A stretch of DNA of 58,469 bases, taken from NCBI GenBank assembly GCA_017438945.1, contig JAFRUI010000006.1, positions 1 to 58,469 on the forward strand, in the 5' to 3' direction. The notes beneath the pieces are model-generated. The model searched no databases, was not told where the DNA came from, and saw only the letters and a list, made by a program, of their open reading frames with translations. Source of the DNA: Bacteroidales bacterium (GTDB taxonomy: Bacteria; Bacteroidota; Bacteroidia; Bacteroidales; WCHB1-69). Position 1 is the stretch's first letter. Every line of letters begins with the position of its first letter. The translations under genes were made by a program, and so were the position numbers. Shown here one piece after another: positions 1 through 58,469 of the stretch.

Positions 1-89
1 ACACGACGGGCACCTTCTATCATCAAGGCAGACTTGCCTTTGCGCTTGTTTTTCCAGAGGAGCAAATGGTCGTAAATTTTTCTTTTCAT
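1..89 (-). CDS. AAA-family ATPase (DUF4143 type), N-terminal fragment
   Basis: Only the first 29 codons are in the window; the gene runs off the left edge. The translated start reads M-K-R-K-I-Y-D-H-L-L-L-W-K, followed by an SALMIEGARRV stretch. That stretch is the strand just before the Walker A loop in the Bacteroidota family of predicted AAA ATPases with a C-terminal DUF4143 domain. The Walker A itself lies outside. These ATPases are common accessory genes of unproven function. The start is supported by a TATCTTTG box about 80 nt upstream. The family call rests on a short segment. Confidence 0.7.
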   Translation of the reverse strand, partial: MKRKIYDHLLLWKNKRKGKSALMIEGARR

Positions 90-122
90 CACGGAATCAA
101 AGTTTGGTTAATCATCAAATTG

Positions 123-170
123 CACGAAATCAAGGGTGTGCAGATATAGTTTTCTACACGAAATCAAGGG
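123..170. repeat. 14-bp direct repeat in the ATPase leader
   Basis: CACGAAATCAAGGG occurs at 123-136 and again at 157-170, identical and 34 bp apart. The second copy abuts the -7 box, so both copies lie at or just after the predicted transcription start. Confidence 0.7.
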
Positions 171-178
171 CAAAGATA
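171..178 (-). promoter_or_regulatory. -7 promoter box of the AAA ATPase gene
   Basis: On the minus strand this reads TATCTTTG, matching the Bacteroidota TAnnTTTG -7 consensus. It implies a leader of roughly 75 nt. No clear TTTG at -33 is visible. Confidence 0.55.
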
Positions 179-240
179 CATTATTTTTGAAAATCTCAAC
201 AAACATTTTGTCCCGTTTCTGTCCCGATTTTAAAACAGAA

Positions 241-270
241 ATCAGCAACTTACGTCTGTAAATTGCTGAT
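241..270 (-). terminator. hairpin downstream of tRNA-Gly
   Basis: ATCAGCAA (241-248) pairs with TTGCTGAT (263-270), with an inner TTAC/GTAA stem. On the minus strand it lies 25 nt past the tRNA 3' end and is followed by a broken T-rich run. It probably ends the tRNA transcript. Confidence 0.5.
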
Positions 271-294
271 ACTGATTCTCTTATGAGACTTTGA

Positions 295-366
295 GCGGTA
301 GACGGGGTTCGAACCCGCGACCTGCGGCTTGGGAAGCCGCCGCTCTGCCAACTGAGCTACTACCGC
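295..366 (-). tRNA. tRNA-Gly (CCC anticodon)
   Basis: The minus strand folds into a 72-nt cloverleaf. The acceptor stem is GCGGTAG/CTACCGC. The D-arm contains AGCTCAGTTGGCAGAGC. The anticodon stem GCGGC/GCCGC encloses TTCCCAA, giving anticodon CCC for GGG glycine codons. The T-arm reads CGGGTTCGAACCCCG. The CCA end is not encoded, as the bases after the acceptor read TCA. Confidence 0.97.
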
Positions 367-370
367 GTTC

Positions 371-417
371 TAATTGATAATGGATAATTGATAATGGATA
401 ATTGATAATGGATAATT
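371..417. repeat. heptad array, ATAATTG/ATAATGG words
   Basis: Alternating ATAATTG and ATAATGG units follow one another just 5' of the tRNA. Another tract of the same word class (438-470) lies 20 bp away. Confidence 0.85.
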
Positions 418-437
418 AAATCCTCAAATCGTACGTA

Positions 438-470
438 ATTCCTAATTATCAATTATCAATTCTCAATTAT
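438..470. repeat. heptad array overlapping the ychF stop codon
   Basis: CTAATTA, TCAATTA, TCAATTC and TCAATTA run consecutively with a 7-nt period. The last unit contains the TAA stop of ychF at 467-469 (minus strand). Confidence 0.85.
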
Positions 471-1564
471 ACATTGAAACGAATGTGCAGGATGTCACCG
501 TCTTGCACTTCGTAGTTCTTGCCTTCGACCGCCAACTTGCCGGCCTCTTTGCATTTCAGCTCCGACCCGTATTTCACCAGGTCGTCGTATTTGATGACCT
601 CCGCACGGATGAAGCCGCGCTCCAGGTCGCTGTGTATGACGCCTGCCGCCTGCGGTGCCAACATGCCCCGCGTGATGGTCCAGGCACGGTTCTCCTTGCC
701 GCCGACGGTGAAGAAGGAGATGAGATCCAACATCTTGTAGGCTGCACGGATCACCTTGTTGACGCCCGGCTCGGTCAAGCCCACATCGGCCAAGAAGGCC
801 TTGCGGTCCTCTTCGCTCTCCAACTCGGCGATTTCGGATTCGATTTTGGCCGCGATGACCAACATCTCTCCGCCGTGCTCTTCCACATATTTCTTCACGG
901 CCTCGGAATAGGCGTTCCCGGTGGCCGCGTCATCGTCATTCACATTGCACACGAACATCACGGGCTTCTCGGTGAGCAGCATCATGTCGGCCACCACCGC
1001 TTTCTCGTCGGGCGTGACTTCCAAGGTGCGCACATTCTGGAAACCTTCCAGATGTTCCTTATATTTCAACAGAACAGCAAGGTCGTGCTTGGCGGTCTTC
1101 TCGCCGACTTTCGCGGCTTTCTCCACCTTGGTGATCTTGCGTTCAATCTGTTCCAAATCCTTGCATTGTAGCTCGAAATCGACAATCTCGATGTCTCTCA
1201 CCGGATCCACTGAACCTTCCTCGTGGGGGAGGGCAGGGTTGTCGAAGCAGCGCAGCACGTGGATGAGCGCGTCGCACAAACGCACGTCTGCGAGAAAGCT
1301 GTTGCCGATGCCGGCACCGGTGCTCGCACCCTTCGCCAAACCGGGGATATCGACGATGTCCAGGTTGGCATAGACCAGCTTGTCGGCATGGATGAACGAG
1401 TCGATGTGGGTCAGACGTTCGTCGGGCACCTGACACACACCGATGTTGGACTTGTTCGTACTATACGCGAAATCCGTCACCTCCGCCTTCGTGTTGGAGA
1501 TGCAATTGAACATCGTGGTCTTACCCGAGTTCGTCAGTCCTACTATGCCGCATTTTAATCCCAT
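467..1564 (-). CDS. ychF: YchF/Ola1-type P-loop ATPase
   Basis: The 365-aa product has the usual YchF length and layout. A G1 loop GLTNSGKTT lies at residues 9-17 and a G3 motif DIPGLAKGAS near 72-81. A central coiled coil spans about 130-170, and a C-terminal TGS-type domain covers about 280-365. The G4 position reads CNVND instead of NKxD, as expected for a family member that prefers ATP to GTP. YchF binds ribosomes and is linked to stress responses in other bacteria. The gene probably follows the NifU-like gene in one minus-strand transcript; their 124-bp gap is almost entirely heptad arrays. The stop codon lies inside another heptad array. Confidence 0.96.
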   Translation of the reverse strand: MGLKCGIVGLTNSGKTTMFNCISNTKAEVTDFAYSTNKSNIGVCQVPDERLTHIDSFIHADKLVYANLDIVDIPGLAKGASTGAGIGNSFLADVRLCDALIHVLRCFDNPALPHEEGSVDPVRDIEIVDFELQCKDLEQIERKITKVEKAAKVGEKTAKHDLAVLLKYKEHLEGFQNVRTLEVTPDEKAVVADMMLLTEKPVMFVCNVNDDDAATGNAYSEAVKKYVEEHGGEMLVIAAKIESEIAELESEEDRKAFLADVGLTEPGVNKVIRAAYKMLDLISFFTVGGKENRAWTITRGMLAPQAAGVIHSDLERGFIRAEVIKYDDLVKYGSELKCKEAGKLAVEGKNYEVQDGDILHIRFNV

Positions 1565-1569
1565 TTGTA

Positions 1570-1642
1570 ATGGTTATTGGTTATAGGTTATTGGTTATTG
1601 AGGTTTAGAGTTTAGAGTTTATGGTTTAGAGTTTAGAGTAAA
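1570..1642. repeat. two abutting heptad arrays upstream of ychF
   Basis: Positions 1570-1600 are, on the minus strand, a four-unit ATAACCN element (CTCAATAACC...ATAACCATTA) ending 5 nt before the ychF ATG. Positions 1603-1642 hold five GTTTAGA-type units (one GTTTATG) and a final GTAAAGG. Confidence 0.9.
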
Positions 1643-1666
1643 GGGTTATAGTCCCTTTTCCCGAAA

Positions 1667-1695
1667 GTTAATAGCTAACAGCCAAAAGCTAAAAT
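1667..1695. repeat. heptad array containing the NifU-like stop codon
   Basis: TAATAGC, TAACAGC, CAAAAGC and TAAAA follow a YAANAGC pattern. The TAG stop of the NifU-like gene at 1689-1691 (minus strand) is part of the last word. Confidence 0.85.
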
Positions 1696-1937
1696 CCGAG
1701 AACGATGTCTTCGACGTGGTCGATTTCGGGGAGGTAGTGTTTGATCGTCTGTTCCACGCCGTTTTTGAGGGTCATCTTGGCGTGGGGGCAGGTGCCGCAC
1801 GCGCCTTGCAGACGCACTTTCACGACATTTTCGGGGGTGAGTTCCACAAATTCGATGTCGCCGCCGTCCTGCACTAAGTAGGGGCGGATCTGGTCGATGA
1901 TCGAGATGACCTTCTGTTCTAACGTGGCGTTTTCCAT
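1689..1937 (-). CDS. NifU C-terminal-domain Fe-S scaffold protein
   Basis: The 82-aa product is essentially one NifU C-terminal (Nfu) domain. It has VQDGGDIEFV near residues 23-32 and the cluster-binding GACGTCPHA motif, C-x-x-C, near 46-54. Such stand-alone Nfu proteins carry and deliver Fe-S clusters. A longer frame is open to 2006, but a TATTTTTG promoter box at 1956-1963 lies inside that extension, so the ATG at 1937 is chosen. It starts a minus-strand unit with ychF. Confidence 0.92.
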   Translation of the reverse strand: MENATLEQKVISIIDQIRPYLVQDGGDIEFVELTPENVVKVRLQGACGTCPHAKMTLKNGVEQTIKHYLPEIDHVEDIVLGF

Positions 1938-1955
1938 ATCTTCAAAATTAGGCGG

Positions 1956-1963
1956 CAAAAATA
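1956..1963 (-). promoter_or_regulatory. -7 promoter box of the NifU-like gene
   Basis: Minus strand TATTTTTG, 18 nt before the ATG at 1937. It decides the start codon by excluding the longer frame. Confidence 0.65.
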
Positions 1964-2064
1964 ATAAAAATGTGAATGCACTTGACGTTTCATGAAAAAT
2001 ATTCATTTCGTTCAGAAAAGGATATTTTATGATTTCCTTAGAAATATTATGTTTTCCTGCAGGT

Positions 2065-2092
2065 GTAGAGACGTTTCATGAAACGTCTCTAC
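2065..2092. repeat. 28-bp perfect palindrome, GTAG...CTAC family
   Basis: The sequence begins GTAGAGACGTTTCA and continues with its exact reverse complement, giving a perfect 28-bp palindrome. It lies upstream of the ABC exporter operon. It shares length and GTAG/CTAC ends with 21112-21139, and sequence with a decayed copy at 41497-41524. Confidence 0.9.
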
Positions 2093-2133
2093 GGGGTGGA
2101 ATTTCTGTTGTCTGTACATATTCGAAATTTGTG

Positions 2134-2141
2134 TACTTTTG
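2134..2141 (+). promoter_or_regulatory. -7 promoter box of the ABC exporter operon
   Basis: TACTTTTG, 25 nt before the ATG at 2167. A GTTG at 2107-2110 could be a weak -33 element. Confidence 0.65.
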
Positions 2142-2166
2142 CGGATTGTTTTTTTGACAGTCAAGG

Positions 2167-2889
2167 ATGACGTATAGTATTGTAGCAGATCAACTTACCA
2201 AGCAGTTCGGGACGTTCACGGCCGTGGATCATATCAGCTTCCAGGTGAAAAAGGGGGAGATTTTCGGCTTTCTGGGCGCCAACGGGGCGGGGAAGACCAC
2301 TGCCATCAAGATGATGAGCGGGCTGTTGCTGCCTACTTCAGGTACGGCTACCATCGCGGGTTATGACATCCTCACCCAGTCGAAACTCATTAAGAAACAT
2401 ATCGGCTACATGAGCCAACGTTTCTCGCTGTATAACGATTTGACGGTCTTCGAGAATATGCAGCTGTTCGGCACCATCTATAAAATCCCGCGCAAAGAGC
2501 TTAAGGACAGGATTTACGAGAGTCTCCGCAGCCTCGACATGGAGCGACAGGCCAGTACGCTGGTATCGTCCATCCCTCTCGGTTGGAAACAGAAGTTGGC
2601 GTTCGCCACGGCCATCCTCCATCATCCGGACATTGTGTTCTTGGACGAACCGACCAGCGGCGTGGATCCTATCGTGCGCCGCGAGTTCTGGAAACTTATT
2701 TATCAGACTGCCTCCCAAGGAGTTACCATCTTGGTTACCACCCATTATATGGATGAGGCGGAGTATTGCAACCGCATCTCCATCATGTCGGACGGGCAGA
2801 TGAAGCTAATCGGCACTCCCAGTGAACTGAAGGAGCAGATGGGTGTAAGCAGCGTTGACGAAGTGTTTGTGAAATTTGTGAACCGTTGA
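2167..2889 (+). CDS. ABC-2 exporter ATP-binding protein
   Basis: The 240-aa product is a single nucleotide-binding domain. Walker A GANGAGKTT lies at residues 37-45, Walker B IVFLDEPTSGVD near 157-168, and the H-loop in the VTTHYMDEAEYC segment. The signature motif reads IPLGWKQKLA instead of LSGGQ, a variant seen in YbhF/YhhJ-like drug-export ATPases. It is followed by two ABC-2 permeases with 2-bp gaps, so the three form one exporter. There is no HlyD-type periplasmic adaptor gene next to it. The substrate is unknown. Confidence 0.93.
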   Translation: MTYSIVADQLTKQFGTFTAVDHISFQVKKGEIFGFLGANGAGKTTAIKMMSGLLLPTSGTATIAGYDILTQSKLIKKHIGYMSQRFSLYNDLTVFENMQLFGTIYKIPRKELKDRIYESLRSLDMERQASTLVSSIPLGWKQKLAFATAILHHPDIVFLDEPTSGVDPIVRREFWKLIYQTASQGVTILVTTHYMDEAEYCNRISIMSDGQMKLIGTPSELKEQMGVSSVDEVFVKFVNR

Positions 2890-2891
2890 TT

Positions 2892-3995
2892 ATGAAAGAG
2901 TTACGGATGATATTGAAAAAGGAGTTTATCCATATTTTCCGGGATAAAATCACGCTCTTTCTGGTGCTGGCCATGCCGATAGCCCTGGTGTTGCTCTTCG
3001 GTTTCACGATCAGCTCTGAAATCCGCAATGCGAAAATATCCGTACTGGACCAGGCAAACGACTCGCAGTCTAAGCAGCTCTGCAAGAAATTGTCTGCCTC
3101 GGGCTATTTCCAGATTGTCTCCTATCCGAGCAGCGAGCAAGAAGCGGACAGCGACTTCAAACTGAAGAACATCAAGCTCGCACTGGTCATCCCGTCGCAT
3201 TTCGAGGAGTCTCTGTCCCGTGAGCATTCCGCCACGCTGCAGATCATTAACGATGTTTCCGACCTGAATGTGGCCTCCATTCTGAACAATTATGTGCGTG
3301 CTGTTGTCCACGATTTTGAGAGCGACTACAATGCGACAACGGGTATGTCGCAGAACTTCACTATCAACACCAAGATGCTGTACAACCCGACTTCGAATAG
3401 CGTCTATATGTTTGTTCCGGGCATCATCACGCTGATCATGATTTTGGTGACGGCACTCATGACCTCCATTACGCTGGCCCGCGAAAAGGAGACCGGTACC
3501 ATGCGGATGCTTCTCATTACCCCGGTCAGCAAAATCCACATTATCATCGGAAAGGTTATTCCCTACATGATAATTTCCTTTTTGAGTACCATTATCATAT
3601 TGGTTATCAGTGTTTTGGTGTTCAAGATGCCGATTAATGGCAGCATTCCGTTCCTGTTGTTCCTCTGTGTCATTTTCATGATGACAGCCGCATCGTTCGG
3701 AATGTTGATTTCCTCAGTCAGCACCTCGCAGTTGGATGCCATGATGATCACGATGATGGGGCTGTTCCTGCCCACCGTTCTGCTGTCGGGATTCCTTTTC
3801 CCGCTGAACAGCATGCCGTTGTTCTTTCAGTGGTTGGCTAATATCTTCCCTGCCAAATGGTTCATTCTCGCCATCAAGGATGTGATGATCAAAGGTTCCG
3901 GCTTTTTGGACATCTGGCGATACATGTTGGTGCTTTTCCTGATGGCTGTCGTTTTCATTACATTCAGTATCAAACAGTTGGATAAAAGAAATTGA
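2892..3995 (+). CDS. ABC-2 type permease (YbhS/YhhJ-like), first copy
   Basis: The 367-aa product has one membrane segment near residues 20-40 and a large extracytoplasmic domain to about 175. Five further membrane segments follow, with the conserved LAREKETGTMRMLLITPVS coupling motif after the second. The ATG at 2892 is used; the frame is also open from a TTG at 2886. It lies 2 bp after the ATPase stop. It should form a heterodimeric channel with the next gene. Confidence 0.92.
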   Translation: MKELRMILKKEFIHIFRDKITLFLVLAMPIALVLLFGFTISSEIRNAKISVLDQANDSQSKQLCKKLSASGYFQIVSYPSSEQEADSDFKLKNIKLALVIPSHFEESLSREHSATLQIINDVSDLNVASILNNYVRAVVHDFESDYNATTGMSQNFTINTKMLYNPTSNSVYMFVPGIITLIMILVTALMTSITLAREKETGTMRMLLITPVSKIHIIIGKVIPYMIISFLSTIIILVISVLVFKMPINGSIPFLLFLCVIFMMTAASFGMLISSVSTSQLDAMMITMMGLFLPTVLLSGFLFPLNSMPLFFQWLANIFPAKWFILAIKDVMIKGSGFLDIWRYMLVLFLMAVVFITFSIKQLDKRN

Positions 3996-3997
3996 TT

Positions 3998-5122
3998 ATG
4001 AGGACGATATTGATACTTATAAAGAAAGAGTTTCTGCAGGTGTTCCGCAATCCGCTGCTGATCAGTATTTTGGTCGTGGCACCATTGGTGCAGTTCGTGA
4101 TTTTCCCTTTCTGTGCCGATTATGAGATCAAGATGCTGGATATCGCCTTCATTGACAATGACAGGTCTTCTATTTCCAAGGATATTATCAACACCTTCAA
4201 CTCTTCCGGCTATTTTATTCCCCACGGCGTGCTGCAAAGCCAGGCTGAAGCGGAAGAGATGATGCGGCATGACAAAATTGACATTCTGATAGAGATTCCT
4301 TCGCGGTTCGAACATGATTTATATACAGGGCAGCCGACGCAGATCAGTTCCACGGCCAATGCCATCAATACGGTGAAGGCTGGTATTGGGACGGGTTATG
4401 TGCAGGAAGTGATTGGCGACTATATGCGCCAATTCGCAGAAATGAACAAAGTTCCCGACCAGTTCGGCACCAAGAACGCGGAAATCAAACTCTCGAATGT
4501 GTATTGGTACAATGAACAGATGAACTACAAAAACCTCATCGTACCTGGCATTCTGGTGATTCTGGTTACCCTGATCGGTTGTTATGTGACGGCGCTTAAC
4601 TTGGTGAGGGAAAAAGAAATAGGCACCATTGAGCAGGTGAATGTGACCCCGATTCGTCGTTGGCAGTTCCTGATTGGAAAGATGATTCCTTTCTGGATAT
4701 TGGGTATGGTTGAGTTCAATGTGGGTTTGTTTATCATGAAAATTGTTTTCGGCATCACGGTGCAGGGAAGCATCCCTATGTTGTTGGGCATCACCGCCAT
4801 CTATCTGTTGGTGATGCTGGGACTGGGTTTCTTCATCTCCAGTGTCGCGGAGAATCAGTTGCAGGCCATGTTTATCGTGCTGTTCCTGTTCATCGTGTTT
4901 GTGTTGTTGAGCGGCCTGTTCACTCCCACGGAGGGAATGCCTGATTGGGCGCATCATATCAACTATTTCAACCCCATGTCATTCTTCATGGAGGTGATTA
5001 AGAAAGTGGTGCTGAAAGGCGGCGATTTCCTCAGTGTGCGGACCGAGACGATCGTACTTTCCGTGATGGCTGTGGTTATCAATACAGGTGCTATCCTGAG
5101 TTATCGGGAGAGCAGCAAGTAA
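3998..5122 (+). CDS. ABC-2 type permease (YbhR-like), second copy
   Basis: The 374-aa product has the same topology as its upstream neighbour: an N-terminal membrane helix, an outer domain, then a five-helix bundle with the LVREKEIGTIEQVNVTPIR motif. The two are clearly paralogous but diverged. It starts 2 bp after the first permease. It ends directly against the stop of the convergent 5123-7012 gene, so the two transcription units share no spacer. Confidence 0.92.
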   Translation: MRTILILIKKEFLQVFRNPLLISILVVAPLVQFVIFPFCADYEIKMLDIAFIDNDRSSISKDIINTFNSSGYFIPHGVLQSQAEAEEMMRHDKIDILIEIPSRFEHDLYTGQPTQISSTANAINTVKAGIGTGYVQEVIGDYMRQFAEMNKVPDQFGTKNAEIKLSNVYWYNEQMNYKNLIVPGILVILVTLIGCYVTALNLVREKEIGTIEQVNVTPIRRWQFLIGKMIPFWILGMVEFNVGLFIMKIVFGITVQGSIPMLLGITAIYLLVMLGLGFFISSVAENQLQAMFIVLFLFIVFVLLSGLFTPTEGMPDWAHHINYFNPMSFFMEVIKKVVLKGGDFLSVRTETIVLSVMAVVINTGAILSYRESSK

Positions 5123-7012
5123 TTATTTCTTTTTTGACTCAATTAAGTTCAGGCTGTCGGTGATGGCCAGAAGTGAGTCTGCTGCGCGTGCGAGGCTGTC
5201 TTGGTGATTCCATTCGCGGAAGCGGGCTTCGTTGCGGTAGAAGGCAACCATGGGCTTCTGCTCGAAGGTCATAAGGTGTATGGCGGAGTCAGGCGGCCAG
5301 GTGCCGTTGCGCAGCTGGGTGGCCGGTATTTGGTTGCAATAGGCCACATAATAGTCCCATGTGGTGTCCAGTCGGTCAAAACCTTTGAAAACAAGGTTGA
5401 AATGAGGGTCTTTTTGGTAGAAAAGGGCGCAGGCTGCATTCCCGTTGGTGGCGACAACCACAGGCCGCGAGACGTAATGGCTGTAAATGTCGTGCTGGTA
5501 AATATATTTCTGCATCCATGTGTTCGCCTCTTTGTTGGCCTCGAAGTTGCTGTCCAAGGCGTATTTGGAGTAAGCATTGTGGATGCCGCCGGATATCTCA
5601 TTGAAATAGAGAGATGTATATGGGCTGTTCTGGACGATATGCCGGATAGGCATGAATGAAAGAAATACCAGCAACCCTAAAATGACGACGTTGGTATATC
5701 GATCCTGAATCTGTCGCAGCGTGCATTCAACCCCACTGGCCGCCACAAGCATGAACAACGGATAGATGCAGTAGTGGATGGCCCACAGGGTGTCGGGGTT
5801 CATGTAATGCGTCTTCACCCGGTTGATACAGAACAGGAGCGTATATATAAATATGAAAATGGAGAACGGCTTCAGACTTTTGATGGCATTCTTGAAGAAG
5901 ATGAAGAAAAGCAGGAAGCTGATCAGCACCACAGTCGGGGTGGTGACATACAGATACTTCACCAGGTAGCGGGTAGGGAAGTTGTCGGGTCCGATGAGAT
6001 GCCCTTCGAAAACCTGATTCTGGTCGTAAGGTATGTTGGTGACGAGTGTGGCAAACGCCTTGTTTGGCAAAATGAAGGATGTCTCCAGAAAAAACGTGCA
6101 CGCTGAATGGAGGATATACACGGTCACGTACATGCCCACCACGACGAGCGACACCCAGCCCAGTGAGGTTAGATATTCCTTGGAGAAGACTTTCTTGATG
6201 GGATTGTATAGCAGGAAGTTGAGCAGGGTGAAGATCATGAACAAATTCAGCAGCGAGGAACCTGCATTGTGGACGGACAGGGTCAGCAGGATGCCGGCTG
6301 CAATGCGTATCAGGCGGGAGACGCGGATGACCGGCAATTCTCGCGAGAAGTAGTACATCTGCATGATGCTGTAGATGAAGAAGCACGCAAAGGTGACGTC
6401 CACAATATTGCTCAGGGAATAGCCGAAGAAACGCGGTGAGATGAGTAGGAAGAATGCCGTGAAGAACGCCGCCCTCCAATTGAAGGCGCGCAGCAGGATG
6501 AGAGAGAGATACGCCACCAACAGCCAGCCGAAGATGGTGCTGAGGATATGCCGGAAAGCGTATGGGTCTCGGATGTGGAACGTCTTGCAGAATGAGAACG
6601 CCAGCAGGTCCACGATTTGCGCCTGCGTATGCGCATAAGGGTGCGATTTGTATGCGTCTGTGTCTCCGATATGGTGGAAATGGTTGTACAGCAGCTCTGA
6701 ATACTCAGTCTGCGCTATTTCTCTGTCGGAGATGCCGATATGACGGCTCAGTACCAGCATCCAAACCAGTGACACCACCAGCAACAACATCCACAGATAT
6801 TTGAAAACGTCGTCTCCTGTTTTCAGCGACAGGGAAAACTGGCTTTTCTCAATATTGTATTTGATGTTCTTGTTGTTGTCTTTTGAAAAACGGATTTTCC
6901 AGATGTTGTCATCAAAAAGATTGTCGTAATACAAGAACTTGTCCACACCGTTTTTGATCCGGATGAACAAACGATCCCAAAAAGAGGCAGATTCTTTCGG
7001 TTTGTTATTCAT
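5123..7012 (-). CDS. polytopic membrane protein, possible GT-C glycosyltransferase
   Basis: The 629-aa product has a charged N-terminal stretch of about 75 residues, then roughly ten to twelve hydrophobic helices and a soluble C-terminal part from about 465. After the first helix comes an acidic loop (ISDREIAQTEYSELLYNHF). This layout recalls the GT39/ArnT-like GT-C transferases that use lipid-linked sugars, but I cannot confirm the catalytic acidic pair. The ATG overlaps the TGA of the WbqC-like gene (ATGA), so the two are translationally coupled. A surface-polysaccharide role would fit that pairing (inference). Confidence 0.6.
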   Translation of the reverse strand: MNNKPKESASFWDRLFIRIKNGVDKFLYYDNLFDDNIWKIRFSKDNNKNIKYNIEKSQFSLSLKTGDDVFKYLWMLLLVVSLVWMLVLSRHIGISDREIAQTEYSELLYNHFHHIGDTDAYKSHPYAHTQAQIVDLLAFSFCKTFHIRDPYAFRHILSTIFGWLLVAYLSLILLRAFNWRAAFFTAFFLLISPRFFGYSLSNIVDVTFACFFIYSIMQMYYFSRELPVIRVSRLIRIAAGILLTLSVHNAGSSLLNLFMIFTLLNFLLYNPIKKVFSKEYLTSLGWVSLVVVGMYVTVYILHSACTFFLETSFILPNKAFATLVTNIPYDQNQVFEGHLIGPDNFPTRYLVKYLYVTTPTVVLISFLLFFIFFKNAIKSLKPFSIFIFIYTLLFCINRVKTHYMNPDTLWAIHYCIYPLFMLVAASGVECTLRQIQDRYTNVVILGLLVFLSFMPIRHIVQNSPYTSLYFNEISGGIHNAYSKYALDSNFEANKEANTWMQKYIYQHDIYSHYVSRPVVVATNGNAACALFYQKDPHFNLVFKGFDRLDTTWDYYVAYCNQIPATQLRNGTWPPDSAIHLMTFEQKPMVAFYRNEARFREWNHQDSLARAADSLLAITDSLNLIESKKK

Positions 7013-7644
7013 AGTGTTACTAAAGTTTGGGCGAGATGATGCAGGTAAGTGGTGGCTTGCGGGCCTTCGTTAAACAGCAGATCAATGACGGAAAGATTGG
7101 GCGAAAACCCGAATTTGTCTTCAAAAACCTGATAATAAGGCTCTTTCAGAGCGTAGCGGTAATCCGGTCTTCTCGCCTTCTTGGGGTGGATTTCCAGACG
7201 GAGGTCGTTCTCTTCGTAGGGGGAGAATGTTTTGGTGCATTCGACCTTCGCGTCAACTTGTAAGGCTTTCAGCAGAGTTAGCGTGAGCTGGGTGTTGAAA
7301 TCGAACAAGTATTCGAATTTTTGCTCAAAAAAAGGTTTGAGGGCATCTTTGTAGTAGAGGTAGAAGGGGGTGTTGTTGTAGGCGGATTCGATGGAACGCC
7401 AGTGCGCGCGCTGCCAAGGGGTGACATAGTCGATGCGCACCTCTTTCACCACGCCCATCCTTTGGTCATGGACAGTGGGGATGATGAGGTTCAGCACACC
7501 ATTGCCGTTCATGATGACGGACCGGTTACGGTATGACTGTTTTTGATACCGTTCCTCCCCGTCGATGAGCGCTTCGCCAGAGATCAGAAAGGCGAAATAC
7601 TCCACAGGCGGGAGATAGGCGGTGGAAAGCAGGTGCCGATTCAC
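7009..7644 (-). CDS. WbqC-like family protein
   Basis: The 211-aa product begins M-N-R-H-L-L-S-T-A-Y-L-P-P-V-E-Y, with PWQRAHWRSIESAYNNTPFY near residues 76-95. Both are hallmarks of the WbqC-like family, found in O-antigen and surface-polysaccharide gene contexts. The start is GTG at 7644, 2 bp after the stop of the upstream peptidase. The stop overlaps the next gene by 4 bp. Molecular function is unproven. Confidence 0.88.
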   Translation of the reverse strand: MNRHLLSTAYLPPVEYFAFLISGEALIDGEERYQKQSYRNRSVIMNGNGVLNLIIPTVHDQRMGVVKEVRIDYVTPWQRAHWRSIESAYNNTPFYLYYKDALKPFFEQKFEYLFDFNTQLTLTLLKALQVDAKVECTKTFSPYEENDLRLEIHPKKARRPDYRYALKEPYYQVFEDKFGFSPNLSVIDLLFNEGPQATTYLHHLAQTLVTL

Positions 7645-7646
7645 CG

Positions 7647-9326
7647 TTAGCGGGCGATAATCAGTTTGGAACGGTACGTGCGCTCGGAACCGAGTATGTC
7701 AACGAAATAGACCCCATCTTTCAGACCGCTGATATTCAAGGAGAAAGTGGCGTCGGTGGTGACCTTCTCGCTTCTAACCAGCTGACCAAGGGTGTTGTAG
7801 ATATTGCAAGTGGCCTGTTCCGTCAAGAACTCACCTTGGATGGTGATGCGGCTTTCCTGAGCTGGGTTGGGGTAAATCTCAAACGTGGAGGATTCAAATT
7901 GAGGAACCGTGGTGATAATGTCTCCGGAATATTTCATGCTGGGCAGAGTGACTGTGCCGGTGTTGTCGGGGTCAAGCCAAGGTTGGAGCTTGTTGGCAGA
8001 GCTTGAAGCCCCATTGTTAGTCCAATGGTAGTACATCCTGCCGTAATTGTCGGAGCCATAAACATAGTCACAGGCACTGGAACCGCTTGTCAATGTTCCG
8101 ATAATCAGCTGGTTGGCGTTGAACAAGGGAGAACCGGAGGAACCTTGTTCGGTGACACCCTTATTGGGGTTGGACTTCCAATTGACTTTGAAGTATTTGT
8201 TGGCCATGCTGCCGGAAGTGATGGTGGAAACGCTGCTCGGGAAGCTGATTTTCTTCCAGTCACCGCCCGGGTGATGGATGCCTGCGCCGACAGAGGCTGC
8301 GCCGCTTCTGTCCCAACCGGCGAAAACGACGCTGTCACGCCACGGAAAAGTACTCAGATCGCGATTGAGCTTAAGCAGAAGGAAATCGGACTTGCTGTAG
8401 ATGTTGGAGGTGGCTCCGGAGCGGGCGATGATGTCTCCACCGTTGGCCATATAACCGGTAAATCCAGAGGTTCCGTTACATTCGTGGAGTTGGTATTTGA
8501 AATAGAATTTGTGTGTTTGGTCGCTGGCAGCCACACAGTGCTCAGCGGAGAGAACATAAGGGGTCTTGTCTTGACGGACATTGTTGACCAAGGCGCCGCT
8601 GCAGAGGTACATGCCCCATCCCCCTTCTTCAGCGACGTAAGCGGTGATGCTGATGCACACCACGGATTTGACGGGGTTTTGCCAACCGCTCGCCTCGGGG
8701 CATGCCACATCTATGTGACAGGTGCCTTCGGCTTCTCCGTGGGGCCCTTTCACTTCCGTCTGGGTGTGCAGGAAATCCCTGTAAACGTGCATGACAGCTG
8801 CAATTTCGAATGCTCCCTTGAAGGAGGCGTCGGCCGGTTCATAGTACTCCACGACCACTTCATCGCCGACGATGTCGTCTGTCACCAGTTTTCCCACCGA
8901 TTGCACATCGCTGTTCTTGTAAGGACCGAAAACTTGCGTCCGGTCAGGACTATAGATAAAAAGTTGAGCCTCTTCGGGGATGTTGAAGTTGTCAAATACC
9001 AGATAGGTCATGATAGCGCCTTTTGAAACGAATTCAGCACGCCAAAGCATGCTGCCGTCATCCAAAATATCCTTTCTTCCCGAGTTGTCGAGTGTTTTAG
9101 CCACACTGTATCCGATACCGGCACGGAGAGGAAGGGATTTGTCCTGATGCAAAGCATCCTCTTTGAGCAGCGCTTCATTGTCCGTGGCGGGCATGATACT
9201 CACATCAACGGTTTGGGAAAGCCCCTTCACTCCAAAAGAAAACGGCTGGAGTTTTGTTTCACTCTGTGCAATTAAAACACTGGAAACCAACAAAAATAAA
9301 ACCGAAAGGATGAAATATTTTCTCAT
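7647..9326 (-). CDS. T9SS-exported trypsin-like (Lys-C type) serine endopeptidase
   Basis: The 559-aa product starts with a signal peptide (residues 1-20) and a propeptide-like region to about 200. A trypsin-fold domain resembling lysyl endopeptidase follows. The probable triad is His263 in SAEHC, Asp314 in KSDFLLLKL and Ser397 in GSSGSP. Several Cys pairs are present. The last 80 residues (FEIYPNP...LKDGVYFVDILG...KLIIAR) form a type A T9SS sorting domain, so the enzyme should be exported through the outer membrane. It has its own promoter, overlapping the divergent rsfS promoter, and heads a minus-strand run with the WbqC-like and membrane genes. Confidence 0.93.
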   Translation of the reverse strand: MRKYFILSVLFLLVSSVLIAQSETKLQPFSFGVKGLSQTVDVSIMPATDNEALLKEDALHQDKSLPLRAGIGYSVAKTLDNSGRKDILDDGSMLWRAEFVSKGAIMTYLVFDNFNIPEEAQLFIYSPDRTQVFGPYKNSDVQSVGKLVTDDIVGDEVVVEYYEPADASFKGAFEIAAVMHVYRDFLHTQTEVKGPHGEAEGTCHIDVACPEASGWQNPVKSVVCISITAYVAEEGGWGMYLCSGALVNNVRQDKTPYVLSAEHCVAASDQTHKFYFKYQLHECNGTSGFTGYMANGGDIIARSGATSNIYSKSDFLLLKLNRDLSTFPWRDSVVFAGWDRSGAASVGAGIHHPGGDWKKISFPSSVSTITSGSMANKYFKVNWKSNPNKGVTEQGSSGSPLFNANQLIIGTLTSGSSACDYVYGSDNYGRMYYHWTNNGASSSANKLQPWLDPDNTGTVTLPSMKYSGDIITTVPQFESSTFEIYPNPAQESRITIQGEFLTEQATCNIYNTLGQLVRSEKVTTDATFSLNISGLKDGVYFVDILGSERTYRSKLIIAR

Positions 9327-9363
9327 AAATGTAAGGTTTAAATTCAGTTTAATTTCAAGGCGG

Positions 9364-9371
9364 CAAAAATA
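9364..9371 (-). promoter_or_regulatory. -7 promoter box of the endopeptidase gene
   Basis: Minus strand TATTTTTG, with a TTG at 9392-9394 (minus strand) 20 nt upstream as a -33 candidate. That TTG overlaps the last base region of the rsfS -7 box. Confidence 0.7.
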
Positions 9372-9383
9372 TAAAAAAAATTG

Positions 9384-9391
9384 TACTTTTG
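9384..9391 (+). promoter_or_regulatory. -7 promoter box of rsfS-ftsH-cdsA
   Basis: TACTTTTG, 21 nt before the rsfS ATG. It lies face to face with the endopeptidase promoter, so the two polymerases must exclude each other. Confidence 0.7.
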
Positions 9392-9412
9392 CAACCGTTT
9401 TAAAATGACTAT

Positions 9413-9793
9413 ATGACAGTAAAAAGAAAGGTTAAATATGAAGGTGTTCCGTTTGAAGGAAGCCTTGATGAGTTGATAATTCAAGCGTTACTTGAGAAAC
9501 AGGGTGTGGATATCCACTGCATCAATCTCAAGAAGATCAATCATGTCTTTTTCGACTATTTTATCGTCTGCTCCGGCACTTCCAAACCACATGTGGACAC
9601 GTTGTGTGACTATGTGCAAGAACAGACCAAAAAGGTGGCCAACATTACCCCTATTCATGTGGAGGGCCTCGAGAACAAGGAATGGGTGTTGTTGGATTAC
9701 TTCAACATCCTGGTGCACATCTTCCTTCCCGAGGCGCGGGAATACTACCAGATAGAGTCCCTTTGGGGCGATGCGGACATCCAGAAATTCTGA
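9413..9793 (+). CDS. rsfS: ribosome silencing factor RsfS
   Basis: The 126-aa product has the full RsfS (Iojap/YbeB) domain. It includes the DYFIVCSGTS segment near residues 46-56, the HVEGLENKEWVLLDYFNILVH core near 80-101, and a C-terminal LWGDA. RsfS binds uL14 on the large subunit and blocks subunit joining when nutrients are short. The rsfS-ftsH-LUD-cdsA order is the standard Bacteroidota arrangement. Confidence 0.96.
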   Translation: MTVKRKVKYEGVPFEGSLDELIIQALLEKQGVDIHCINLKKINHVFFDYFIVCSGTSKPHVDTLCDYVQEQTKKVANITPIHVEGLENKEWVLLDYFNILVHIFLPEAREYYQIESLWGDADIQKF

Positions 9794-9846
9794 TTTTTGC
9801 TCTTTTCTGAGAAATTTGCTTTTTCATCAAGTATTATTTAAGAAGA

Positions 9847-11955
9847 ATGCCGGAAGATAACAATAATAATAACTATAACTCTAACAATAACCGCGGAAAG
9901 CAGGGGATCCCAAATCCTTTTGGCAACAGAAATGAAAAGAAAGGGAACGGCGGTAAATTCAGTTGGTCTTTATTCTATATTCTGATCACGGTTGCTTTAA
10001 TCGGAATATACTTTTTCACGTCTGGCGATTCGATGCGGGAAGTGAATGACATGGAATTCTACCAGATGGTGAAGAACCGCGAGGTGGAACATGTCGAGTT
10101 TGTGAAGAAAAATTCCCATATCAACGTGTTCCTGAAAAAAGAGGCGCTTGAGCGTAATTCCGCGTACGAGGAGGTGAAAAACAACACCACAGGCCCTCAG
10201 TATTATTTGGTTGTGACCGATCTGCAGGTGTACAATGAAAACTTGCGGGATATGAAAAACCAGTATGTGCAGGAACGGTTGGCTGAAGACAGTACGCTGG
10301 TAGCTAATGAGATAGCCAAAGAATATGATTTTCCGATGAAGCAGGACAATTCGCAAAACTGGGGCTTTGAAATTTTGCTTTGGACGTTCCCTGTGATTCT
10401 GATATTTCTGTTGTACTGGTTCTCAATGCGATCCATGCGCGGTGGTGGCGGTGGCGGCTTCGGTGGAAGCAACATTTTCAACATAGGGAAGTCTCGTGCG
10501 CAGGAGTTCGACGAGAAATCGGGCCAATTGGTGACATTTAAGGATGTTGCCGGCTTGGAAGGAGCGAAATTCGAGATAGAAGAGGTCGTTGATTTCTTGA
10601 AGAATCCGCAGAAATATACCGTTTTGGGTGGCAAGATTCCCAAAGGTGTGCTGCTTGTCGGCCCTCCGGGAACGGGTAAGACCCTGTTGGCAAAGGCCGT
10701 TGCAGGAGAAGCGAAAGTGCCGTTTTTCTCATTGTCGGGTTCCGACTTCGTGGAGATGTTCGTGGGCGTGGGCGCCTCGCGCGTGCGTGACCTTTTCCGT
10801 ACCGCCAAAGAGAAAGCCCCCTGCATCATTTTCATCGACGAGATCGACGCTATCGGTCGCGCCCGCGGGAAAGGGGCGTTCTCCAATGCCAATGACGAAC
10901 GCGAAAGTACTTTGAATCAATTGCTTACGGAGATGGATGGCTTTGGCACCAATGCCGGTGTCATCATCATGGCGGCCACCAATCGTGCCGACATTCTTGA
11001 CCGTGCGTTGCTGCGCGCCGGACGTTTTGACCGGCAAATCCAGGTCGAACTGCCGAATCTGAATGAGCGTCGTGGTATCTTTGGCGTCCATGTGCGCAAC
11101 CTCAAGCTCGGCTCAGATGTGGATTTGGATTTCTTCGCGAAACAGACCCCCGGATTCTCCGGTGCTGACATTGCTAACGTCTGTAATGAGGCCGCCCTCA
11201 TCGCAGCCCGTCAGAATAAGCAATGTATTGAGAAAGAGGATTTCTTGGCCGCAGTTGACCGTATTATCGGTGGTCTGGAACGGCGTGGCAGTGTCATTTC
11301 TCCCGAAGAGAAGAAGACGATTGCCTATCACGAATCCGGCCATGCATGTGTGAGTTGGATGCTGCGTTACGCATCTCCGTTGGTGAAGGTGACCATCGTA
11401 CCCCGAGGAAAGGCATTGGGTGCGGCCTGGTATCTTCCAGAAGAACGCCAGCTGACCACTTACGACCAGCTGTTCGATGAAATGACGGCCACATTGGGCG
11501 GTCGTGCCGCAGAAGAGGTATTCTTCGGCAAAATCTCCACGGGTGCCCTAAACGATCTTGAAAGAGTCAGCAAACAGGCATACGCCATGATTGTCTATTA
11601 TGGTCTTGATGAGAAAATCGGCAATGTGAGCTATTATGACTCAACAGGTCAGCAAGAGTATAGCATGACCAAACCCTACAGTGAGAAAACCGCCCAGGAG
11701 ATTGATGAGCGTGTGCACCTGCTTGTCGAGAATTCGTATAAACGGGCTAAGAAAATCTTGCAAGACAATTATGAAAAAGTGGAGCAGTTGGCGAAATTGC
11801 TTTTGGAACGGGAGGTGATCTTCACAGAAGATGTGCAGAACATCCTTGGGGACCGCCCTTTTCAGTCTCAAGATAAAGAATCTGTCGCTTCTGAATCCGA
11901 ACAAGTCCCAGATACTGAAGAACATACGGACACTGAACAACAATTACAAGCATAA
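9847..11955 (+). CDS. ftsH: ATP-dependent zinc metalloprotease FtsH
   Basis: The 702-aa product is a membrane-anchored AAA protease. An Asn-rich N-terminus precedes a first membrane helix near residues 37-56. A periplasmic domain follows, and a second helix near 173-193. The AAA domain has Walker A GPPGTGKT near 272-279, Walker B IIFIDEID near 327-334 and the second region of homology around 380-400. The zinc motif HESGH is near 495-499. The acidic, Glu-rich tail is dispensable-looking. FtsH degrades damaged or unassembled membrane proteins and short-lived regulators. Confidence 0.97.
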
Positions 11956-11961
11956 GGAACT

Positions 11962-12618
11962 ATGAGTGAGATTGAGAATTTCATAACAGACAAAGAATAT
12001 ATACGCGGGGTAATCCGTAAAAGTACTGTTTCGCATGACCACATTCCGGACGGGCAACCTTCAGCTCAGTTTTTGTCGCCGATGGACAATGTCCAAGTGG
12101 AGTTCTGGCAGAATTTCCAAGCCAACGGTGGGAAGATTTTGCGTTGCCATACCCGACAGGACCGTTTGAAATTCTTGAAGATGTTGGCGGAGGACCAGCA
12201 ATACAATGTGGTATTGAACACGCACAACAATTTATGTTCAGATTTGGAGCAGGCGCAGATGAACTATGTCAATTCCATTTCCACCAGTATGCCGATAGAT
12301 GCCGTGGTGGTGCTGTCTACAGCATTGGTGGCTCGCAATGGAAGCATTGGTTTCACGCAGCCCATCTCTCGATTTGTTTCCATGCGGAACCTTGCCCTGG
12401 ATGTCATTGTGATATCCCGTATGGTGGACATCGTTCCCGATTTCGAGACGGCGCTGCAGCGCAATCCGAAAGTCGCCAAGGATGCCGGTATGGAGTTCAT
12501 AGCCCCGGCTCCGCTTCCGAAAGAGAACGGCAAGGAGGTTCGCACAACAAAGAATCCCCGTTACATTCTTTTGCTGTTGGATGATAATCCCCCGAAAGAT
12601 GAATCCCAAGACGCGTAA
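11962..12618 (+). CDS. LUD domain protein (LutC/YkgG-like)
   Basis: The 218-aa product carries a LUD domain, including the DAVVVLSTALVARNGSIGFT segment near residues 113-132. Relatives act in lactate oxidation as LutC, but the lutAB partners are absent here. A copy between ftsH and cdsA is a constant of Bacteroidota, so its role is probably different and is unknown. It starts 6 bp after ftsH, and its end overlaps the cdsA start by 20 bp. Confidence 0.85.
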   Translation: MSEIENFITDKEYIRGVIRKSTVSHDHIPDGQPSAQFLSPMDNVQVEFWQNFQANGGKILRCHTRQDRLKFLKMLAEDQQYNVVLNTHNNLCSDLEQAQMNYVNSISTSMPIDAVVVLSTALVARNGSIGFTQPISRFVSMRNLALDVIVISRMVDIVPDFETALQRNPKVAKDAGMEFIAPAPLPKENGKEVRTTKNPRYILLLLDDNPPKDESQDA

Positions 12619-13465
12619 TCTGTTTGTCAGGACAGCCTCAGGCATCGTCTATGTCGCCCTGATGGTGGCGGCGGTCTTCACCCCTTGGGTGGCCGTGCCG
12701 TTGGCCTTCTTTTTTGGATTGGTGGGAATATGGGAATTGTATAAGATGTATGAGACCCCGGAACTTAAGGAATGTTATCCTTTCGTTAATATTTCCGCCA
12801 TGACCATGATGTTGGCGTTCCTATTCGCTTCGGAAATGTATGCGTTTTTGAATAGTACGCCAGATATAGTGGGGAATATCCATTTTTTCAGTCCAGGAGA
12901 ATGCGTGATGCTGGTGTTGGCCATACTTGGCATTTTCTTGCCTGAACTGATTTGTCGCCATGAGAATCCGATTTTGAATATCGGCATGGGGCTTCTCTCG
13001 TTGATTTGGATTCTTTTACCGTTGAGTCTGTTGTTTTTTGTATGGATTCCGAAACAGCCCATGTTGGTGCTGGGCTTTTTCATCCTGATCTGGATGTCGG
13101 ACACGGCCGCATACGTTTTCGGGTCGTTGTTCGGTAAGCATAAGCTGGCACCAAAAATTTCGCCAGGAAAAACATGGGAGGGGTTTCTGTGCAGTTGCGT
13201 TTTCACGGCGGGTCTGGCGGTCGGGCTTTCGTATATCCCGTACTTCCAGTCTGCGGGACTTGCCCTTTGGCAGTGGATAGTGATGGCCTTATTAGTGGAA
13301 ATCTTCGGACTGATGGGCGACCTCCTAGAGTCGATGTTCAAGCGCAAGGCTGGCGTGAAGGACAGTGGCAACATCATCCCCGGTCACGGCGGTGTCCTCG
13401 ACCGAGTTGATTCCATCCTTTTCGCCACCATCCCGGTGTTCCTCTTTTGCCTGATGTGCTGCTAA
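12599..13465 (+). CDS. cdsA: phosphatidate cytidylyltransferase (CDP-diglyceride synthase)
   Basis: The 288-aa product is a polytopic membrane enzyme that makes CDP-diacylglycerol from CTP and phosphatidate for phospholipid synthesis. The C-terminal CdsA signature is intact: SMFKRKAGVKDSGN is followed by IPGHGGVLDRVDS. The ATG at 12599 is preferred over an in-frame ATG at 12581, because residues M-N-P-K-T-R-N-L-F-V-R-T match the usual CdsA beginning. The TAA stop lies within the heptad array shared with the convergent gene. Confidence 0.95.
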   Translation: MNPKTRNLFVRTASGIVYVALMVAAVFTPWVAVPLAFFFGLVGIWELYKMYETPELKECYPFVNISAMTMMLAFLFASEMYAFLNSTPDIVGNIHFFSPGECVMLVLAILGIFLPELICRHENPILNIGMGLLSLIWILLPLSLLFFVWIPKQPMLVLGFFILIWMSDTAAYVFGSLFGKHKLAPKISPGKTWEGFLCSCVFTAGLAVGLSYIPYFQSAGLALWQWIVMALLVEIFGLMGDLLESMFKRKAGVKDSGNIIPGHGGVLDRVDSILFATIPVFLFCLMCC

Positions 13466-13492
13466 AACGGCCAATAGCGAACTGCTAAAACG
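13461..13492. repeat. heptad-type array holding stop codons of two convergent genes
   Basis: GCTAAAA, CCAATAGC and GAACTGCTAAAA words occupy the 19-bp gap and both gene ends. The cdsA TAA is at 13463-13465 and the opposing gene's TAG at 13485-13487 (minus strand). GCTAAAA yields TAA on one strand and TAG on the other. Confidence 0.85.
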
Positions 13493-15002
13493 ATACTTTC
13501 ACGCCGAAATGTATCTTCCCCGTTTTGAGGGAGATGTGGTTCTCACGTTGTCTTGGCAGGGCATACTCGAAATAGAAAACACCGCTTCGCACCCCGACAT
13601 TGACACCTAATCCGAAGCCGAAAGGTGTGTCAAACAGGTAGTTGTGGTACCCTTGTTGCTCGTATGTACCACCGTCGAAGAAGACATGTACATCGGAGTT
13701 CCGCCCAAACAGGTATCTTAATTCCGCCGAGTAGAGCAGATAGGTGCTGGCGTATAGTTCGTTTTCCGTGAATCCCCGGATTTGTCCTTCCCCGCCAATC
13801 TTGAACATTTCATTGCGGTAGTGTGGTCCCGTGAGCATACTGCCCGCCTGTGTCCGGAGCATGAGGACAAGTTGCTTGTAGATAGGAATATATCCCGATA
13901 GTCCGCCCATCAGACGATAGGAAGTTTTTGTGGTATTGACGCTGGAGGGTTCTAATTCGTTATGGTGTCGGTCAGGTAGCAATATCCTGCGTCCTGCGGC
14001 GGCATCTGCGTACAATTCAAAACCGAGCCTCGGCTGGTAGGGATTGTCCATTTGCCTGACTTGCAACGACAATCCATACAGGATATTGCGGTGGCTCATA
14101 CACGAAGTGTCCGCAATCGAAGAAGAACTGGAAGTGTTCAGTAGCTGCGACTGCGTGAAGTCGATGTAGGGGCGCAGGTAGCTGTCGTGGCGGAAATGGT
14201 ACGGGATGCCAAGATGGTAGTTCAGGGTCAGATATGTGGTGTCCTGTTTGTCAAGCCGGAAATGCCCGTCGATGCCGAAGCGTGTGCGGAAAAGGAACGG
14301 GAAGCTGGCGTCTAGATTGAGGTACTGGGAATGTTTCTCGCTGCTGCGCCAGTCCAGGGAGAGTTGTTCTCCGATATGGAAAATGTTCAGCAACGACAAC
14401 GAAAGTTCGCCGGTAACGGCCAGTTTTCCTGTCATTTCGTTCACCGGTTGAAATCCGATGTAGCCGTCAAATCGGTTGACTTGCCGTTTATCCAAGAAAA
14501 CGTAAAGTAGCGTTTTGTCTTCCTCAAAGGAGATGCCGGCAGGCTGTATGACCGTGGCGAAGGGAATAGCCTCCAGTCTCTTGGAAATTTCTTGTACCGT
14601 TTTCTCGGAATAGGGGGCTTTCCGCCGCAATCCCAAGTAGGGCCAAAGGTAGCTTTGGCTCAGTTTCAGGTTGCCTTTCAACACGATGGAGTCGATTTTG
14701 GTGTAGCGGCCCCGCTCGATACGCATCCGGTAGAGTGGGGTGGTGTCGTTATCCCATTCGGTAGTGAGGTTCACGGATGCGAACGGATAGCCATGGTTTT
14801 CCAAGTATTGCACGATTTTTTCGGCAGATTGCGGGTAGTTGTCCAAGGTTAGCGTCTGGTTTTTCCGCCCGATGACTTTCGCGTCCCGTAGCAGTTCCAC
14901 GTCGCTTTCGTTGAAAACAATCGAAGACGACTGTCCGAACACGAAAACGGCATTCAGGACTAGCAGGGCTTCAATAACCAATAACCTATAACCCATAACC
15001 AT
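13485..15002 (-). CDS. BamA/TamA-like POTRA plus beta-barrel outer membrane protein
   Basis: The 505-aa product has a hydrophobic N-terminus, one or two POTRA-like segments to about residue 170, and a 16-strand-like barrel ending in the aromatic IHFGVKVSF. The conserved barrel element GGEGQIRGF is near 400, with FFDGG and GFGLGVNVGV nearby. At this length it resembles the single-POTRA surface-antigen proteins of Bacteroidota, not BamA proper. The first 11 residues (MVMGYRLLVIE) are encoded by an ATAACCN heptad element read in reverse. The start overlaps the folC end by 17 bp. M3 at 14996 is an alternative start. Confidence 0.82.
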   Translation of the reverse strand: MVMGYRLLVIEALLVLNAVFVFGQSSSIVFNESDVELLRDAKVIGRKNQTLTLDNYPQSAEKIVQYLENHGYPFASVNLTTEWDNDTTPLYRMRIERGRYTKIDSIVLKGNLKLSQSYLWPYLGLRRKAPYSEKTVQEISKRLEAIPFATVIQPAGISFEEDKTLLYVFLDKRQVNRFDGYIGFQPVNEMTGKLAVTGELSLSLLNIFHIGEQLSLDWRSSEKHSQYLNLDASFPFLFRTRFGIDGHFRLDKQDTTYLTLNYHLGIPYHFRHDSYLRPYIDFTQSQLLNTSSSSSIADTSCMSHRNILYGLSLQVRQMDNPYQPRLGFELYADAAAGRRILLPDRHHNELEPSSVNTTKTSYRLMGGLSGYIPIYKQLVLMLRTQAGSMLTGPHYRNEMFKIGGEGQIRGFTENELYASTYLLYSAELRYLFGRNSDVHVFFDGGTYEQQGYHNYLFDTPFGFGLGVNVGVRSGVFYFEYALPRQRENHISLKTGKIHFGVKVSF

Positions 15003-15003
15003 T
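14970..15003 (+). repeat. four-unit ATAACCN element across the folC/barrel junction
   Basis: CTTCAATAACC, then ATAACCT, ATAACCC and ATAACC, then ATTG. On the minus strand it supplies the folC TAG stop (14986-14988) and the first codons of the next gene. Confidence 0.92.
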
Positions 15004-16293
15004 GAAAAGCGATAATGCCTCGCCGACCACGAAACAACTGCCGGTGATGAAAATCACATCCTCCTTTTTCGCCGCCGCCTTCGCCGCCGCAACTGCGTCT
15101 TTCACAGATGGATAGGTCTCGCATGATAGTCCTTGCTTCCGCATTTTCGCCGCGAGTTTCTCTTGGTCCATTGCCCGCTCAATCTGGGCGCGGCAGACGT
15201 AATAGACAAACTCCTTGCGCAACAGCGGCAGGATATGGTCGATGTCTTTGTCGCTCACCATGCCAAAAACCACGTGGATTTTGCTATCATAGGAGGTTTT
15301 TTCTTCATATATGTTGGACATGGAATGCTTCAGGCAGGCGTAGTTGTGGCCCACGTCGCAGAGGATGCGCGGGTTTTCGGACAGAACCTGCCAGCGGCCG
15401 GTCAGTCCGGTGTTTTTCTGCATGTTCCATACGGCGGCGCCGATTTTGTCCTCCTGGATGTTTAGGACGAACTCCAGTACTTTTGCCGCTTGGAAGAAGG
15501 TGAGGGTGTTCTTGTCTTGATAATGGGCCTTAAACGGGGTACAGAGTGAATACACTTTCTCATGGGTGTCCTTATCGCTGATATCCATCCTGCATCCATT
15601 TCGGGTATAGCTGTAGTTGACATCGGCGGGAAACATCGGTGCATCGTGTTTCAGGGCGACATCTTCGAACACCGGGAAACTTTCGGGGTGGAATTCCCCA
15701 ATGACCACGGGTACTTTGTCCTTGATGATTCCAGCCTTCTCGTAGGCGATCTTCGCGATGGTGTCGCCGAGCAACTGCGTGTGTTCCAGCGAAATGTTGG
15801 TGATGACGGAGAGTAGTGGAGTGATGACGTTGGTGGAGTCCAGCCTTCCACCTAACCCGACCTCGATAACAGCGAAATCAATCTTTTGTTCAGCGAAGTA
15901 GTGGAACGCCAGCGCGGTGGTGATTTCGAAAAACGAGGGTTCCAAATGGGCGAATCTCTCCTGATATTGCTCGAAAAAGGCCAGCACGTCCTCCACGGGA
16001 ATCATCTCACCGTTGATGCGGATGCGCTCGCGGAAATCGACTAAGTGCGGCGACGTAAAGAGACCGGTTTTGTAACCGAGTTCCTGGAAGTAAGACGACA
16101 GGAAAGACGATACTGAGCCTTTCCCGTTGGTTCCGGCCACGTGCACGCAGCGCAGTTTCCGTTGCGGGTTGCCGATGATGTCAAGCAGGGCTTCGATGTT
16201 CTCGAGGCCTTCCTTGTATGCCGCACTTCCGACCTTATGGTACATCGGGTAGGCGGTGAAGATTCGTTCTAGTATTTCGTGATAGGTTTCCAT
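14986..16293 (-). CDS. folC: folylpolyglutamate synthase / dihydrofolate synthase
   Basis: The 435-aa product has the Mur-ligase-like FolC layout. The P-loop VAGTNGKGSVSS is near residues 52-63. SPHLVDFRERIRING is near 80-94, EVGLGGRLDSTN near 144-155, and a C-terminal Rossmann domain follows. It adds glutamate to folates. The last residues, FNGYGL and the stop, are encoded by the ATAACCN element, which suggests the native C-terminus was replaced. A TATCTTTG box at 16329-16336 lies 36 nt upstream. Confidence 0.95.
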   Translation of the reverse strand: METYHEILERIFTAYPMYHKVGSAAYKEGLENIEALLDIIGNPQRKLRCVHVAGTNGKGSVSSFLSSYFQELGYKTGLFTSPHLVDFRERIRINGEMIPVEDVLAFFEQYQERFAHLEPSFFEITTALAFHYFAEQKIDFAVIEVGLGGRLDSTNVITPLLSVITNISLEHTQLLGDTIAKIAYEKAGIIKDKVPVVIGEFHPESFPVFEDVALKHDAPMFPADVNYSYTRNGCRMDISDKDTHEKVYSLCTPFKAHYQDKNTLTFFQAAKVLEFVLNIQEDKIGAAVWNMQKNTGLTGRWQVLSENPRILCDVGHNYACLKHSMSNIYEEKTSYDSKIHVVFGMVSDKDIDHILPLLRKEFVYYVCRAQIERAMDQEKLAAKMRKQGLSCETYPSVKDAVAAAKAAAKKEDVIFITGSCFVVGEALSLFNGYGL

Positions 16294-16328
16294 ACTCTTT
16301 TAAGGCAATAGTTAGCAGTTAGAATCTG

Positions 16329-16336
16329 CAAAGATA
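16329..16336 (-). promoter_or_regulatory. -7 promoter box of folC
   Basis: Minus strand TATCTTTG. A short TTAGCAG-type word pair at 16305-16323 lies between it and the folC ATG. Confidence 0.6.
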
Positions 16337-16396
16337 AGATTTTTTGCGATAGTTTTTTTTCTTATATCTTGTGCTTCTTTGCGGGAAATATAGGTC

Positions 16397-16423
16397 AAAA
16401 AAAGGGAATTCTATAGAATTCCC
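16397..16423 (-). terminator. intrinsic terminator after exbB-exbD-tonB
   Basis: On the minus strand, GGGAATTC and GAATTCCC pair around TATA, followed by seven Ts (16397-16403). It lies about 30 nt after the tonB-like stop. Confidence 0.85.
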
Positions 16424-16431
16424 CAAAGTTT

Positions 16432-16454
16432 CAAGTCTTAAGTCTTAAGTCTAA
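16432..16454. repeat. heptad array (AAGTCTT) overlapping the tonB-like stop
   Basis: AAGTCTT occurs twice and is followed by AAGTCTA. The TAG stop of the tonB-like gene (16451-16453, minus strand) sits at its edge. Confidence 0.88.
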
Positions 16455-17149
16455 CTGAAGACGATTATTCGCAGTTCCTCTTTCCCCGGTTTGTAGAGTG
16501 CTTGTTTGGCCCGAGCCACGCATTGTTGTTGGATATTCCGGTTGGTGATGGTCGTTTTGTGCTTGGAGTTGTTGATCACGCGCGCGTCGATGACGTGGCC
16601 GTCAGCGGCGATATGCACTTCCACGCATACCTGACCTTCCTCGTTGACTGTGGCGTCGATGTTGTTGATCATGCCGCGGTGGCCGGTGCCATAGCCCACT
16701 CCGCCGCCGCTGCCAGCTCCTTCACCGGGACCGAGGCCGGAGCCGGTCCCGCTTCCGATACCAGAACCTGAGCCGCCGCCACTGCCGCTACCGCCACGAC
16801 CGTGGTACATGGACGACTGGTCGGGCTTCGGCTGGGAGGGCACGGTTTGGGTTTGGGTATTTGTGGATGTCCGGTTGGAATGGGTCACTGCCGGGGCGTC
16901 CTGAGCGTTTTGGGTGGCATAGTTCTGCCCGGCGGAAGGTTTCGGGTTGGAAGCCACCTGAGGGGTACCGCCGCCCCCACCGCCGCCAACGGGAGCGATG
17001 TCCACATAGACCATCTGCTTAGGCGGTGGCGGGGGAATCTGTGTCTTAAGACTGCAGGCCAGAAGCAAAATCAACAATAATGCCATGGTGCCGATTGTCG
17101 CACACCATGCAATTACATTGTCCTTTCTATTCTCGTTAGATTTAATCAT
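16451..17149 (-). CDS. TonB-like energy-transducing protein
   Basis: The 232-aa product has one N-terminal membrane helix (about 14-33) and a Pro stretch QIPPPPPKQ. A Gly/Ser-rich periplasmic linker (about 50-160) follows, then a small C-terminal domain with EGQVCVEVHIAADGHVIDARV. This is the typical arrangement of a TonB/TolA-like partner of ExbB-ExbD. It would transmit proton-motive force to outer-membrane receptors. Its ATG overlaps the exbD TGA by 4 bp. The C-terminal domain is shorter than classical TonB. Confidence 0.83.
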   Translation of the reverse strand: MIKSNENRKDNVIAWCATIGTMALLLILLLACSLKTQIPPPPPKQMVYVDIAPVGGGGGGGTPQVASNPKPSAGQNYATQNAQDAPAVTHSNRTSTNTQTQTVPSQPKPDQSSMYHGRGGSGSGGGSGSGIGSGTGSGLGPGEGAGSGGGVGYGTGHRGMINNIDATVNEEGQVCVEVHIAADGHVIDARVINNSKHKTTITNRNIQQQCVARAKQALYKPGKEELRIIVFS

Positions 17150-17586
17150 TTGGCTTCTGTGGCGAGTACCATTTTATATCTTTCTTCCTCGGGGAAATTC
17201 TCGTTCAATTCGTTGAGCACGTCCATCAGGGCGACCACGTTCTCAATCGGGACGCTCTTGTCGGCGCGGAGGATGATGTTCTTCTGAGCAGAGGCGTCCT
17301 TTTCGACAGCGCCCATCAGAGTGGGGAGCAGGTCCTCGTAGGCGGTGGGCTGTGCAGAAGAGCCTTCGGGGTTCACATAGTAGTTGAGGTCCGCGTCAAT
17401 ATAGACCTCCAGTTGTCTGTTCGAAAGCTGTTTTTCCGCAGTGCTCTTCGGCAGGACGAGGTTGATCGCGTTGGGCGAGATCATCGTCGAGGTGAGCATG
17501 AAGAAGATCAGCAGCAGGAACACCAGGTCGGACATGGAGGTCGCGCTGAACGTCGGGTCAATGCGGTTTTGCATCTTGATAGCCAT
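17146..17586 (-). CDS. exbD: ExbD/TolR-type biopolymer transport protein
   Basis: The 146-aa product has one N-terminal helix with the conserved acidic residue in SDLVFLLLIFFML, and a periplasmic domain with ADKSVPIENVVALMDVL. It forms the proton-conducting motor with the ExbB homologue 12 bp upstream and drives the TonB-like protein encoded next. Confidence 0.92.
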   Translation of the reverse strand: MAIKMQNRIDPTFSATSMSDLVFLLLIFFMLTSTMISPNAINLVLPKSTAEKQLSNRQLEVYIDADLNYYVNPEGSSAQPTAYEDLLPTLMGAVEKDASAQKNIILRADKSVPIENVVALMDVLNELNENFPEEERYKMVLATEAK

Positions 17587-17598
17587 AGCAGCAGGGGC

Positions 17599-18303
17599 TT
17601 AAGCGTTTTCGTGAAGCAGATCCATGAACTCGGTGGTGCGCACTTCCAACATATAGACCACATTGGAAATCCTGGAGATCAGGATGTTGTGGAACACCAA
17701 GGCGATGATGCCGACGACCAGACCGCCCACGGTGGTGATCATGGCGGTGTAGATGCCGGATGACAGGGTGCCGATGTTGAAGTTGTTGGGGTCGGCGGCC
17801 ATGTTGTGGAAAGCGCCCACCATTCCGACGACGGTTCCCAAGAAACCCATCATCGGGGCGACGGCGGCGATGGTGGCCAGGGCGGAGACGCCTTTCTCCA
17901 GACGGGAGACCTCTAGATTGCCTTCGTTCTCGATGGCTGTGCGGATGTCGTCAAGCGGACGGCCGAGACGGCTGAGACCCTTGTCTATCATGCGGGCCGT
18001 GGGGTTGTTGTTGTTCCGGCAGAGCGCGACGGCGGAATCCAACTTGCCGTCGTGGATGAAGTCGCGGATGTTGTTCATGAAGTTGCCTTCCTCTTGTGAG
18101 GCGCGGTTCACCACCAAGAGCTTTTTCACGAAAAAGTAAATGGCAAATGCCAGCATCAGAATCAGCGGGATGATAATCCAGAGGCTGTTGACTGCGAACA
18201 CCAGTTTGAAATAAGAGGTTTCCTCCACATGGGGCTCCACTGCCGAAGCGACCACTCCCATGGAATCGTTTACTGCCGTTAATAACAATGTTAATCCGTT
18301 CAT
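17599..18303 (-). CDS. exbB: ExbB/TolQ/MotA-family proton channel protein
   Basis: The 234-aa product has three membrane segments, near residues 35-58, 125-150 and 170-195. The family's LATIAAVAPMMGFLGTVVGM and TTVGGLVVGI segments are present. ATG at 18303 is chosen over TTG at 18309. It is the first gene of the exbB-exbD-tonB unit, with a TATTTTTG box 17 nt upstream and an intrinsic terminator at the far end. Confidence 0.93.
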   Translation of the reverse strand: MNGLTLLLTAVNDSMGVVASAVEPHVEETSYFKLVFAVNSLWIIIPLILMLAFAIYFFVKKLLVVNRASQEEGNFMNNIRDFIHDGKLDSAVALCRNNNNPTARMIDKGLSRLGRPLDDIRTAIENEGNLEVSRLEKGVSALATIAAVAPMMGFLGTVVGMVGAFHNMAADPNNFNIGTLSSGIYTAMITTVGGLVVGIIALVFHNILISRISNVVYMLEVRTTEFMDLLHENA

Positions 18304-18319
18304 GTTCAAAAATTTTATG

Positions 18320-18327
18320 CAAAAATA
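18320..18327 (-). promoter_or_regulatory. -7 promoter box of exbB-exbD-tonB
   Basis: Minus strand TATTTTTG, 17 nt before the exbB ATG. Confidence 0.65.
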
Positions 18328-18428
18328 CGCTCTTATTTGCTATCAATTTTATTTTTCCACTTTTTTTTCCAACATTGCGATGTTTATATAATGCAGAATG
18401 TAATAACTCGTTTTGACGTTAAATATTG

Positions 18429-18436
18429 TATTTTTG
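18429..18436 (+). promoter_or_regulatory. -7 promoter box of ftsK
   Basis: TATTTTTG, about 70 nt before the ftsK GTG. A TTTG at 18412-18415 is too close to be a good -33 element. Confidence 0.55.
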
Positions 18437-18467
18437 TTCCTTGAAATTTTCCTTCCGGACTTTTTTT

Positions 18468-18500
18468 CAATAACCAATAACCAATAACCCATAACCATTA
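18468..18500 (+). repeat. four-unit ATAACCN element upstream of ftsK
   Basis: TTCAATAACC, ATAACCA twice in overlapping phase, CATAACC, then ATTAT. It ends 5 nt before the GTG start of ftsK and lies in its leader. Confidence 0.92.
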
Positions 18501-18505
18501 TAGAA

Positions 18506-21103
18506 GTGGCAAAGAAATCGAATACATCTAACATGCAGCGGCTGGCCGGTTCGCAAAACGGCGGGTCGTCGAACAAAAACAGCAGGAAGAAGTCGTCCTC
18601 GAAAAGTAACCCTTCCAAATCCTCTTTTTCCTTTTGGAAGTTCATCACCGGGGAAAAAATGGTGGTGTTTTATGGTGTTTTGTTGATTCTGTTCGCACTT
18701 TTGCTGGTTTTGTCCATCGTGTCGTTCTATTTCAACGCGCATAACAACATCGCATTTGTCGTGGGCGACCATGTGGAGCCCGCTGAGAATCTTGCGAAGG
18801 GAGTAGGCGCCACGCTGGCGTATTTCTTCGTGCAGTTCTTTTTCGGAATCGCCTCCATCGGATTTCCCTTCCTTATATTATTATATGGCATAAAACTTGT
18901 CGCCAAGAAGTCAGTTCTCCCGTTGGGACGCACCACGTTTGCCGTTCTGATGACGATGGCGTGGATTTCCATCACCCTCGGTTTGGTGGGCTATAATTCC
19001 AACAGTCCCTTCCTGGCCGGCTATTTCGGGAATTTCATCTGCCAGTTCCTCGTGGAACACGTGGGTGTGATCTTTACCGTGGTGATTGACATCGCCCTTT
19101 TTGTCTTGCTTCTTGTTTTCTGTTACGATATTAACTTCTCGGGACTTGCGGAGAGATTCCAACAGTCTGTTGTTAATATCCGTGAACGCAAAGCGGCGAA
19201 AAGGAAGGAACAAGTCGCTCAGGCTGTCGGCACCTCCCGCTTCCAGAGAGAAGACCAGCCAGACCTTTACATCACCGACCACGGCGCCCTTAGCGATGAA
19301 TATAAACCGAAAGTCTATGATTTGGTGGATATCAAAGAGGAAGAACAGCAGGTGGAGATGGAGAAGGCCAATGATGTGTTTGAACCCGAACAACTGTTTG
19401 AGGAGGAAGACCAGGAGGAGAAGACGGATGATATCCCGTTTGATTTCGTGAACACTAATGACAAGGCGGCTGACGAATCAATCGACGAATCTGGTGATGT
19501 GTTAGGCGATGAAGAAGAGGTGGATGGTGAACATGAGCTTACGCCAGAGGAGGTTCGAGAGTTGGAGCCCTACGATCCCCGCAAGGAGCTTTCCCTTTTT
19601 GAGTTCCCTCCTGTCGACCTGTTGAAAGATTACCCCTATACTGCTTCTACAGAGGAACTTATAAGAAAGGAACTGATGGAGAACAAGATGAGTATAGAGA
19701 AGACGTTGCTCAGCTTCGGCATCGCCATCAAGAGTATCTCCGCCGTGGTCGGTCCTACCGTAACCTTGTACGAGATTGTTCCCAAAGAGGGTGTCCGTAT
19801 CAGCAAAATCAAGAATCTGGAGGATGACATCGCGTTGAGCCTTTCCGCGTTAGGTATCCGCATTATCGCGCCGATACCGGGCCGCGGCACCATCGGGATC
19901 GAGGTTCCCAACAAGAACCCCAACATCGTTTCTATGCGCGAGATCATCAACTCGGAGAAATTCCGCAACAACAACTATGCGTTGCCGATTGGACTTGGCA
20001 AGACGATCAACAACGAGTCATTCGTGGTGGATTTGGCCAAAATGCCGCACCTGCTGGTCGCCGGTGCCACGGGTCAAGGTAAGTCTGTCGGACTGAACGC
20101 CATCATCACCTCGCTGCTTTATACCAAGCATCCTTGCGAGATGAAATTCGTGCTGGTCGATCCGAAAAAAGTGGAATTCACACTCTATTCTGTCATTGAA
20201 AACTACTATTTGGCCACGTTACCTGACAACGGCGATGCTATTATCACCGACACCAAGAAGGTGGTGCGCACGCTCAACTCCCTCTGTGTGGAGATGGATA
20301 CTCGCTACGACCTGCTGAAGGCCGCCAAGATGCGTAACATCAAGGAATACAACGCCAAGTTCTGCGCCCGCGAGCTTTCTCCGGTGGCCGGTCACCGCTA
20401 CATGCCCTACATCGTGGTGGTCATCGACGAGTTCGGCGACTTGATCATGACGGCAGGTCGGGAGGTGGAGCAGCCGTTGGCCCGTCTGGCCCAGCTGGCA
20501 CGCGCCATCGGTATCCATTTGGTAATCGCCACGCAGCGTCCTTCCGTGAACATCATCACCGGTAGCATCAAGGCCAACTTCCCCGCGCGTATCGCCTTCC
20601 GCGTGCAGTCGGGTGTCGATTCCAAGACCATTCTCGATGCCACGGGCGCCAACCAGCTCATCGGCAAAGGCGACATGCTCATCTCCACGGGCAGCGACGT
20701 GGTGCGTCTGCAATGCGCTTTCGTGGACACGCCTGAGGTAGAAAAGATTGCGGAATTCATCGAGAAACAAGAAGAGTTGCACCCGTTGCTTGAACCCTAC
20801 GAACTTCCCGATGTTCCCGAACCCGGTGATGAAGGTGGCGGCCACGGTGATATGCCAGCCAATCCTAACGAGTTGGATCCCATGCTGTTAGAGGCAGCCA
20901 CGTTGATAGTGCAAACCCAGCAGGGTTCCACCTCCTCGATCCAACGGAAGCTGAGCCTCGGCTACAACCGCGCCGGCCGCATCATGGACCAGCTTGAAGA
21001 CCTCAAAATTGTCGGTCCCGGCAGCGGCAGCAAACCCCGCCAGGTCCTCATCAAGACCGAGGCGGAGTTGCGACAGCATTTGGCGGATTTGCAGCTATTA
21101 TGA
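18506..21103 (+). CDS. ftsK: DNA translocase FtsK
   Basis: The 865-aa product has a short basic Ser/Asn-rich N-terminus and four membrane helices between about residues 50 and 215. An acidic linker (about 270-350) leads to the RecA-like motor, with Walker A GATGQGKSVGLN near 522-533 and Walker B PYIVVVIDEFGDL. A gamma winged-helix domain (about 800-865) reads polar DNA sequences. It pumps chromosome DNA through the septum for dimer resolution. The start is GTG, with residues M-A-K-K-S-N matching FtsK starts in the phylum. Confidence 0.95.
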   Translation: MAKKSNTSNMQRLAGSQNGGSSNKNSRKKSSSKSNPSKSSFSFWKFITGEKMVVFYGVLLILFALLLVLSIVSFYFNAHNNIAFVVGDHVEPAENLAKGVGATLAYFFVQFFFGIASIGFPFLILLYGIKLVAKKSVLPLGRTTFAVLMTMAWISITLGLVGYNSNSPFLAGYFGNFICQFLVEHVGVIFTVVIDIALFVLLLVFCYDINFSGLAERFQQSVVNIRERKAAKRKEQVAQAVGTSRFQREDQPDLYITDHGALSDEYKPKVYDLVDIKEEEQQVEMEKANDVFEPEQLFEEEDQEEKTDDIPFDFVNTNDKAADESIDESGDVLGDEEEVDGEHELTPEEVRELEPYDPRKELSLFEFPPVDLLKDYPYTASTEELIRKELMENKMSIEKTLLSFGIAIKSISAVVGPTVTLYEIVPKEGVRISKIKNLEDDIALSLSALGIRIIAPIPGRGTIGIEVPNKNPNIVSMREIINSEKFRNNNYALPIGLGKTINNESFVVDLAKMPHLLVAGATGQGKSVGLNAIITSLLYTKHPCEMKFVLVDPKKVEFTLYSVIENYYLATLPDNGDAIITDTKKVVRTLNSLCVEMDTRYDLLKAAKMRNIKEYNAKFCARELSPVAGHRYMPYIVVVIDEFGDLIMTAGREVEQPLARLAQLARAIGIHLVIATQRPSVNIITGSIKANFPARIAFRVQSGVDSKTILDATGANQLIGKGDMLISTGSDVVRLQCAFVDTPEVEKIAEFIEKQEELHPLLEPYELPDVPEPGDEGGGHGDMPANPNELDPMLLEAATLIVQTQQGSTSSIQRKLSLGYNRAGRIMDQLEDLKIVGPGSGSKPRQVLIKTEAELRQHLADLQLL

Positions 21104-21111
21104 GATTTATT

Positions 21112-21139
21112 GTAGGGGCGAATAATTATTTGCCCCTAC
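21112..21139. repeat. 28-bp near-perfect palindrome after ftsK
   Basis: GTAGGGGCGAATAA is followed by its reverse complement with one mismatched pair. It has the same length and GTAG/CTAC ends as 2065-2092. It begins 8 bp after the ftsK stop and may act as a processing or termination hairpin. Confidence 0.88.
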
Positions 21140-21171
21140 GGTTCCCGTTTCGTTTCCTTATATATTTTGAG

Positions 21172-21966
21172 ATGCGATTAGACAAATACCTTACCGACAA
21201 CAATTTCTTCCCTTCACGGGAGAAGGCGCAGACCGCCATCAAACACGAGACTGTGATGGTGGATGGGCGTGTCGTGACGAAAGCGTCCATGGACATAACG
21301 GAGTCGATGCGGGTGGAGGTGATAGACCTTTTCAACAAGTATGTGAGCATGGGCGGGTTGAAGTTGGAGAAGGCGATCAAGGTTTTCGGGTTGGATTTTG
21401 CGGGGAAGACGGTGTTGGACATCGGGGCTTCCACGGGCGGCTTCACGGACTGCGCGTTGCAGCACGGCGCCGCATCGGTCACCACTGTCGATGTGGGCAC
21501 CGCACAACTGGTCGAATCGTTGAAGAATCATCCCAAAGTGACAGTCTTTGAAAACAAGGATTTCCGAGAACTTACCGCGGAAGATGTTAATAATCAGAAA
21601 TTTGACTTTATAGTTTCCGATGTCTCGTTCATCTCGCTGACCTATATTATACCTTATATAGATCCGTTTTTGAAACCAGATGGACAGATGATGTTCCTGA
21701 TCAAGCCACAGTTTGAGGCCGGTCCCTCTTTTCTGAACAAGTCGGGCATTGTGAAGGATGATAAAGGGTATAAGACCGCTATCCAGAAGGTGGTGAGCGA
21801 GGCCATGAACCATCATTATTATTTGAAGGATATTTCCGTCTCCACACTTTTCGAAAAGCACAAGAATGTTGAATTTCTGGCATTGTTCAGCCGAGAAGTC
21901 CAACGCTATGCGCCCGATTACAACAGGCTGTTTCTGGATGTGAAGGGACTTCGGAAACAGCTTTGA
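21172..21966 (+). CDS. tlyA: TlyA-family rRNA methyltransferase (S4 plus FtsJ domains)
   Basis: The 264-aa product has an N-terminal S4 RNA-binding domain (MRLDKYL...REKAQTAI, residues 1-60). A Rossmann methyltransferase follows with the SAM motif VLDIGASTGGFTDCAL near 81-96, and DFIVSDVSFISLTYI near 150-164. Homologues methylate ribose in rRNA; the haemolysin name is historical. The frame extends upstream to 21100 through the 28-bp palindrome, but ATG at 21172 matches TlyA starts. Confidence 0.92.
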   Translation: MRLDKYLTDNNFFPSREKAQTAIKHETVMVDGRVVTKASMDITESMRVEVIDLFNKYVSMGGLKLEKAIKVFGLDFAGKTVLDIGASTGGFTDCALQHGAASVTTVDVGTAQLVESLKNHPKVTVFENKDFRELTAEDVNNQKFDFIVSDVSFISLTYIIPYIDPFLKPDGQMMFLIKPQFEAGPSFLNKSGIVKDDKGYKTAIQKVVSEAMNHHYYLKDISVSTLFEKHKNVEFLALFSREVQRYAPDYNRLFLDVKGLRKQL

Positions 21967-22028
21967 ATTTGTGTATTAATTTGCTACGGAGACGGGAAGC
22001 ACGACGTGAAATTCGTGGTGGCGCGGTG

Positions 22029-22105
22029 TTAATGCTGAATGCTGAATGAGGGGGAATTCCACGGGTTCTGAGTGATAAGCGTCAAAAGCTAAAAGCCAAT
22101 AGCTG
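22029..22105. repeat. two heptad arrays between tlyA and the beta-mannosidase
   Basis: 22029-22049 has AATGCTG, AATGCTG, AATGAG. 22079-22105 has CAAAAGC, TAAAAGC, CAATAGC, TG of the YAANAGC pattern. Confidence 0.85.
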
Positions 22106-22127
22106 ATTTCCCAAGCCAAAAAAATCG

Positions 22128-22135
22128 TACTTTTG
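22128..22135 (+). promoter_or_regulatory. -7 promoter box of the beta-mannosidase gene
   Basis: TACTTTTG, 37 nt before the ATG. A heptad array fills most of the leader that follows. Confidence 0.65.
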
Positions 22136-22144
22136 CCCACCGTT

Positions 22145-22172
22145 TAATTCAAAATTCATTATTCATAATTAA
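22145..22172. repeat. heptad array (ATTCANA) in the beta-mannosidase leader
   Basis: ATTCAAA, ATTCATT, ATTCATA, ATTAAAT run up to the start codon, placing the array in the 5' untranslated region. Confidence 0.8.
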
Positions 22173-24755
22173 ATGAAACGTCTCCCCCTCCTTATCCTCC
22201 TCGCCGCCATCCTGTTGGTGGCTTGTCGCACCGACCAGACCACCCTTTGGAAATCCGATCGGGTCTATCTCAACTCCGAGTTTGGGTGCGTGCATAACGC
22301 CTGGCAGTTCCGCTGCGGCGGCCAATGGCACTCCGCCACCGTGCCGGGCAACATCCACGACGACCTGCTCGCCAACAAGCTGATTCCCGACCCGTTCTAC
22401 GGCGACAACGAACAGAAAGTGCAGTGGGTTGCCGACAGTGTCTGGGAATACCGGCTGCTGTTTGATGGCAGTTGCGGCAGTGAGGGACCTTTCCCGCATA
22501 ACGAGCTGGTATTCGAGGGTTTGGACACCTACGCGGAGGTTTTCCTCAACGGCGAACGTTTGACCGCCTCCACAGGGGATTCGATGACGAACAACATGTT
22601 CCGGACGTGGCGTTTCCCGCTGCCCGACAAGCTGAAGGAGACTGGCAACGAACTGATTGTCAGATTTCTGCCAACCGAACCGTTTGACAGCGTCGCAGCT
22701 TCGAAACTGCCCTACAAGCTCCCCGACAACCGCGTCTTCACCCGTAAGGCGCAGTACGAGAGCGGCTGGGACTGGGGCCCGAAGCTCAACACCTGCGGCA
22801 TCTGGAAAAACGTCTATATCGAATCTTGGAATGTGTTAAAAGTCAACGACTTCTATGTAAAAGACACGGAACCGTCCCGTGACTCCTCCCGTCCGTGGAT
22901 TGCCGAAGTGGAGGTGGAGGTCGAAGCTGACAAAAAGGTCACCACCTATATACATCTGGATATCACCGACAAGGACGGCTACAGCCAGCAAATCCAACAT
23001 AAGGCGCAGCTGCACAAAGGGACGAACAAGGTGGTGATTCCCATCACCATCGAGAATCCGAAACTATGGTGGCCGAACGGAGCGGGCGAACCGCACCTCT
23101 ATTACTTCACGGTAAAGGGCAGCCGTGTTGACAATGGCCTCGTGCACACACATGGACTGCGCACGGTGGAGCTCGTCCAGAAGCGCGACAGCATCGGCGA
23201 GTCGTTCCAGTTCATCGTCAACGGCAAGCCGCTCTTCATGCGCGGTGCCGACTGGATTCCCGCATCCTCGTACCCGGGCACGCTCGCCCGCAGCGAAGGC
23301 GACGACCGCTACGCCGAGCTCCTGAAGCAGGCCAAAGAGGCGAATATGAACATGATACGGGTTTGGGGCGGCGGACTCTACGAGCACGAAGCCTTCTACA
23401 ACTATTGCGACCAGATGGGGCTTTTGGTATGGCAGGACTTCATGTTCGCCTGCAACATCTATCCCGGCGACGAAGCGTTTATGAACAACGTGAAGGCCGA
23501 GGCCGAAGAGCAGGTGAAGCGCTTGCGCCACCACGCCTGTATCGCCACATGGTGCGGCAACAACGAGGTGCACAACGGCTTGGAAGATTGGGGATGGAAG
23601 GATGCCTTGGGCTATACTGACCAGCAATATTCGGAAATGTATGAGGATTACGAGCAGCTTTTCGAGAAGATGCTGCCGAAAATTTGCCTGGAGAATATGC
23701 ACGAACCCAACTACGTGCACTCCTCGCCGACTTACGGCTGGGGGCACCCCGAATGCACTACCCACGGCTGCAGCCACTACTGGGGTGTATGGTGGGGCGA
23801 GCTGCCGTTCGAGATCTGGTGGGAGAAAACCGGTCGCTTCATGACGGAATATGGCTTCCAGGCCTATCCGGAAATGTCGCTCTGGAACGACTACATCCCA
23901 GAAGGCGAGCGCAAACTGCAATCCCCGTCAATGCGTAACCACCAGAAGCACGGTCGCGGGGTGCCGATCATCCTCAAGGCGATGGAGGATCTGTACGGTT
24001 TCAAAGATACCAACAACCTCGATAAATTTGCCTATATCAGTCAGTTGGTACAGTCTGACGGCATCGCGCAGGCCATTGAGGCGCACCGCATCCAGCACGA
24101 AAAGTGCAGCGGCACGCTCTTCTGGCAGCTCAACGACTGCTGGCCCGTGGCCTCCTGGAGCTGCATCGACGTGGCCGGCAACCCGAAGGCGCTGTACTAC
24201 CGTCTGCCGCAGCTGTACGCCAACGTGGCCGTTGCCTCGCGTCATATCTCGCAGGACACCATCGAGCTGTATCTGATCAATGACGGCTTCACAACAGTGA
24301 GCGGTCAGTTCGATTGGACCATCTACTCGATGGATGGGCAGTTGGTCAATTCAGGGGGTGGGCTGATTTCCACACCGGTGAACATCAGCGTGAAGGCCGC
24401 CACCGTAGTACTCCCCAAGGGGGTGAAAAACGCCGGAAATGTCTATGTTGAAGCGATTTTCAACTCCCAAAACACCGAAAAAGTGCAATACTTGACTTAT
24501 TTCGTGAAACCGAAAGCGTTGAACCTCTCCTCTCAACCGATTCAGGTCAATACGGAATACGGCGACCATTCCGCTGAAATCCGCCTTTCTTCCAAAATGT
24601 TGAAAAAGGGCGTTTTCATTGAAGAAACACATGGTTACAAGGTCGATTATTCCGACAATTACTTCGATTTGAAACCGAACGAAGAGATAATTGTAAAAGT
24701 TGATTATCCGCTGTTGGAAGAAAAGCCGTCATTCAAGATTCGCACGTTAAAGTGA
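22173..24755 (+). CDS. glycoside hydrolase family 2 beta-mannosidase, lipoprotein
   Basis: The 860-aa product begins with a lipoprotein signal (lipobox LVAC, residues 15-18). A GH2 sugar-binding domain, an immunoglobulin-like domain, a TIM barrel and C-terminal beta domains follow. The acid/base Glu is about 465 in WCGNNEVHNG, and the nucleophile Glu about 559 in MTEYGFQAYPEMSLW. Both neighbourhoods fit beta-mannosidases. It would trim beta-mannosides at the periplasm or cell surface. No SusCD pair accompanies it here. Confidence 0.93.
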   Translation: MKRLPLLILLAAILLVACRTDQTTLWKSDRVYLNSEFGCVHNAWQFRCGGQWHSATVPGNIHDDLLANKLIPDPFYGDNEQKVQWVADSVWEYRLLFDGSCGSEGPFPHNELVFEGLDTYAEVFLNGERLTASTGDSMTNNMFRTWRFPLPDKLKETGNELIVRFLPTEPFDSVAASKLPYKLPDNRVFTRKAQYESGWDWGPKLNTCGIWKNVYIESWNVLKVNDFYVKDTEPSRDSSRPWIAEVEVEVEADKKVTTYIHLDITDKDGYSQQIQHKAQLHKGTNKVVIPITIENPKLWWPNGAGEPHLYYFTVKGSRVDNGLVHTHGLRTVELVQKRDSIGESFQFIVNGKPLFMRGADWIPASSYPGTLARSEGDDRYAELLKQAKEANMNMIRVWGGGLYEHEAFYNYCDQMGLLVWQDFMFACNIYPGDEAFMNNVKAEAEEQVKRLRHHACIATWCGNNEVHNGLEDWGWKDALGYTDQQYSEMYEDYEQLFEKMLPKICLENMHEPNYVHSSPTYGWGHPECTTHGCSHYWGVWWGELPFEIWWEKTGRFMTEYGFQAYPEMSLWNDYIPEGERKLQSPSMRNHQKHGRGVPIILKAMEDLYGFKDTNNLDKFAYISQLVQSDGIAQAIEAHRIQHEKCSGTLFWQLNDCWPVASWSCIDVAGNPKALYYRLPQLYANVAVASRHISQDTIELYLINDGFTTVSGQFDWTIYSMDGQLVNSGGGLISTPVNISVKAATVVLPKGVKNAGNVYVEAIFNSQNTEKVQYLTYFVKPKALNLSSQPIQVNTEYGDHSAEIRLSSKMLKKGVFIEETHGYKVDYSDNYFDLKPNEEIIVKVDYPLLEEKPSFKIRTLK

Positions 24756-24805
24756 CTGCTTGAACATATCCATTAGATTTTGAGAGTTGTTTTCTCGTTT
24801 CCTAG

Positions 24806-24835
24806 TTCCAGTTTCAATGAGCCTTGAAACTGGAA
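24806..24835. other. perfect 12-bp hairpin after the beta-mannosidase
   Basis: TTCCAGTTTCAA and its exact complement TTGAAACTGGAA flank a TGAGCC loop. No T run follows on either strand, so it is not a standard intrinsic terminator. Confidence 0.7.
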
Positions 24836-24844
24836 AGTTGAAAC

Positions 24845-24873
24845 AAAAAAAGGGGAACCACAATGATTCCCCC
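24845..24873 (-). terminator. intrinsic terminator of kbl
   Basis: On the minus strand GGGGAATCA pairs with TGGTTCCCC (one G-U) around TTG, followed by seven Ts. It lies 25 nt after the kbl stop. Confidence 0.85.
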
Positions 24874-24897
24874 TAAACTACTAACTGCTTACTGCAG
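24874..24897. repeat. CTAACTR-type array at the kbl end
   Basis: CTAAACTA, CTAACTG, CTTACTG, CAG. It occupies the space between the kbl stop (24899) and its terminator. Confidence 0.7.
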
Positions 24898-24898
24898 A

Positions 24899-26089
24899 CT
24901 ATTTCAGCACGCCGAGTTCCTTGCCGATCTTGGTGAAGGCGGCGATGCACTTGTCGAGGTGCTCGCGCTCGTGGGCGGCGGAAATCTGCACGCGGATACG
25001 GGCTTGGTCTTTCGGTACCACAGGATAGTAGAAACCGGTGACGTAGATGCCTTCCTCCTGCAGTTTGGCGGCCATCACTTGTGACAGTTTGGCATCATAC
25101 AGCATCACGGCGCAGATGGCGGACTCGGTCGGCTTGATGTCGAAACCGGCTGCTTTCATCTTGGCCACGAAATATTCGGTGTTGCTGTGCAGCTTGTCCT
25201 GCAGCTCGTTGGTCTCCGACATGATGTCAACCATCTTGCAGCCGGCAGCGGCCACCATCGGAGGGATGGAGTTGGAGAACAGGTACGGACGGGAACGTTG
25301 ACGGAGCATGTCGATGATCTCCTTCTTACCGGTGGTGAAACCGCCGATGGCGCCGCCGAAGGCCTTGCCCAGCGTACCGGTGAGGATTTCGATCTTGCCG
25401 CGCAGGTTGTAACGCTCGGTCACGCCGCGACCAGTGTTGCCCACCACGCCGGCGGAGTGTGATTCGTCAACCATGACCATGGCATCGTATTTCTGTGCCA
25501 GTTCGTAAATCTTGTCGAGCGGGCAGACGTTGCCGTCCATGCTGAACACACCGTCGGTGACGATGATGCGGAAACGCTGTGCCTGAGCGGCTTTCAGTTG
25601 TTCCTCAAGGTCAGCCATGTCGGCGTTTTTGTAACGGTAGCGGACCGCCTTGCAGAGACGCACGCCGTCGATGATGGAGGCGTGGTTGAGGGCGTCGGAG
25701 ATGATGGCGTCCTGGTCGGTGAGCAGGGGCTCGAAGACACCGCCGTTGGCATCGAAGCAAGCAGCGTAGAGGATGGTGTCCTCAGTGCCGAAGAATTCGG
25801 CGATCTTCTTCTCCAGGGCCTTGTGCAGGTCGGAGCAGCCGCAGATGAAACGCACGGAGGCCATGCCGTAGCCATGGGTGTCGAGGGCTTCCTTGGCAGC
25901 GGCGATCAGACGCGCGTCGTTGGCGAGGCCCAGGTAGTTGTTGGCGCAGAAGTTCAGCACCTTGCTGCCGTCCTGCAGCGTGATCTCACCGCTTTGAGGA
26001 GAAGCGATGATGCGTTCGTTCTTGTACAAGCCGGCTTCCTTGATGTCGGCCAATTCTTTCTGAAGATGTTGTTGGAAATTGGTGTACAT
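24899..26089 (-). CDS. kbl: glycine C-acetyltransferase (2-amino-3-ketobutyrate CoA ligase)
   Basis: The 396-aa product is an alpha-oxoamine synthase of fold type I. The PLP lysine is Lys242 in GTLGKAFGGAIGG. VDESHSAGVVG is near 207-217 and NFCANNYLGLAN near 46-57. It cleaves 2-amino-3-ketobutyrate, made from threonine, into glycine and acetyl-CoA. No threonine dehydrogenase gene adjoins it. The frame is open to a TTG at 26143, but MYTNFQQHL is the conserved start. Its leader of about 210 nt contains a duplicated 58-bp element. Confidence 0.95.
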   Translation of the reverse strand: MYTNFQQHLQKELADIKEAGLYKNERIIASPQSGEITLQDGSKVLNFCANNYLGLANDARLIAAAKEALDTHGYGMASVRFICGCSDLHKALEKKIAEFFGTEDTILYAACFDANGGVFEPLLTDQDAIISDALNHASIIDGVRLCKAVRYRYKNADMADLEEQLKAAQAQRFRIIVTDGVFSMDGNVCPLDKIYELAQKYDAMVMVDESHSAGVVGNTGRGVTERYNLRGKIEILTGTLGKAFGGAIGGFTTGKKEIIDMLRQRSRPYLFSNSIPPMVAAAGCKMVDIMSETNELQDKLHSNTEYFVAKMKAAGFDIKPTESAICAVMLYDAKLSQVMAAKLQEEGIYVTGFYYPVVPKDQARIRVQISAAHEREHLDKCIAAFTKIGKELGVLK

Positions 26090-26137
26090 TTGTTTGTTTA
26101 TTTGTTGGATTGTTTGTATATAAGTTTCAAGTTCAAA

Positions 26138-26259
26138 GTTCAATCAAAAAAAACATTTTCCTTGAGCGGCCCCGGCAGGGGCAAGAGCTTGGTAGTTCAA
26201 GGTTCAATCAAAAAAGACATTTTCCTTGAGCAGCCCCGACAGGGGCAAGAGCTTGGTAG
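26138..26259 (-). repeat. tandem 58-bp duplication in the kbl leader
   Basis: Positions 26138-26195 and 26202-26259 are 58-bp copies with three differences. Each has a GC hairpin (on the plus strand GCCCC, GGCA or GACA, GGGGC) and, on the minus strand, a T-rich stretch downstream. Both lie between the kbl promoter box and start codon. Confidence 0.9.
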
Positions 26260-26302
26260 AACAGAAGAGAACGAATGAGATAGCAGGTTCATTAAATCGT
26301 GG

Positions 26303-26310
26303 CAAAAGTA
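26303..26310 (-). promoter_or_regulatory. -7 promoter box of kbl
   Basis: Minus strand TACTTTTG, about 213 nt before the kbl ATG. It implies a long leader holding the 58-bp duplication. Confidence 0.6.
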
Positions 26311-26351
26311 CATTTTTTTTCTGAAATATGTTCATTTTTGTTTTGAAGTTG

Positions 26352-27539
26352 TCATTCTGTTATCCTTCGTTGCAAGAACATTTTCCTTGTGCAGGCGAAG
26401 TACATGACAACGCCGATGACGTGGACAGCCACCACGGTCCAGAAGGCGGCGGAGTATCCGAAATATTCGGCGATGACGCCGCCGAGTACGATGCCCAGTC
26501 CCATGCCCAAGTCCCAGCTGGTCAGCAGGGTGGAGTTAGCGGTACCGCGCTCGTTGTGGTGCGCGACGGAGATGATCATGTTCTGGAAAGCAGGCCACAT
26601 GTGCCCGTTCCCAAGTCCCACGAGTATGGCGGTGGCGTAAAAGCAGACGGGATGCGTTGAGATGACGAACACCGTGTATCCGACCGTGGAAATCAGGATG
26701 CCGATGCCCGCGTGGCGGGTCAACTTTCCTTCCCTCAATGACTTACCACCCTGCAGGCGAGACAGAATCAGTCCGAGGGAGAGCAGCAGGAAGAAGGTGC
26801 CGGACCCGCTGGTGATGCCCATCACCTCTTTCCCGTATATGGCTAGATAGTTGCTTAACACGCCGTAGCAGAGGGCGAAACACACCATGTTCACGCCGAT
26901 GAACCAGCCTCTCAGGAGGAAAAAACGGTCGAGGGAAATCTTTTTCTTGTCGGCCACGGGAGCACGTTGCGGCAGCTTTACCGTTGCGGAGAGCACCACA
27001 CTCAGCAGAGCAAACAGCAGTGCGACGAGAAAAAGGATGTTGAAGTCGCCGGTAAGTTTGTACAGGGCGATGCCCACGGTGGGGGCGATGGCGGTGGCAA
27101 TGTTGTTGCTCAACCCATAATAGCCGATGCCCTCGTTGCGGCGTGAGGAGGGCAGCACGTCGATGGCGACGGTGGAATTGGCCACGGTGCTCGCCCCGAA
27201 AGGCCCTCCGTGGAGGGTGCGCACCACCGCAAAAACGGCCAGCGTGCCTGCCAGAAGATAAAACCCGTAGAACAGGAAACTCAGCACCATGAAGAAAATC
27301 AGCACCTTCTTGCGGTTGAAGGAATCCACAATATAGCCGCTGAATGGACGGAACAGCAGCGCGGCCACCGCATAGCCCGACAGCACCAGGCCGATCACAT
27401 CCTTTGTGGCACCGAAGTGCTCGCTCAAATAGATGGGAAGCAGCGGGGTGAGGAGGTAAAATGCGAAAAACAGCGAGAAATTCGTCGCCATCACCTTGAT
27501 GTATTCCCTGTTCCAAAGCACCTCTTTCGTCTCTGTCAT
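26352..27539 (-). CDS. major facilitator superfamily transporter
   Basis: The 395-aa product has about twelve membrane helices. Motif A-like GYIVDSFNRKKVLI lies between helices 2 and 3, with Gly-rich helices GFGL/GLGNG-like toward the C-terminus. It resembles drug- or sugar-efflux MFS proteins; the substrate cannot be read. The frame extends 68 codons further, but the start is set at 27539 (MTETKEVLW) because a TACTTTTG box at 27561-27568 lies in the extension. Confidence 0.9.
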   Translation of the reverse strand: MTETKEVLWNREYIKVMATNFSLFFAFYLLTPLLPIYLSEHFGATKDVIGLVLSGYAVAALLFRPFSGYIVDSFNRKKVLIFFMVLSFLFYGFYLLAGTLAVFAVVRTLHGGPFGASTVANSTVAIDVLPSSRRNEGIGYYGLSNNIATAIAPTVGIALYKLTGDFNILFLVALLFALLSVVLSATVKLPQRAPVADKKKISLDRFFLLRGWFIGVNMVCFALCYGVLSNYLAIYGKEVMGITSGSGTFFLLLSLGLILSRLQGGKSLREGKLTRHAGIGILISTVGYTVFVISTHPVCFYATAILVGLGNGHMWPAFQNMIISVAHHNERGTANSTLLTSWDLGMGLGIVLGGVIAEYFGYSAAFWTVVAVHVIGVVMYFACTRKMFLQRRITE

Positions 27540-27560
27540 GTCCCTTTTATTTTGGAGCGG

Positions 27561-27568
27561 CAAAAGTA
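27561..27568 (-). promoter_or_regulatory. -7 promoter box of the MFS transporter gene
   Basis: Minus strand TACTTTTG, 21 nt before the ATG at 27539. It fixes the start. Confidence 0.65.
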
Positions 27569-27677
27569 CAATTTTTTTTCGCCGAGATATGCCTTTTTGA
27601 CACGACAATAAAATGCTGGATGAAAGCGTTGTAGCAATAAAACGAAGGATTCTTGCCGAAGCAACGCCAAAAAATTG

Positions 27678-27685
27678 TATCTTTG
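27678..27685 (+). promoter_or_regulatory. -7 promoter box of the small lipoprotein/M23 operon
   Basis: TATCTTTG, 26 nt before the ATG at 27712. Confidence 0.65.
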
Positions 27686-27711
27686 CCGTTTGAATCTGAA
27701 AATATTTGGAT

Positions 27712-27942
27712 ATGAAAAACAGACTCCAGAAATATATATTCATTGTGTTTTGTGTAGTAGGCGTTCTTTGCCTGGTATCCTGCCAAACGTCTCGCTCTCA
27801 GACTCATGGGAAAACCAAATACCAGAGAGTTCGCACCCGTCACACCCCGAAATGGAACTCCACTACGTCGCAGAGTACCACTTATTACATTAGAAAGAAC
27901 TCCACCCGGAAAAGTCACGACAGCAAAAGAATCAAACGGTAA
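27712..27942 (+). CDS. small basic lipoprotein, unknown function
   Basis: The 76-aa product has a lipoprotein signal with lipobox LVSC (about residues 21-24). The mature tail of about 53 residues is rich in Ser, Thr, Lys and Arg and has almost no acidic residues. I do not recognise the family. It has its own promoter box and ends 2 bp before the M23/LysM peptidase gene. A cell-wall-associated role with that enzyme is a guess. Confidence 0.7.
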   Translation: MKNRLQKYIFIVFCVVGVLCLVSCQTSRSQTHGKTKYQRVRTRHTPKWNSTTSQSTTYYIRKNSTRKSHDSKRIKR

Positions 27943-27944
27943 TT

Positions 27945-28892
27945 ATGCGTATTTTGACAGACAAAAATATTGTGTTGATTGTTTTGCTGCTGCTTGGCGT
28001 GTGCCGTGTCGCAGCCCAGGAAGACCATATCCGTTTCAATGTCGTGAACGACACCGCCCGTATCGATGCGGTGATTGAGGAGGATTCATTGGGAAACCTC
28101 ATTAACTCGATGTACGACTCCAACCTTGACAATGTCGACCACGGCAACGGTTTGCTGTTCACCTATTTCAACTGGATGCCGGGCTACAACCTGTATCAGA
28201 ACTTCGACATCGTGACCATCCATTACCGTCACCAAGGTTCGGCACCGCGAGACACCATCGACTTGACGGGCTACCATCATCCGGCCAACTACCGCATCAC
28301 CTCCAATTACGGCTACCGGCATCGCCGGATGCACCGTGGCGTGGACCTCGGCTACCCCGAGGGCACCCCTGTGGCGGCTGCGTGGGATGGCATCGTCCGT
28401 ATCTCCAAAGGTACGGCCAACACGGGCGGATACGGTAACCTCGTGGTTATTCGCCATGACAACGGACTGGAAACCTATTACGGACACCTCTCCCGCCGCT
28501 TGGTGAATCCCGGACAAATGGTGAAAGCCGGCGATATCATCGGCTTGGGAGGCAACACGGGGCGTTCCTACGGCTCCCACCTCCACTTCGAGGTCCGTTA
28601 TCTCGGCAACGATATCAACCCCAGTCGTCTCATTGACTTCGACAACTTCAAACTGAAGTTTGACACGTTGTATGTGTCCGGATACACGGTTTCTGTGCCG
28701 AACCCCACTCCGCAGACGGTTCAACAGGACAAGCCGAAACCTCAGACTTCTGCGCAGTATTACAAGGTTCGCAAAGGTGACAACTTGGGCAAAATAGCGG
28801 CCAAATACCACACTACGGTTTCTAAAATCAAGAAACTCAACCATTTGCGCAGTGACTTTATCCGCGAAGGCCAACGCCTGCGCGTACGGTAG
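27945..28892 (+). CDS. M23 endopeptidase with C-terminal LysM
   Basis: The 315-aa product has a signal peptide (to about Ala24), an unassigned region to about 105, and an M23 (LytM) domain. Zinc ligands are His130 and Asp134 in HRGVDLG, and the HLH motif at 212-214. A LysM peptidoglycan-binding domain spans about 272-315. All metal ligands are present, so it should be an active peptidoglycan cross-link hydrolase. The next gene starts 2 bp downstream. Confidence 0.94.
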   Translation: MRILTDKNIVLIVLLLLGVCRVAAQEDHIRFNVVNDTARIDAVIEEDSLGNLINSMYDSNLDNVDHGNGLLFTYFNWMPGYNLYQNFDIVTIHYRHQGSAPRDTIDLTGYHHPANYRITSNYGYRHRRMHRGVDLGYPEGTPVAAAWDGIVRISKGTANTGGYGNLVVIRHDNGLETYYGHLSRRLVNPGQMVKAGDIIGLGGNTGRSYGSHLHFEVRYLGNDINPSRLIDFDNFKLKFDTLYVSGYTVSVPNPTPQTVQQDKPKPQTSAQYYKVRKGDNLGKIAAKYHTTVSKIKKLNHLRSDFIREGQRLRVR

Positions 28893-28894
28893 CC

Positions 28895-31093
28895 ATGAAC
28901 CGTCCCCCTCTTTGCCTGACCCTGCTGTTTTGCCTGCTGTTTTCCATTGCGGAGGCACAAAACAGCTGGTATGACTTTGGATTTGAAAGACGACAGTCTG
29001 TCCCTGTGGCTGAAAACGCTCACCCGTTGGCATTGGCGTGGGCGGGTGGACTGAATTCGGTTCGCTTTTCCGAAATTGACCTGAACCTAGATGGTGTCCC
29101 AGACCTGTTGGGCTTTGAGAAGCATGGAAACCGTCTGCTGCCGTTTTTGCGTACCCCCAACGGCTTTCAGTACGCTCCACAATATGCCCGCTGTTTTCCG
29201 GATTTGCATGATTGGGTGATTCTTCACGATTATAATCACGACGGGAAGACTGACATTTTTACTTATGGGCTGGCTTCTGTGCGCGCGTTCAAGAATATTT
29301 CCGAAGATACGCTGCAGTTCCAACTCGAGGCCGATCCGCTTACGGCATTCTACTACAATGGATATACGAATATCTACGCTTCGCCCGATGATTATCTTGT
29401 GGTGGACGATATTGACCAGGATGGTCATTTGGATATCCTGAATTTCTGGGTGTTGGGAAAATATGTGCATCACCTTCGAAATTATGCCGATGAAGGGGAT
29501 GCTTTTGATTTCCGTCTGGAGAATGAGTGCTGGGGTCATTTTGAGGAAGCCGCTGACAATAACATCATTACGTTGTTCTCCGACTGCGAAAGCAAAAGTG
29601 ACGATGGACATACTCGCCACACCGGCTCTTCGATGTTGTTGCATGACTTTGATGGTAACGGGCTGCCGGATGTGCTGCTCGGAGATGTGGATTCGCCCTA
29701 CAATATACTATTGTATAACAACGGCACACTTGGCGATGCACAGATGACGTCGCAAGACACGGCGTTCCCCTCTTCGATGCCGATTTTTCTTTATTCGATG
29801 CCGGCCGCCTCGTTCGTGACTCTTCCCGGGAGGGAGGAACCTTCCTTGGTGGTGTCGCCCTCGGACCCTTCACTCACCAAGTCGCAGGATTTGAACAGTG
29901 TATGGGTGTATGATTATAATGCTGACATACAGCAATATACACTTGCTCAGACGGATTTCTTGCAAGGTGAGATGCTGGATGCGGGAAGCGGGTGTCATCC
30001 AGTCCTGTACGATTTCGATGGAGATGGCCTGATAGATCTCTTTGTCGGCAACTACGGGCAATTCGACAGCGCGAAAGTGATTAATGGATGGCTGACCTCC
30101 TATTTCTCCTCGTCGGTGTCTTATTACCGGAATACAGGGACGGCAATTTCGCCTGTTTTCACCTTGCAAACCCGGGATTTCGGGAATCTCAAGTCGTTGG
30201 GTTTCCGAGCGCTACATCCCACGTTCGGGGATTTTGACGGTGACGGTGATACGGATATGCTTTGCGGACGGGAGGATGGAACCCTGGTGTTGGTGCCCCA
30301 TGACCGCTTGGTAACCGGTAGCGGCAATATTGTCATGGATTTCGCCGGCATTGATGTCGGGGAGTGCAGCACCCCGCAATGCTTCGACCTTGACGGTGAC
30401 GGGAGAAAGGACTTGATATTAGGGAATCGGCGCGGAGTATTGTCGTATTATCGCAATGAGGGTACTGAAACTCCTGGTTTCCAGAAGATAACAGATACGT
30501 TAGGAGGGGTGGATATGCGGGATTTCACGCAGTCGTATTTTGGCTACAGTGTTCCCTGCTTTTACCATGATGAGCAATTCGGCACAGTGTTGTTCTGTGC
30601 GGGCGAATTGGGCGAAGTGGCTTATTACAAACAGATTGATGGCAATTTGGACGGTCTCTTCGAGAAAACGGAAGCAAACCTGGCGGAGACAATCAATGGT
30701 GTGGCACAGCCTTTCAAGGAGGGTAGGCGAGTGGCTGTCGCGGTGGCTGATCTCAACGGAGACGGCCGTCCGGAGATGGTTTTGGGCAACTACGCCGGCG
30801 GCGCGGCCTACTTCGAAGGTGCGACTCCTCCCGCGCACAACGCCATTGCGCAGCACGAACTTCTTCCGTTGCGCGTGTACCCGAATCCTGCCAACCATAT
30901 TATCTGTCTTGAAAGTGACCAGCCGTTGGAATCAGTCGCTATTTACGATTTATATGGACGAGTAATTCTTCTGGTCAACAATATTGAGGATAATAGTGCC
31001 GTTATCAATACTTCATGTTTGCCAACTGGAATCTATTTTGTCCGTGCAGCCCATCATGCTGTTTCGAAATTTTTAAAAGCTAATAGTCAATAA
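28895..31093 (+). CDS. FG-GAP/VCBS-repeat protein with T9SS sorting domain
   Basis: The 732-aa product has a signal peptide (to about AEA21) and multiple calcium-binding-like repeats of FG-GAP/VCBS type. Examples are DLNLDGVPDLLGF, DYNHDGKTDIF, DIDQDGHLDIL, DFDGNGLPDVLLGD, DFDGDGLIDLFVGN, DFDGDGDTDMLCG and DLDGDGRKDLILGN. The C-terminus (RVYPNPANHIICL...LPTGIYFVRA) is a type A T9SS sorting domain. It is probably a beta-propeller surface protein. The stop codon lies in a heptad array. Ligand unknown. Confidence 0.92.
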   Translation: MNRPPLCLTLLFCLLFSIAEAQNSWYDFGFERRQSVPVAENAHPLALAWAGGLNSVRFSEIDLNLDGVPDLLGFEKHGNRLLPFLRTPNGFQYAPQYARCFPDLHDWVILHDYNHDGKTDIFTYGLASVRAFKNISEDTLQFQLEADPLTAFYYNGYTNIYASPDDYLVVDDIDQDGHLDILNFWVLGKYVHHLRNYADEGDAFDFRLENECWGHFEEAADNNIITLFSDCESKSDDGHTRHTGSSMLLHDFDGNGLPDVLLGDVDSPYNILLYNNGTLGDAQMTSQDTAFPSSMPIFLYSMPAASFVTLPGREEPSLVVSPSDPSLTKSQDLNSVWVYDYNADIQQYTLAQTDFLQGEMLDAGSGCHPVLYDFDGDGLIDLFVGNYGQFDSAKVINGWLTSYFSSSVSYYRNTGTAISPVFTLQTRDFGNLKSLGFRALHPTFGDFDGDGDTDMLCGREDGTLVLVPHDRLVTGSGNIVMDFAGIDVGECSTPQCFDLDGDGRKDLILGNRRGVLSYYRNEGTETPGFQKITDTLGGVDMRDFTQSYFGYSVPCFYHDEQFGTVLFCAGELGEVAYYKQIDGNLDGLFEKTEANLAETINGVAQPFKEGRRVAVAVADLNGDGRPEMVLGNYAGGAAYFEGATPPAHNAIAQHELLPLRVYPNPANHIICLESDQPLESVAIYDLYGRVILLVNNIEDNSAVINTSCLPTGIYFVRAAHHAVSKFLKANSQ

Positions 31094-31108
31094 CCAACTG
31101 CCATAATC
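31076..31108. repeat. heptad array holding the FG-GAP gene stop
   Basis: GCTAATA, GTCAATA, ACCAACT, GCCATAA. The TAA stop at 31091-31093 is within it. Confidence 0.8.
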
Positions 31109-31122
31109 CGATGGGTCACCGT

Positions 31123-31158
31123 ATAATTCTCAATTATCCATTCTCCATTCTCAATTAA
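31123..31158. repeat. heptad array upstream of the SRPBCC gene
   Basis: TTCTCAA, TTATCCA, TTCTCCA, TTCTCAA, TTA, ending next to the promoter box at 31164. It belongs to the same word class as 371-417 and 438-470. Confidence 0.88.
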
Positions 31159-31163
31159 AATTG

Positions 31164-31171
31164 TATTTTTG
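31164..31171 (+). promoter_or_regulatory. -7 promoter box of the SRPBCC-lptB unit
   Basis: TATTTTTG, 21 nt before the ATG at 31193. Confidence 0.65.
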
Positions 31172-31192
31172 CCGAATCAAACAAAGAGTAAT

Positions 31193-31600
31193 ATGTTACA
31201 TATCAACAGTCCAGAAGAGACTATCTCGGCCAGTCCCGAAAAGGTGTATCAGGTGCTGACCTGTTTTTTTGAACGCTCCCCGGAGGGCATTCCCGGGTTG
31301 TCGAATTGGGAGTCTTTTCCCGGCGGCTGCCGTTTCACGGTGTATGATCACGTCACCTGCCGGCTTTCGCTCGTGGAGCAGCAGCCCACCAGCCATGTGG
31401 TGTACCATGCAGAGGTGGAGTCTCCGCACATCACTGCGACGGCCGCGTTTGACATTGTTCCGAAGGGCTCCGAGAGCACCCTTCAGGCGAAAATGGATGC
31501 GGACGTGCCCTTCTTCCTGCAAGGGATGGTCAAAGGGGCGGTCAACCAGTTCATGGGCATGGCCATGCAGTATTTAAAGAAAGCGATAGAGAACAGCTGA
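31193..31600 (+). CDS. SRPBCC (START-like) family protein
   Basis: The 135-aa product resembles the polyketide-cyclase/START-like fold. It has an N-terminal strand with [19 protein letters not shown], central beta-strands, and a C-terminal amphipathic helix. This fold binds hydrophobic ligands, but the ligand is not evident. ATG at 31193 is used because a longer frame would start in the -7 box. It is 1 bp from lptB and probably co-transcribed. A lipid or LPS link is inference. Confidence 0.75.
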
Positions 31601-31601
31601 T

Positions 31602-32333
31602 ATGGAATACACGATACGCACAGACAAGTTAGTCAAAAAATACAAGAACCGCACGGTGGTCAATGAGGTCTCCATCAATTTCACGCAAGGTGAGATTGTG
31701 GGGCTGCTCGGACCGAACGGCGCAGGCAAGACCACCTCGTTCTATATGATCGTGGGGCTGATCAAGCCGTTTTCCGGACATGTCTTTTTGAATAACAAGG
31801 ATATTACGGAAGAACCGATGTACAAGCGTGCGCAGATGGGCATCGCCTACCTGCCGCAGGAAGCCTCGGTGTTCCGGCACATGACTGTGGAAGACAACAT
31901 CAAGGCCATATTGGAGTTCAGCGGCAAGAGCAAAGCCGAACAGAAGGAGACTTTGGAAAATCTGATCTCGGATTTCAATATTGAGAAGGTGCGTCACAAC
32001 AAGGGCAACAACCTCTCGGGCGGTGAGCGCCGTCGTGTGGAAATCGCCCGCTGTCTTGCCTCTTCCCCGAAATTCATTCTCCTTGACGAACCTTTCGCGG
32101 GCGTTGATCCCATCGCTGTGGAGGACATCCAGGGTATCGTCAGGAAACTGAAAGAATGGAACATCGGCATTGTCATCACCGACCACAACGTCCATGAGAC
32201 CCTCTCTATCACCGACCGTGCCTACCTCCTGTTCGAGGGCAGTGTTCTCAAAGCCGGCACCGCCGAGGAACTCGCCGCCGACCCTCTCGTGAAAAAAGTC
32301 TACTTGGGAACAAATTTCGAGCTGAGACGGTGA
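31602..32333 (+). CDS. lptB: LPS export ABC transporter ATPase LptB
   Basis: The 243-aa product has Walker [10 protein letters not shown] at residues 37-45. The Q-loop region [15 protein letters not shown] is near 84-98. The signature is [14 protein letters not shown] and Walker B is [13 protein letters not shown]. These are LptB-specific variants. LptB powers extraction of lipopolysaccharide from the inner membrane together with LptF and LptG, which are not in the window. The stop runs directly into an irregular GAATGTAGAATG tract. Confidence 0.94.
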
Positions 32334-32439
32334 AGAATGTAGAATGAAGAAGAGATGACCGTGATTTTCATCCATTAATAAGCCATCGGGAGTCTCTGAA
32401 AAAATAAATCAAAAACAAATAAACACACTAAAATCCTCA

Positions 32440-32470
32440 ATGTGCATTGTACATTCTACATTGTACATTA
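32440..32470. repeat. heptad array (CATTNTA) upstream of the TPR gene
   Basis: CATTGTA, CATTCTA, CATTGTA, CATTA. It ends 13 nt before the ATG at 32484. Confidence 0.88.
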
Positions 32471-32483
32471 AAAATGTTCCGAT

Positions 32484-35400
32484 ATGAAAAACACAATTAA
32501 ATTACTTGTCACAACATTGCTTTCGATACTTGCTTTAACTGTCTCGGCTCAGGTGAAGCAAGTTTTCCAAGTTGTGGATTTCGACACGAAACAGCCGGTG
32601 GCGGGCGCGACAGCCACTTTGTACGGGCAGACGCTCACCACCAACGCACAAGGTTTTGCGGTGGCCAGTCTTCCTGCAGATAAGAAAGGCGCCTTCTTGC
32701 CGTTGGAATCGTGGACGAAAGATGGACTCGTATATGTTGGGCGGGCTCCTGAATCCTTTTTCGGCTTTTTCCAGTCCAAGGACACATTAAAGTTCTTCAT
32801 GACGGGGAAGCAACAATACAGGGAGTCGCTGCAGACGGTGTTTGAGCAGCTTTATCGTCATTTTTACGCAGAGAACGTGATGCCGGCAGCGCAGGATTTC
32901 AGGGATTCCGTCAAGATGAAGGCGGCCTCTGCACCCGCTACGGCAACCGCATTGGTCGAATCCACGTTCAATGTTAACGACATCGTCAAAATTTGTTATT
33001 CCGATGCTTCCGACCTTGGAAAGTATGCGGCCTACCAATATGACAAACCGCAGTTCAGTGAGTTGCTGACGCTCGCCCGGAATGGCGAGGCCGATCAGGC
33101 GGTCGCCAAGGCCAAGGGGCATATCCGTATGGATGACAACAGCCGCGAAAACCTCGATTGGATCGACTTCTACCGCTTCCTTCGGGGACTTGAGTCAAGC
33201 GTTGAAGACGAGGACTCGCTCTTCAAGTATTCGGAACTTCTCTACAAGAATCATTACGAACCCTATTCGGTAGTGGATTATATCAATGATCTTGGCCGTA
33301 ACTCATTATATGACAAGGCAAATGAAATCGCTCGTTTGGAGAAGCCGAACAACAATCATCCACGATATGCGCCGGCGTTTGATCCTATCTTCATACAGTA
33401 TATTTTCACTTCCGACCGTGCGAATCTCAAATCTGCTGCCGAGCAACAGCTTGAAAAGGTCCGCAAAATATATGAGCAGTATCCCTTCTACCAGACTTTG
33501 GGTGACCTGTTTTGGACGCAGAAGAACCTCTATTACGCATACGCCTTCTTGCAGGACAGCGTGTCGGCCACCCGCACCATCGACAGTGCGCTTGCATCTG
33601 TTCAGAAGTCCCTGTCCCTATATCCTGTAGATAATTACGAAAAAAATCAGAAGCGTATCGCATATTACCAGAATATCCTCGATGTTTTGGCGTATAATTT
33701 ATCATACATCCCTGATTCAACGGTATATATGCTTTATGATGGCATCTATAGCGCTTCGTTGGAGAATTACAGGGCGGACACGTCGAACCTGTTCTGTCAA
33801 CTGCAACTGGCGGAAAATGCGGTGCTGTGGCTCCAGAATGTGCCCGATGTGGAGGGACGCGCTGCAAGACAGAAGGAGATTTTGCATCAGCTTGCCGTTT
33901 TGGAGCTCAAGCTCTCTGACACGTTCCCGGAATTCTATGCCATTCAGAATGTGCAGGTTGCTTCACAACTTGTGGGTACCTGTTTGGTCACTTCCGCGGG
34001 AAATGACGAGCTGCTCAGAGCTTTCCGCTTATACGAAAAGAGTTATGATGTGGTGAATGCTGCCTTCCCTAACGCCTTCGATGAGATTTATCTGAACTAT
34101 AATGCCACTTTGGAGACGTTTTTGGTCGCCTACCAGCAGTTCTCGCTTTCATCGGAGCTGTCCGCCTTTACGGACCGTTTGATCAGCGTGGAGGCGAATA
34201 ACGATCCGCAAACAATCTTGGTGAAAAAGGCGGAGTTTGCCAACCGCCTGGCGGAGAGTCTTTACAAAAATGAAATGTACGAGGAGTCAATCGCCTATTA
34301 TTTGCAAGCCAATGAAATGTACGAAAAGGCGATGCCGCAGGACGCCCAGCTTTGGGGACCCTATCTGAACAACCATCTGCAAATGGGTGACGCGCATCTT
34401 AACCTGAATCAATTTGACAGGGCCATGATGACCTATCAGAAGATTTTGGATTTCGAACCGAAGATTCCCGATTCTTTCCTGCCGGAATACACGACGTTGA
34501 AAGGCAGTTCCCACTACTATGTCGGGGATGTCTATAAGAGCATGGGTGAGATGACACGGGCGGAAAAAGAGTATAAAACGGCGGAAAAGTTCTTCAAAAA
34601 GGCAGTTTCTCTCGGAGACAAGGGCGCGTATGCATTGCTGGGTGAGATGTATTGGGGCAAAGCGGTCGTGGCTGCCCAGAACAAAGACATGAAGAAATGC
34701 CGCCAGATGGTCGCGAATTCCGTCATCTACTACGAGAAGGCTGACATGTCGGTGCCGTTGAACACCTATTTGCGCGCGAAGTCAGTGATGGCGGACTTCT
34801 ATAAAGAAGACAAGGATGCGGAAAACTATTACCGCACCATCGGGGATTTGACAGATTATTACGAGAAGATTGCGGGCTATAACCGCGACTATGCCGTGGG
34901 CTTGATCCAGAACGCCGAAACGATGCTCAACAGCGGCCGGGTCACCAATGAGGAGGCTTTGCGCTATGCCCACGACATCGTCAACGGGGTGATGTTTTTG
35001 AACGATAATGGCGAGGAGGTCCGCCTCCCGCTCCTGCGTAGTACCTTCACCCTGGCCAAAGCCTATTTAGCCAACGATTCCGTGCAACAGGCCATCGACA
35101 TTTACCGTGACCTGATGACGCTCAGCGAAGTCATGTACGCGGATACGGCCATGGACACCCACAAGGGCAATATGGTGGAAATTTACGGACAACTGGTCAA
35201 ATGCTATGAGCTGATGGCCGAGGAAATCGACACAGCCCATTCCGAGTTATGGTATTACCGCACCATAGACACTCGCGACACGCTCATCGAGATGATGAAG
35301 GACCTTGCCACCAACGGCGATGTGAACCGCACCTACCGTACGGCTATCCAATACCGTAACAATGGCGTGACTTTCTACAAGTTGGAGATGGTTCCCTCTG

Positions 35401-35738
35401 CACAGGATTATCTCGACAAATCGAATGAACTATTGCTGATGCTCTACAATAGCGAGTATAAGAAGGAAGTGGAGGACGATGTTATCCAGAACTTCTTCTT
35501 CAAAGGGGTGATTTATAAAGATGCGAACAATACAGAAAAGGCATTGGAAAATCTTCGTAAGGCGGTCGAGTATGGCAGGAAAGCAGAACTTGCCGAGCAA
35601 GTTCCGACGTACTATTTCGCCGCCATATCGATGTTGCTGGAAGAACTTGAAAAAGACAAAGATACAAACGCTGACGAAATCGCGAAGTTGACGAAAGAAT
35701 TTAAAGAAATTAAGGAACTGTCGAAGAAATTGCGATAA
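32484..35738 (+). CDS. large secreted TPR-repeat protein, unknown function
   Basis: The 1084-aa product has a signal peptide (cleavage after about SAQ22). A carboxypeptidase-regulatory-like beta domain spans about 25-95 (DFDTKQPVAGATATLYG). The remainder is long and alpha-helical with TPR-like segments, such as SYYLQANEMYEKAMP and MMTYQKILDF near 590-660. It is predicted to be periplasmic or envelope-facing. Such proteins usually scaffold complexes, but I cannot name its partner. No catalytic motif is visible. Confidence 0.72.
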   Translation: MKNTIKLLVTTLLSILALTVSAQVKQVFQVVDFDTKQPVAGATATLYGQTLTTNAQGFAVASLPADKKGAFLPLESWTKDGLVYVGRAPESFFGFFQSKDTLKFFMTGKQQYRESLQTVFEQLYRHFYAENVMPAAQDFRDSVKMKAASAPATATALVESTFNVNDIVKICYSDASDLGKYAAYQYDKPQFSELLTLARNGEADQAVAKAKGHIRMDDNSRENLDWIDFYRFLRGLESSVEDEDSLFKYSELLYKNHYEPYSVVDYINDLGRNSLYDKANEIARLEKPNNNHPRYAPAFDPIFIQYIFTSDRANLKSAAEQQLEKVRKIYEQYPFYQTLGDLFWTQKNLYYAYAFLQDSVSATRTIDSALASVQKSLSLYPVDNYEKNQKRIAYYQNILDVLAYNLSYIPDSTVYMLYDGIYSASLENYRADTSNLFCQLQLAENAVLWLQNVPDVEGRAARQKEILHQLAVLELKLSDTFPEFYAIQNVQVASQLVGTCLVTSAGNDELLRAFRLYEKSYDVVNAAFPNAFDEIYLNYNATLETFLVAYQQFSLSSELSAFTDRLISVEANNDPQTILVKKAEFANRLAESLYKNEMYEESIAYYLQANEMYEKAMPQDAQLWGPYLNNHLQMGDAHLNLNQFDRAMMTYQKILDFEPKIPDSFLPEYTTLKGSSHYYVGDVYKSMGEMTRAEKEYKTAEKFFKKAVSLGDKGAYALLGEMYWGKAVVAAQNKDMKKCRQMVANSVIYYEKADMSVPLNTYLRAKSVMADFYKEDKDAENYYRTIGDLTDYYEKIAGYNRDYAVGLIQNAETMLNSGRVTNEEALRYAHDIVNGVMFLNDNGEEVRLPLLRSTFTLAKAYLANDSVQQAIDIYRDLMTLSEVMYADTAMDTHKGNMVEIYGQLVKCYELMAEEIDTAHSELWYYRTIDTRDTLIEMMKDLATNGDVNRTYRTAIQYRNNGVTFYKLEMVPSAQDYLDKSNELLLMLYNSEYKKEVEDDVIQNFFFKGVIYKDANNTEKALENLRKAVEYGRKAELAEQVPTYYFAAISMLLEELEKDKDTNADEIAKLTKEFKEIKELSKKLR

Positions 35739-35739
35739 A

Positions 35740-35770
35740 AAAACGATGAAAAACGATGAAAAATGATGAA
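35740..35770. repeat. 10-nt direct repeats between the TPR and thioesterase genes
   Basis: ACGATGAAAA occurs twice and is followed by ATGATGAA. The array begins right after the TPR stop and provides the ATG of the thioesterase. Confidence 0.8.
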
Positions 35771-36545
35771 CCAATATACGCATAGATATACTGTCACGTG
35801 TCAGGACATGAACAAGGACTACCGGTTGAGTCCGGCGGCGGTGCTGCTTTATTTCCAGGAGAGTTTCGCCCGTTATATGGGGTGCTTGCACTTGGCTGCC
35901 TTCGATTTGGTCAAGGAACGTAAGATGTGGATTATCACGGAGATGGGCGCGGAAATGCTGCCGGTAGATACTTTTTGGGGCGATGATATCGAAGTGACGA
36001 TTTGGGTAAGTGAGATCACGCCGCTGCGGGTCTATGCCGACTACCGTGTGACGAATGCGGACTCGGGTGTGCTGATTGCCAAAGGCACAAGCTGCTGGAA
36101 CCTGATGAATGCCGACACCCGCAAGCTGGAATCCACCGACTGCGTGGCCCCGAAAATCACGGTGCTGCCGGAAATGATGACGGAAAGCCACAAGAAGGTG
36201 CGGTTTCCCAAGGACGGTGCGGTGCTCAAGCAGGTGATGCACAAGGTGAATCAGCTCGATCTCGACTTCAACGGACACGTCAACAACCGCAGCTACATCA
36301 GCATCGCTATGCTCACCGTTCCTGACGAGTTCCTGACCACCCATCGCACGAACCACTTCGTCATCCACTGGCTGCATGAAACGTACCTTGACGAGACGCT
36401 GACCTGTACGTTGCGTCAAGTGGCGGAGAACACCTACGTGCATTTGATCACAAGAGCGGGCGGCGAGACCGCTGCGGAAATCTTTTCCGCATGGGAGCCG
36501 CTGGCCTCGCAAGTTGATGTGTCGGATGTTGCGAAGAGGCGATGA
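35763..36545 (+). CDS. acyl-ACP thioesterase (FatA/FatB-like)
   Basis: The 260-aa product is a double-hotdog protein. The catalytic region reads DLDFNGHVNNRSYI near residues 164-177, containing the Asn-x-His-x-Asn-Asn motif of acyl-ACP thioesterases. The first hotdog has LSPAAVLLYFQESFARY. It releases fatty acids from acyl carrier protein. The start overlaps the upstream repeat (ATGATG). The TGA stop begins a GATGATTAG array. Confidence 0.9.
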   Translation: MMNQYTHRYTVTCQDMNKDYRLSPAAVLLYFQESFARYMGCLHLAAFDLVKERKMWIITEMGAEMLPVDTFWGDDIEVTIWVSEITPLRVYADYRVTNADSGVLIAKGTSCWNLMNADTRKLESTDCVAPKITVLPEMMTESHKKVRFPKDGAVLKQVMHKVNQLDLDFNGHVNNRSYISIAMLTVPDEFLTTHRTNHFVIHWLHETYLDETLTCTLRQVAENTYVHLITRAGGETAAEIFSAWEPLASQVDVSDVAKRR

Positions 36546-36577
36546 ATGGACGATGATTAGATGATTAGATGATTATC
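36541..36577. repeat. 8-nt array (ATGATTAG) at the thioesterase end
   Basis: Two ATGATTAG units plus a third ATGATTAT, preceded by GATGAATGGACG, which overlaps the TGA stop at 36543-36545. Confidence 0.82.
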
Positions 36578-36630
36578 GAGAACCTTTACATATAAATCTT
36601 CGGCCTCCACATAATTACTGATAAAAAATC

Positions 36631-37572
36631 GTGGATACCTTCGGAACATACTACCGTCTTACGGACTGGGGTGACACCCACGGCGAGTGTATGGAGGGCC
36701 AGATAGAGGGCTGTCCGGCGGGAGTGTTTGTAGATATGGACTTCGTTACCGCCGAGCTGGACCGGCGTGCCCCGAGTAGGGACGTGCTTTCCACGAAGCG
36801 GCGGGAGCCCGACCGGGTGGAGTTCCTCTCCGGCATTGAAGACGGCGTGACCACCGGCGAACCTATCCGTTTCCGCATCCCCAATGTCGATGTGAAGGTT
36901 TCGGAGACGAATCGTCACGTGCTGAAACCTTCCTACGCTTCCTATACGTACATGTGCAAGTATGGCGTCACCGACAACGAACAGTGCGGACGGGCATCGG
37001 CGCGGCAGACCGTGTGTCGGGTGGTAGCGGGCGCCATCGCCAAACTGTGGCTGAAGAGTAGGGGAGTGCAGATTACCTCGAAGGTGCTCAGCATTGCGAC
37101 GCCTGCACGCGAGGGCGACTCCGTGGGTGCGCTCGTGGAGGGACGTATCTGCGGACTGCCGGCAGGCTTGGGCGAACCGGTCTATGACAAGTTCTCCGCG
37201 CGGCTGGCTTATGCGATGCTCAGCATCAACGCGGCGAAAGGTTTTGAGTATGGTTTGGGATTCAAGGCGGCGGAGATGTCCGGCAGCGAATATCATGATG
37301 TTCAGAACCCCGATTTCTCTTTCAAAACCAACCACGACGGCGGTATCCAGGGGGGCATAACCAACGGAGAAGACGTTTATTTCCGTGTAGCGTTCAAGCC
37401 GATTCCGTCGGTGCGCTACGACCGCGAAACGATTGACTTCGATGGAAATCCGGTTGTGATGAAGGGCTCCGACCGCAACGACCTGTGCGTGGCGCCACGA
37501 GTGCTTCCCGTGGTGGAATCCATGGCCGCGATGGTGGTGATGGACTTTTTAATGCTGAATGCTGAATGTTGA
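36631..37572 (+). CDS. aroC: divergent chorismate synthase homologue, catalytic His replaced
   Basis: The 313-aa product aligns by eye with AroC: FGTYYRL...GDTHGE at the N-terminus, GRASARQT near 120-127, PAGLGEPVYDKFSARLAYAML, GGIQGGITNGEDVYFRVAFKP, and RNDLCVAPRVLPVVESMAAMV. AroC makes chorismate from EPSP. Length is 40-50 aa below the usual ~355. His17 is kept, but the RPxHAD motif with the second catalytic His (His106 in Neurospora) reads KPSYAS, with Tyr102. GRHDP also reads DRNDL. The start is GTG, and the last residues (LMLNAEC) come from a heptad array. It may be inactive or have a changed function; no second aroC is in the window. Confidence 0.8.
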   Translation: MDTFGTYYRLTDWGDTHGECMEGQIEGCPAGVFVDMDFVTAELDRRAPSRDVLSTKRREPDRVEFLSGIEDGVTTGEPIRFRIPNVDVKVSETNRHVLKPSYASYTYMCKYGVTDNEQCGRASARQTVCRVVAGAIAKLWLKSRGVQITSKVLSIATPAREGDSVGALVEGRICGLPAGLGEPVYDKFSARLAYAMLSINAAKGFEYGLGFKAAEMSGSEYHDVQNPDFSFKTNHDGGIQGGITNGEDVYFRVAFKPIPSVRYDRETIDFDGNPVVMKGSDRNDLCVAPRVLPVVESMAAMVVMDFLMLNAEC

Positions 37573-37576
37573 ATGA
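37549..37576 (+). repeat. heptad array (AATGCTG) encoding the aroC C-terminus
   Basis: AATGCTG, AATGCTG, AATGTTG, AATG. It supplies the last codons and the TGA stop (37570-37572) of the aroC-like gene. Confidence 0.9.
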
Positions 37577-37609
37577 AAAAGATTAAAAGCAATCATATTC
37601 ATCTTTATT

Positions 37610-37664
37610 CATCGTTTCATCGCCTCATCGCTTCATCGCCTCATCGCCTCATCGCTTCATCGTC
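37610..37664 (-). repeat. 8-nt array (CATCGCYT) next to the mnmE stop
   Basis: Six to seven units, CATCGTTT, CATCGCCT, CATCGCTT and so on, end 2 bp from the mnmE TAG. On the mnmE strand the units read GATGAGGC/GATGAAGC, with TGA in every unit. Confidence 0.92.
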
Positions 37665-37665
37665 C

Positions 37666-39036
37666 CTACTTCCCGATGCAGAATTTGCCGAAGATATTGT
37701 TTAAGATGTCGTCGGAGGAGATGGTGCCGGTGAGCTCGCCCAGGTCGTGGAGGGCCATGCGCACGTCTTCGGCCACTAAGTCTGTCGGCATCTGGTTCTG
37801 CAGACCGGCCTCGGTGCGTTCGATGGAGGTGAGGATGCCGTTCAGCAATGCCTGGTGACGTTCACTGGTCAGCAGGGTGATGTCTTGGAGGTGATTCTCT
37901 TTCACGAACGAATCAATCTCGTTAAGCACTGATTCCAGATTCTCTCCTTTCTTCGCGGAAATGTAAATTGCGTTTTCAATGTGGTTGGATGAATCTGAAA
38001 CCAAATCGGTTTTGTTTCCGATTAGTAGGATTTTTTTGTCATCCGATTTGATTGAATCCGTTATTTTGGATAATTCCAATTCGATTTCTTGGTTGTTTTT
38101 GCGCGCATCTGTGATCCACAAGATGATGGCGGCTTTGCGGATGGTGTCGTAGGCGCGTTCGATGCCGATACGCTCTATAGTGTCGCCGGATTCGTGGATG
38201 CCGGCGGTGTCGATGAACCTGAATAGGGTTCCGTTGAGGGTAAATGTGTCCTCAATGGTGTCGCGTGTGGTGCCAGGGATGTCAGACACGATGGCCCGCT
38301 CACGTTGAAGTATGGCATTCAGAAGGGTGGATTTACCCACGTTCGGTTCGCCCACGATGGCTACGGGAATGCCGTTTTTCAGCATGGTGCCCCATTTGTA
38401 GCTTTGTAGCAAATTGTTCACTTCCGTTTTGATATGCCCTAGCAGGTTGAGCAGGGTGGTGCGGTCGGCGAATTCCACCTCCTCTTCGCTGAAGTCGAGT
38501 TCCAGTTCCAGAAGGGAGGCCATCTGCAGCAACTCCTCGCGTAAGACAGCCATCTTGTCAGACAATTCGCCCTGCAGCTGCTTCATGGCGGCGTGGTGCG
38601 CGGTTTCCGATTGCGCCTCGATAAGGTCGGCGATGGCCTCCGCCTGCGGCAGATCCAGTTTCCCATTGAGGAAGGCACGCTGCGTGAATTCGCCCGGAGC
38701 GGCCATGCGGCAACCGTTCTTGACTAATAACTCAATGATTCTCTGTTGGATATAGACGGAGCCGTGACAACTGATTTCCACGACATCCTCGCCCGTGAAT
38801 GAGTGCGGCGCAGTGAATTTGGTCACCACAACTTGATCGATGAGGTCTCGTTTTTCATCGGAAAAATCGTATAAAGAGGCGAATTTTGCATGATTCGGCT
38901 CCAATCCGGCGAAGTTGGTTTTCTCAGAAAACAAATTCTTGGCAATCTCAAAGGCTTCCGGACCGGAAATTCGGATCATCGCTGTTGCCCCGAGACCAGC
39001 GGGCGTTGCGATTGCACATATAGTGTTTATAGTCAT
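37666..39036 (-). CDS. mnmE: tRNA modification GTPase MnmE
   Basis: The 456-aa product has the full MnmE layout. An N-terminal tetrahydrofolate-binding domain starts TICAIATPAGLGATAMIRISG, and a helical domain encloses the G domain. GEPNVGKST is near 229-237, DIPGTTRDT near 253-261, DTAG near 276, and GNKTD near 342. The C-terminal F-C-I-G-K motif carries the catalytic Cys. With MnmG it modifies wobble U34 in tRNAs. It lies 25 bp downstream of the tsaC-like gene. Confidence 0.97.
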   Translation of the reverse strand: MTINTICAIATPAGLGATAMIRISGPEAFEIAKNLFSEKTNFAGLEPNHAKFASLYDFSDEKRDLIDQVVVTKFTAPHSFTGEDVVEISCHGSVYIQQRIIELLVKNGCRMAAPGEFTQRAFLNGKLDLPQAEAIADLIEAQSETAHHAAMKQLQGELSDKMAVLREELLQMASLLELELDFSEEEVEFADRTTLLNLLGHIKTEVNNLLQSYKWGTMLKNGIPVAIVGEPNVGKSTLLNAILQRERAIVSDIPGTTRDTIEDTFTLNGTLFRFIDTAGIHESGDTIERIGIERAYDTIRKAAIILWITDARKNNQEIELELSKITDSIKSDDKKILLIGNKTDLVSDSSNHIENAIYISAKKGENLESVLNEIDSFVKENHLQDITLLTSERHQALLNGILTSIERTEAGLQNQMPTDLVAEDVRMALHDLGELTGTISSDDILNNIFGKFCIGK

Positions 39037-39044
39037 GGTGGTGT

Positions 39045-39066
39045 CAACTGCTAACTACTAACTAGA
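39045..39066. repeat. CTAACTR array between the tsaC-like gene and mnmE
   Basis: CAACTG, CTAACTA, CTAACTA. The tsaC-like TAG stop (39062-39064, minus strand) is part of it, and it fills the gap to mnmE. Confidence 0.85.
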
Positions 39067-39679
39067 GCAAGGAAACATCTCCCTTTCCCTCACGCACGAC
39101 CTCGATTTCCCCTGAGGTGCAATCGACCACTGTGGAGGGCGTGTTGTCGCCGTAGCCACCGTCGATGACGATATCGACCATTTCGCCGTAGCGCTCGTAG
39201 ATGAGCTCGGGGTCGGTGGTGTATTCGATCACCTCGTCGTCGTCCTTCACGGAGGTGGAGAGGATGGGGTGGTCGAGCTGCCGCACAATTTCGCGGATGA
39301 TGTTGTTGTCGGGGATGCGGATGCCGATGGTCTTCTTGTTGCTCTGGAGCAGCTTCGGCACGCTGTTGTTGGCTTCGAGGATGAATGTGAACGGTCCGGG
39401 GAGCACTCGTTTCATCGTCTTGAACACGCTGTTGTCTAATGGTTTGGTGTAGTCCGAAAGGTTGCTCATGTCATGACAGATGAACGTCAGCGCGTCTTTC
39501 TTCTTTTTCTCGCCAAGGATGGAGATGATTCGCTCAATGCTCTTCTGCTTGAAAATGTCGCAGCCGATGCCGTAAATCGTGTCAGTCGGGTAAATGACAA
39601 TGCCACCGTCCCGCAAACACTCCACCACGGTGTTCACGGCTTTCGGATTCGGATTCTCAGGGTATATTTTCAACAACAT
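39062..39679 (-). CDS. YrdC/Sua5-family protein (YciO-type), probable threonylcarbamoyl-AMP synthase
   Basis: The 205-aa product is a single YrdC domain. GGIVIYPTDTIYGIGCD lies near residues 29-45, an ILGEKKKKDALTFIC segment near 55-69, and TIGIRIPDNN near 116-125. YrdC proteins make threonylcarbamoyl-AMP for the t6A modification of tRNA. The KKKKDAL stretch is closer to the YciO branch, whose activity is less certain. With mnmE downstream, the pair forms a tRNA-modification unit. Confidence 0.85.
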   Translation of the reverse strand: MLLKIYPENPNPKAVNTVVECLRDGGIVIYPTDTIYGIGCDIFKQKSIERIISILGEKKKKDALTFICHDMSNLSDYTKPLDNSVFKTMKRVLPGPFTFILEANNSVPKLLQSNKKTIGIRIPDNNIIREIVRQLDHPILSTSVKDDDEVIEYTTDPELIYERYGEMVDIVIDGGYGDNTPSTVVDCTSGEIEVVREGKGDVSLL

Positions 39680-39745
39680 GTTCCGATTATTTTTATGTCT
39701 ATATCAATTCTTGTCTGATTCTCAAAGATGGCAGTTTCGCATCTG

Positions 39746-39774
39746 TTCACTGATCACTATTCACTGCTCACTAA
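39746..39774. repeat. heptad array (NNTCACT) between SRP RNA and the tsaC-like gene
   Basis: GTTCACT, GATCACT, ATTCACT, GCTCACT, AAC: four units with a fixed TCACT and two variable bases. Confidence 0.9.
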
Positions 39775-39787
39775 CAAAAACAAAGAA

Positions 39788-39885
39788 GGGTAAGCGACTT
39801 ATATCGCATCGCTACAACCTTAATGCCCTTGCTACATTCCTGTCCTGGGGGAGTTATAAGGGAGCAGATCGTATAAGACTTACCC
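39788..39885 (-). ncRNA. ffs: signal recognition particle RNA (small, 4.5S-like)
   Basis: The 98-nt minus-strand segment starts GGGTAAG and ends CTTACCC, closing a long rod with CTTATA/TATAAG further in. The apical part CCCCAGGACAGGAATGT, followed by AGCAAGGG, matches domain IV of SRP RNA. A GGAA tetraloop sits on an ACA/TGT stem next to the CAGG/AGCA internal loop that Ffh recognises. A TATTTTTG box ends 5 nt before the predicted first base, and a T-rich stretch follows the 3' end. It targets membrane proteins with Ffh. Confidence 0.92.
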
Positions 39886-39889
39886 GCTG

Positions 39890-39897
39890 CAAAAATA
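39890..39897 (-). promoter_or_regulatory. -7 promoter box of SRP RNA
   Basis: Minus strand TATTTTTG, placed exactly where needed for a transcript starting at 39885. Confidence 0.75.
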
Positions 39898-39918
39898 CAA
39901 TTTTTTCGATTCTGTCGG

Positions 39919-41340
39919 CTAGTAGCCCAAAATTTTCAGCATCGACTTGTAACTCTGCTCTTTAGCGAACAGTTTGGTGCATAATTCTCCCTCTTCATCA
40001 CGGTAAATGATGATGTGTTTTGGCGCGGGAGTCATGCAGTGCTGTATTCCGCCGTAACCGCCGAGAGCGTCTTGGTATGCGCCGGTGTTGAACAGACCAA
40101 TATATTGTATGTCCTCAGGGCTGTCGCCCGCAGGATAGTTGGCGGAGTCGATTTGCGGGAGGAAGACAGCGTTCAAGTGCGAGTCGGAGTTGTAGTAATC
40201 GTGGCTGTCGCAGGTGAGACCGCCGAGGAAGACTCTCTCGTAGGCCTTGTCCCAGTTGTTGATGGCTAAGATGATGAATTGCTGGTTGATAGCCCAGGTG
40301 TCGGGTAGGGTAGTCATGAAAGAGCTGTCGATCATGTTCCACAACTCCCTGTCGTTCTGGCGTTTCTGCTGCAACACGGAGAAGAGTGCGGCGCTGGCCT
40401 CGCCCACGGTAAACGATCCGAATTCGGTGAAAATGTCGGGTTCCTGCACGCCTTCACGGTCGCAGATGATCTTGATTTGGGCGATGATCTCCTCGGCCAT
40501 GTACTCGTAATCGTAGTCGAAGGAGAGCGAGTTCTTGATGGGAAATCCGCCGCCGATGTTGAGGGAATCCAGTTCGGGGCAGATTTTCTTGAGGTCGCAG
40601 TAGAGGTTCACGCACTTGGTGAGCTCGTTCCAGTAGTAGGCGGTGTCCTGGATGCCCGTGTTGATGAAGAAATGGAGCATCTTCAGCTCGAAGTTGGGGT
40701 TGTTCTTGATTTTTTCACGGTAGAATGGGATGACATCGTTGTACCTGATGCCGAGGCGCGAGGTGTAGAACTCGAACCGCGGCTCCTCCTCGGAAGCGAT
40801 GCGGATGCCGACCTTGCATTTCGTGTTGATTTCCTCCTGTGCAAGCAAGTCGAATTCCTTTTTGCTGTCGAAAACAGGAATGGTGTTCAGGTATCCTTTG
40901 TTCAGAATATCCACGATGTTGTCGATGTAGATCTGCCGCTTGAAACCATTGCAGATAATGTAGTTCTCTTTGTCGAAAAGCCCCTGCTCATGCAGCGTTT
41001 CGATCAAATTGATGTCGAATGCGGATGAAGTTTCGATATGTACATCGTTTTTCAACACCTCCGACATCACAAACTCGAAATGGTTGCTCTTCGTACAGTA
41101 ACAGTAGTGGTAACTGCCTCTGTAATCGGCTTTTGCGATGGCCACATTGAACCATCTCTTCGCCTTCTGGATGTTGGCGGAAATTTTCGGCAGATAGGTG
41201 ATTTTCAGCGGGGTTCCGTACTGCTTGATGATGTCCATCAATGGTACTTCGTTGAATAACAGGTTGTTGTCTTCTACGTCGAACTCCTCCTGCGGAAAGT
41301 CGTAGGTTTGTGAAATCAGGTCGATGTACTTGGTTTTCAT
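39919..41340 (-). CDS. fold-type III PLP decarboxylase, probable arginine decarboxylase
   Basis: The 473-aa product has the alanine-racemase-like barrel and C-terminal beta domain. The likely PLP lysine is in YCYCTKSNHFEF near residues 80-91. LNIGGGFPI holds the phosphate loop, and LTCDSHDYY holds the catalytic Cys and Asp of the second subunit. Bacteroidota homologues of this length are usually called arginine decarboxylase, the first step to agmatine and polyamines. Substrate choice cannot be proved here; diaminopimelate or ornithine are alternatives. It has its own promoter box. Confidence 0.8.
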   Translation of the reverse strand: MKTKYIDLISQTYDFPQEEFDVEDNNLLFNEVPLMDIIKQYGTPLKITYLPKISANIQKAKRWFNVAIAKADYRGSYHYCYCTKSNHFEFVMSEVLKNDVHIETSSAFDINLIETLHEQGLFDKENYIICNGFKRQIYIDNIVDILNKGYLNTIPVFDSKKEFDLLAQEEINTKCKVGIRIASEEEPRFEFYTSRLGIRYNDVIPFYREKIKNNPNFELKMLHFFINTGIQDTAYYWNELTKCVNLYCDLKKICPELDSLNIGGGFPIKNSLSFDYDYEYMAEEIIAQIKIICDREGVQEPDIFTEFGSFTVGEASAALFSVLQQKRQNDRELWNMIDSSFMTTLPDTWAINQQFIILAINNWDKAYERVFLGGLTCDSHDYYNSDSHLNAVFLPQIDSANYPAGDSPEDIQYIGLFNTGAYQDALGGYGGIQHCMTPAPKHIIIYRDEEGELCTKLFAKEQSYKSMLKILGY

Positions 41341-41369
41341 CCTTCTGAAATTTTGAAATTAAAACGCCG

Positions 41370-41377
41370 CAAAAGTA
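41370..41377 (-). promoter_or_regulatory. -7 promoter box of the arginine decarboxylase gene
   Basis: Minus strand TACTTTTG, 29 nt before the ATG at 41340. Confidence 0.65.
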
Positions 41378-41496
41378 TATAAAAAAACAATACGGATGTG
41401 AGGAAAAAATCGAATCCAAACGAGTTAAATTGGTTTTAAAAATTGGATTTGAATGAGTCGGATTTGGAAATTAAAATAAATCCGATGAGAATTGTT

Positions 41497-41524
41497 TTGG
41501 AGATGTTTCAGGAAAAGTCTCTAC
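41497..41524. repeat. decayed copy of the 28-bp GTAG...CTAC palindrome
   Basis: Aligned base by base with 2065-2092, 23 of 28 positions agree. The right arm (GTCTCTAC) is intact and the left arm has decayed. Confidence 0.65.
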
Positions 41525-41565
41525 AAGGAGGCGATCATATACGTTTGATACGCCTATTTTACAGC

Positions 41566-41600
41566 AAAAAAATCAGCACGGAACTTTCGCTCCGTGCTGA
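41566..41600 (-). terminator. intrinsic terminator of the carbamate kinase gene
   Basis: On the minus strand TCAGCACGGA pairs perfectly with TCCGTGCTGA across an 8-nt loop, followed by seven Ts. Confidence 0.93.
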
Positions 41601-41619
41601 CATGATTTCGTATAACAAA

Positions 41620-41653
41620 TAATTCTTAATTCTTAATTCTTAATTCTAAATTA
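41620..41653. repeat. heptad array (AATTCTT) at the carbamate kinase stop
   Basis: AATTCTT three times, AATTCTA, then AATTA. The TAA stop (41651-41653, minus strand) closes it. Confidence 0.92.
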
Positions 41654-42601
41654 CCCTGCAATAATTCTCGTGCCGCAATTCGGGTCGTGCAGTTTTCCTG
41701 CCTCGGTGATGATGCAGGTCTTGCCGCTCTTCTCGACGTATTGGATGGCGGCGCGCACTTTCGGGGCCATGGAGCCTTCGGTGAAGTGCTTCTCCTCGAG
41801 GTACTGCTTGGCTTCGCTCACCGTGATAGTGTCCAAGGCCTTCTCACCGGGCTTGCGGAAGTTGATGTAGACTTTCGGGACGTCAGTGAGGATGTAGAAC
41901 TCGTCGGCGCCGATCTCCACAGCGGTGAGCGCGGAGGCAAGGTCCTTGTCGATGACCGCCTGCACACCTTTGAGGTAGCCGTCTTTCATGGCTACGGGGA
42001 TGCCGCCGCCTCCGACAGTCACCACGATGATGCCCTGTTCGGCCAATTGTTTCACTAACTTGACGTTCTGGATGCGCAGCGGTTTCGGGGAGGCCACCAC
42101 CTTGCGCCAGCCGTTCCCTTTGGGGTCTTCGCGATAAATATCGCCGGTCTCCTCATGGTATTGATCGGCTTCCTCTTTGGTGACATACGGTCCCACGGGC
42201 TTTGTCGGGTTTTGGAAGAGCGGGTCGTTGGCGTCGACCTCCACGTGTGTGAGCAGCGTGACGGTGTCTTTCTCCCAGCCTTTTTCGGCGAAGATGTGAC
42301 GCAGGCCTTCTTCGATGAGTGCGCCGATGGAGCCTTGCGTTTCAGCGACACAGAAGTTCAGCGGCATGTCCTCCACTTGGAAGGTCTCCTTGCCGGCTTT
42401 GTGCTGCAGCATGACATTGCCCACTTGCGGACCGTTGCCGTGACCGATGACAATGTTGTAGCCGTTCTCGATCAGCGGAATCAGGTTGCGACAGGTTTCC
42501 GTGACGTTATCGATCTGCTCCTGATAGGTGCCTTTCTGTTTGCTCTTCAGTAATGCGTTGCCGCCGAATGCGATGACGGCGAGTTTTTTCTTTTCTGACA
42601 T
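41651..42601 (-). CDS. arcC: carbamate kinase
   Basis: The 316-aa product matches the amino-acid kinase fold of carbamate kinase. AFGGNALL lies near residues 11-18 and GHGNGPQVGNV near 53-63. AETQGSIGALI and VTVGGGGIPV, plus the FTEGSMAPKV helix near the C-terminus, complete the pattern. It makes ATP from carbamoyl phosphate and ADP, typically in arginine or purine-derived fermentation. No arginine deiminase or ornithine carbamoyltransferase gene is adjacent. It ends in a strong intrinsic terminator. Confidence 0.95.
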   Translation of the reverse strand: MSEKKKLAVIAFGGNALLKSKQKGTYQEQIDNVTETCRNLIPLIENGYNIVIGHGNGPQVGNVMLQHKAGKETFQVEDMPLNFCVAETQGSIGALIEEGLRHIFAEKGWEKDTVTLLTHVEVDANDPLFQNPTKPVGPYVTKEEADQYHEETGDIYREDPKGNGWRKVVASPKPLRIQNVKLVKQLAEQGIIVVTVGGGGIPVAMKDGYLKGVQAVIDKDLASALTAVEIGADEFYILTDVPKVYINFRKPGEKALDTITVSEAKQYLEEKHFTEGSMAPKVRAAIQYVEKSGKTCIITEAGKLHDPNCGTRIIAG

Positions 42602-42635
42602 ATATTTCTTTACTGTTTATGATCTATTAACAGGC

Positions 42636-42670
42636 TTCAATAACCCATAACCCATAACCGATAACCATTA
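42636..42670 (+). repeat. four-unit ATAACCN element between M13 peptidase and arcC
   Basis: GCTTCAATAACC, CATAACC, CATAACC, GATAACC, ATTAT. It begins 4 bp beyond the M13 peptidase stop (TAA, minus strand), on the opposite strand to both flanking genes. Confidence 0.92.
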
Positions 42671-42673
42671 TGA

Positions 42674-44740
42674 TTACCAGATGTGTGAACGTTTTTCCGG
42701 TGCCATCCACATCGGGTCGCCGGGTTGGATGTTGAAGGCTTCGTAGAAGGGGTCGATGTGGCGCAGGGTGGCATTGACGCGCCAGCGGCCGAGGGCGTGC
42801 GGGTCGGTTTTGGTGCGGCGCAGAATCTCCGCTTCGCGGATGTTGGCGGCCCATACGGCGGCGTATGCCAAGAAGAAACGCTGTTCGGGCGTGAACCCAT
42901 CCATCTCGCCCTTGATCTGACCGTCTTTCTTGGCTTTCTGGAAAGCGGTGTAGGAAACGTTCAGACCACCGTTGTCGGCAATGTTCTCGCCCAATGTGAA
43001 TTCACCGTTGCCATAAACACCGGGAGCAACCTCGATACTGTTGAAATGATCGACGATGAGCTGGGCCTTCTCCTTGAAGGTGGCGGCGTCCTTTTCGGTC
43101 CACCAGTCGGCGAGGTTGCCGTCCTTGTCGTAGTTGCGGCCCTGGTCGTCGAAACCGTGGGTCATCTCGTGGCCGATCACCACGCCGATGGCACCGTAGT
43201 TGGCGGCGTCGTCAGCGTTCATGTCGAAGAACGGGGGTTGCAGGATGCCGGCGGGGAAGCAGATCTCGTTGGTGGTGGGGTCGTAGTAGGCGTTCACCGT
43301 CTGAGGAGTCATCTGCCACTCTGTCGGGTCAACGGGCTTGCCAATCTTGCCGAGACTGTAGGCCATGTCGAAACGGCGGGAGTTCATCACATTGGCGTAA
43401 TAGCTCTCCGTGCCGATGGTCAGGCCGCTGTAGTCACGCCATTTGTCGGGGTAACCGATCTTCACGGTGAAGGCAGCCAATTTGTCGAGAGCGTTTTTCT
43501 TGGTCTGGTCGGTCATCCAAGTGGAGGCTTTAATGCGCTCGCCGAGAGCCCATTGTAGGTTCTTGACCAGCTGCTCCATGCGTGCTTTCGCTTCTGCAGG
43601 GAAATATTTCTTGACGTACATCTGACCGACAGCTTCGCCCAAACAGTCGTCAATGTTGTCAATGACGCGTTTCCAGCGCGGGCGGTTCTCCTTGCGGCCA
43701 GAGAGGGTCTTGCCGTAGAAATCGAAGCTGGCATCCACAAATTCGTCGCTCAAGTAAGAAGCAGCGCCGCGGATGACGTTCCAGGCGAGGTATGCTTTGA
43801 TCACGTCAAAGTCCGTGACTTCGAGAATGTTGTTGACACCTTGGATATAGGTGGGCTGGCTCACGTTGAGCGTGTCAACCTTCAGATTCAGGGTTTTGAG
43901 GTATTGTTGCACGTTGATGGCGGGAATCATCTGCTGGAACTCCGCAGGTGTGCATTTGTGGATGGTCTGGTAAGGGTCGCGCAACACGGTCTTGTCGATA
44001 GCGTATTGTGCCAACAGAGTTTCCAAAGCCATCACGCGATTGGCCATCTCTTTTTCTTTGCCTTTGAAGCCGGCGATGGAACTATAATTTGACATGCCGA
44101 ACATCTTGGTCATCAGCTTCACGTATTCGTCGCGGATGTTCTGCTGGTCTTTGTCGAGGTAGTAGTCGCGGTCGCCGATGCCAAGTCCCGTCTGCCAGAT
44201 GTGTGCGATGGTCATGCTGCTGTTGTCGGGATCAGCGGAGCCGAACAGGGCGAAGAACGGGGTGGAACCTTCCATCAACATACGGGCCATCTTGACAGAC
44301 AGCTCGTTGCGCTGCATCTTGGCAATGTTCTGGAGTTCCGGTTGCAGAGGTTGCGCACCTTGTTTGTTGATGGCCTCGGTATTCATGGCCACATTGTAGA
44401 AATCGCCGATTTTCTGCTCGATGGTGCCGGGAGCGTTCTTCTGCGCCGCGATCTTGGTCACCAAATCTTTGAGTTGCGCCTGGTTGTTCTCCGCCAGCAC
44501 GTCGAAGCTGCCGTAACGGGCATATTCGTCGCCCAGCGGATTGTTGGCCATCCATCCTCCACAGGCGTACTGGTAGAAATCGGCGGTGGGCTTCACCGTC
44601 TTGTCCAAATTGCCGGCCGCAATGCCGGATGTCGTTTTTTTCGGTTTTTTGGGTTTCGCAGGAACTGCCATACTCGTTGTTGAAGCTAAAAAAACAAAAC
44701 CGAGTGCCATAACACTCGCCATCATGATGTTACTTTTCAT
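42674..44740 (-). CDS. M13-family (neprilysin/PepO-like) zinc metalloendopeptidase
   Basis: The 688-aa product has a signal peptide (residues 1 to about 26) and a Lys/Pro-rich linker. The large helical M13_N domain starts DFYQYACGGWMANNP. The catalytic domain has VIGHEMTHGFDDQG (HExxH near residue 524) and GENIADNGGL (the third ligand Glu region), ending ERSHIW. It should cleave oligopeptides in the periplasm. The frame is open 78 codons further through a CTTAGA repeat (Leu-Arg-Leu-Arg), but the TATATTTG box at 44800-44807 and signal peptide favour ATG at 44740. Confidence 0.94.
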   Translation of the reverse strand: MKSNIMMASVMALGFVFLASTTSMAVPAKPKKPKKTTSGIAAGNLDKTVKPTADFYQYACGGWMANNPLGDEYARYGSFDVLAENNQAQLKDLVTKIAAQKNAPGTIEQKIGDFYNVAMNTEAINKQGAQPLQPELQNIAKMQRNELSVKMARMLMEGSTPFFALFGSADPDNSSMTIAHIWQTGLGIGDRDYYLDKDQQNIRDEYVKLMTKMFGMSNYSSIAGFKGKEKEMANRVMALETLLAQYAIDKTVLRDPYQTIHKCTPAEFQQMIPAINVQQYLKTLNLKVDTLNVSQPTYIQGVNNILEVTDFDVIKAYLAWNVIRGAASYLSDEFVDASFDFYGKTLSGRKENRPRWKRVIDNIDDCLGEAVGQMYVKKYFPAEAKARMEQLVKNLQWALGERIKASTWMTDQTKKNALDKLAAFTVKIGYPDKWRDYSGLTIGTESYYANVMNSRRFDMAYSLGKIGKPVDPTEWQMTPQTVNAYYDPTTNEICFPAGILQPPFFDMNADDAANYGAIGVVIGHEMTHGFDDQGRNYDKDGNLADWWTEKDAATFKEKAQLIVDHFNSIEVAPGVYGNGEFTLGENIADNGGLNVSYTAFQKAKKDGQIKGEMDGFTPEQRFFLAYAAVWAANIREAEILRRTKTDPHALGRWRVNATLRHIDPFYEAFNIQPGDPMWMAPEKRSHIW

Positions 44741-44799
44741 TTGTAAGATATTAAAAATCAATATTCTAAAACAAAAATACCCCTTGCTCAAAGGGATGG

Positions 44800-44807
44800 C
44801 AAATATA
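44800..44807 (-). promoter_or_regulatory. -7 promoter box of the M13 peptidase gene
   Basis: Minus strand TATATTTG, about 60 nt before the ATG. Confidence 0.6.
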
Positions 44808-44842
44808 CATAAATTCTGATACGGTCGGTAGAGTTTTTTGCG

Positions 44843-44944
44843 CGATTTATGATTTGCAATTTGCGATTTACGACAAAGAAATCGGCATAGCTTAAGTTTA
44901 AGTTTAAGTCTAAGTCTAAGCCTAAGTCTAAGTCTAAGTCTAAG
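44843..44944. repeat. heptad array followed by a hexamer array
   Basis: 44843-44875 has GATTTAT, GATTTGC, AATTTGC, GATTTAC. 44892-44944 has two AAGTTT and six AAGTCT-like hexamers. The hexamer period is divisible by three, unlike nearly every other array here, and keeps a Leu-Arg frame open on the minus strand. Confidence 0.9.
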
Positions 44945-44971
44945 GTATCGTGTAATGGCTTCTCGCCAGTG

Positions 44972-45008
44972 CAATAGCTAAAAGCCAAAAACCAACAGCC
45001 AATAGCCG
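44972..45008. repeat. heptad array (YAANAGC) after the beta-helix gene
   Basis: CAATAGC, TAAAAGC, CAAAAAC, CAACAGC, CAATAGC. It begins 2 bp from the TAG stop of the beta-helix gene. Confidence 0.9.
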
Positions 45009-45010
45009 TT

Positions 45011-47008
45011 CTACCGCCAGTACTTCTCACTTCCCTTCACCACATAGCCTTTCAACTCGATGTTGTCGTTATGTCCTTGGTAAAAGAGTTTTCCAGTGCG
45101 TTTTGTTTTGCAGTTTTTGATGACGACGTCATTGTTCACCCCGTAAAAGCTGACGTACATCTTATCGCTACAGGGAATGAACGTACATTTGTAATATGTC
45201 GCATGGTTGTCGATGTAGTACCTTGCGTCGTCGCCGTTGTTCAGATACAGGTTGCAGCGGTCGTAGTTGCGTTTGGTGCCGTTGCTCGTGGAGTTGTAAC
45301 GGATCATTCCGATGGAGCAATTGTTGTATTTGATGTTGTAGCGGCTGTTCTCGTTGACGTTGTAGTTGAGGCGTGATTGTTCGATGTTCACGACATCGCT
45401 CTTGTCGTGGCGCAGGTTGAACGTCATGCTTCCCGGATAGACGTTTTTCGTGGTGTATTGTACCTTCATGCTGTTTTCAGAAGGGATCAGATAGGCCTTT
45501 CGGATGTCATAATGGATGGGCTGGACCGTGTTGACGGGGGAACTGGAGATGACGAGGTCCGCCAGACGGGAAGTGTCGGCATAGTGGAAATGCAAACCGT
45601 CGATTTTAATGTTTGCGATGTGGCTCACCAATGCGCCTGACTGGGTTTTCTTGGGGTTGAAGAGGATGATTTTCGAGATGTTGCCGGGAATGTTCACGAT
45701 GAGGTTTTTAATGCTGATGTTCGGCCAGCACTTCTTCGCGAGCTCAGGCCGGGAGTTGGTGGTGTTGTCCAATTGACCTGCCGAAATCAGGTAGTTGCGT
45801 GATGTCTGTGCGTCAAAAATGCAGTCTTTGAACGTCAGGTCGAACGGGGTGTAGGCATTGTAGGAGGGTTCTAAAAGGACAGGGATGAATTCCGTGAACC
45901 GGCACTCTTCAAACCAAACGGTTCCGAAAACGGAGGAGAATTGGTTGTACAGCTTGTTGAATTTGCAGTTGTAAATGAACACGTCGCGGCCATAGCAGTG
46001 AATGTCGAAACGGTTGATGTTACAGTCTTTCAAGGTGGTGTTGCTGAGGTTGTTGGTTCCGAAAACACCCCAGTTGGCGTTGGCGGTGAGACGTAGGAAA
46101 CTACTGTTCCACACATTGTTCATCTGGATGCCGTACCCATAGGTGTTCGTTCGGGAGTATGTGCCGTCGATGGTGACATCCTCAAGTGCAATGTTTGTGC
46201 AGTTCTCGATGTTGATGGCGGCATCGGCGTAGAGATTTTTGGTGTCGGGGGTGTTGATTCTTAATTTGCTTATTTCTAGATTGTTGATTCCATGAATATA
46301 GAAACAGAATGTCTTGGTGGTGGCGCTGGTGTCGCGGGTGATGGTCAGGTCTGTGATGGTTTTCAGCGTGTTGTCCGTGGGGTGCACGCTGGCTTTCAGG
46401 ATGGTGGAGTCGGTGGCATAGGCGGAAATGGGCTTGTTTTGCGCCTGCCCGTTGTACAGGAGAAGGAGGTCTTTACGCATAGCTCCGTATTTGTAGCCGG
46501 ACCGGTTGTTGACCCAAGGCTGCAGATCCTCCAGCAACAACAGGCAGGAACCTTCCGCCAAAGACGGGATAGCGGAGAAGTTCCCGGAATCGACGGCCGC
46601 CGGCGACAGCTCGACGCTTTGCCACAGCGTGTCTGCCATGGAGAAAAGATATTGCGTCTTGTGTTGGTTTTTCACGATCAGGTGCACCCCCGCGAAGTCG
46701 TTGTGGCGGGTCAGAGGTATGGGAAGGGAACTTTCAGTCACCTCAATGACTAGTGTTCCGATGCCTTGGTAGGAGACGTCTGCGCCCATCTCAACGGCTT
46801 TGGTGTGTGTGGCGTAGAGAACTTCGTATCTGGCGCTGTCGGTTTCCGCCTCGGCCAGACCGAAATCGAACGGGGAGATGAGCAGGGTGGTGTCCGTCTT
46901 GTCGTGCCGCTGTGCAAATGCCATATTTGACGAGACGATGAAAATACCTAAAACAGGGATTATAACTTTCAATATATCAGTCAATTCTAATTTTCTATTG
47001 TATGCCAT
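45011..47008 (-). CDS. secreted parallel beta-helix protein
   Basis: The 665-aa product has a signal peptide (cleavage near AFA32). An N-terminal domain of about 170 residues precedes a long run of short, Asn-rich turns such as NIENCTNIALEDVTIDG, NNLSNTTLKDCNI, RDVFIYNCKFN and GTVWFEECRF, typical of a right-handed parallel beta-helix. That fold occurs in polysaccharide lyases and surface adhesins. I see no obvious lyase active site and no T9SS sorting tail. Function unknown. Confidence 0.78.
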   Translation of the reverse strand: MAYNRKLELTDILKVIIPVLGIFIVSSNMAFAQRHDKTDTTLLISPFDFGLAEAETDSARYEVLYATHTKAVEMGADVSYQGIGTLVIEVTESSLPIPLTRHNDFAGVHLIVKNQHKTQYLFSMADTLWQSVELSPAAVDSGNFSAIPSLAEGSCLLLLEDLQPWVNNRSGYKYGAMRKDLLLLYNGQAQNKPISAYATDSTILKASVHPTDNTLKTITDLTITRDTSATTKTFCFYIHGINNLEISKLRINTPDTKNLYADAAINIENCTNIALEDVTIDGTYSRTNTYGYGIQMNNVWNSSFLRLTANANWGVFGTNNLSNTTLKDCNINRFDIHCYGRDVFIYNCKFNKLYNQFSSVFGTVWFEECRFTEFIPVLLEPSYNAYTPFDLTFKDCIFDAQTSRNYLISAGQLDNTTNSRPELAKKCWPNISIKNLIVNIPGNISKIILFNPKKTQSGALVSHIANIKIDGLHFHYADTSRLADLVISSSPVNTVQPIHYDIRKAYLIPSENSMKVQYTTKNVYPGSMTFNLRHDKSDVVNIEQSRLNYNVNENSRYNIKYNNCSIGMIRYNSTSNGTKRNYDRCNLYLNNGDDARYYIDNHATYYKCTFIPCSDKMYVSFYGVNNDVVIKNCKTKRTGKLFYQGHNDNIELKGYVVKGSEKYWR

Positions 47009-47042
47009 AAGGAAGAAAACCGCTTCTGAATGTTAAAAAATG

Positions 47043-47050
47043 CAAAAATA
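47043..47050 (-). promoter_or_regulatory. -7 promoter box of the beta-helix gene
   Basis: Minus strand TATTTTTG, 34 nt before the ATG at 47008. Confidence 0.62.
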
Positions 47051-47073
47051 CTTTTTTTTTCGATAACCCGTGG

Positions 47074-47146
47074 CAATAGTCATAGTTATAGTCATAAATC
47101 ATAAGTCCCAAGTCCTCAGTCTTAAGTCCTCAGTCTTAAGTCATAG
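47074..47146. repeat. long heptad array (GTCNTAA words) between divergent genes
   Basis: GTCATA, GTTATA, GTCATAA, ATCATAA, GTCCCAA, GTCCTCA, GTCTTAA, GTCCTCA, GTCTTAA, GTCATAG: about ten units, the longest array in the window, placed between two divergent promoter boxes. Confidence 0.88.
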
Positions 47147-47173
47147 TTTTTTATCTCAATCAAATAAATTTTG

Positions 47174-47181
47174 TATATTTG
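47174..47181 (+). promoter_or_regulatory. -7 promoter box of cdd
   Basis: TATATTTG, 24 nt before the ATG at 47206. Confidence 0.65.
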
Positions 47182-47205
47182 CACCTGAATTTTTAACAGG
47201 TCTTT

Positions 47206-47694
47206 ATGAGGAAAATAACATTAGAAACGGAAATGCGGGTTTACGACAACCGTGAAGAGTTGCCTGAGGACTTGCGAGAGTTGTTGCGACAAGCCGAGGA
47301 GGCTGCTACCCGTGCGTATGCGAAGTATTCCCATTTTCAAGTCGGTGCGGCCATATTGATGAACAACGGCAAGATTGTCACGGGTGCAAACCAGGAAAAT
47401 ACAGTCTATCCCTGTGGTTTGTGCGCGGAGCGTGTCGCGGCGTTTTCAGCTTCGGCAATGTATCCCGAAGTGCCGTTCAACAAGATCGCCATCACGGCCA
47501 TCAACCCCGACGAACCGCTCAAGGAGCCGGTCTCCCCGTGTGGAAGCTGCCGGCAAGTGCTCTTCGAATATGAGCAGAAATTCGGCCACCCCATCGAGGT
47601 CATCCTCGCCGGACAGGAGGGCCCGATATACCATTTGCAGAATGTGGCCATGTTGCTCCCCTACACCTTTCATGAAGGGTTCCTGCCTAAATAA
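47206..47694 (+). CDS. cdd: cytidine deaminase
   Basis: The 162-aa product has the tetrameric-type cytidine deaminase motif set. YSHFQVGAAI is near residues 43-52, CGLCAERVA near 69-77 with one zinc Cys and the catalytic Glu, and PCGSCRQVL near 106-114 with the other two zinc Cys. It deaminates cytidine and deoxycytidine in pyrimidine salvage. An alternative start is ATG at 47233. The TAA stop opens an AATGCTG-type array. Confidence 0.95.
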   Translation: MRKITLETEMRVYDNREELPEDLRELLRQAEEAATRAYAKYSHFQVGAAILMNNGKIVTGANQENTVYPCGLCAERVAAFSASAMYPEVPFNKIAITAINPDEPLKEPVSPCGSCRQVLFEYEQKFGHPIEVILAGQEGPIYHLQNVAMLLPYTFHEGFLPK

Positions 47695-47719
47695 TGCTGA
47701 ATGATGAATGATGATAGGC
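47692..47719 (+). repeat. heptad array at the cdd stop
   Basis: TAATGCTG, AATGATG, AATGATG, ATAGG. The cdd TAA is its first word. Confidence 0.85.
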
Positions 47720-47749
47720 GGACGTTAGAGACACAAAAAACTTAATTTA

Positions 47750-47830
47750 CAAATTGCAAATCACTAATCACTAATCACTAATCACTAATCACAAGCTTCA
47801 ATAACCCATAACCTATAACCCATAACCATT
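47750..47830 (+). repeat. two heptad arrays upstream of the DUF4878-like lipoprotein gene
   Basis: 47757-47793 carries AATCACT four times and AATCACA (NNTCACT pattern). 47797-47830 is a four-unit ATAACCN element, GCTTCAATAACC...ATAACCATTAT, ending about 24 nt before the ATG. Confidence 0.93.
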
Positions 47831-47853
47831 ATTATTCACTAAATTAAAATGTT

Positions 47854-48228
47854 ATGAAAAAATTGACCGTTATTTTATGTGCGCTGGTTGCCGTTTTCTG
47901 TCTGGCATCCTGCAATTCCACATCCACCCCGACTGGTGTTGTGAAAGCCTATCACGATGCCTTGTCTTCTGGTAATTACGAAAAGGCAGTCACTTACACG
48001 GAACTGACTGACCAGGAGGATATTGATGGCTATGCCAAGAAACTTAAAGACGTTGAATACAAGGTTTTGAGCTATGAGATCCTCTCTGAGACGATTTCCG
48101 AGGATGGTGAGAGTGCTGTGGTTGAGGTGAAAAGAACTGCAACAAGTTCCTTGAACAAAGATCCGAAGGAATCAACCGACAAAGTTAAGCTGACAAAAGT
48201 TGACGGCAAGTGGAAAATCCGCATCTAA
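47854..48228 (+). CDS. DUF4878-like lipoprotein
   Basis: The 124-aa product has a lipoprotein signal with lipobox LASC (about residues 17-20). A single NTF2-like domain follows, beginning TPTGVVKAYHDALSSGNYEKAV and ending LTKVDGKWKIRI. This is the pattern of DUF4878 (lumazine-binding-like) proteins. Function is unknown. It has no promoter box of its own, so it may be read from cdd or through the ATAACCN element upstream. Confidence 0.82.
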   Translation: MKKLTVILCALVAVFCLASCNSTSTPTGVVKAYHDALSSGNYEKAVTYTELTDQEDIDGYAKKLKDVEYKVLSYEILSETISEDGESAVVEVKRTATSSLNKDPKESTDKVKLTKVDGKWKIRI

Positions 48229-48242
48229 ACAGTTGTTTTAGG

Positions 48243-48878
48243 ATGAGAAAGGTAGAAACAATTTTCGGATTGTTTCTACCTTTGTTTTTTGCAATATGCT
48301 TGATGACAACGGGTTGCAACCGTAGTGATCTGGCTGTTGAATATGTTATCCCAGATACGGTGCGGTTACAGACCGGCGACCTTGTTTTCCGTCGCGGGGA
48401 GAGTCGTGAAAGCCGCACTGTCACCACCTTTGATCGCAAGAGCGACTACACCCATGTGGGAATGGTGGTGAATGTGGACGGACGTTGGATGGTTCTTCAC
48501 GCCGTACCCAACGAGCGTGCCACTAAACAGGAAAAGGACAGCGTGAAATTAGAGCCCATTGGTGTTTTTTTCCGTAGTGACCGTGCTTTGATGGGTGGCA
48601 TTTACCGCTACCCTCTCACCCCAGACGATACCATGAGGCTTCTTCATGATGGACTGCAACTGTATGGCCGTCATCCGCTTTTCGACGGCCAGTTTGACCT
48701 TGAAGACACGGTTTCTTTATACTGTACAGAGCTGGTATGGTTTCTGTACCATAAGACTCTCCGTATTGATTTGTCAGAGGATCGTCGGCATCATCTTCCG
48801 TTATTTCCCGAACTGATCTTTTGCTCGGATATCTTTGAAAACAAGCAATTGACAGAGATTTTCACATTCGAGCGATAG
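48243..48878 (+). CDS. YiiX/YebB-like NlpC/P60-superfamily cysteine hydrolase, lipoprotein
   Basis: The 211-aa product has a lipoprotein signal (lipobox MTTGC near residue 25). Circularly permuted NlpC/P60 motifs follow: LQTGDLVFRRG, DYTHVGMVV with the catalytic His, and SLYCTELVWFLYH with the catalytic Cys. YiiX-like enzymes act on amide or ester bonds of lipids or peptides. It starts 14 bp after the DUF4878-like gene and is probably in the same transcript. Confidence 0.85.
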   Translation: MRKVETIFGLFLPLFFAICLMTTGCNRSDLAVEYVIPDTVRLQTGDLVFRRGESRESRTVTTFDRKSDYTHVGMVVNVDGRWMVLHAVPNERATKQEKDSVKLEPIGVFFRSDRALMGGIYRYPLTPDDTMRLLHDGLQLYGRHPLFDGQFDLEDTVSLYCTELVWFLYHKTLRIDLSEDRRHHLPLFPELIFCSDIFENKQLTEIFTFER

Positions 48879-48880
48879 GC

Positions 48881-51427
48881 TTATTGGGACCTTTCACCTT
48901 TGGCCGTTTTTCCCAAAAACCTTCCTGTCACACTTTCGTTGTTGTTGGCGACATCTTGCGGGGTGCCGGTGGCCACGATACGTCCGCCGTCCTCGCCCCC
49001 ACCGGGTCCCATGTCGATGATATAGTCGGCGGCGCGGATCACGTCGAGGTCGTGCTCGATGACGATGACCGTCGCGCCGTTTTTGATGAGTGTGTCGAAA
49101 ACTTGCAAAAGCGTGCGTACATCCAACGGGTGCAGCCCGATGGTGGGCTCATCGAACACGAACACCGAGTCGTGCTGCAGCCGTCCCATCTCGGTGGCCA
49201 GCTTCAGTCGCTGCGCTTCGCCACCCGACAGACTCGGGGTCTCTTCGCCGAGCGTAAGATAGCCCAAGCCAAGACTTTGCAGAACTTCTAATTTGGGGAA
49301 CACCGTCTTCATGTCTTGACAGAAGTCCAATGCGGAACTCACGTCCATATCCATCAGTTCAGGCAGTGAGCGTGTTTCGTGGCGTTTGTTGGTGTGGCGC
49401 ACGGCGTAGGCTGCCTTCGCGTAGCGCGAGCCGCGGCATTCGGGGCAGGGAATATCCACATCGGGAAGAAACTGCACGTCGAGGCTGATGGCGCCGGTGC
49501 CGTCGCAGACGGGGCATCGCAGGTCGCCGGTGTTGTAGGAGAAGTCGCCGGCCTTGTAGCCATGGTGTTTCGCGTCGGGCGTGCGGGCGTAGAGTTTGCG
49601 CAGCTCGTCGTGGACGTTAGCGTAGGTGGCCACCGTGGAGCGGATGTTGATGCCGATGGGCGTGGCGTCGATGAGTTTCACGTGCTCGATGCCTTCCGCG
49701 AGAATGTCGGTGACGTGGTCGGGCATCCGTTTCCCTCGGGTCAGCGCCTCCAACGCGGGCACGAGGCTTTCCAGAATCAGCGTCGTCTTGCCGGATCCGG
49801 AGACGCCCGTCACTACGGTGAGCCGCCCTTTGGGAATATCGACCTCCAACGGCTTTACGGTGTGTATCTCTTTGGTTGACAGATGGATATTGTCGAACTC
49901 GAACAGCCGGTCTTTGTCGGGTGCGCTCCAGCCGTGTGTCCTTTCCGGGGCGAGGAATGGCCCGATGCGGGACGCACTGTTGAGGACGATGTCCTGAATA
50001 GTGCCCTCGGCGATGATTTCTCCGCCTTTCGCGCCGGCATCGGGACCGAGTTCGATGAGCCAGTCGGCCTCCTGCAGGATTTGCGTGTCGTGATCGACGA
50101 GCAGCACGGTGTTGCCGTCGGCCACGAGGTCGTGCATCACGCCGTTGAGTCCCACGATGTTGGAGGGGTGCAGTCCGATGGAGGGCTCGTCGAGGACGTA
50201 GAGCACGCCGGTGGTTCGGTTGCGGACGGCGCGGGCGAGCTGCATCCGTTGCCGTTCGCCGGTGGATAGGGTAGAGGCGGCACGGTCGAGGGTGAGGTAG
50301 CCCAACCCCAAGTCCATCAGTCGTTTGGCGGCCGTGCGGAACGATTCGCAGATGCTCTCGGCCATGGGACGCATCTCTTCGGGCAGCGAGGCGGGCACGC
50401 CATCGACCCACTCGGTGAGCCGCGCCAGGGTCATCTGGCAGGCCTCGTCGAGTCCGATGCCGCGCAGTTTCGGGGCGCGGGCGGCTTCTGACAGACGAGT
50501 GCCGTGGCAATCGGGACACACTTCCTCCTTCAGGAATTTTTCCACTCGCTTCATCCCCTTTTCGTCCGTCACTTTGGCCAGCGCGTTTTCCACGGTGTAG
50601 GTGGCGTTGAAATAGGTGAAATCCATTTCACCCGCCACGTTTGTGCTTTTGGCTTTGTAGAAGATGCGTTTTTTCACAGCGGGCCCGTTATAGACGATAT
50701 CTTTCTCTTCGTCAGTGAGTTCGCGGAACGGCACATCGGTGCGCACACCCATGGCGCGGCACACGTCGGTCATGAGCGACCACATGAGGCTGTTCCACGG
50801 CGCGACGGCTCCCTGGTCGATGGTCAGCGACTCGTCGGGCACGAGGGTGCTCTTATCGACGGTGCGCACCATGCCGGTGCCTCCGCAGCAGCGGCACGCT
50901 CCCTGGCTGTTGAAGGCCAACTCTTCGGCACCGGGGGCGTAGAAATGTTCGCCGCATTCGGGACAGATGCATTCTTGTCCGGCGGCCACGGCGAGGGAGG
51001 GTGGAATATAGTGCCCGTTGGGACAGCGGTGGTTCGCCAGACGGGAGTACATAAGACGCAGGCTGTTAAGAAGTTCGGTGCCGGTGCCGAAGGTGGAGCG
51101 GATGCCGGGCACGCCGGGGCGTTGGTGCAGGGCGAGGGCGGCGGGCACGTAGAGGATCTCATCCACATCGGCCTTCGCGGCCTGGGTCATGCGGCGGCGC
51201 GTATAAGTCGAAAGTGATTCGAGATAGCGTCGCGACCCTTCGGCATAGAGCACGCCCAGCGCGAGCGAGGACTTGCCAGAGCCGGAGACGCCTGCCACGG
51301 CCACAATCTTGTGCAACGGCACGTCCACATCGATGTTTTTAAGATTGTGAACCCGTGCCCCACGGATTTTGATATGAGATGGCTTTTCCCCGAATGAATT
51401 CTGAAAATCCTTGTTGTTCAATTCCAT
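48881..51427 (-). CDS. UvrA-family ABC ATPase lacking the UvrB-binding domain (UvrA2-like)
   Basis: The 848-aa product has the double ABC layout of UvrA: Walker A GVSGSGKSS near residue 47 and GVSGSGKTT in the second half, two LSTGERQR/LSGGEAQR signatures, and CPECGEHF/CRCCGG and CPVCDGTG/CPECRGSR zinc modules. Housekeeping UvrA is about 940 aa. After LANHRCPNGH this protein goes straight to a zinc module, so the roughly 100-residue UvrB-binding insertion is missing. That is the class called UvrA2, linked to DNA-damage or drug tolerance. ATG at 51427 is used. Confidence 0.88.
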   Translation of the reverse strand: MELNNKDFQNSFGEKPSHIKIRGARVHNLKNIDVDVPLHKIVAVAGVSGSGKSSLALGVLYAEGSRRYLESLSTYTRRRMTQAAKADVDEILYVPAALALHQRPGVPGIRSTFGTGTELLNSLRLMYSRLANHRCPNGHYIPPSLAVAAGQECICPECGEHFYAPGAEELAFNSQGACRCCGGTGMVRTVDKSTLVPDESLTIDQGAVAPWNSLMWSLMTDVCRAMGVRTDVPFRELTDEEKDIVYNGPAVKKRIFYKAKSTNVAGEMDFTYFNATYTVENALAKVTDEKGMKRVEKFLKEEVCPDCHGTRLSEAARAPKLRGIGLDEACQMTLARLTEWVDGVPASLPEEMRPMAESICESFRTAAKRLMDLGLGYLTLDRAASTLSTGERQRMQLARAVRNRTTGVLYVLDEPSIGLHPSNIVGLNGVMHDLVADGNTVLLVDHDTQILQEADWLIELGPDAGAKGGEIIAEGTIQDIVLNSASRIGPFLAPERTHGWSAPDKDRLFEFDNIHLSTKEIHTVKPLEVDIPKGRLTVVTGVSGSGKTTLILESLVPALEALTRGKRMPDHVTDILAEGIEHVKLIDATPIGINIRSTVATYANVHDELRKLYARTPDAKHHGYKAGDFSYNTGDLRCPVCDGTGAISLDVQFLPDVDIPCPECRGSRYAKAAYAVRHTNKRHETRSLPELMDMDVSSALDFCQDMKTVFPKLEVLQSLGLGYLTLGEETPSLSGGEAQRLKLATEMGRLQHDSVFVFDEPTIGLHPLDVRTLLQVFDTLIKNGATVIVIEHDLDVIRAADYIIDMGPGGGEDGGRIVATGTPQDVANNNESVTGRFLGKTAKGERSQ

Positions 51428-51477
51428 ATAAAACAAATGCCTATAAAATACAATGATCGAACAATTCTACTATTTAT

Positions 51478-52446
51478 CTATGCCGTTTTCGGAGGAACAT
51501 TTACGGCCGTCAGCACATTCAAAGCGTTTGGAATCAGTTTGATGTGGTAGTCGCCAACTTTGAGGAGTTCACCTTCGGTCTCGGCGCGGAATATTTGGTC
51601 GGAATGGATTTGCGCTTCCGTGACCTGAATATTCCGGATACCTTTTATCTTGTCGATATGATTGCCGGTGTGCATATTCCTCAGTTGTCCAATCACTTGT
51701 GTAATGCGCATTCTTGGAATCACAATCAGATCGAGAAGCCCGTCATCAGGAACCGCATATTTGGCCTCGCGGATGCCGCCACCATTGTACTGACAGATGG
51801 CCGCAATCACCATGAAAACCTCTCCGTTGAAAGTAAATCCTTCAGGAACAGATATTTGTATGGTTTTTGGCTTGTGGGAAAACAGTGATTTTAAAAGCGA
51901 AAGGACATAGACGTTTAATCCGAAAAGATGGGGCGGATGATATGTGACATCGTAAATCACGTCCGCGTCGAAGCCGAAACCGGCGATGTTGATGAAATAT
52001 CGGTCATCCACCTGTTGGTTGGGCGTTGTGCTGATCACCCGTCCGATATCGTGCTTCATGAACTGTCCTTTCAGCAATATATCTATCGTCTCTTCAGGGT
52101 TTTGGGGATAATGGTGGGTGCGGATCCAGTCGTTGCCGCGGCCCAAGGGCAAGACGGCGAGCCAGACCTCCCGGGTGTTGACCCCTGAGCAGAAGATGCC
52201 GTTCACCACCTCGTTGAGAGTGCCGTCACCGCCGGCGGCCACCAGATACCGTATCCCGTTTTGGCACAGCGATTTTGCGGTGGCGATTCCGTCGCCGGGC
52301 TTGGTCAGGCGGTGAAGTTCGAACTGGATTCCTATCTCTTGAAGTTTTTTGGCAATGGGCTGCCATTTCTTTTCGCATTTCTTGTCGTTGGCATTGATGT
52401 TGAGCAAGATGTGCCAACAGTGGTCAATTACTTGCAGATGTTCCAT
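51478..52446 (-). CDS. diacylglycerol kinase-family lipid kinase
   Basis: The 322-aa product has the DAGK catalytic fold with AAGGDGTLNEVVNGIF near residues 73-88 and the LPLGRGNDW loop near 100-108. A C-terminal beta-sandwich follows with NGGGIREAKYAVPDDGLLD near 217-235. It probably phosphorylates a diacylglycerol, sphingoid or related lipid. It is upstream of the uvrA-like gene by 50 bp on the same strand and has its own promoter box. Confidence 0.92.
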   Translation of the reverse strand: MEHLQVIDHCWHILLNINANDKKCEKKWQPIAKKLQEIGIQFELHRLTKPGDGIATAKSLCQNGIRYLVAAGGDGTLNEVVNGIFCSGVNTREVWLAVLPLGRGNDWIRTHHYPQNPEETIDILLKGQFMKHDIGRVISTTPNQQVDDRYFINIAGFGFDADVIYDVTYHPPHLFGLNVYVLSLLKSLFSHKPKTIQISVPEGFTFNGEVFMVIAAICQYNGGGIREAKYAVPDDGLLDLIVIPRMRITQVIGQLRNMHTGNHIDKIKGIRNIQVTEAQIHSDQIFRAETEGELLKVGDYHIKLIPNALNVLTAVNVPPKTA

Positions 52447-52462
52447 ACATAGATTTTGGCGG

Positions 52463-52470
52463 CAAAAATA
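52463..52470 (-). promoter_or_regulatory. -7 promoter box of the lipid kinase gene
   Basis: Minus strand TATTTTTG, 16 nt before the ATG at 52446. Confidence 0.65.
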
Positions 52471-52539
52471 CGAAATAATGGCCTACGATGATGCGATGAA
52501 AAACGACGACACGATGACGTGGTGAATCAGAAAAAAATG

Positions 52540-52547
52540 TAGGTTTG
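52540..52547 (+). promoter_or_regulatory. -7 promoter box of the 788-aa membrane-anchored protein gene
   Basis: TAGGTTTG, 24 nt before the ATG at 52572. It lies within the longest open frame, which decides the start. Confidence 0.6.
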
Positions 52548-52571
52548 CAGCCGCTTTTAATAGATGAAACA

Positions 52572-54938
52572 ATGACCAAGACAGCAAAGAGAACGGTGAT
52601 TGCCATCGTCGGGGCTATCCTCCTCGTCATCGGCATGTTCGCTATTTTCGGGAGGCACACCAAGGTGGCGGAGAGTATCAAACAGCAGACCGCAGTCCTT
52701 CTCAAGAAAGAGTACATTCCAGACCAACATGTGGATTTGGAATCGACCATGGCGTTCCAGCGCTTGGACTCCGTTTATGACGCCTTCCGGCACGATTTCC
52801 GGATGCACTACCAGACCATTGCCACGGCCACTTTCCCCGACAGCAGCCGCATCATCCTCGTCGCCGAACCGGCCCTGTTTTTCGAGCCCGACAGTTTGGA
52901 GTCGATTTGCAGCCGCTTCACCCACCAAACCACGCAGCGGAATTTCAAGATCGGCTATGACGGGTATGTCACAGACATGGCTGTCGTGCTAGGTAACGCC
53001 ACTACCGAGAACCTTGACAACTTGGTGGCGAAAATTTCGCAGCAGTTGTATCTTTCTGACTATAAGCCGAATGCAATAGACCTGCTTGGCGGGGACAAAC
53101 GGCACTATTTTACGGGCGACAATCTCGACTACCAGATCACGTTAGGCGAGTTTGACGATTGGTTTTTTGCTGCAGGGGAGGCTTTTATCGACGAGTCTGA
53201 TACGGCCAACGATTTGACAGTCAGCGATATGTTTCTACAGCAACGGCGCGGGGTCTTTTTCAGTCGCGAGCCGGGTTTAGTGGCTTGGAGCATCCGTCGT
53301 GACAGCGACCTCTCCGAACAGGTGGGCGACATTCGCCGGTTCGCCCTCGATGCGGACCTTATCCTCGGAGCTCTGCGGGATTCCACCACGTTGGTGGTCA
53401 TCGGGCGTGAGCGCGAGGCTTCGTTGGAGACGCTGCCGCCCCTGCGCGTGGAGACGGTCCTCCTTGTCGCCTCCATCAGTAGTAAGGAGCTCTCGCAGAG
53501 CCTCGACATCAATGACTGCATGGCCGGCAAGATGGGCAACGGCCGCGACTGGTGTCCCACCTACCTCAGCCGTGAGTTGGAGAACACCGAACTGGGTCAT
53601 CTGCTCACCATCACTGATGTGCTGCTCAAAGACTGGTCAGAGAACGGCACCATCCAAGAGGCCTGCTATAAATATCCCTCGCCGGGACGTTTCCCCTTCG
53701 ACAGACCGCTGTTCAAGAAGTTGGGACTCAACGAGTTGGTTTATAACTGGAACACGGCCAACACCATGTACGCCATTGATTTGCCCGAATATACCATCTA
53801 TACGCTCAACCGCACGGGAGCGTTGCCGGTCTCCTATTTCCATTCGCAGAGCAGCGGCACCAGTGTTGGGGCGCAGTACGAGCGGCAAGCCGGCAACTAT
53901 TTCGCCAACTGCGGAAACACCGATATTGCCCGTGTGGTGCAGTATGTCGCGCTTTACCAACTGTTTATGGATAACGGCATTACCTATAAGGGCAAATTAT
54001 TGCATTCCGCGTTTCCCTCGAACAAACCTTATCTGTTGGCCAAGCCCTGCCGTGACTTGCTGGATGTCCTCAAAAACTTGACCGACAGCAAGATAAACGA
54101 GCTTTCCGATACGCTTACGAGTCTTCACTTCGCCGCCTATGGTGAAGAGCAGGTAAGCAAGCAGCTACGGCAACACGAGCGTGAGCACAATTTTACCTAC
54201 ACCGACGAGCATGAACGGGCGATTTACCGGGATGTCAACCAGCATGAAAAGGCTGATTTGGTAGCGGAATTTCGTGGAGTGCGTTCAATGTTGAATGGAC
54301 TTTCCGAGGAAGAATATACGAAACTGGTGCGCTACCTTGCCTATCCGCGTGGCACGACGGTCAACAGTCGAGAGACTTATGACCGTATGCTCAGGGCACA
54401 GAAGGTCAACAAGTTGCTGCGTCACATCGGCAAGAACAACCTGCCTCTGTTAGGCATCGACCTGGCGAAGGTGCGGGACTATTTCGTGGGCAGCTTGCGC
54501 AACAGCGGCGGCCGCTACCTCAAGACGCCATCAGTGATTGTGACGTTCAACGACCTGAACACCACTGGCGGTCACAACATCTCCTCACGGATCAGCCGTG
54601 TGGGCAGCACCACAAACTACAAGCGTTCGGGTGGCGGTGGCGCTCCAGTGGCGCAGGCTAATGTCCCGCCGGTAGCCGAAAGACCATCTACGCCGTCCGC
54701 GAATTCCAGACCGTCCTCAAGCGGCAACCCGTCAACAGCTGCCAAACCCTCGTCAGGCGGCAGTCCGTCCTCGGGCAGCAGGCCTACGACCACAACCAAA
54801 TCCTCTGGTAGTGCCTCGACCTCTTCCTCGTCCAAGAGCAGTGGCGTTTCGCCCTCCGCGCGTCCCTCGTCTTCGGGTTCCGTGCGTCCTCGCAGCAGCG
54901 TGGTCGGCGGCGGTTCCCGCACCACGAGAGGGTTTTAA
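52572..54938 (+). CDS. membrane-anchored protein with Ser/Pro-rich tail, unknown function
   Basis: The 788-aa product has one N-terminal membrane helix (about residues 7-26) and a large extracytoplasmic body to about 680. The last 110 residues are a low-complexity tail of Ser, Pro, Gly, Thr and Arg ending SRTTRGF. I do not recognise the body; its alternation of short beta and alpha segments is not diagnostic. The tail resembles surface or wall-spanning linkers. No T9SS sorting domain is present. Confidence 0.7.
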   Translation: MTKTAKRTVIAIVGAILLVIGMFAIFGRHTKVAESIKQQTAVLLKKEYIPDQHVDLESTMAFQRLDSVYDAFRHDFRMHYQTIATATFPDSSRIILVAEPALFFEPDSLESICSRFTHQTTQRNFKIGYDGYVTDMAVVLGNATTENLDNLVAKISQQLYLSDYKPNAIDLLGGDKRHYFTGDNLDYQITLGEFDDWFFAAGEAFIDESDTANDLTVSDMFLQQRRGVFFSREPGLVAWSIRRDSDLSEQVGDIRRFALDADLILGALRDSTTLVVIGREREASLETLPPLRVETVLLVASISSKELSQSLDINDCMAGKMGNGRDWCPTYLSRELENTELGHLLTITDVLLKDWSENGTIQEACYKYPSPGRFPFDRPLFKKLGLNELVYNWNTANTMYAIDLPEYTIYTLNRTGALPVSYFHSQSSGTSVGAQYERQAGNYFANCGNTDIARVVQYVALYQLFMDNGITYKGKLLHSAFPSNKPYLLAKPCRDLLDVLKNLTDSKINELSDTLTSLHFAAYGEEQVSKQLRQHEREHNFTYTDEHERAIYRDVNQHEKADLVAEFRGVRSMLNGLSEEEYTKLVRYLAYPRGTTVNSRETYDRMLRAQKVNKLLRHIGKNNLPLLGIDLAKVRDYFVGSLRNSGGRYLKTPSVIVTFNDLNTTGGHNISSRISRVGSTTNYKRSGGGGAPVAQANVPPVAERPSTPSANSRPSSSGNPSTAAKPSSGGSPSSGSRPTTTTKSSGSASTSSSSKSSGVSPSARPSSSGSVRPRSSVVGGGSRTTRGF

Positions 54939-54954
54939 TAATTCATAAAAATCA

Positions 54955-54962
54955 TATCTTTG
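54955..54962 (+). promoter_or_regulatory. -7 promoter box of the M24 aminopeptidase gene
   Basis: TATCTTTG, 18 nt before the ATG at 54981. Confidence 0.65.
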
Positions 54963-54980
54963 CCGCTTAAAATTCCAATT

Positions 54981-56267
54981 ATGCGTTATCAACCTTTGTC
55001 AGCTGAATTCTATACCCGCAACCGCCGTAATGTAGTCGGTGAGATGGCGGAAAACTCTGTGGCACTGCTCGTTTCACACGACGAGTATCCGCGCTGTGGC
55101 GACACCACGCATCCTTTCCGGCAGAACTCCGAACTGCTCTACCTGTGCGGCATCGACCAGGAGGAGACGACCCTGATGCTCGCTCCATGGCACCCGAACC
55201 CGGACTACCGCGAGGTACTTTTCATCAAGAATCCCTCACCTGAGAAGATCGTCTGGTTCGGGCACCGGCTATCCAAGGAGGATGCCAAGAAACTCTCCGG
55301 CGTGCGGAACGTGATGTTCAACGAGGAGTTCGAGAGCGTCCTCAACGCCGTAATGGTGCAGTCGGAGCATGTCTATCTCCATATTCCCGAAGACCCGCGT
55401 TTCCGGCAGGAACTCCCGACCCGCGAGATCCGCTTTGCCGACCGGCTCAAGAAGGACTATCCGCTGCACGACTACCGCCGTTTAGCCCCAATTCTCTATC
55501 CGCTGCGCAACGTCAAACAACCTGAGGAATTGGCCGCGATGAAGAAGGCGTGCGAGATTACAGGCAAGATGTTTACAAGAGCGTTATCTGCCATTGCACC
55601 AGGGAAATACGAGTACGAGATTGAGGCAGAGATGACCTACGAGGTGATTCGCAACGGCGCCACCACACATTCGTTCGCGCCCATCATCGCTGCCGGCCAT
55701 GACACCTGTATCCTTCACTATATCAAGAATGACAAGCAGATGCGTGACGGCGACCTGCTGCTGATGGACTTCGGCGCGGAGTACGCCAACTACGCCGGCG
55801 ACTGCTCCCGCACCGTTCCCGTGAACGGCAAGTTCACCCCGCGACAGAAGGCGGTCTATGAAGCGGTACTTTCTATTTACAAGGAGACCATCCCGCTTTT
55901 CAAGCCCGGCATGACCATCCACAAGATTAACGATTACGTTTTCAAACGGATGGACGAGGAGTTGATCAAGCTGGGTTTATACACGCAGGAAGATGTTGAC
56001 AATCAAGACTCTGCAATGCCTTGCTTCAAGAAGTACTATATGCATAACACCAGCCATTTCATCGGGTTGGATGTGCATGATGTAGGCCAGCGCGACTGGG
56101 TGTTCCAACCTGGCAACGTGCTGAGTTGCGAACCCGGCATCTACATCGCCGAGGAAGGCATCGGTGTCCGCATCGAAACCGACGTGGTCGTCGCCGACAA
56201 CCCCATCGACCTCATGGCGGATGTGCCCGTGGAAGTCGAAGAAATTGAAGCGAGAATGCGCGGTTAG
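54981..56267 (+). CDS. pepP: Xaa-Pro aminopeptidase (M24B, PepP-like)
   Basis: The 428-aa product has the aminopeptidase P N-terminal domain (RYQPLSAEFYTRNR, HPFRQNSELLYLCG) and a pita-bread catalytic domain. The metal ligands lie in LLMDFGAEYANYAGDCSRT (two Asp), HNTSHFIGLDVHD (His), SCEPGIYI (Glu) and GVRIETDVVV (Glu). It removes N-terminal residues before proline. The TAG stop is the first TAG of the CTAACTR/TTAGCAG array. Confidence 0.94.
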   Translation: MRYQPLSAEFYTRNRRNVVGEMAENSVALLVSHDEYPRCGDTTHPFRQNSELLYLCGIDQEETTLMLAPWHPNPDYREVLFIKNPSPEKIVWFGHRLSKEDAKKLSGVRNVMFNEEFESVLNAVMVQSEHVYLHIPEDPRFRQELPTREIRFADRLKKDYPLHDYRRLAPILYPLRNVKQPEELAAMKKACEITGKMFTRALSAIAPGKYEYEIEAEMTYEVIRNGATTHSFAPIIAAGHDTCILHYIKNDKQMRDGDLLLMDFGAEYANYAGDCSRTVPVNGKFTPRQKAVYEAVLSIYKETIPLFKPGMTIHKINDYVFKRMDEELIKLGLYTQEDVDNQDSAMPCFKKYYMHNTSHFIGLDVHDVGQRDWVFQPGNVLSCEPGIYIAEEGIGVRIETDVVVADNPIDLMADVPVEVEEIEARMRG

Positions 56268-56302
56268 CAGTTAGCAGTTAGCAGTTAGCAGTTAGTAGTT
56301 GG
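56263..56302 (+). repeat. TTAGCAG array holding the pepP stop, left arm around the S23 gene
   Basis: GGTTAGCAG, then TTAGCAG three times, TTAGTAG, TTGG. Its reverse complement resembles the array at 56784-56820, on the other side of the four-helix-bundle gene. Confidence 0.93.
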
Positions 56303-56368
56303 AGGTTTTGAACTGTTGGGTGTTGGAACTTTCTTTGTGATGTTTGGTGGGCGAATCGTTTTTCTTTT

Positions 56369-56376
56369 TAGTTTTG
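56369..56376 (+). promoter_or_regulatory. -7 promoter box of the four-helix-bundle gene
   Basis: TAGTTTTG with a TTTG at 56343-56346, 22 nt upstream, as a -33 element. This is one of the few boxes here with a full -33 match. Confidence 0.68.
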
Positions 56377-56411
56377 CAAATAAATTGAAAATAAAAAGAA
56401 AATAATTAAGC

Positions 56412-56801
56412 ATGAAACATAGTATAGTTCAAGAGAAGAGTCGGCGTTTTGCGTCAAGAATCATAAAGATGTATCAATATCTACAGCAACAAAAAAGGGA
56501 GTTTGTTATGTCGAAACAACTTTTGCGTTCAGGGACCAGCATTGGTGCCAATATAAGCGAGGCGTTATGTGCTCAATCGAGAAAAGACTTTTATGCAAAA
56601 ATGTATATCGCATACAAAGAATCTTCAGAAACGTTATATTGGATTGATATGCTGTTTGACAATGGATATATTACTGATTTCCAATATAAAAGCATTAAGA
56701 ATGACAATTTAGAACTTGTAAAAATGTTATCCGCGATAACGAAAACCCAAAAATATCCCAAATCCCAACAATGTTTCGAAAAAGCAACTGCTAACTACTA
56801 A
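56412..56801 (+). CDS. four-helix-bundle protein (S23/23S rRNA IVS protein family)
   Basis: The 129-aa product is all-helical, with the family's MSKQLLRSGTSIGANISEA segment near residues 32-50, then AYKESSETLYWIDMLFDNGYI near 71-91. Relatives are encoded inside intervening sequences of 23S rRNA genes in Leptospira and Coxiella, and share the fold of the Avd accessory protein of diversity-generating retroelements. No rRNA, reverse transcriptase or variable repeat is nearby. The gene is A/T-rich compared with its neighbours. Its last residues (KATANY) and stop come from the flanking CTAACTR array. Molecular role unknown. Confidence 0.88.
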   Translation: MKHSIVQEKSRRFASRIIKMYQYLQQQKREFVMSKQLLRSGTSIGANISEALCAQSRKDFYAKMYIAYKESSETLYWIDMLFDNGYITDFQYKSIKNDNLELVKMLSAITKTQKYPKSQQCFEKATANY

Positions 56802-56820
56802 CCGCTAACTACTAACTAAT
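56784..56820 (-). repeat. CTAACTR array, right arm around the S23 gene
   Basis: GCAACTG, CTAACTA, CTAACCG, CTAACTA, CTAACTA, AT. On the minus strand it reads TTAGTAG/TTAGCGG, matching the left arm at 56263-56302 over about 30 bases with a few transitions. Confidence 0.92.
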
Positions 56821-56842
56821 TCGATAACAACCATTATTTACA

Positions 56843-57847
56843 ATGTCATTAATAGATAACATCCTCCGCTGTCGCACCCTCTCCATTACCGGTATGGCAA
56901 AAAATACCGGTAAGACTGTGACGCTCAATTATTTGCTTGAGCAGCTTAAAGTGTTACATAAAGTTATTGCGGTGACTTCCATCGGTATTGACGGGGAGAA
57001 GACGGACCAGGTGACGCAGACGGAGAAGCCGGAAATCGAGCTCTACGAAGGGACCATTTTCGTGACTTCGGAATACCATTACAGGCAACGCTTGTTGCTC
57101 TCGGAAATATTGGATCTCTCAGAGGAGAGTACTTCGTTGGGGCGTTTGGTGACGGCTCGGGTGTTGCAGGCGGGCAAGGTGATCTTGTCGGGGCCGGCGA
57201 CCACAGGCGGAGTCCGCAGGGTGCTAGATAGGATGGAGGAGTACGGTGTTGACCTCACCATCGTGGACGGGGCGTTGTCGCGCAAGAGCCACGCCTCGCC
57301 GACCATCGCCGACGGACTGATCCTCTCCACGGGAGCGGCCATCGCCCCCGACCTCAATACCATCGTGAAGAAGACCTCCGAGTTGCATGATCTGATGCAA
57401 CTTCCTGAATATGAGACTTCCAGAGCTGACGAACTTTTGCAGATCGAAAACGGCATCTTCGCCTTGGAAGACGGGAATCCTATTTCCCTGAATATTCCAT
57501 CTTCCTTGCTGTCAGATAAATACAGGACCGAGCTTTTCTCGCACGGCAATCACCTTTTCCTCAGCGGCATCCTCACCGACATGATGCTAAATTTCCTGCG
57601 TATGCAACCGGAAGTGAAAAATTGTGTGGTCATCGTCAAGGATTTCACCAAAGTGTTCGTCACTCCGATGAACCTGAAGCTTTTCCTAAGCAAAGGCGGC
57701 CAACTCCGCGTGTTGAAACGCCCTAATTTATTGGCTGTTACGGTTAATCCCGTCGCACCGAGCGGGTTTACGCTCCCGTCCGAAATCCTCGTCAAAGCGA
57801 TGGAGGGAGTGTTTGACGTGCCGGTGTATGATGTGGTTGGCGGGTAG
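56843..57847 (+). CDS. P-loop protein, probable KamB-like aminomutase reactivase subunit
   Basis: The 334-aa product has an N-terminal P-loop GMAKNTGKT at residues 17-25, followed by VTSIGIDGEKTDQVTQTEKP and, later, VDGALSRKSHASPTIADGLILSTGAA. I associate this pattern with KamB, a subunit of the factor that reactivates lysine 5,6-aminomutase in lysine-fermenting bacteria. This is from memory of the family, not a search. No aminomutase, KamC or other lysine-fermentation gene lies in the window. Other P-loop functions remain possible. Confidence 0.5.
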   Translation: MSLIDNILRCRTLSITGMAKNTGKTVTLNYLLEQLKVLHKVIAVTSIGIDGEKTDQVTQTEKPEIELYEGTIFVTSEYHYRQRLLLSEILDLSEESTSLGRLVTARVLQAGKVILSGPATTGGVRRVLDRMEEYGVDLTIVDGALSRKSHASPTIADGLILSTGAAIAPDLNTIVKKTSELHDLMQLPEYETSRADELLQIENGIFALEDGNPISLNIPSSLLSDKYRTELFSHGNHLFLSGILTDMMLNFLRMQPEVKNCVVIVKDFTKVFVTPMNLKLFLSKGGQLRVLKRPNLLAVTVNPVAPSGFTLPSEILVKAMEGVFDVPVYDVVGG

Positions 57848-57918
57848 GGAAAATTCAGAAGGAAAGGATCCATTTGTTGCTCGTTGATAAGAGTAACGGT
57901 AGGGTGGTGTCTTGTCAA

Positions 57919-58469
57919 TCAGTGAGTGACAAGGGCGATGACTTCCGCTTCTGTCATTCCCGTGATTTCCGCCACGAGGTTTGGGGCGAAATCTTTGGCG
58001 AGCATGTTTAGGGCAAGCAGGCGCTTCTCATCCTCTCGACCTTCCTCACGTCCCTCTTTGCGACCCTGCTGTAAACCCTGTTGCAAACCCTGCTGCAATC
58101 CTTTCTCCAGTCCTTCCTTTTCCCCTTCGCGGCGACCGATGCCTTTCCAGGTTGCCTCAATGCTGACGGCGTCCCAGTATTTGTCATAGAGGTACTCCTC
58201 CGCCTCGTTGTAGTTGATGATCTCCAACAGCTCAATGGCCTTGGTGATGTCGGGGTCGGCGAGCAGTTCGGGTGCGGGCCGCCTCGTCTCTTCGGTCATC
58301 TCCGTGAAATAGCGCATCCACAAGTCCTTCTTAGTGTCACCCTTTTTTGGCAGTTTCTTGTACTTGTCCATTTCGGCGAAGACAATCTTGAGCCCGTCGA
58401 AGACGCGGTCGCTATGGTAGATGTGGACAAATTGATAAGGATGATACCATTCGTTGAGTCCCTTGTGCA
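57919..58469 (-). CDS. Rpn/PD-(D/E)XK nuclease-family transposase-like protein, 5' end missing
   Basis: The frame stays open from the stop at 57919 to the right edge, giving 183 codons without a start. The visible part contains NEWYHPYQFVHIYHSDR and IVFAEMDKYKKLPK, then LWMRYFTEMTEETRRP, the C-terminal half of PDDEXK_2 (Rpn-type) proteins. The tail has the family's charged repeats (GLQQG three times, then RKEGREEG). The catalytic residues lie beyond the edge. Rpn proteins promote RecA-independent recombination in E. coli and are often mobile. Confidence 0.82.
   Translation of the reverse strand, partial: HKGLNEWYHPYQFVHIYHSDRVFDGLKIVFAEMDKYKKLPKKGDTKKDLWMRYFTEMTEETRRPAPELLADPDITKAIELLEIINYNEAEEYLYDKYWDAVSIEATWKGIGRREGEKEGLEKGLQQGLQQGLQQGRKEGREEGREDEKRLLALNMLAKDFAPNLVAEITGMTEAEVIALVTH

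Follow-up and report, generated by a model that had tools for sequence, protein, structure and literature searches.

The intergenic DNA of a Bacteroidales genome carries short tandem tracts of 7-nt words, and at orthologous gene edges the tract tends to stay while its word changes. Our reading, to which we give about even odds (roughly 0.5), is that these tracts arose as the known class of heptanucleotide repeats expanded within this lineage, shaped by slippage and by copying between tracts, with a translation filter acting at gene edges. The analysis covered a window of 58,469 nt (the whole stretch of DNA under study), other contigs of the same genome and related genomes.

A seven-nucleotide period outside coding DNA

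Base autocorrelation of the window's intergenic DNA gave match rates of 0.367, 0.336 and 0.319 at lags 7, 14 and 21, with the remaining lags from 4 to 22 at 0.259–0.294. Tandem 7-nt units exceeded chance in three comparisons: the window's intergenic DNA held 19 period-7 tracts where dinucleotide shuffling gave 0.45, the other contigs of the same genome (281 kb) held 58 against 1.2, and the third comparison gave 20 against 0.3. The lag-7 excess was also found in relatives of the window genome. In the 281 kb, period 6 gave six tracts against 0.6 by chance, and period 8 five against 0.3. The coding DNA of the window showed no lag-7 peak (0.240); across the window, its own genome and the genus, coding lag 7 was 0.240–0.259, level with lags 5 and 8. 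Coding DNA would escape such tracts because 7 is not divisible by 3. Inside ORF calls, five period-7 arrays were scored for the window and 13 for the 281 kb of other contigs, ten of these 13 lying at most 11 nt from an ORF end; gene edges were set by a longest-ORF rule, under which stops inside tracts end ORFs by construction. These results bear out the first-pass annotation, made by a model from the letters and ORF calls, which had described one mostly intergenic class sharing a single period.

In the window's intergenic DNA, TRF found 28 non-overlapping arrays with a period of up to 24; 21 have period 7, 14 or 21, and these 21 account for 624 of the 4,008 intergenic bases. Together with five further heptad tracts lying mostly within simple ORF calls (at 14972, 26129, 32331, 37551 and 56786), the window holds about 26 heptad tracts (Table 1), and the annotated figure of at least 30 is reached only by counting 6-, 8-, 10- and 11-nt arrays. 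The heptad words that had been listed are present in the window, GATTTRY only as a pair of units, at 44844 within an ORF call. The commonest tract length, by a tract score that under-detects two-unit tracts, was four units: 79 of 208 tracts in the window genome and 47 of 131 in a related genome, G020.

Table 1. Positions and surroundings of the repeat tracts in the window
Positions	Tract	Strand	Context
371–417	TAATTGA/TAATGGA heptad		between tRNA-Gly (293–366, -) and ychF stop
436–470	AATTATC heptad		inverted partner of 371–417 (inverted score 18); touches ychF stop
1568–1600	ATAACC-family, four units	-	3 nt upstream of ychF ORF (467–1564, -)
1603–1639	GTTTAGA heptad (rc TCTAAAC)		adjoins ATAACC tract
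14968–15003	ATAACC element, GCTTCA leader, four units	+	at overlap of ORFs 13485–15002 and 14986–16293, whose ends here are probably misplaced
16426–16452	AAGTCTT heptad		stop of ORF 16451–17149 (-)
18468–18496	ATAACC, four units	+	9 nt ahead of ftsK ORF (18506, +)
22031–22048	AATGCTG heptad		
22146–22170	AATTCAN/ATTCATA heptad		ends 2 nt ahead of ORF 22173 (+)
31125–31156	AATTCTC/CATTCTC heptad		immediately upstream of TATTTTTG promoter-like site
32331–32351	GAATGTAGAATGAAG heptad		inverted relative of 32438–32469
32438–32469	CATTGTA/CATTCTA heptad		ahead of TPR-protein ORF 32484 (+)
35739–35770	ACGATGAAAA 10-nt tract		heptads (AAACCGN/AAATCGN type) at this site in three same-genus relatives
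36552–36575	GATGATTA 8-nt tract		in relatives GATGAAAC octads or GACTGAG/AAGTCTT heptads
37551–37575	AATGCTG heptad		overlaps end of chorismate synthase ORF 36631–37572; longer in relatives
37608–37664	TTCATCGC/TCATCGNY 8-nt tract		beside mnmE stop
39046–39064	AACTRCT heptad		fills gap between ORF 39062–39679 and mnmE; GAATTAT in L048
39743–39773	TCACTNN heptad		between SRP RNA (39784–39892, -) and ORF 39062–39679; word varies by species
41620–41652	TAATTCT heptad		stop of amino-acid-kinase ORF 41651–42601 (-)
42640–42666	ATAACC, four units, GCTTCA leader	+	7 nt from M13-peptidase ORF stop (42674–44974, -)
44893–44944	TAAGTC/TAAGTT 6-nt tract		
44973–45007	AATAGCTAAAAGCC heptad		between ORFs 42674–44974 and 45011–47008
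47090–47145	AGTCCTA/AGTCTTA heptad		
47693–47714	AATGATG heptad		overlaps cytidine deaminase ORF stop
47744–47792	AATCACT heptad		
47801–47827	ATAACC, four units, GCTTCA leader	+	26 nt ahead of ORF 47854
56260–56300	GTTAGCA heptad (rc AACTGCT)		overlaps stop of ORF 54960–56267 (+)
56786–56818	AACTRCT heptad		overlaps stop of ORF 56412–56801 (+)

A shared lexicon and its turnover

The words form a small lexicon common to loci and species. The 164 period-7 tracts of the window genome fall into 8 linked word clusters, where a null made by permuting the seven columns within each tract gives 45.7, and 94 of 99 G020 tracts have a 9-mer in common with those of the window genome (null mean 50, highest 66). 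The class had first been defined by its period and not by sequence; the common period stands, whereas independence of sequence is not supported. About a dozen word families occupy the same gene edges, in an AT-rich lexicon whose leading 9-mers lack GGG; the G content of the sense strand in tracts is 5–22%. Pattern matches per genome range from 0 to hundreds within the genus, and the group carrying heptad strings at many gene edges consists of uncultured gut bacteria.

Comparison of orthologous loci, which the first-pass annotation had called for, revealed differing words and a preserved period. For proteins at least 92% identical, with gaps no shorter than 50 nt, tract presence was associated with an odds ratio of 16.5 at starts and 25 at stops (periods 6, 7, 8, 10 and 14 taken in, ortholog pairs not independent), and yet an 8-mer was common to only 12 of 37 starts and 10 of 20 stops in these pairs. 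The association was weaker or non-significant at lower identity (starts at 85–92%: odds ratio 1.88, P = 0.37). The word of a persisting tract is altered by one letter, in mosaic or wholesale: words one letter apart made up 17% and 29% of same-edge comparisons against 5% and 4% of random pairs, pointing to drift, and words at least three letters apart made up 54% and 33%, pointing to replacement. Words are also swapped between close relatives whose neighbouring genes are conserved, and the SRP locus presents in-phase mosaics across species, with at least eight word classes by our reading. Among the gaps in same-word tract alignments, 7 nt was the commonest size (17 of 101) and 14 and 21 nt added 11 (28 of 101 in all), in repeat alignments that inherently favour gaps of 7. 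Families differ in how well the word is kept at orthologous edges: ATAACC in 18 of 27 tally cells, the top value among families with at least ten cells, AACTRCT in 66 of 165, and several others in none.

Strand choice and the ATAACC element

The tracts follow an orientation rule in which the G-rich strand points away from the gene at both edges of a gap. In the window genome, 111 tracts were G-rich at the left edge or C-rich at the right, 37 the opposite and two tied (150 of 164 examined); the corresponding numbers for G020 were 73, 23 and one (97 of 99 examined). Tract-free flanks had no C/G skew. Right-hand stop edges in G020 break the rule (10 vs 12), and one of three tracts adjacent to tRNAs follows it. 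These bacteria use Shine-Dalgarno pairing little. Ahead of start codons the sense strand is G-poor, has few ATG or GTG triplets and folds weakly; past stop codons it is stop-rich. Fifty start-side tracts had a folding energy of −5.47 kcal/mol in their natural orientation and −10.96 in the flipped one (P = 1.6e-7), and column-permuted tracts were as weak as the real ones (−4.77, P = 0.12), so composition, not wording, keeps start-side tracts open. Folding of stop-side tracts was unchanged by flipping. ATG/GTG density was 0.018 in sense versus 0.060 in antisense in the window genome (0.005 versus 0.068 in G020). Sense stop codons were denser than in the column-permuted null both in 77 start-side tracts (0.105 vs 0.058) and in 130 stop-side tracts (0.125 vs 0.098); in G020 start-side tracts, stops were rarer in sense than in antisense (0.088 vs 0.108). 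Translation would set much of the strand preference. It need not account for all strand choices, since at the SRP locus, where the left neighbour is a non-coding RNA, seven of 11 tracts are G-rich, three C-rich and one tied.

One family stands out as a near-fixed element of four units, GCTTCA-ATAACC-(NATAACC)x3-ATTA, found chiefly at starts. Exactly four units occur in 31 of 40 ATAACC tracts in the window genome and 14 of 21 in G020, and CTTC lies at most 8 nt ahead in 32 of 40 and 13 of 21. An ATG follows within 3–15 nt in 31 of 40, but in just 10 of 21 in G020. Over both genomes, 35 of 48 ATAACCN tracts lie at starts (median distance 5) and 32 of the 48 both lie at starts and read into the gene, while 18 of 20 AACTRCT tracts lie at stops. 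This is the most stabilised-looking family and possibly acts as an open 5′ leader.

Explanations and known relatives

Under the favoured reading, slippage would add, remove and homogenise units of 7 nt, and words would spread and be exchanged through copying or template switching from tract to tract. The common words and the GCTTCA leader suggest such copying; any cause of the 7-nt step and any agent that copies the words are putative. The four-unit mode runs counter to the prediction of open-ended slippage and suggests length selection or a copying unit near 28 nt. A bolder version seems doubtful to us: a genome-wide overwriting process would carry copies of roughly 28-nt strings (four steps of 7 nt) from one gene edge to another, rewriting linkers from a shared lexicon particular to the species, with a tendency for site, phase and strand to remain fixed; the 7-nt step would then belong to the copying machinery and to no particular word. 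Purely local slippage, with tracts born and grown independently and common words arising from base composition and convergent filtering, would agree with the heptamer excess reported among the simple repeats of many bacteria (Mrazek 2007, as cited in PMC4679880 and PMC4692102) and with 7 nt as the commonest indel within same-word tracts. We nevertheless rate it somewhat lower still, since words are shared above a null that preserves composition and periodicity, the leader beyond the repeat is also common to loci, and unrelated words occupy one and the same edge. The first-pass annotation had offered either a process copying 7-nt steps or a modular factor reading spaced words in a TRAP-like manner; copying with slippage fits better, and a factor reading one given word fits most families poorly because close relatives exchange words. 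Regulatory sites, at which one or more RNA- or DNA-binding factors read 7-nt-spaced words before starts or after stops, are an unlikely general explanation, although the fixed length, leader and tail of the ATAACC element, its position before ATG in the window genome, the retention of its word and the edge preferences of families would all suit them, and a reader is possible for this element. Many word-specific readers would be required, several families never keep their word in any tally cell, match counts within the genus go down to zero, and ten of the 21 genes found behind the element match ten unrelated Pfam groups.

Two further ideas appear very improbable. A telomerase-like polymerase or reverse transcriptase could extend DNA ends at gene edges outward with G-rich heptads before the ends are joined; the strand rule, the occurrence of inverted neighbours in a single gap (11 of 40 adjacent pairs) and the preferred length near 28 nt are in line with this. 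However, start-side orientation has a simpler explanation in weak folding, no intermediate was seen, and RVT_1 had no match in G020, G326, G327, G011 and G012, each at least 94% complete and rich in one or both of the patterns. RVT_1 was found in other rich genomes (G006, G013, G019, G009 and G002) and in 9 of 40 genomes of the genus; the lack of a match in tract-rich G020 (99% complete) and in the window genome (only 63% complete) weakens the idea of copying by reverse transcriptase. Slightly less probable again is a role for the tracts as hairpin arms in RNA or DNA (terminators, mRNA end protection). Adjacent tracts do score as complementary in those 11 of 40 pairs and in 4 of 21 in G020, and two-tract gaps fold with a mean z of −2.32 (31 gaps), but only 33 of 133 tract-bearing gaps hold at least two tracts and single-tract gaps have a mean z of −1.0 (116 gaps). 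The mean pairing score of 7.50 lies 3 sd above its null (5.44, sd 0.69), yet within the range of 200 shuffles, which reached 7.92; G020 shows no such rise (6.57 vs 5.82, sd 0.99), and 4 of 21 pairs there also score as direct repeats.

The heptad class is not new, contrary to the initial statement that no such element class had been described, because relatives are published from Beggiatoaceae, Xanthomonas, Nostoc and Geobacter (PMC4679880, PMC4692102, PMC2700814). TAACTGA direct repeats are described from marine Beggiatoaceae and from five Bacteroidetes, in some beside other heptamer repeats and in one with a post-stop set in reverse orientation (MacGregor 2015, PMC4679880). ATAACCN tracts resemble them in lying in one orientation directly upstream of start codons; unlike them, ATAACCN is one of about a dozen families that share the edges, and three-copy TAACTGA had 0 matches in the window genome and any in 5 of 295 genomes sampled from the class. 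Xanthomonas and Nostoc carry dispersed, mainly intergenic GGGAATC or GGGGA(T/C)T heptads with variable positions, in Xanthomonas mostly of four units near the preceding ORF, with 70 and 75 close inverted pairs in two genomes (Rehm 2015, PMC4692102); theirs is a single G-run word suited to quadruplexes. Geobacter metallireducens has 49 dispersed elements of four tandem heptanucleotides, much like ATAACC, and a second class with five heptads at 15 of 16 sites, each class with one consensus, the first GC-rich and also within genes (PMC2700814). In the P6b stem of the Nostoc trnL intron, degenerate heptads on both arms have repeatedly been replaced by another class among related strains (PMC3488679, PMC4476775), at one RNA stem-loop locus, whereas the present lexicon is genome-wide. 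Heptanucleotides were reported to be the most abundant unit in most genomes, for which polymerase slippage with a 7-nt contact was proposed (Mrazek 2007, via PMC4679880 and PMC4692102). Our tracts share with those long simple sequence repeats an excess beyond chance, rarity in coding DNA and copy-number steps of 7; as cited there, these come with no mention of a lexicon, edge preference or orthologous word turnover. What is new is a lexicon of many words that turn over while their sites stay fixed.

The bacterial heptamer excess was reported in 2007, and according to a 2015 paper no detailed literature was available (PMC4692102). This genus combines genomes rich in tracts with dozens of sequenced species and with sites at which near-identical neighbours flank differing words, so that rates of drift, unit change and replacement become measurable and the old question of why bacterial repeats favour seven letters becomes testable. 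Copying between loci, if true, would offer intergenic sequence a new way to evolve, and ATAACC acting in leaders, if true, would be a new translation module.

A shared lexicon with a seven-nucleotide period

The tracts, short in-phase strings of tandem words, have a period, a lexicon, a position at gene edges, a strand preference, an association of site with change of word, unit-sized indels and a preferred length. The window, contig C33 of a draft genome of 1.86 Mb that is 63% complete, comes from uncultured Bacteroidales: its nearest named contigs are from Bacteroidales or Bacteroidetes MAGs, several of them from rumen or abomasum samples, and two proteins encoded in the window carry a secretion-system sorting tail. 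We sampled 39.6% of this genome (736,536 bases, counting the window), 481,145 bases of a tract-rich relative, G020, and smaller amounts from other genomes. Tracts were accepted at a score of at least 10, which under-detects two-unit tracts, and gene edges were set by a purpose-written longest-ORF rule, with no gene finder.

In the intergenic DNA of the window the match rate reaches 0.367 at lag 7, with 0.336 and 0.319 at its multiples 14 and 21, against 0.259–0.294 at the remaining lags from 4 to 22; in coding DNA of the window the codon period alone is visible. The intergenic lag-7 excess over dinucleotide shuffles proposed in the first-pass annotation is borne out, with 19 tracts against 0.45 in shuffles. 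Period-7 tracts likewise number 58 against 1.2 in the other contigs of the genome (281 kb), 20 against 0.3 in 100 kb of G020, and 27 against 0.8 in other genomes of the genus. Other families of the order give 4 against 0.5. In a wider sample heptad tracts are sporadic: 9 against 0.1 in Paludibacteraceae plus a related MAG and 3 against 0.1 in other phyla. Some genera outside the family are tract-rich, the stretches from G268, G170, G045 and G142 having been preselected by pattern-search matches. Long heptad tracts with CTCATAAC- and GTTATGAG-like words occur in other genera of the order (L186–L187 of G118 and L172–L174 of G170). Within the genus, tract density is uneven; no period-7 tract was found in the 20 kb examined of G010, nor in the sample from G326 and G327 (19.5 kb, short contigs), though both are rich in the AACTRCT pattern. 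The unshuffled set of 240 tracts in 736 kb includes 164 with period 7, 26 with period 6 and 19 with period 8; in the 281 kb of other contigs the latter two periods also lie above shuffle level. The dinucleotide shuffles rule out a chance origin, and an assembly artefact is unlikely because separately assembled genomes carry tracts at the same sites.

In the first-pass annotation the class was defined by period, not by sequence. The words are not random: the 164 period-7 tracts group into 8 clusters by shared 9-mers, whereas permuting each tract's columns, a null that preserves composition and period, gives 45.7. Similarly, 94 of the 99 G020 tracts have a 9-mer in common with tracts of the window genome (null mean 50, maximum 66). 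Common words include ATAACCN, AACTRCT, GCYAAYAGC, CATTCNR, AATTATS and TCACTNN, and 42 of 263 tracts remain unclassified by our hand-made word list. Words are far from equally abundant across the genus: of its 40 genomes, 26 carry the three-unit AACTRCT pattern, whose matches (overlapping) range from 0 to 355 in a genome, and 22 carry the three-unit ATAACC pattern. Across the order, 18 of 295 sampled genomes have the latter, with the window's genome among them. An 8-nt lexicon is found at heptad-like edges in the window (Table) and in the sequences L025, L029, L042 and L092; its words sometimes replace heptads at orthologous sites. No single known RNA family accounts for the tracts, as Rfam matches in the window at gathering thresholds are limited to the SRP RNA and one tRNA.

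The ATAACC family is a near-fixed element. Exactly four units are present in 31 of 40 tracts in the window genome and 14 of 21 in G020; CTTC lies within 8 nt before the tract in 32/40 and 13/21, ATTA follows most tracts, and an ATG stands 3–15 nt past the tract in 31/40 and 10/21, respectively. Among the 48 edge-assigned ATAACC tracts of the two genomes, 32 read into a gene at its start, 10 read into a gene at its stop and 6 read away; ten of the 21 start-side genes were tested and belong to ten unrelated Pfam groups. Four is also the modal unit number over all families (79 of 208 tracts in the window genome, 47 of 131 in G020), and it persists when ATAACC is set aside (58 of 176 and 31 of 113).

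Heptanucleotide repeats are a class already described, contrary to what had been supposed: TAACTGA repeats are reported in PMC4679880, heptads of Xanthomonas and Nostoc in PMC4692102, and four-heptad elements of Geobacter in PMC2700814. Further papers report class replacement among Nostoc intron repeats (PMC3488679, PMC4476775) and rapidly evolving tandem repeats in Borgs (PMC9879509); a term search of PMC4060949 found no heptanucleotide passage. In a search mostly of papers outside subscription, none was found to describe tracts that keep their place at gene edges while their words turn over within a lexicon of many words.

Coordinates of features in the window
Position	Strand	Feature
2065–2092		Motifs GTAGAGACG / CGTCTCTAC
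26130–26259		64-nt unit, two head-to-tail copies, palindromic core (GCCCCGACAGGGGC)
36552–36575		8-nt lexicon (TCATCGNY / GACGATGA)
37608–37664		8-nt lexicon (TCATCGNY / GACGATGA)
39784–39892	−	SRP RNA gene

Position, strand and coding context

The median distance from tract to nearer gene edge is −1 at stops and 8 at starts in the window genome, and 1 and 10 in G020. The stop-side value partly reflects the ORF rule, because an ORF entering a stop-rich tract must end there; at some orthologous edges the gene end is the same irrespective of the tract word. Tracts also follow a strand rule, by which the left edge of a gap is G-rich and the right edge C-rich, independent of gene direction. In the window genome 111 tracts follow the rule, 37 oppose it and 2 are tied (150 of 164 tracts); in G020 the figures are 73, 23 and 1 (97 of 99). 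Right-hand stop edges of G020 deviate (10 against 12), and tract-free flanks lack the skew. Three of 22 tRNAs are tract-adjacent, one of the three following the rule. Of 190 cases, 39 have the promoter-like site TANNTTTG between tract and start (6.05 in shuffles) and 14 have it upstream of the tract at a distance of up to 80 nt (6.75 in shuffles), so that tracts flank promoter-like sites on either side.

For 50 start-side tracts, the initiation region folds at −5.47 kcal/mol in the native orientation versus −10.96 when the tract is reverse-complemented (P = 1.6e-7). Column-permuted tracts fold about like native ones (−4.77, P = 0.12); therefore base composition, not wording, keeps the initiation region open. 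The sense strand of start-side tracts contains few ATG and GTG. At stops, native and flipped tracts show no difference in folding.

Word change at orthologous sites

The gap after the SRP RNA gene is the clearest case of word change at a fixed site. The search returned 22 rows, reduced to 18 distinct by removing four duplicate contigs. In 11 distinct genomes the SRP RNA is identical over 107–109 nt, and the tracts following its T-run belong, by reading, to four word classes, including a group of in-phase mosaics. All 17 genomes that have a tract together show at least 8 classes by reading, and the more distant L136 has the locus without a tract. First tracts are G-rich in 7, C-rich in 3 and tied in 1 of the RNA-identical genomes, and the tracts of all 17 are 12 G-rich, 4 C-rich and 1 tied.

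Orthologous edges were compared for tracts of period 6, 7, 8, 10 or 14 where the proteins are at least 92% identical and the gap spans 50 nt or more, the counts being of genome pairs and hence non-independent. Tract presence is strongly associated between such edges, with odds ratios of 16.5 at starts and 25 at stops, yet only 12 of 37 start pairs and 10 of 20 stop pairs have an 8-mer in common. At lower identities the association weakens or loses significance, except for stops at 85–92% (odds ratio 18). Word distances, taken over 116 start pairs and 70 stop pairs, are mixed: some words are nearly identical, others unrelated. Among 101 gaps within same-word tracts, drawn from 80 pairs, 7 nt is the commonest size (17 gaps), with 11 more of 14 or 21 nt, though repeat alignment is itself biased toward such unit-sized gaps.

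Dispersed repeats and candidate causes

The 64-nt unit is a REP-like dispersed repeat, which adjoins heptad tracts in several gaps; a motif from its core has 19 occurrences in 736 kb of the window genome and 13 in 481 kb of G020, but none in 232 kb from other families. GTAGAGACG, with 49, 19 and 2 occurrences in the same samples, and CGTCTCTAC represent a second dispersed palindromic repeat. The REP-like palindromes may have the genus's Y1_Tnp genes as partners.

Several explanations of the tracts were weighed. Periods of 7, 8 and 10 are coprime to 3, and tracts might be three-frame stop arrays. Sense stop codons are indeed enriched (density 0.105 against a null of 0.058 at starts in the pooled set, 0.125 against 0.098 at stops), and all three frames are closed by 65% of start-side and 58% of stop-side period-7 tracts (null 27% and 44%), as against 7% and 0% of period-6 tracts. 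Despite this enrichment, such arrays are rejected as the sole cause of the period because closure is incomplete and G020 start-side stops are not sense-richer (0.088 sense, 0.108 antisense). Stem-loop pairing is rejected as a general rule, only a minority of tract pairs being complementary. TnpA_REP-type Y1 transposases show no clear association with the word patterns: TnpA_REP-like Y1_Tnp genes are present in 36 of 40 genus genomes, and none of the four genomes lacking them matches either word pattern, but the gene is present in most genomes that are poor in the words. Loss of mismatch repair is likewise rejected, with a MutS_V match in all 40. These matches reach 1e-83 or better, or near it, in 36 of the 40; G023, rated 100% complete, has weak matches only (best 7e-26), making loss of MutS1 a possibility in that genome. 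RVT_1 matches occur in 9 of 40, among them some pattern-rich genomes; because several other pattern-rich, nearly complete genomes have none, reverse transcriptase seems dispensable for the tracts.

We envision that slippage, together with copying between tracts, would turn over units and words, and that a translation filter would set the strand of the tract.
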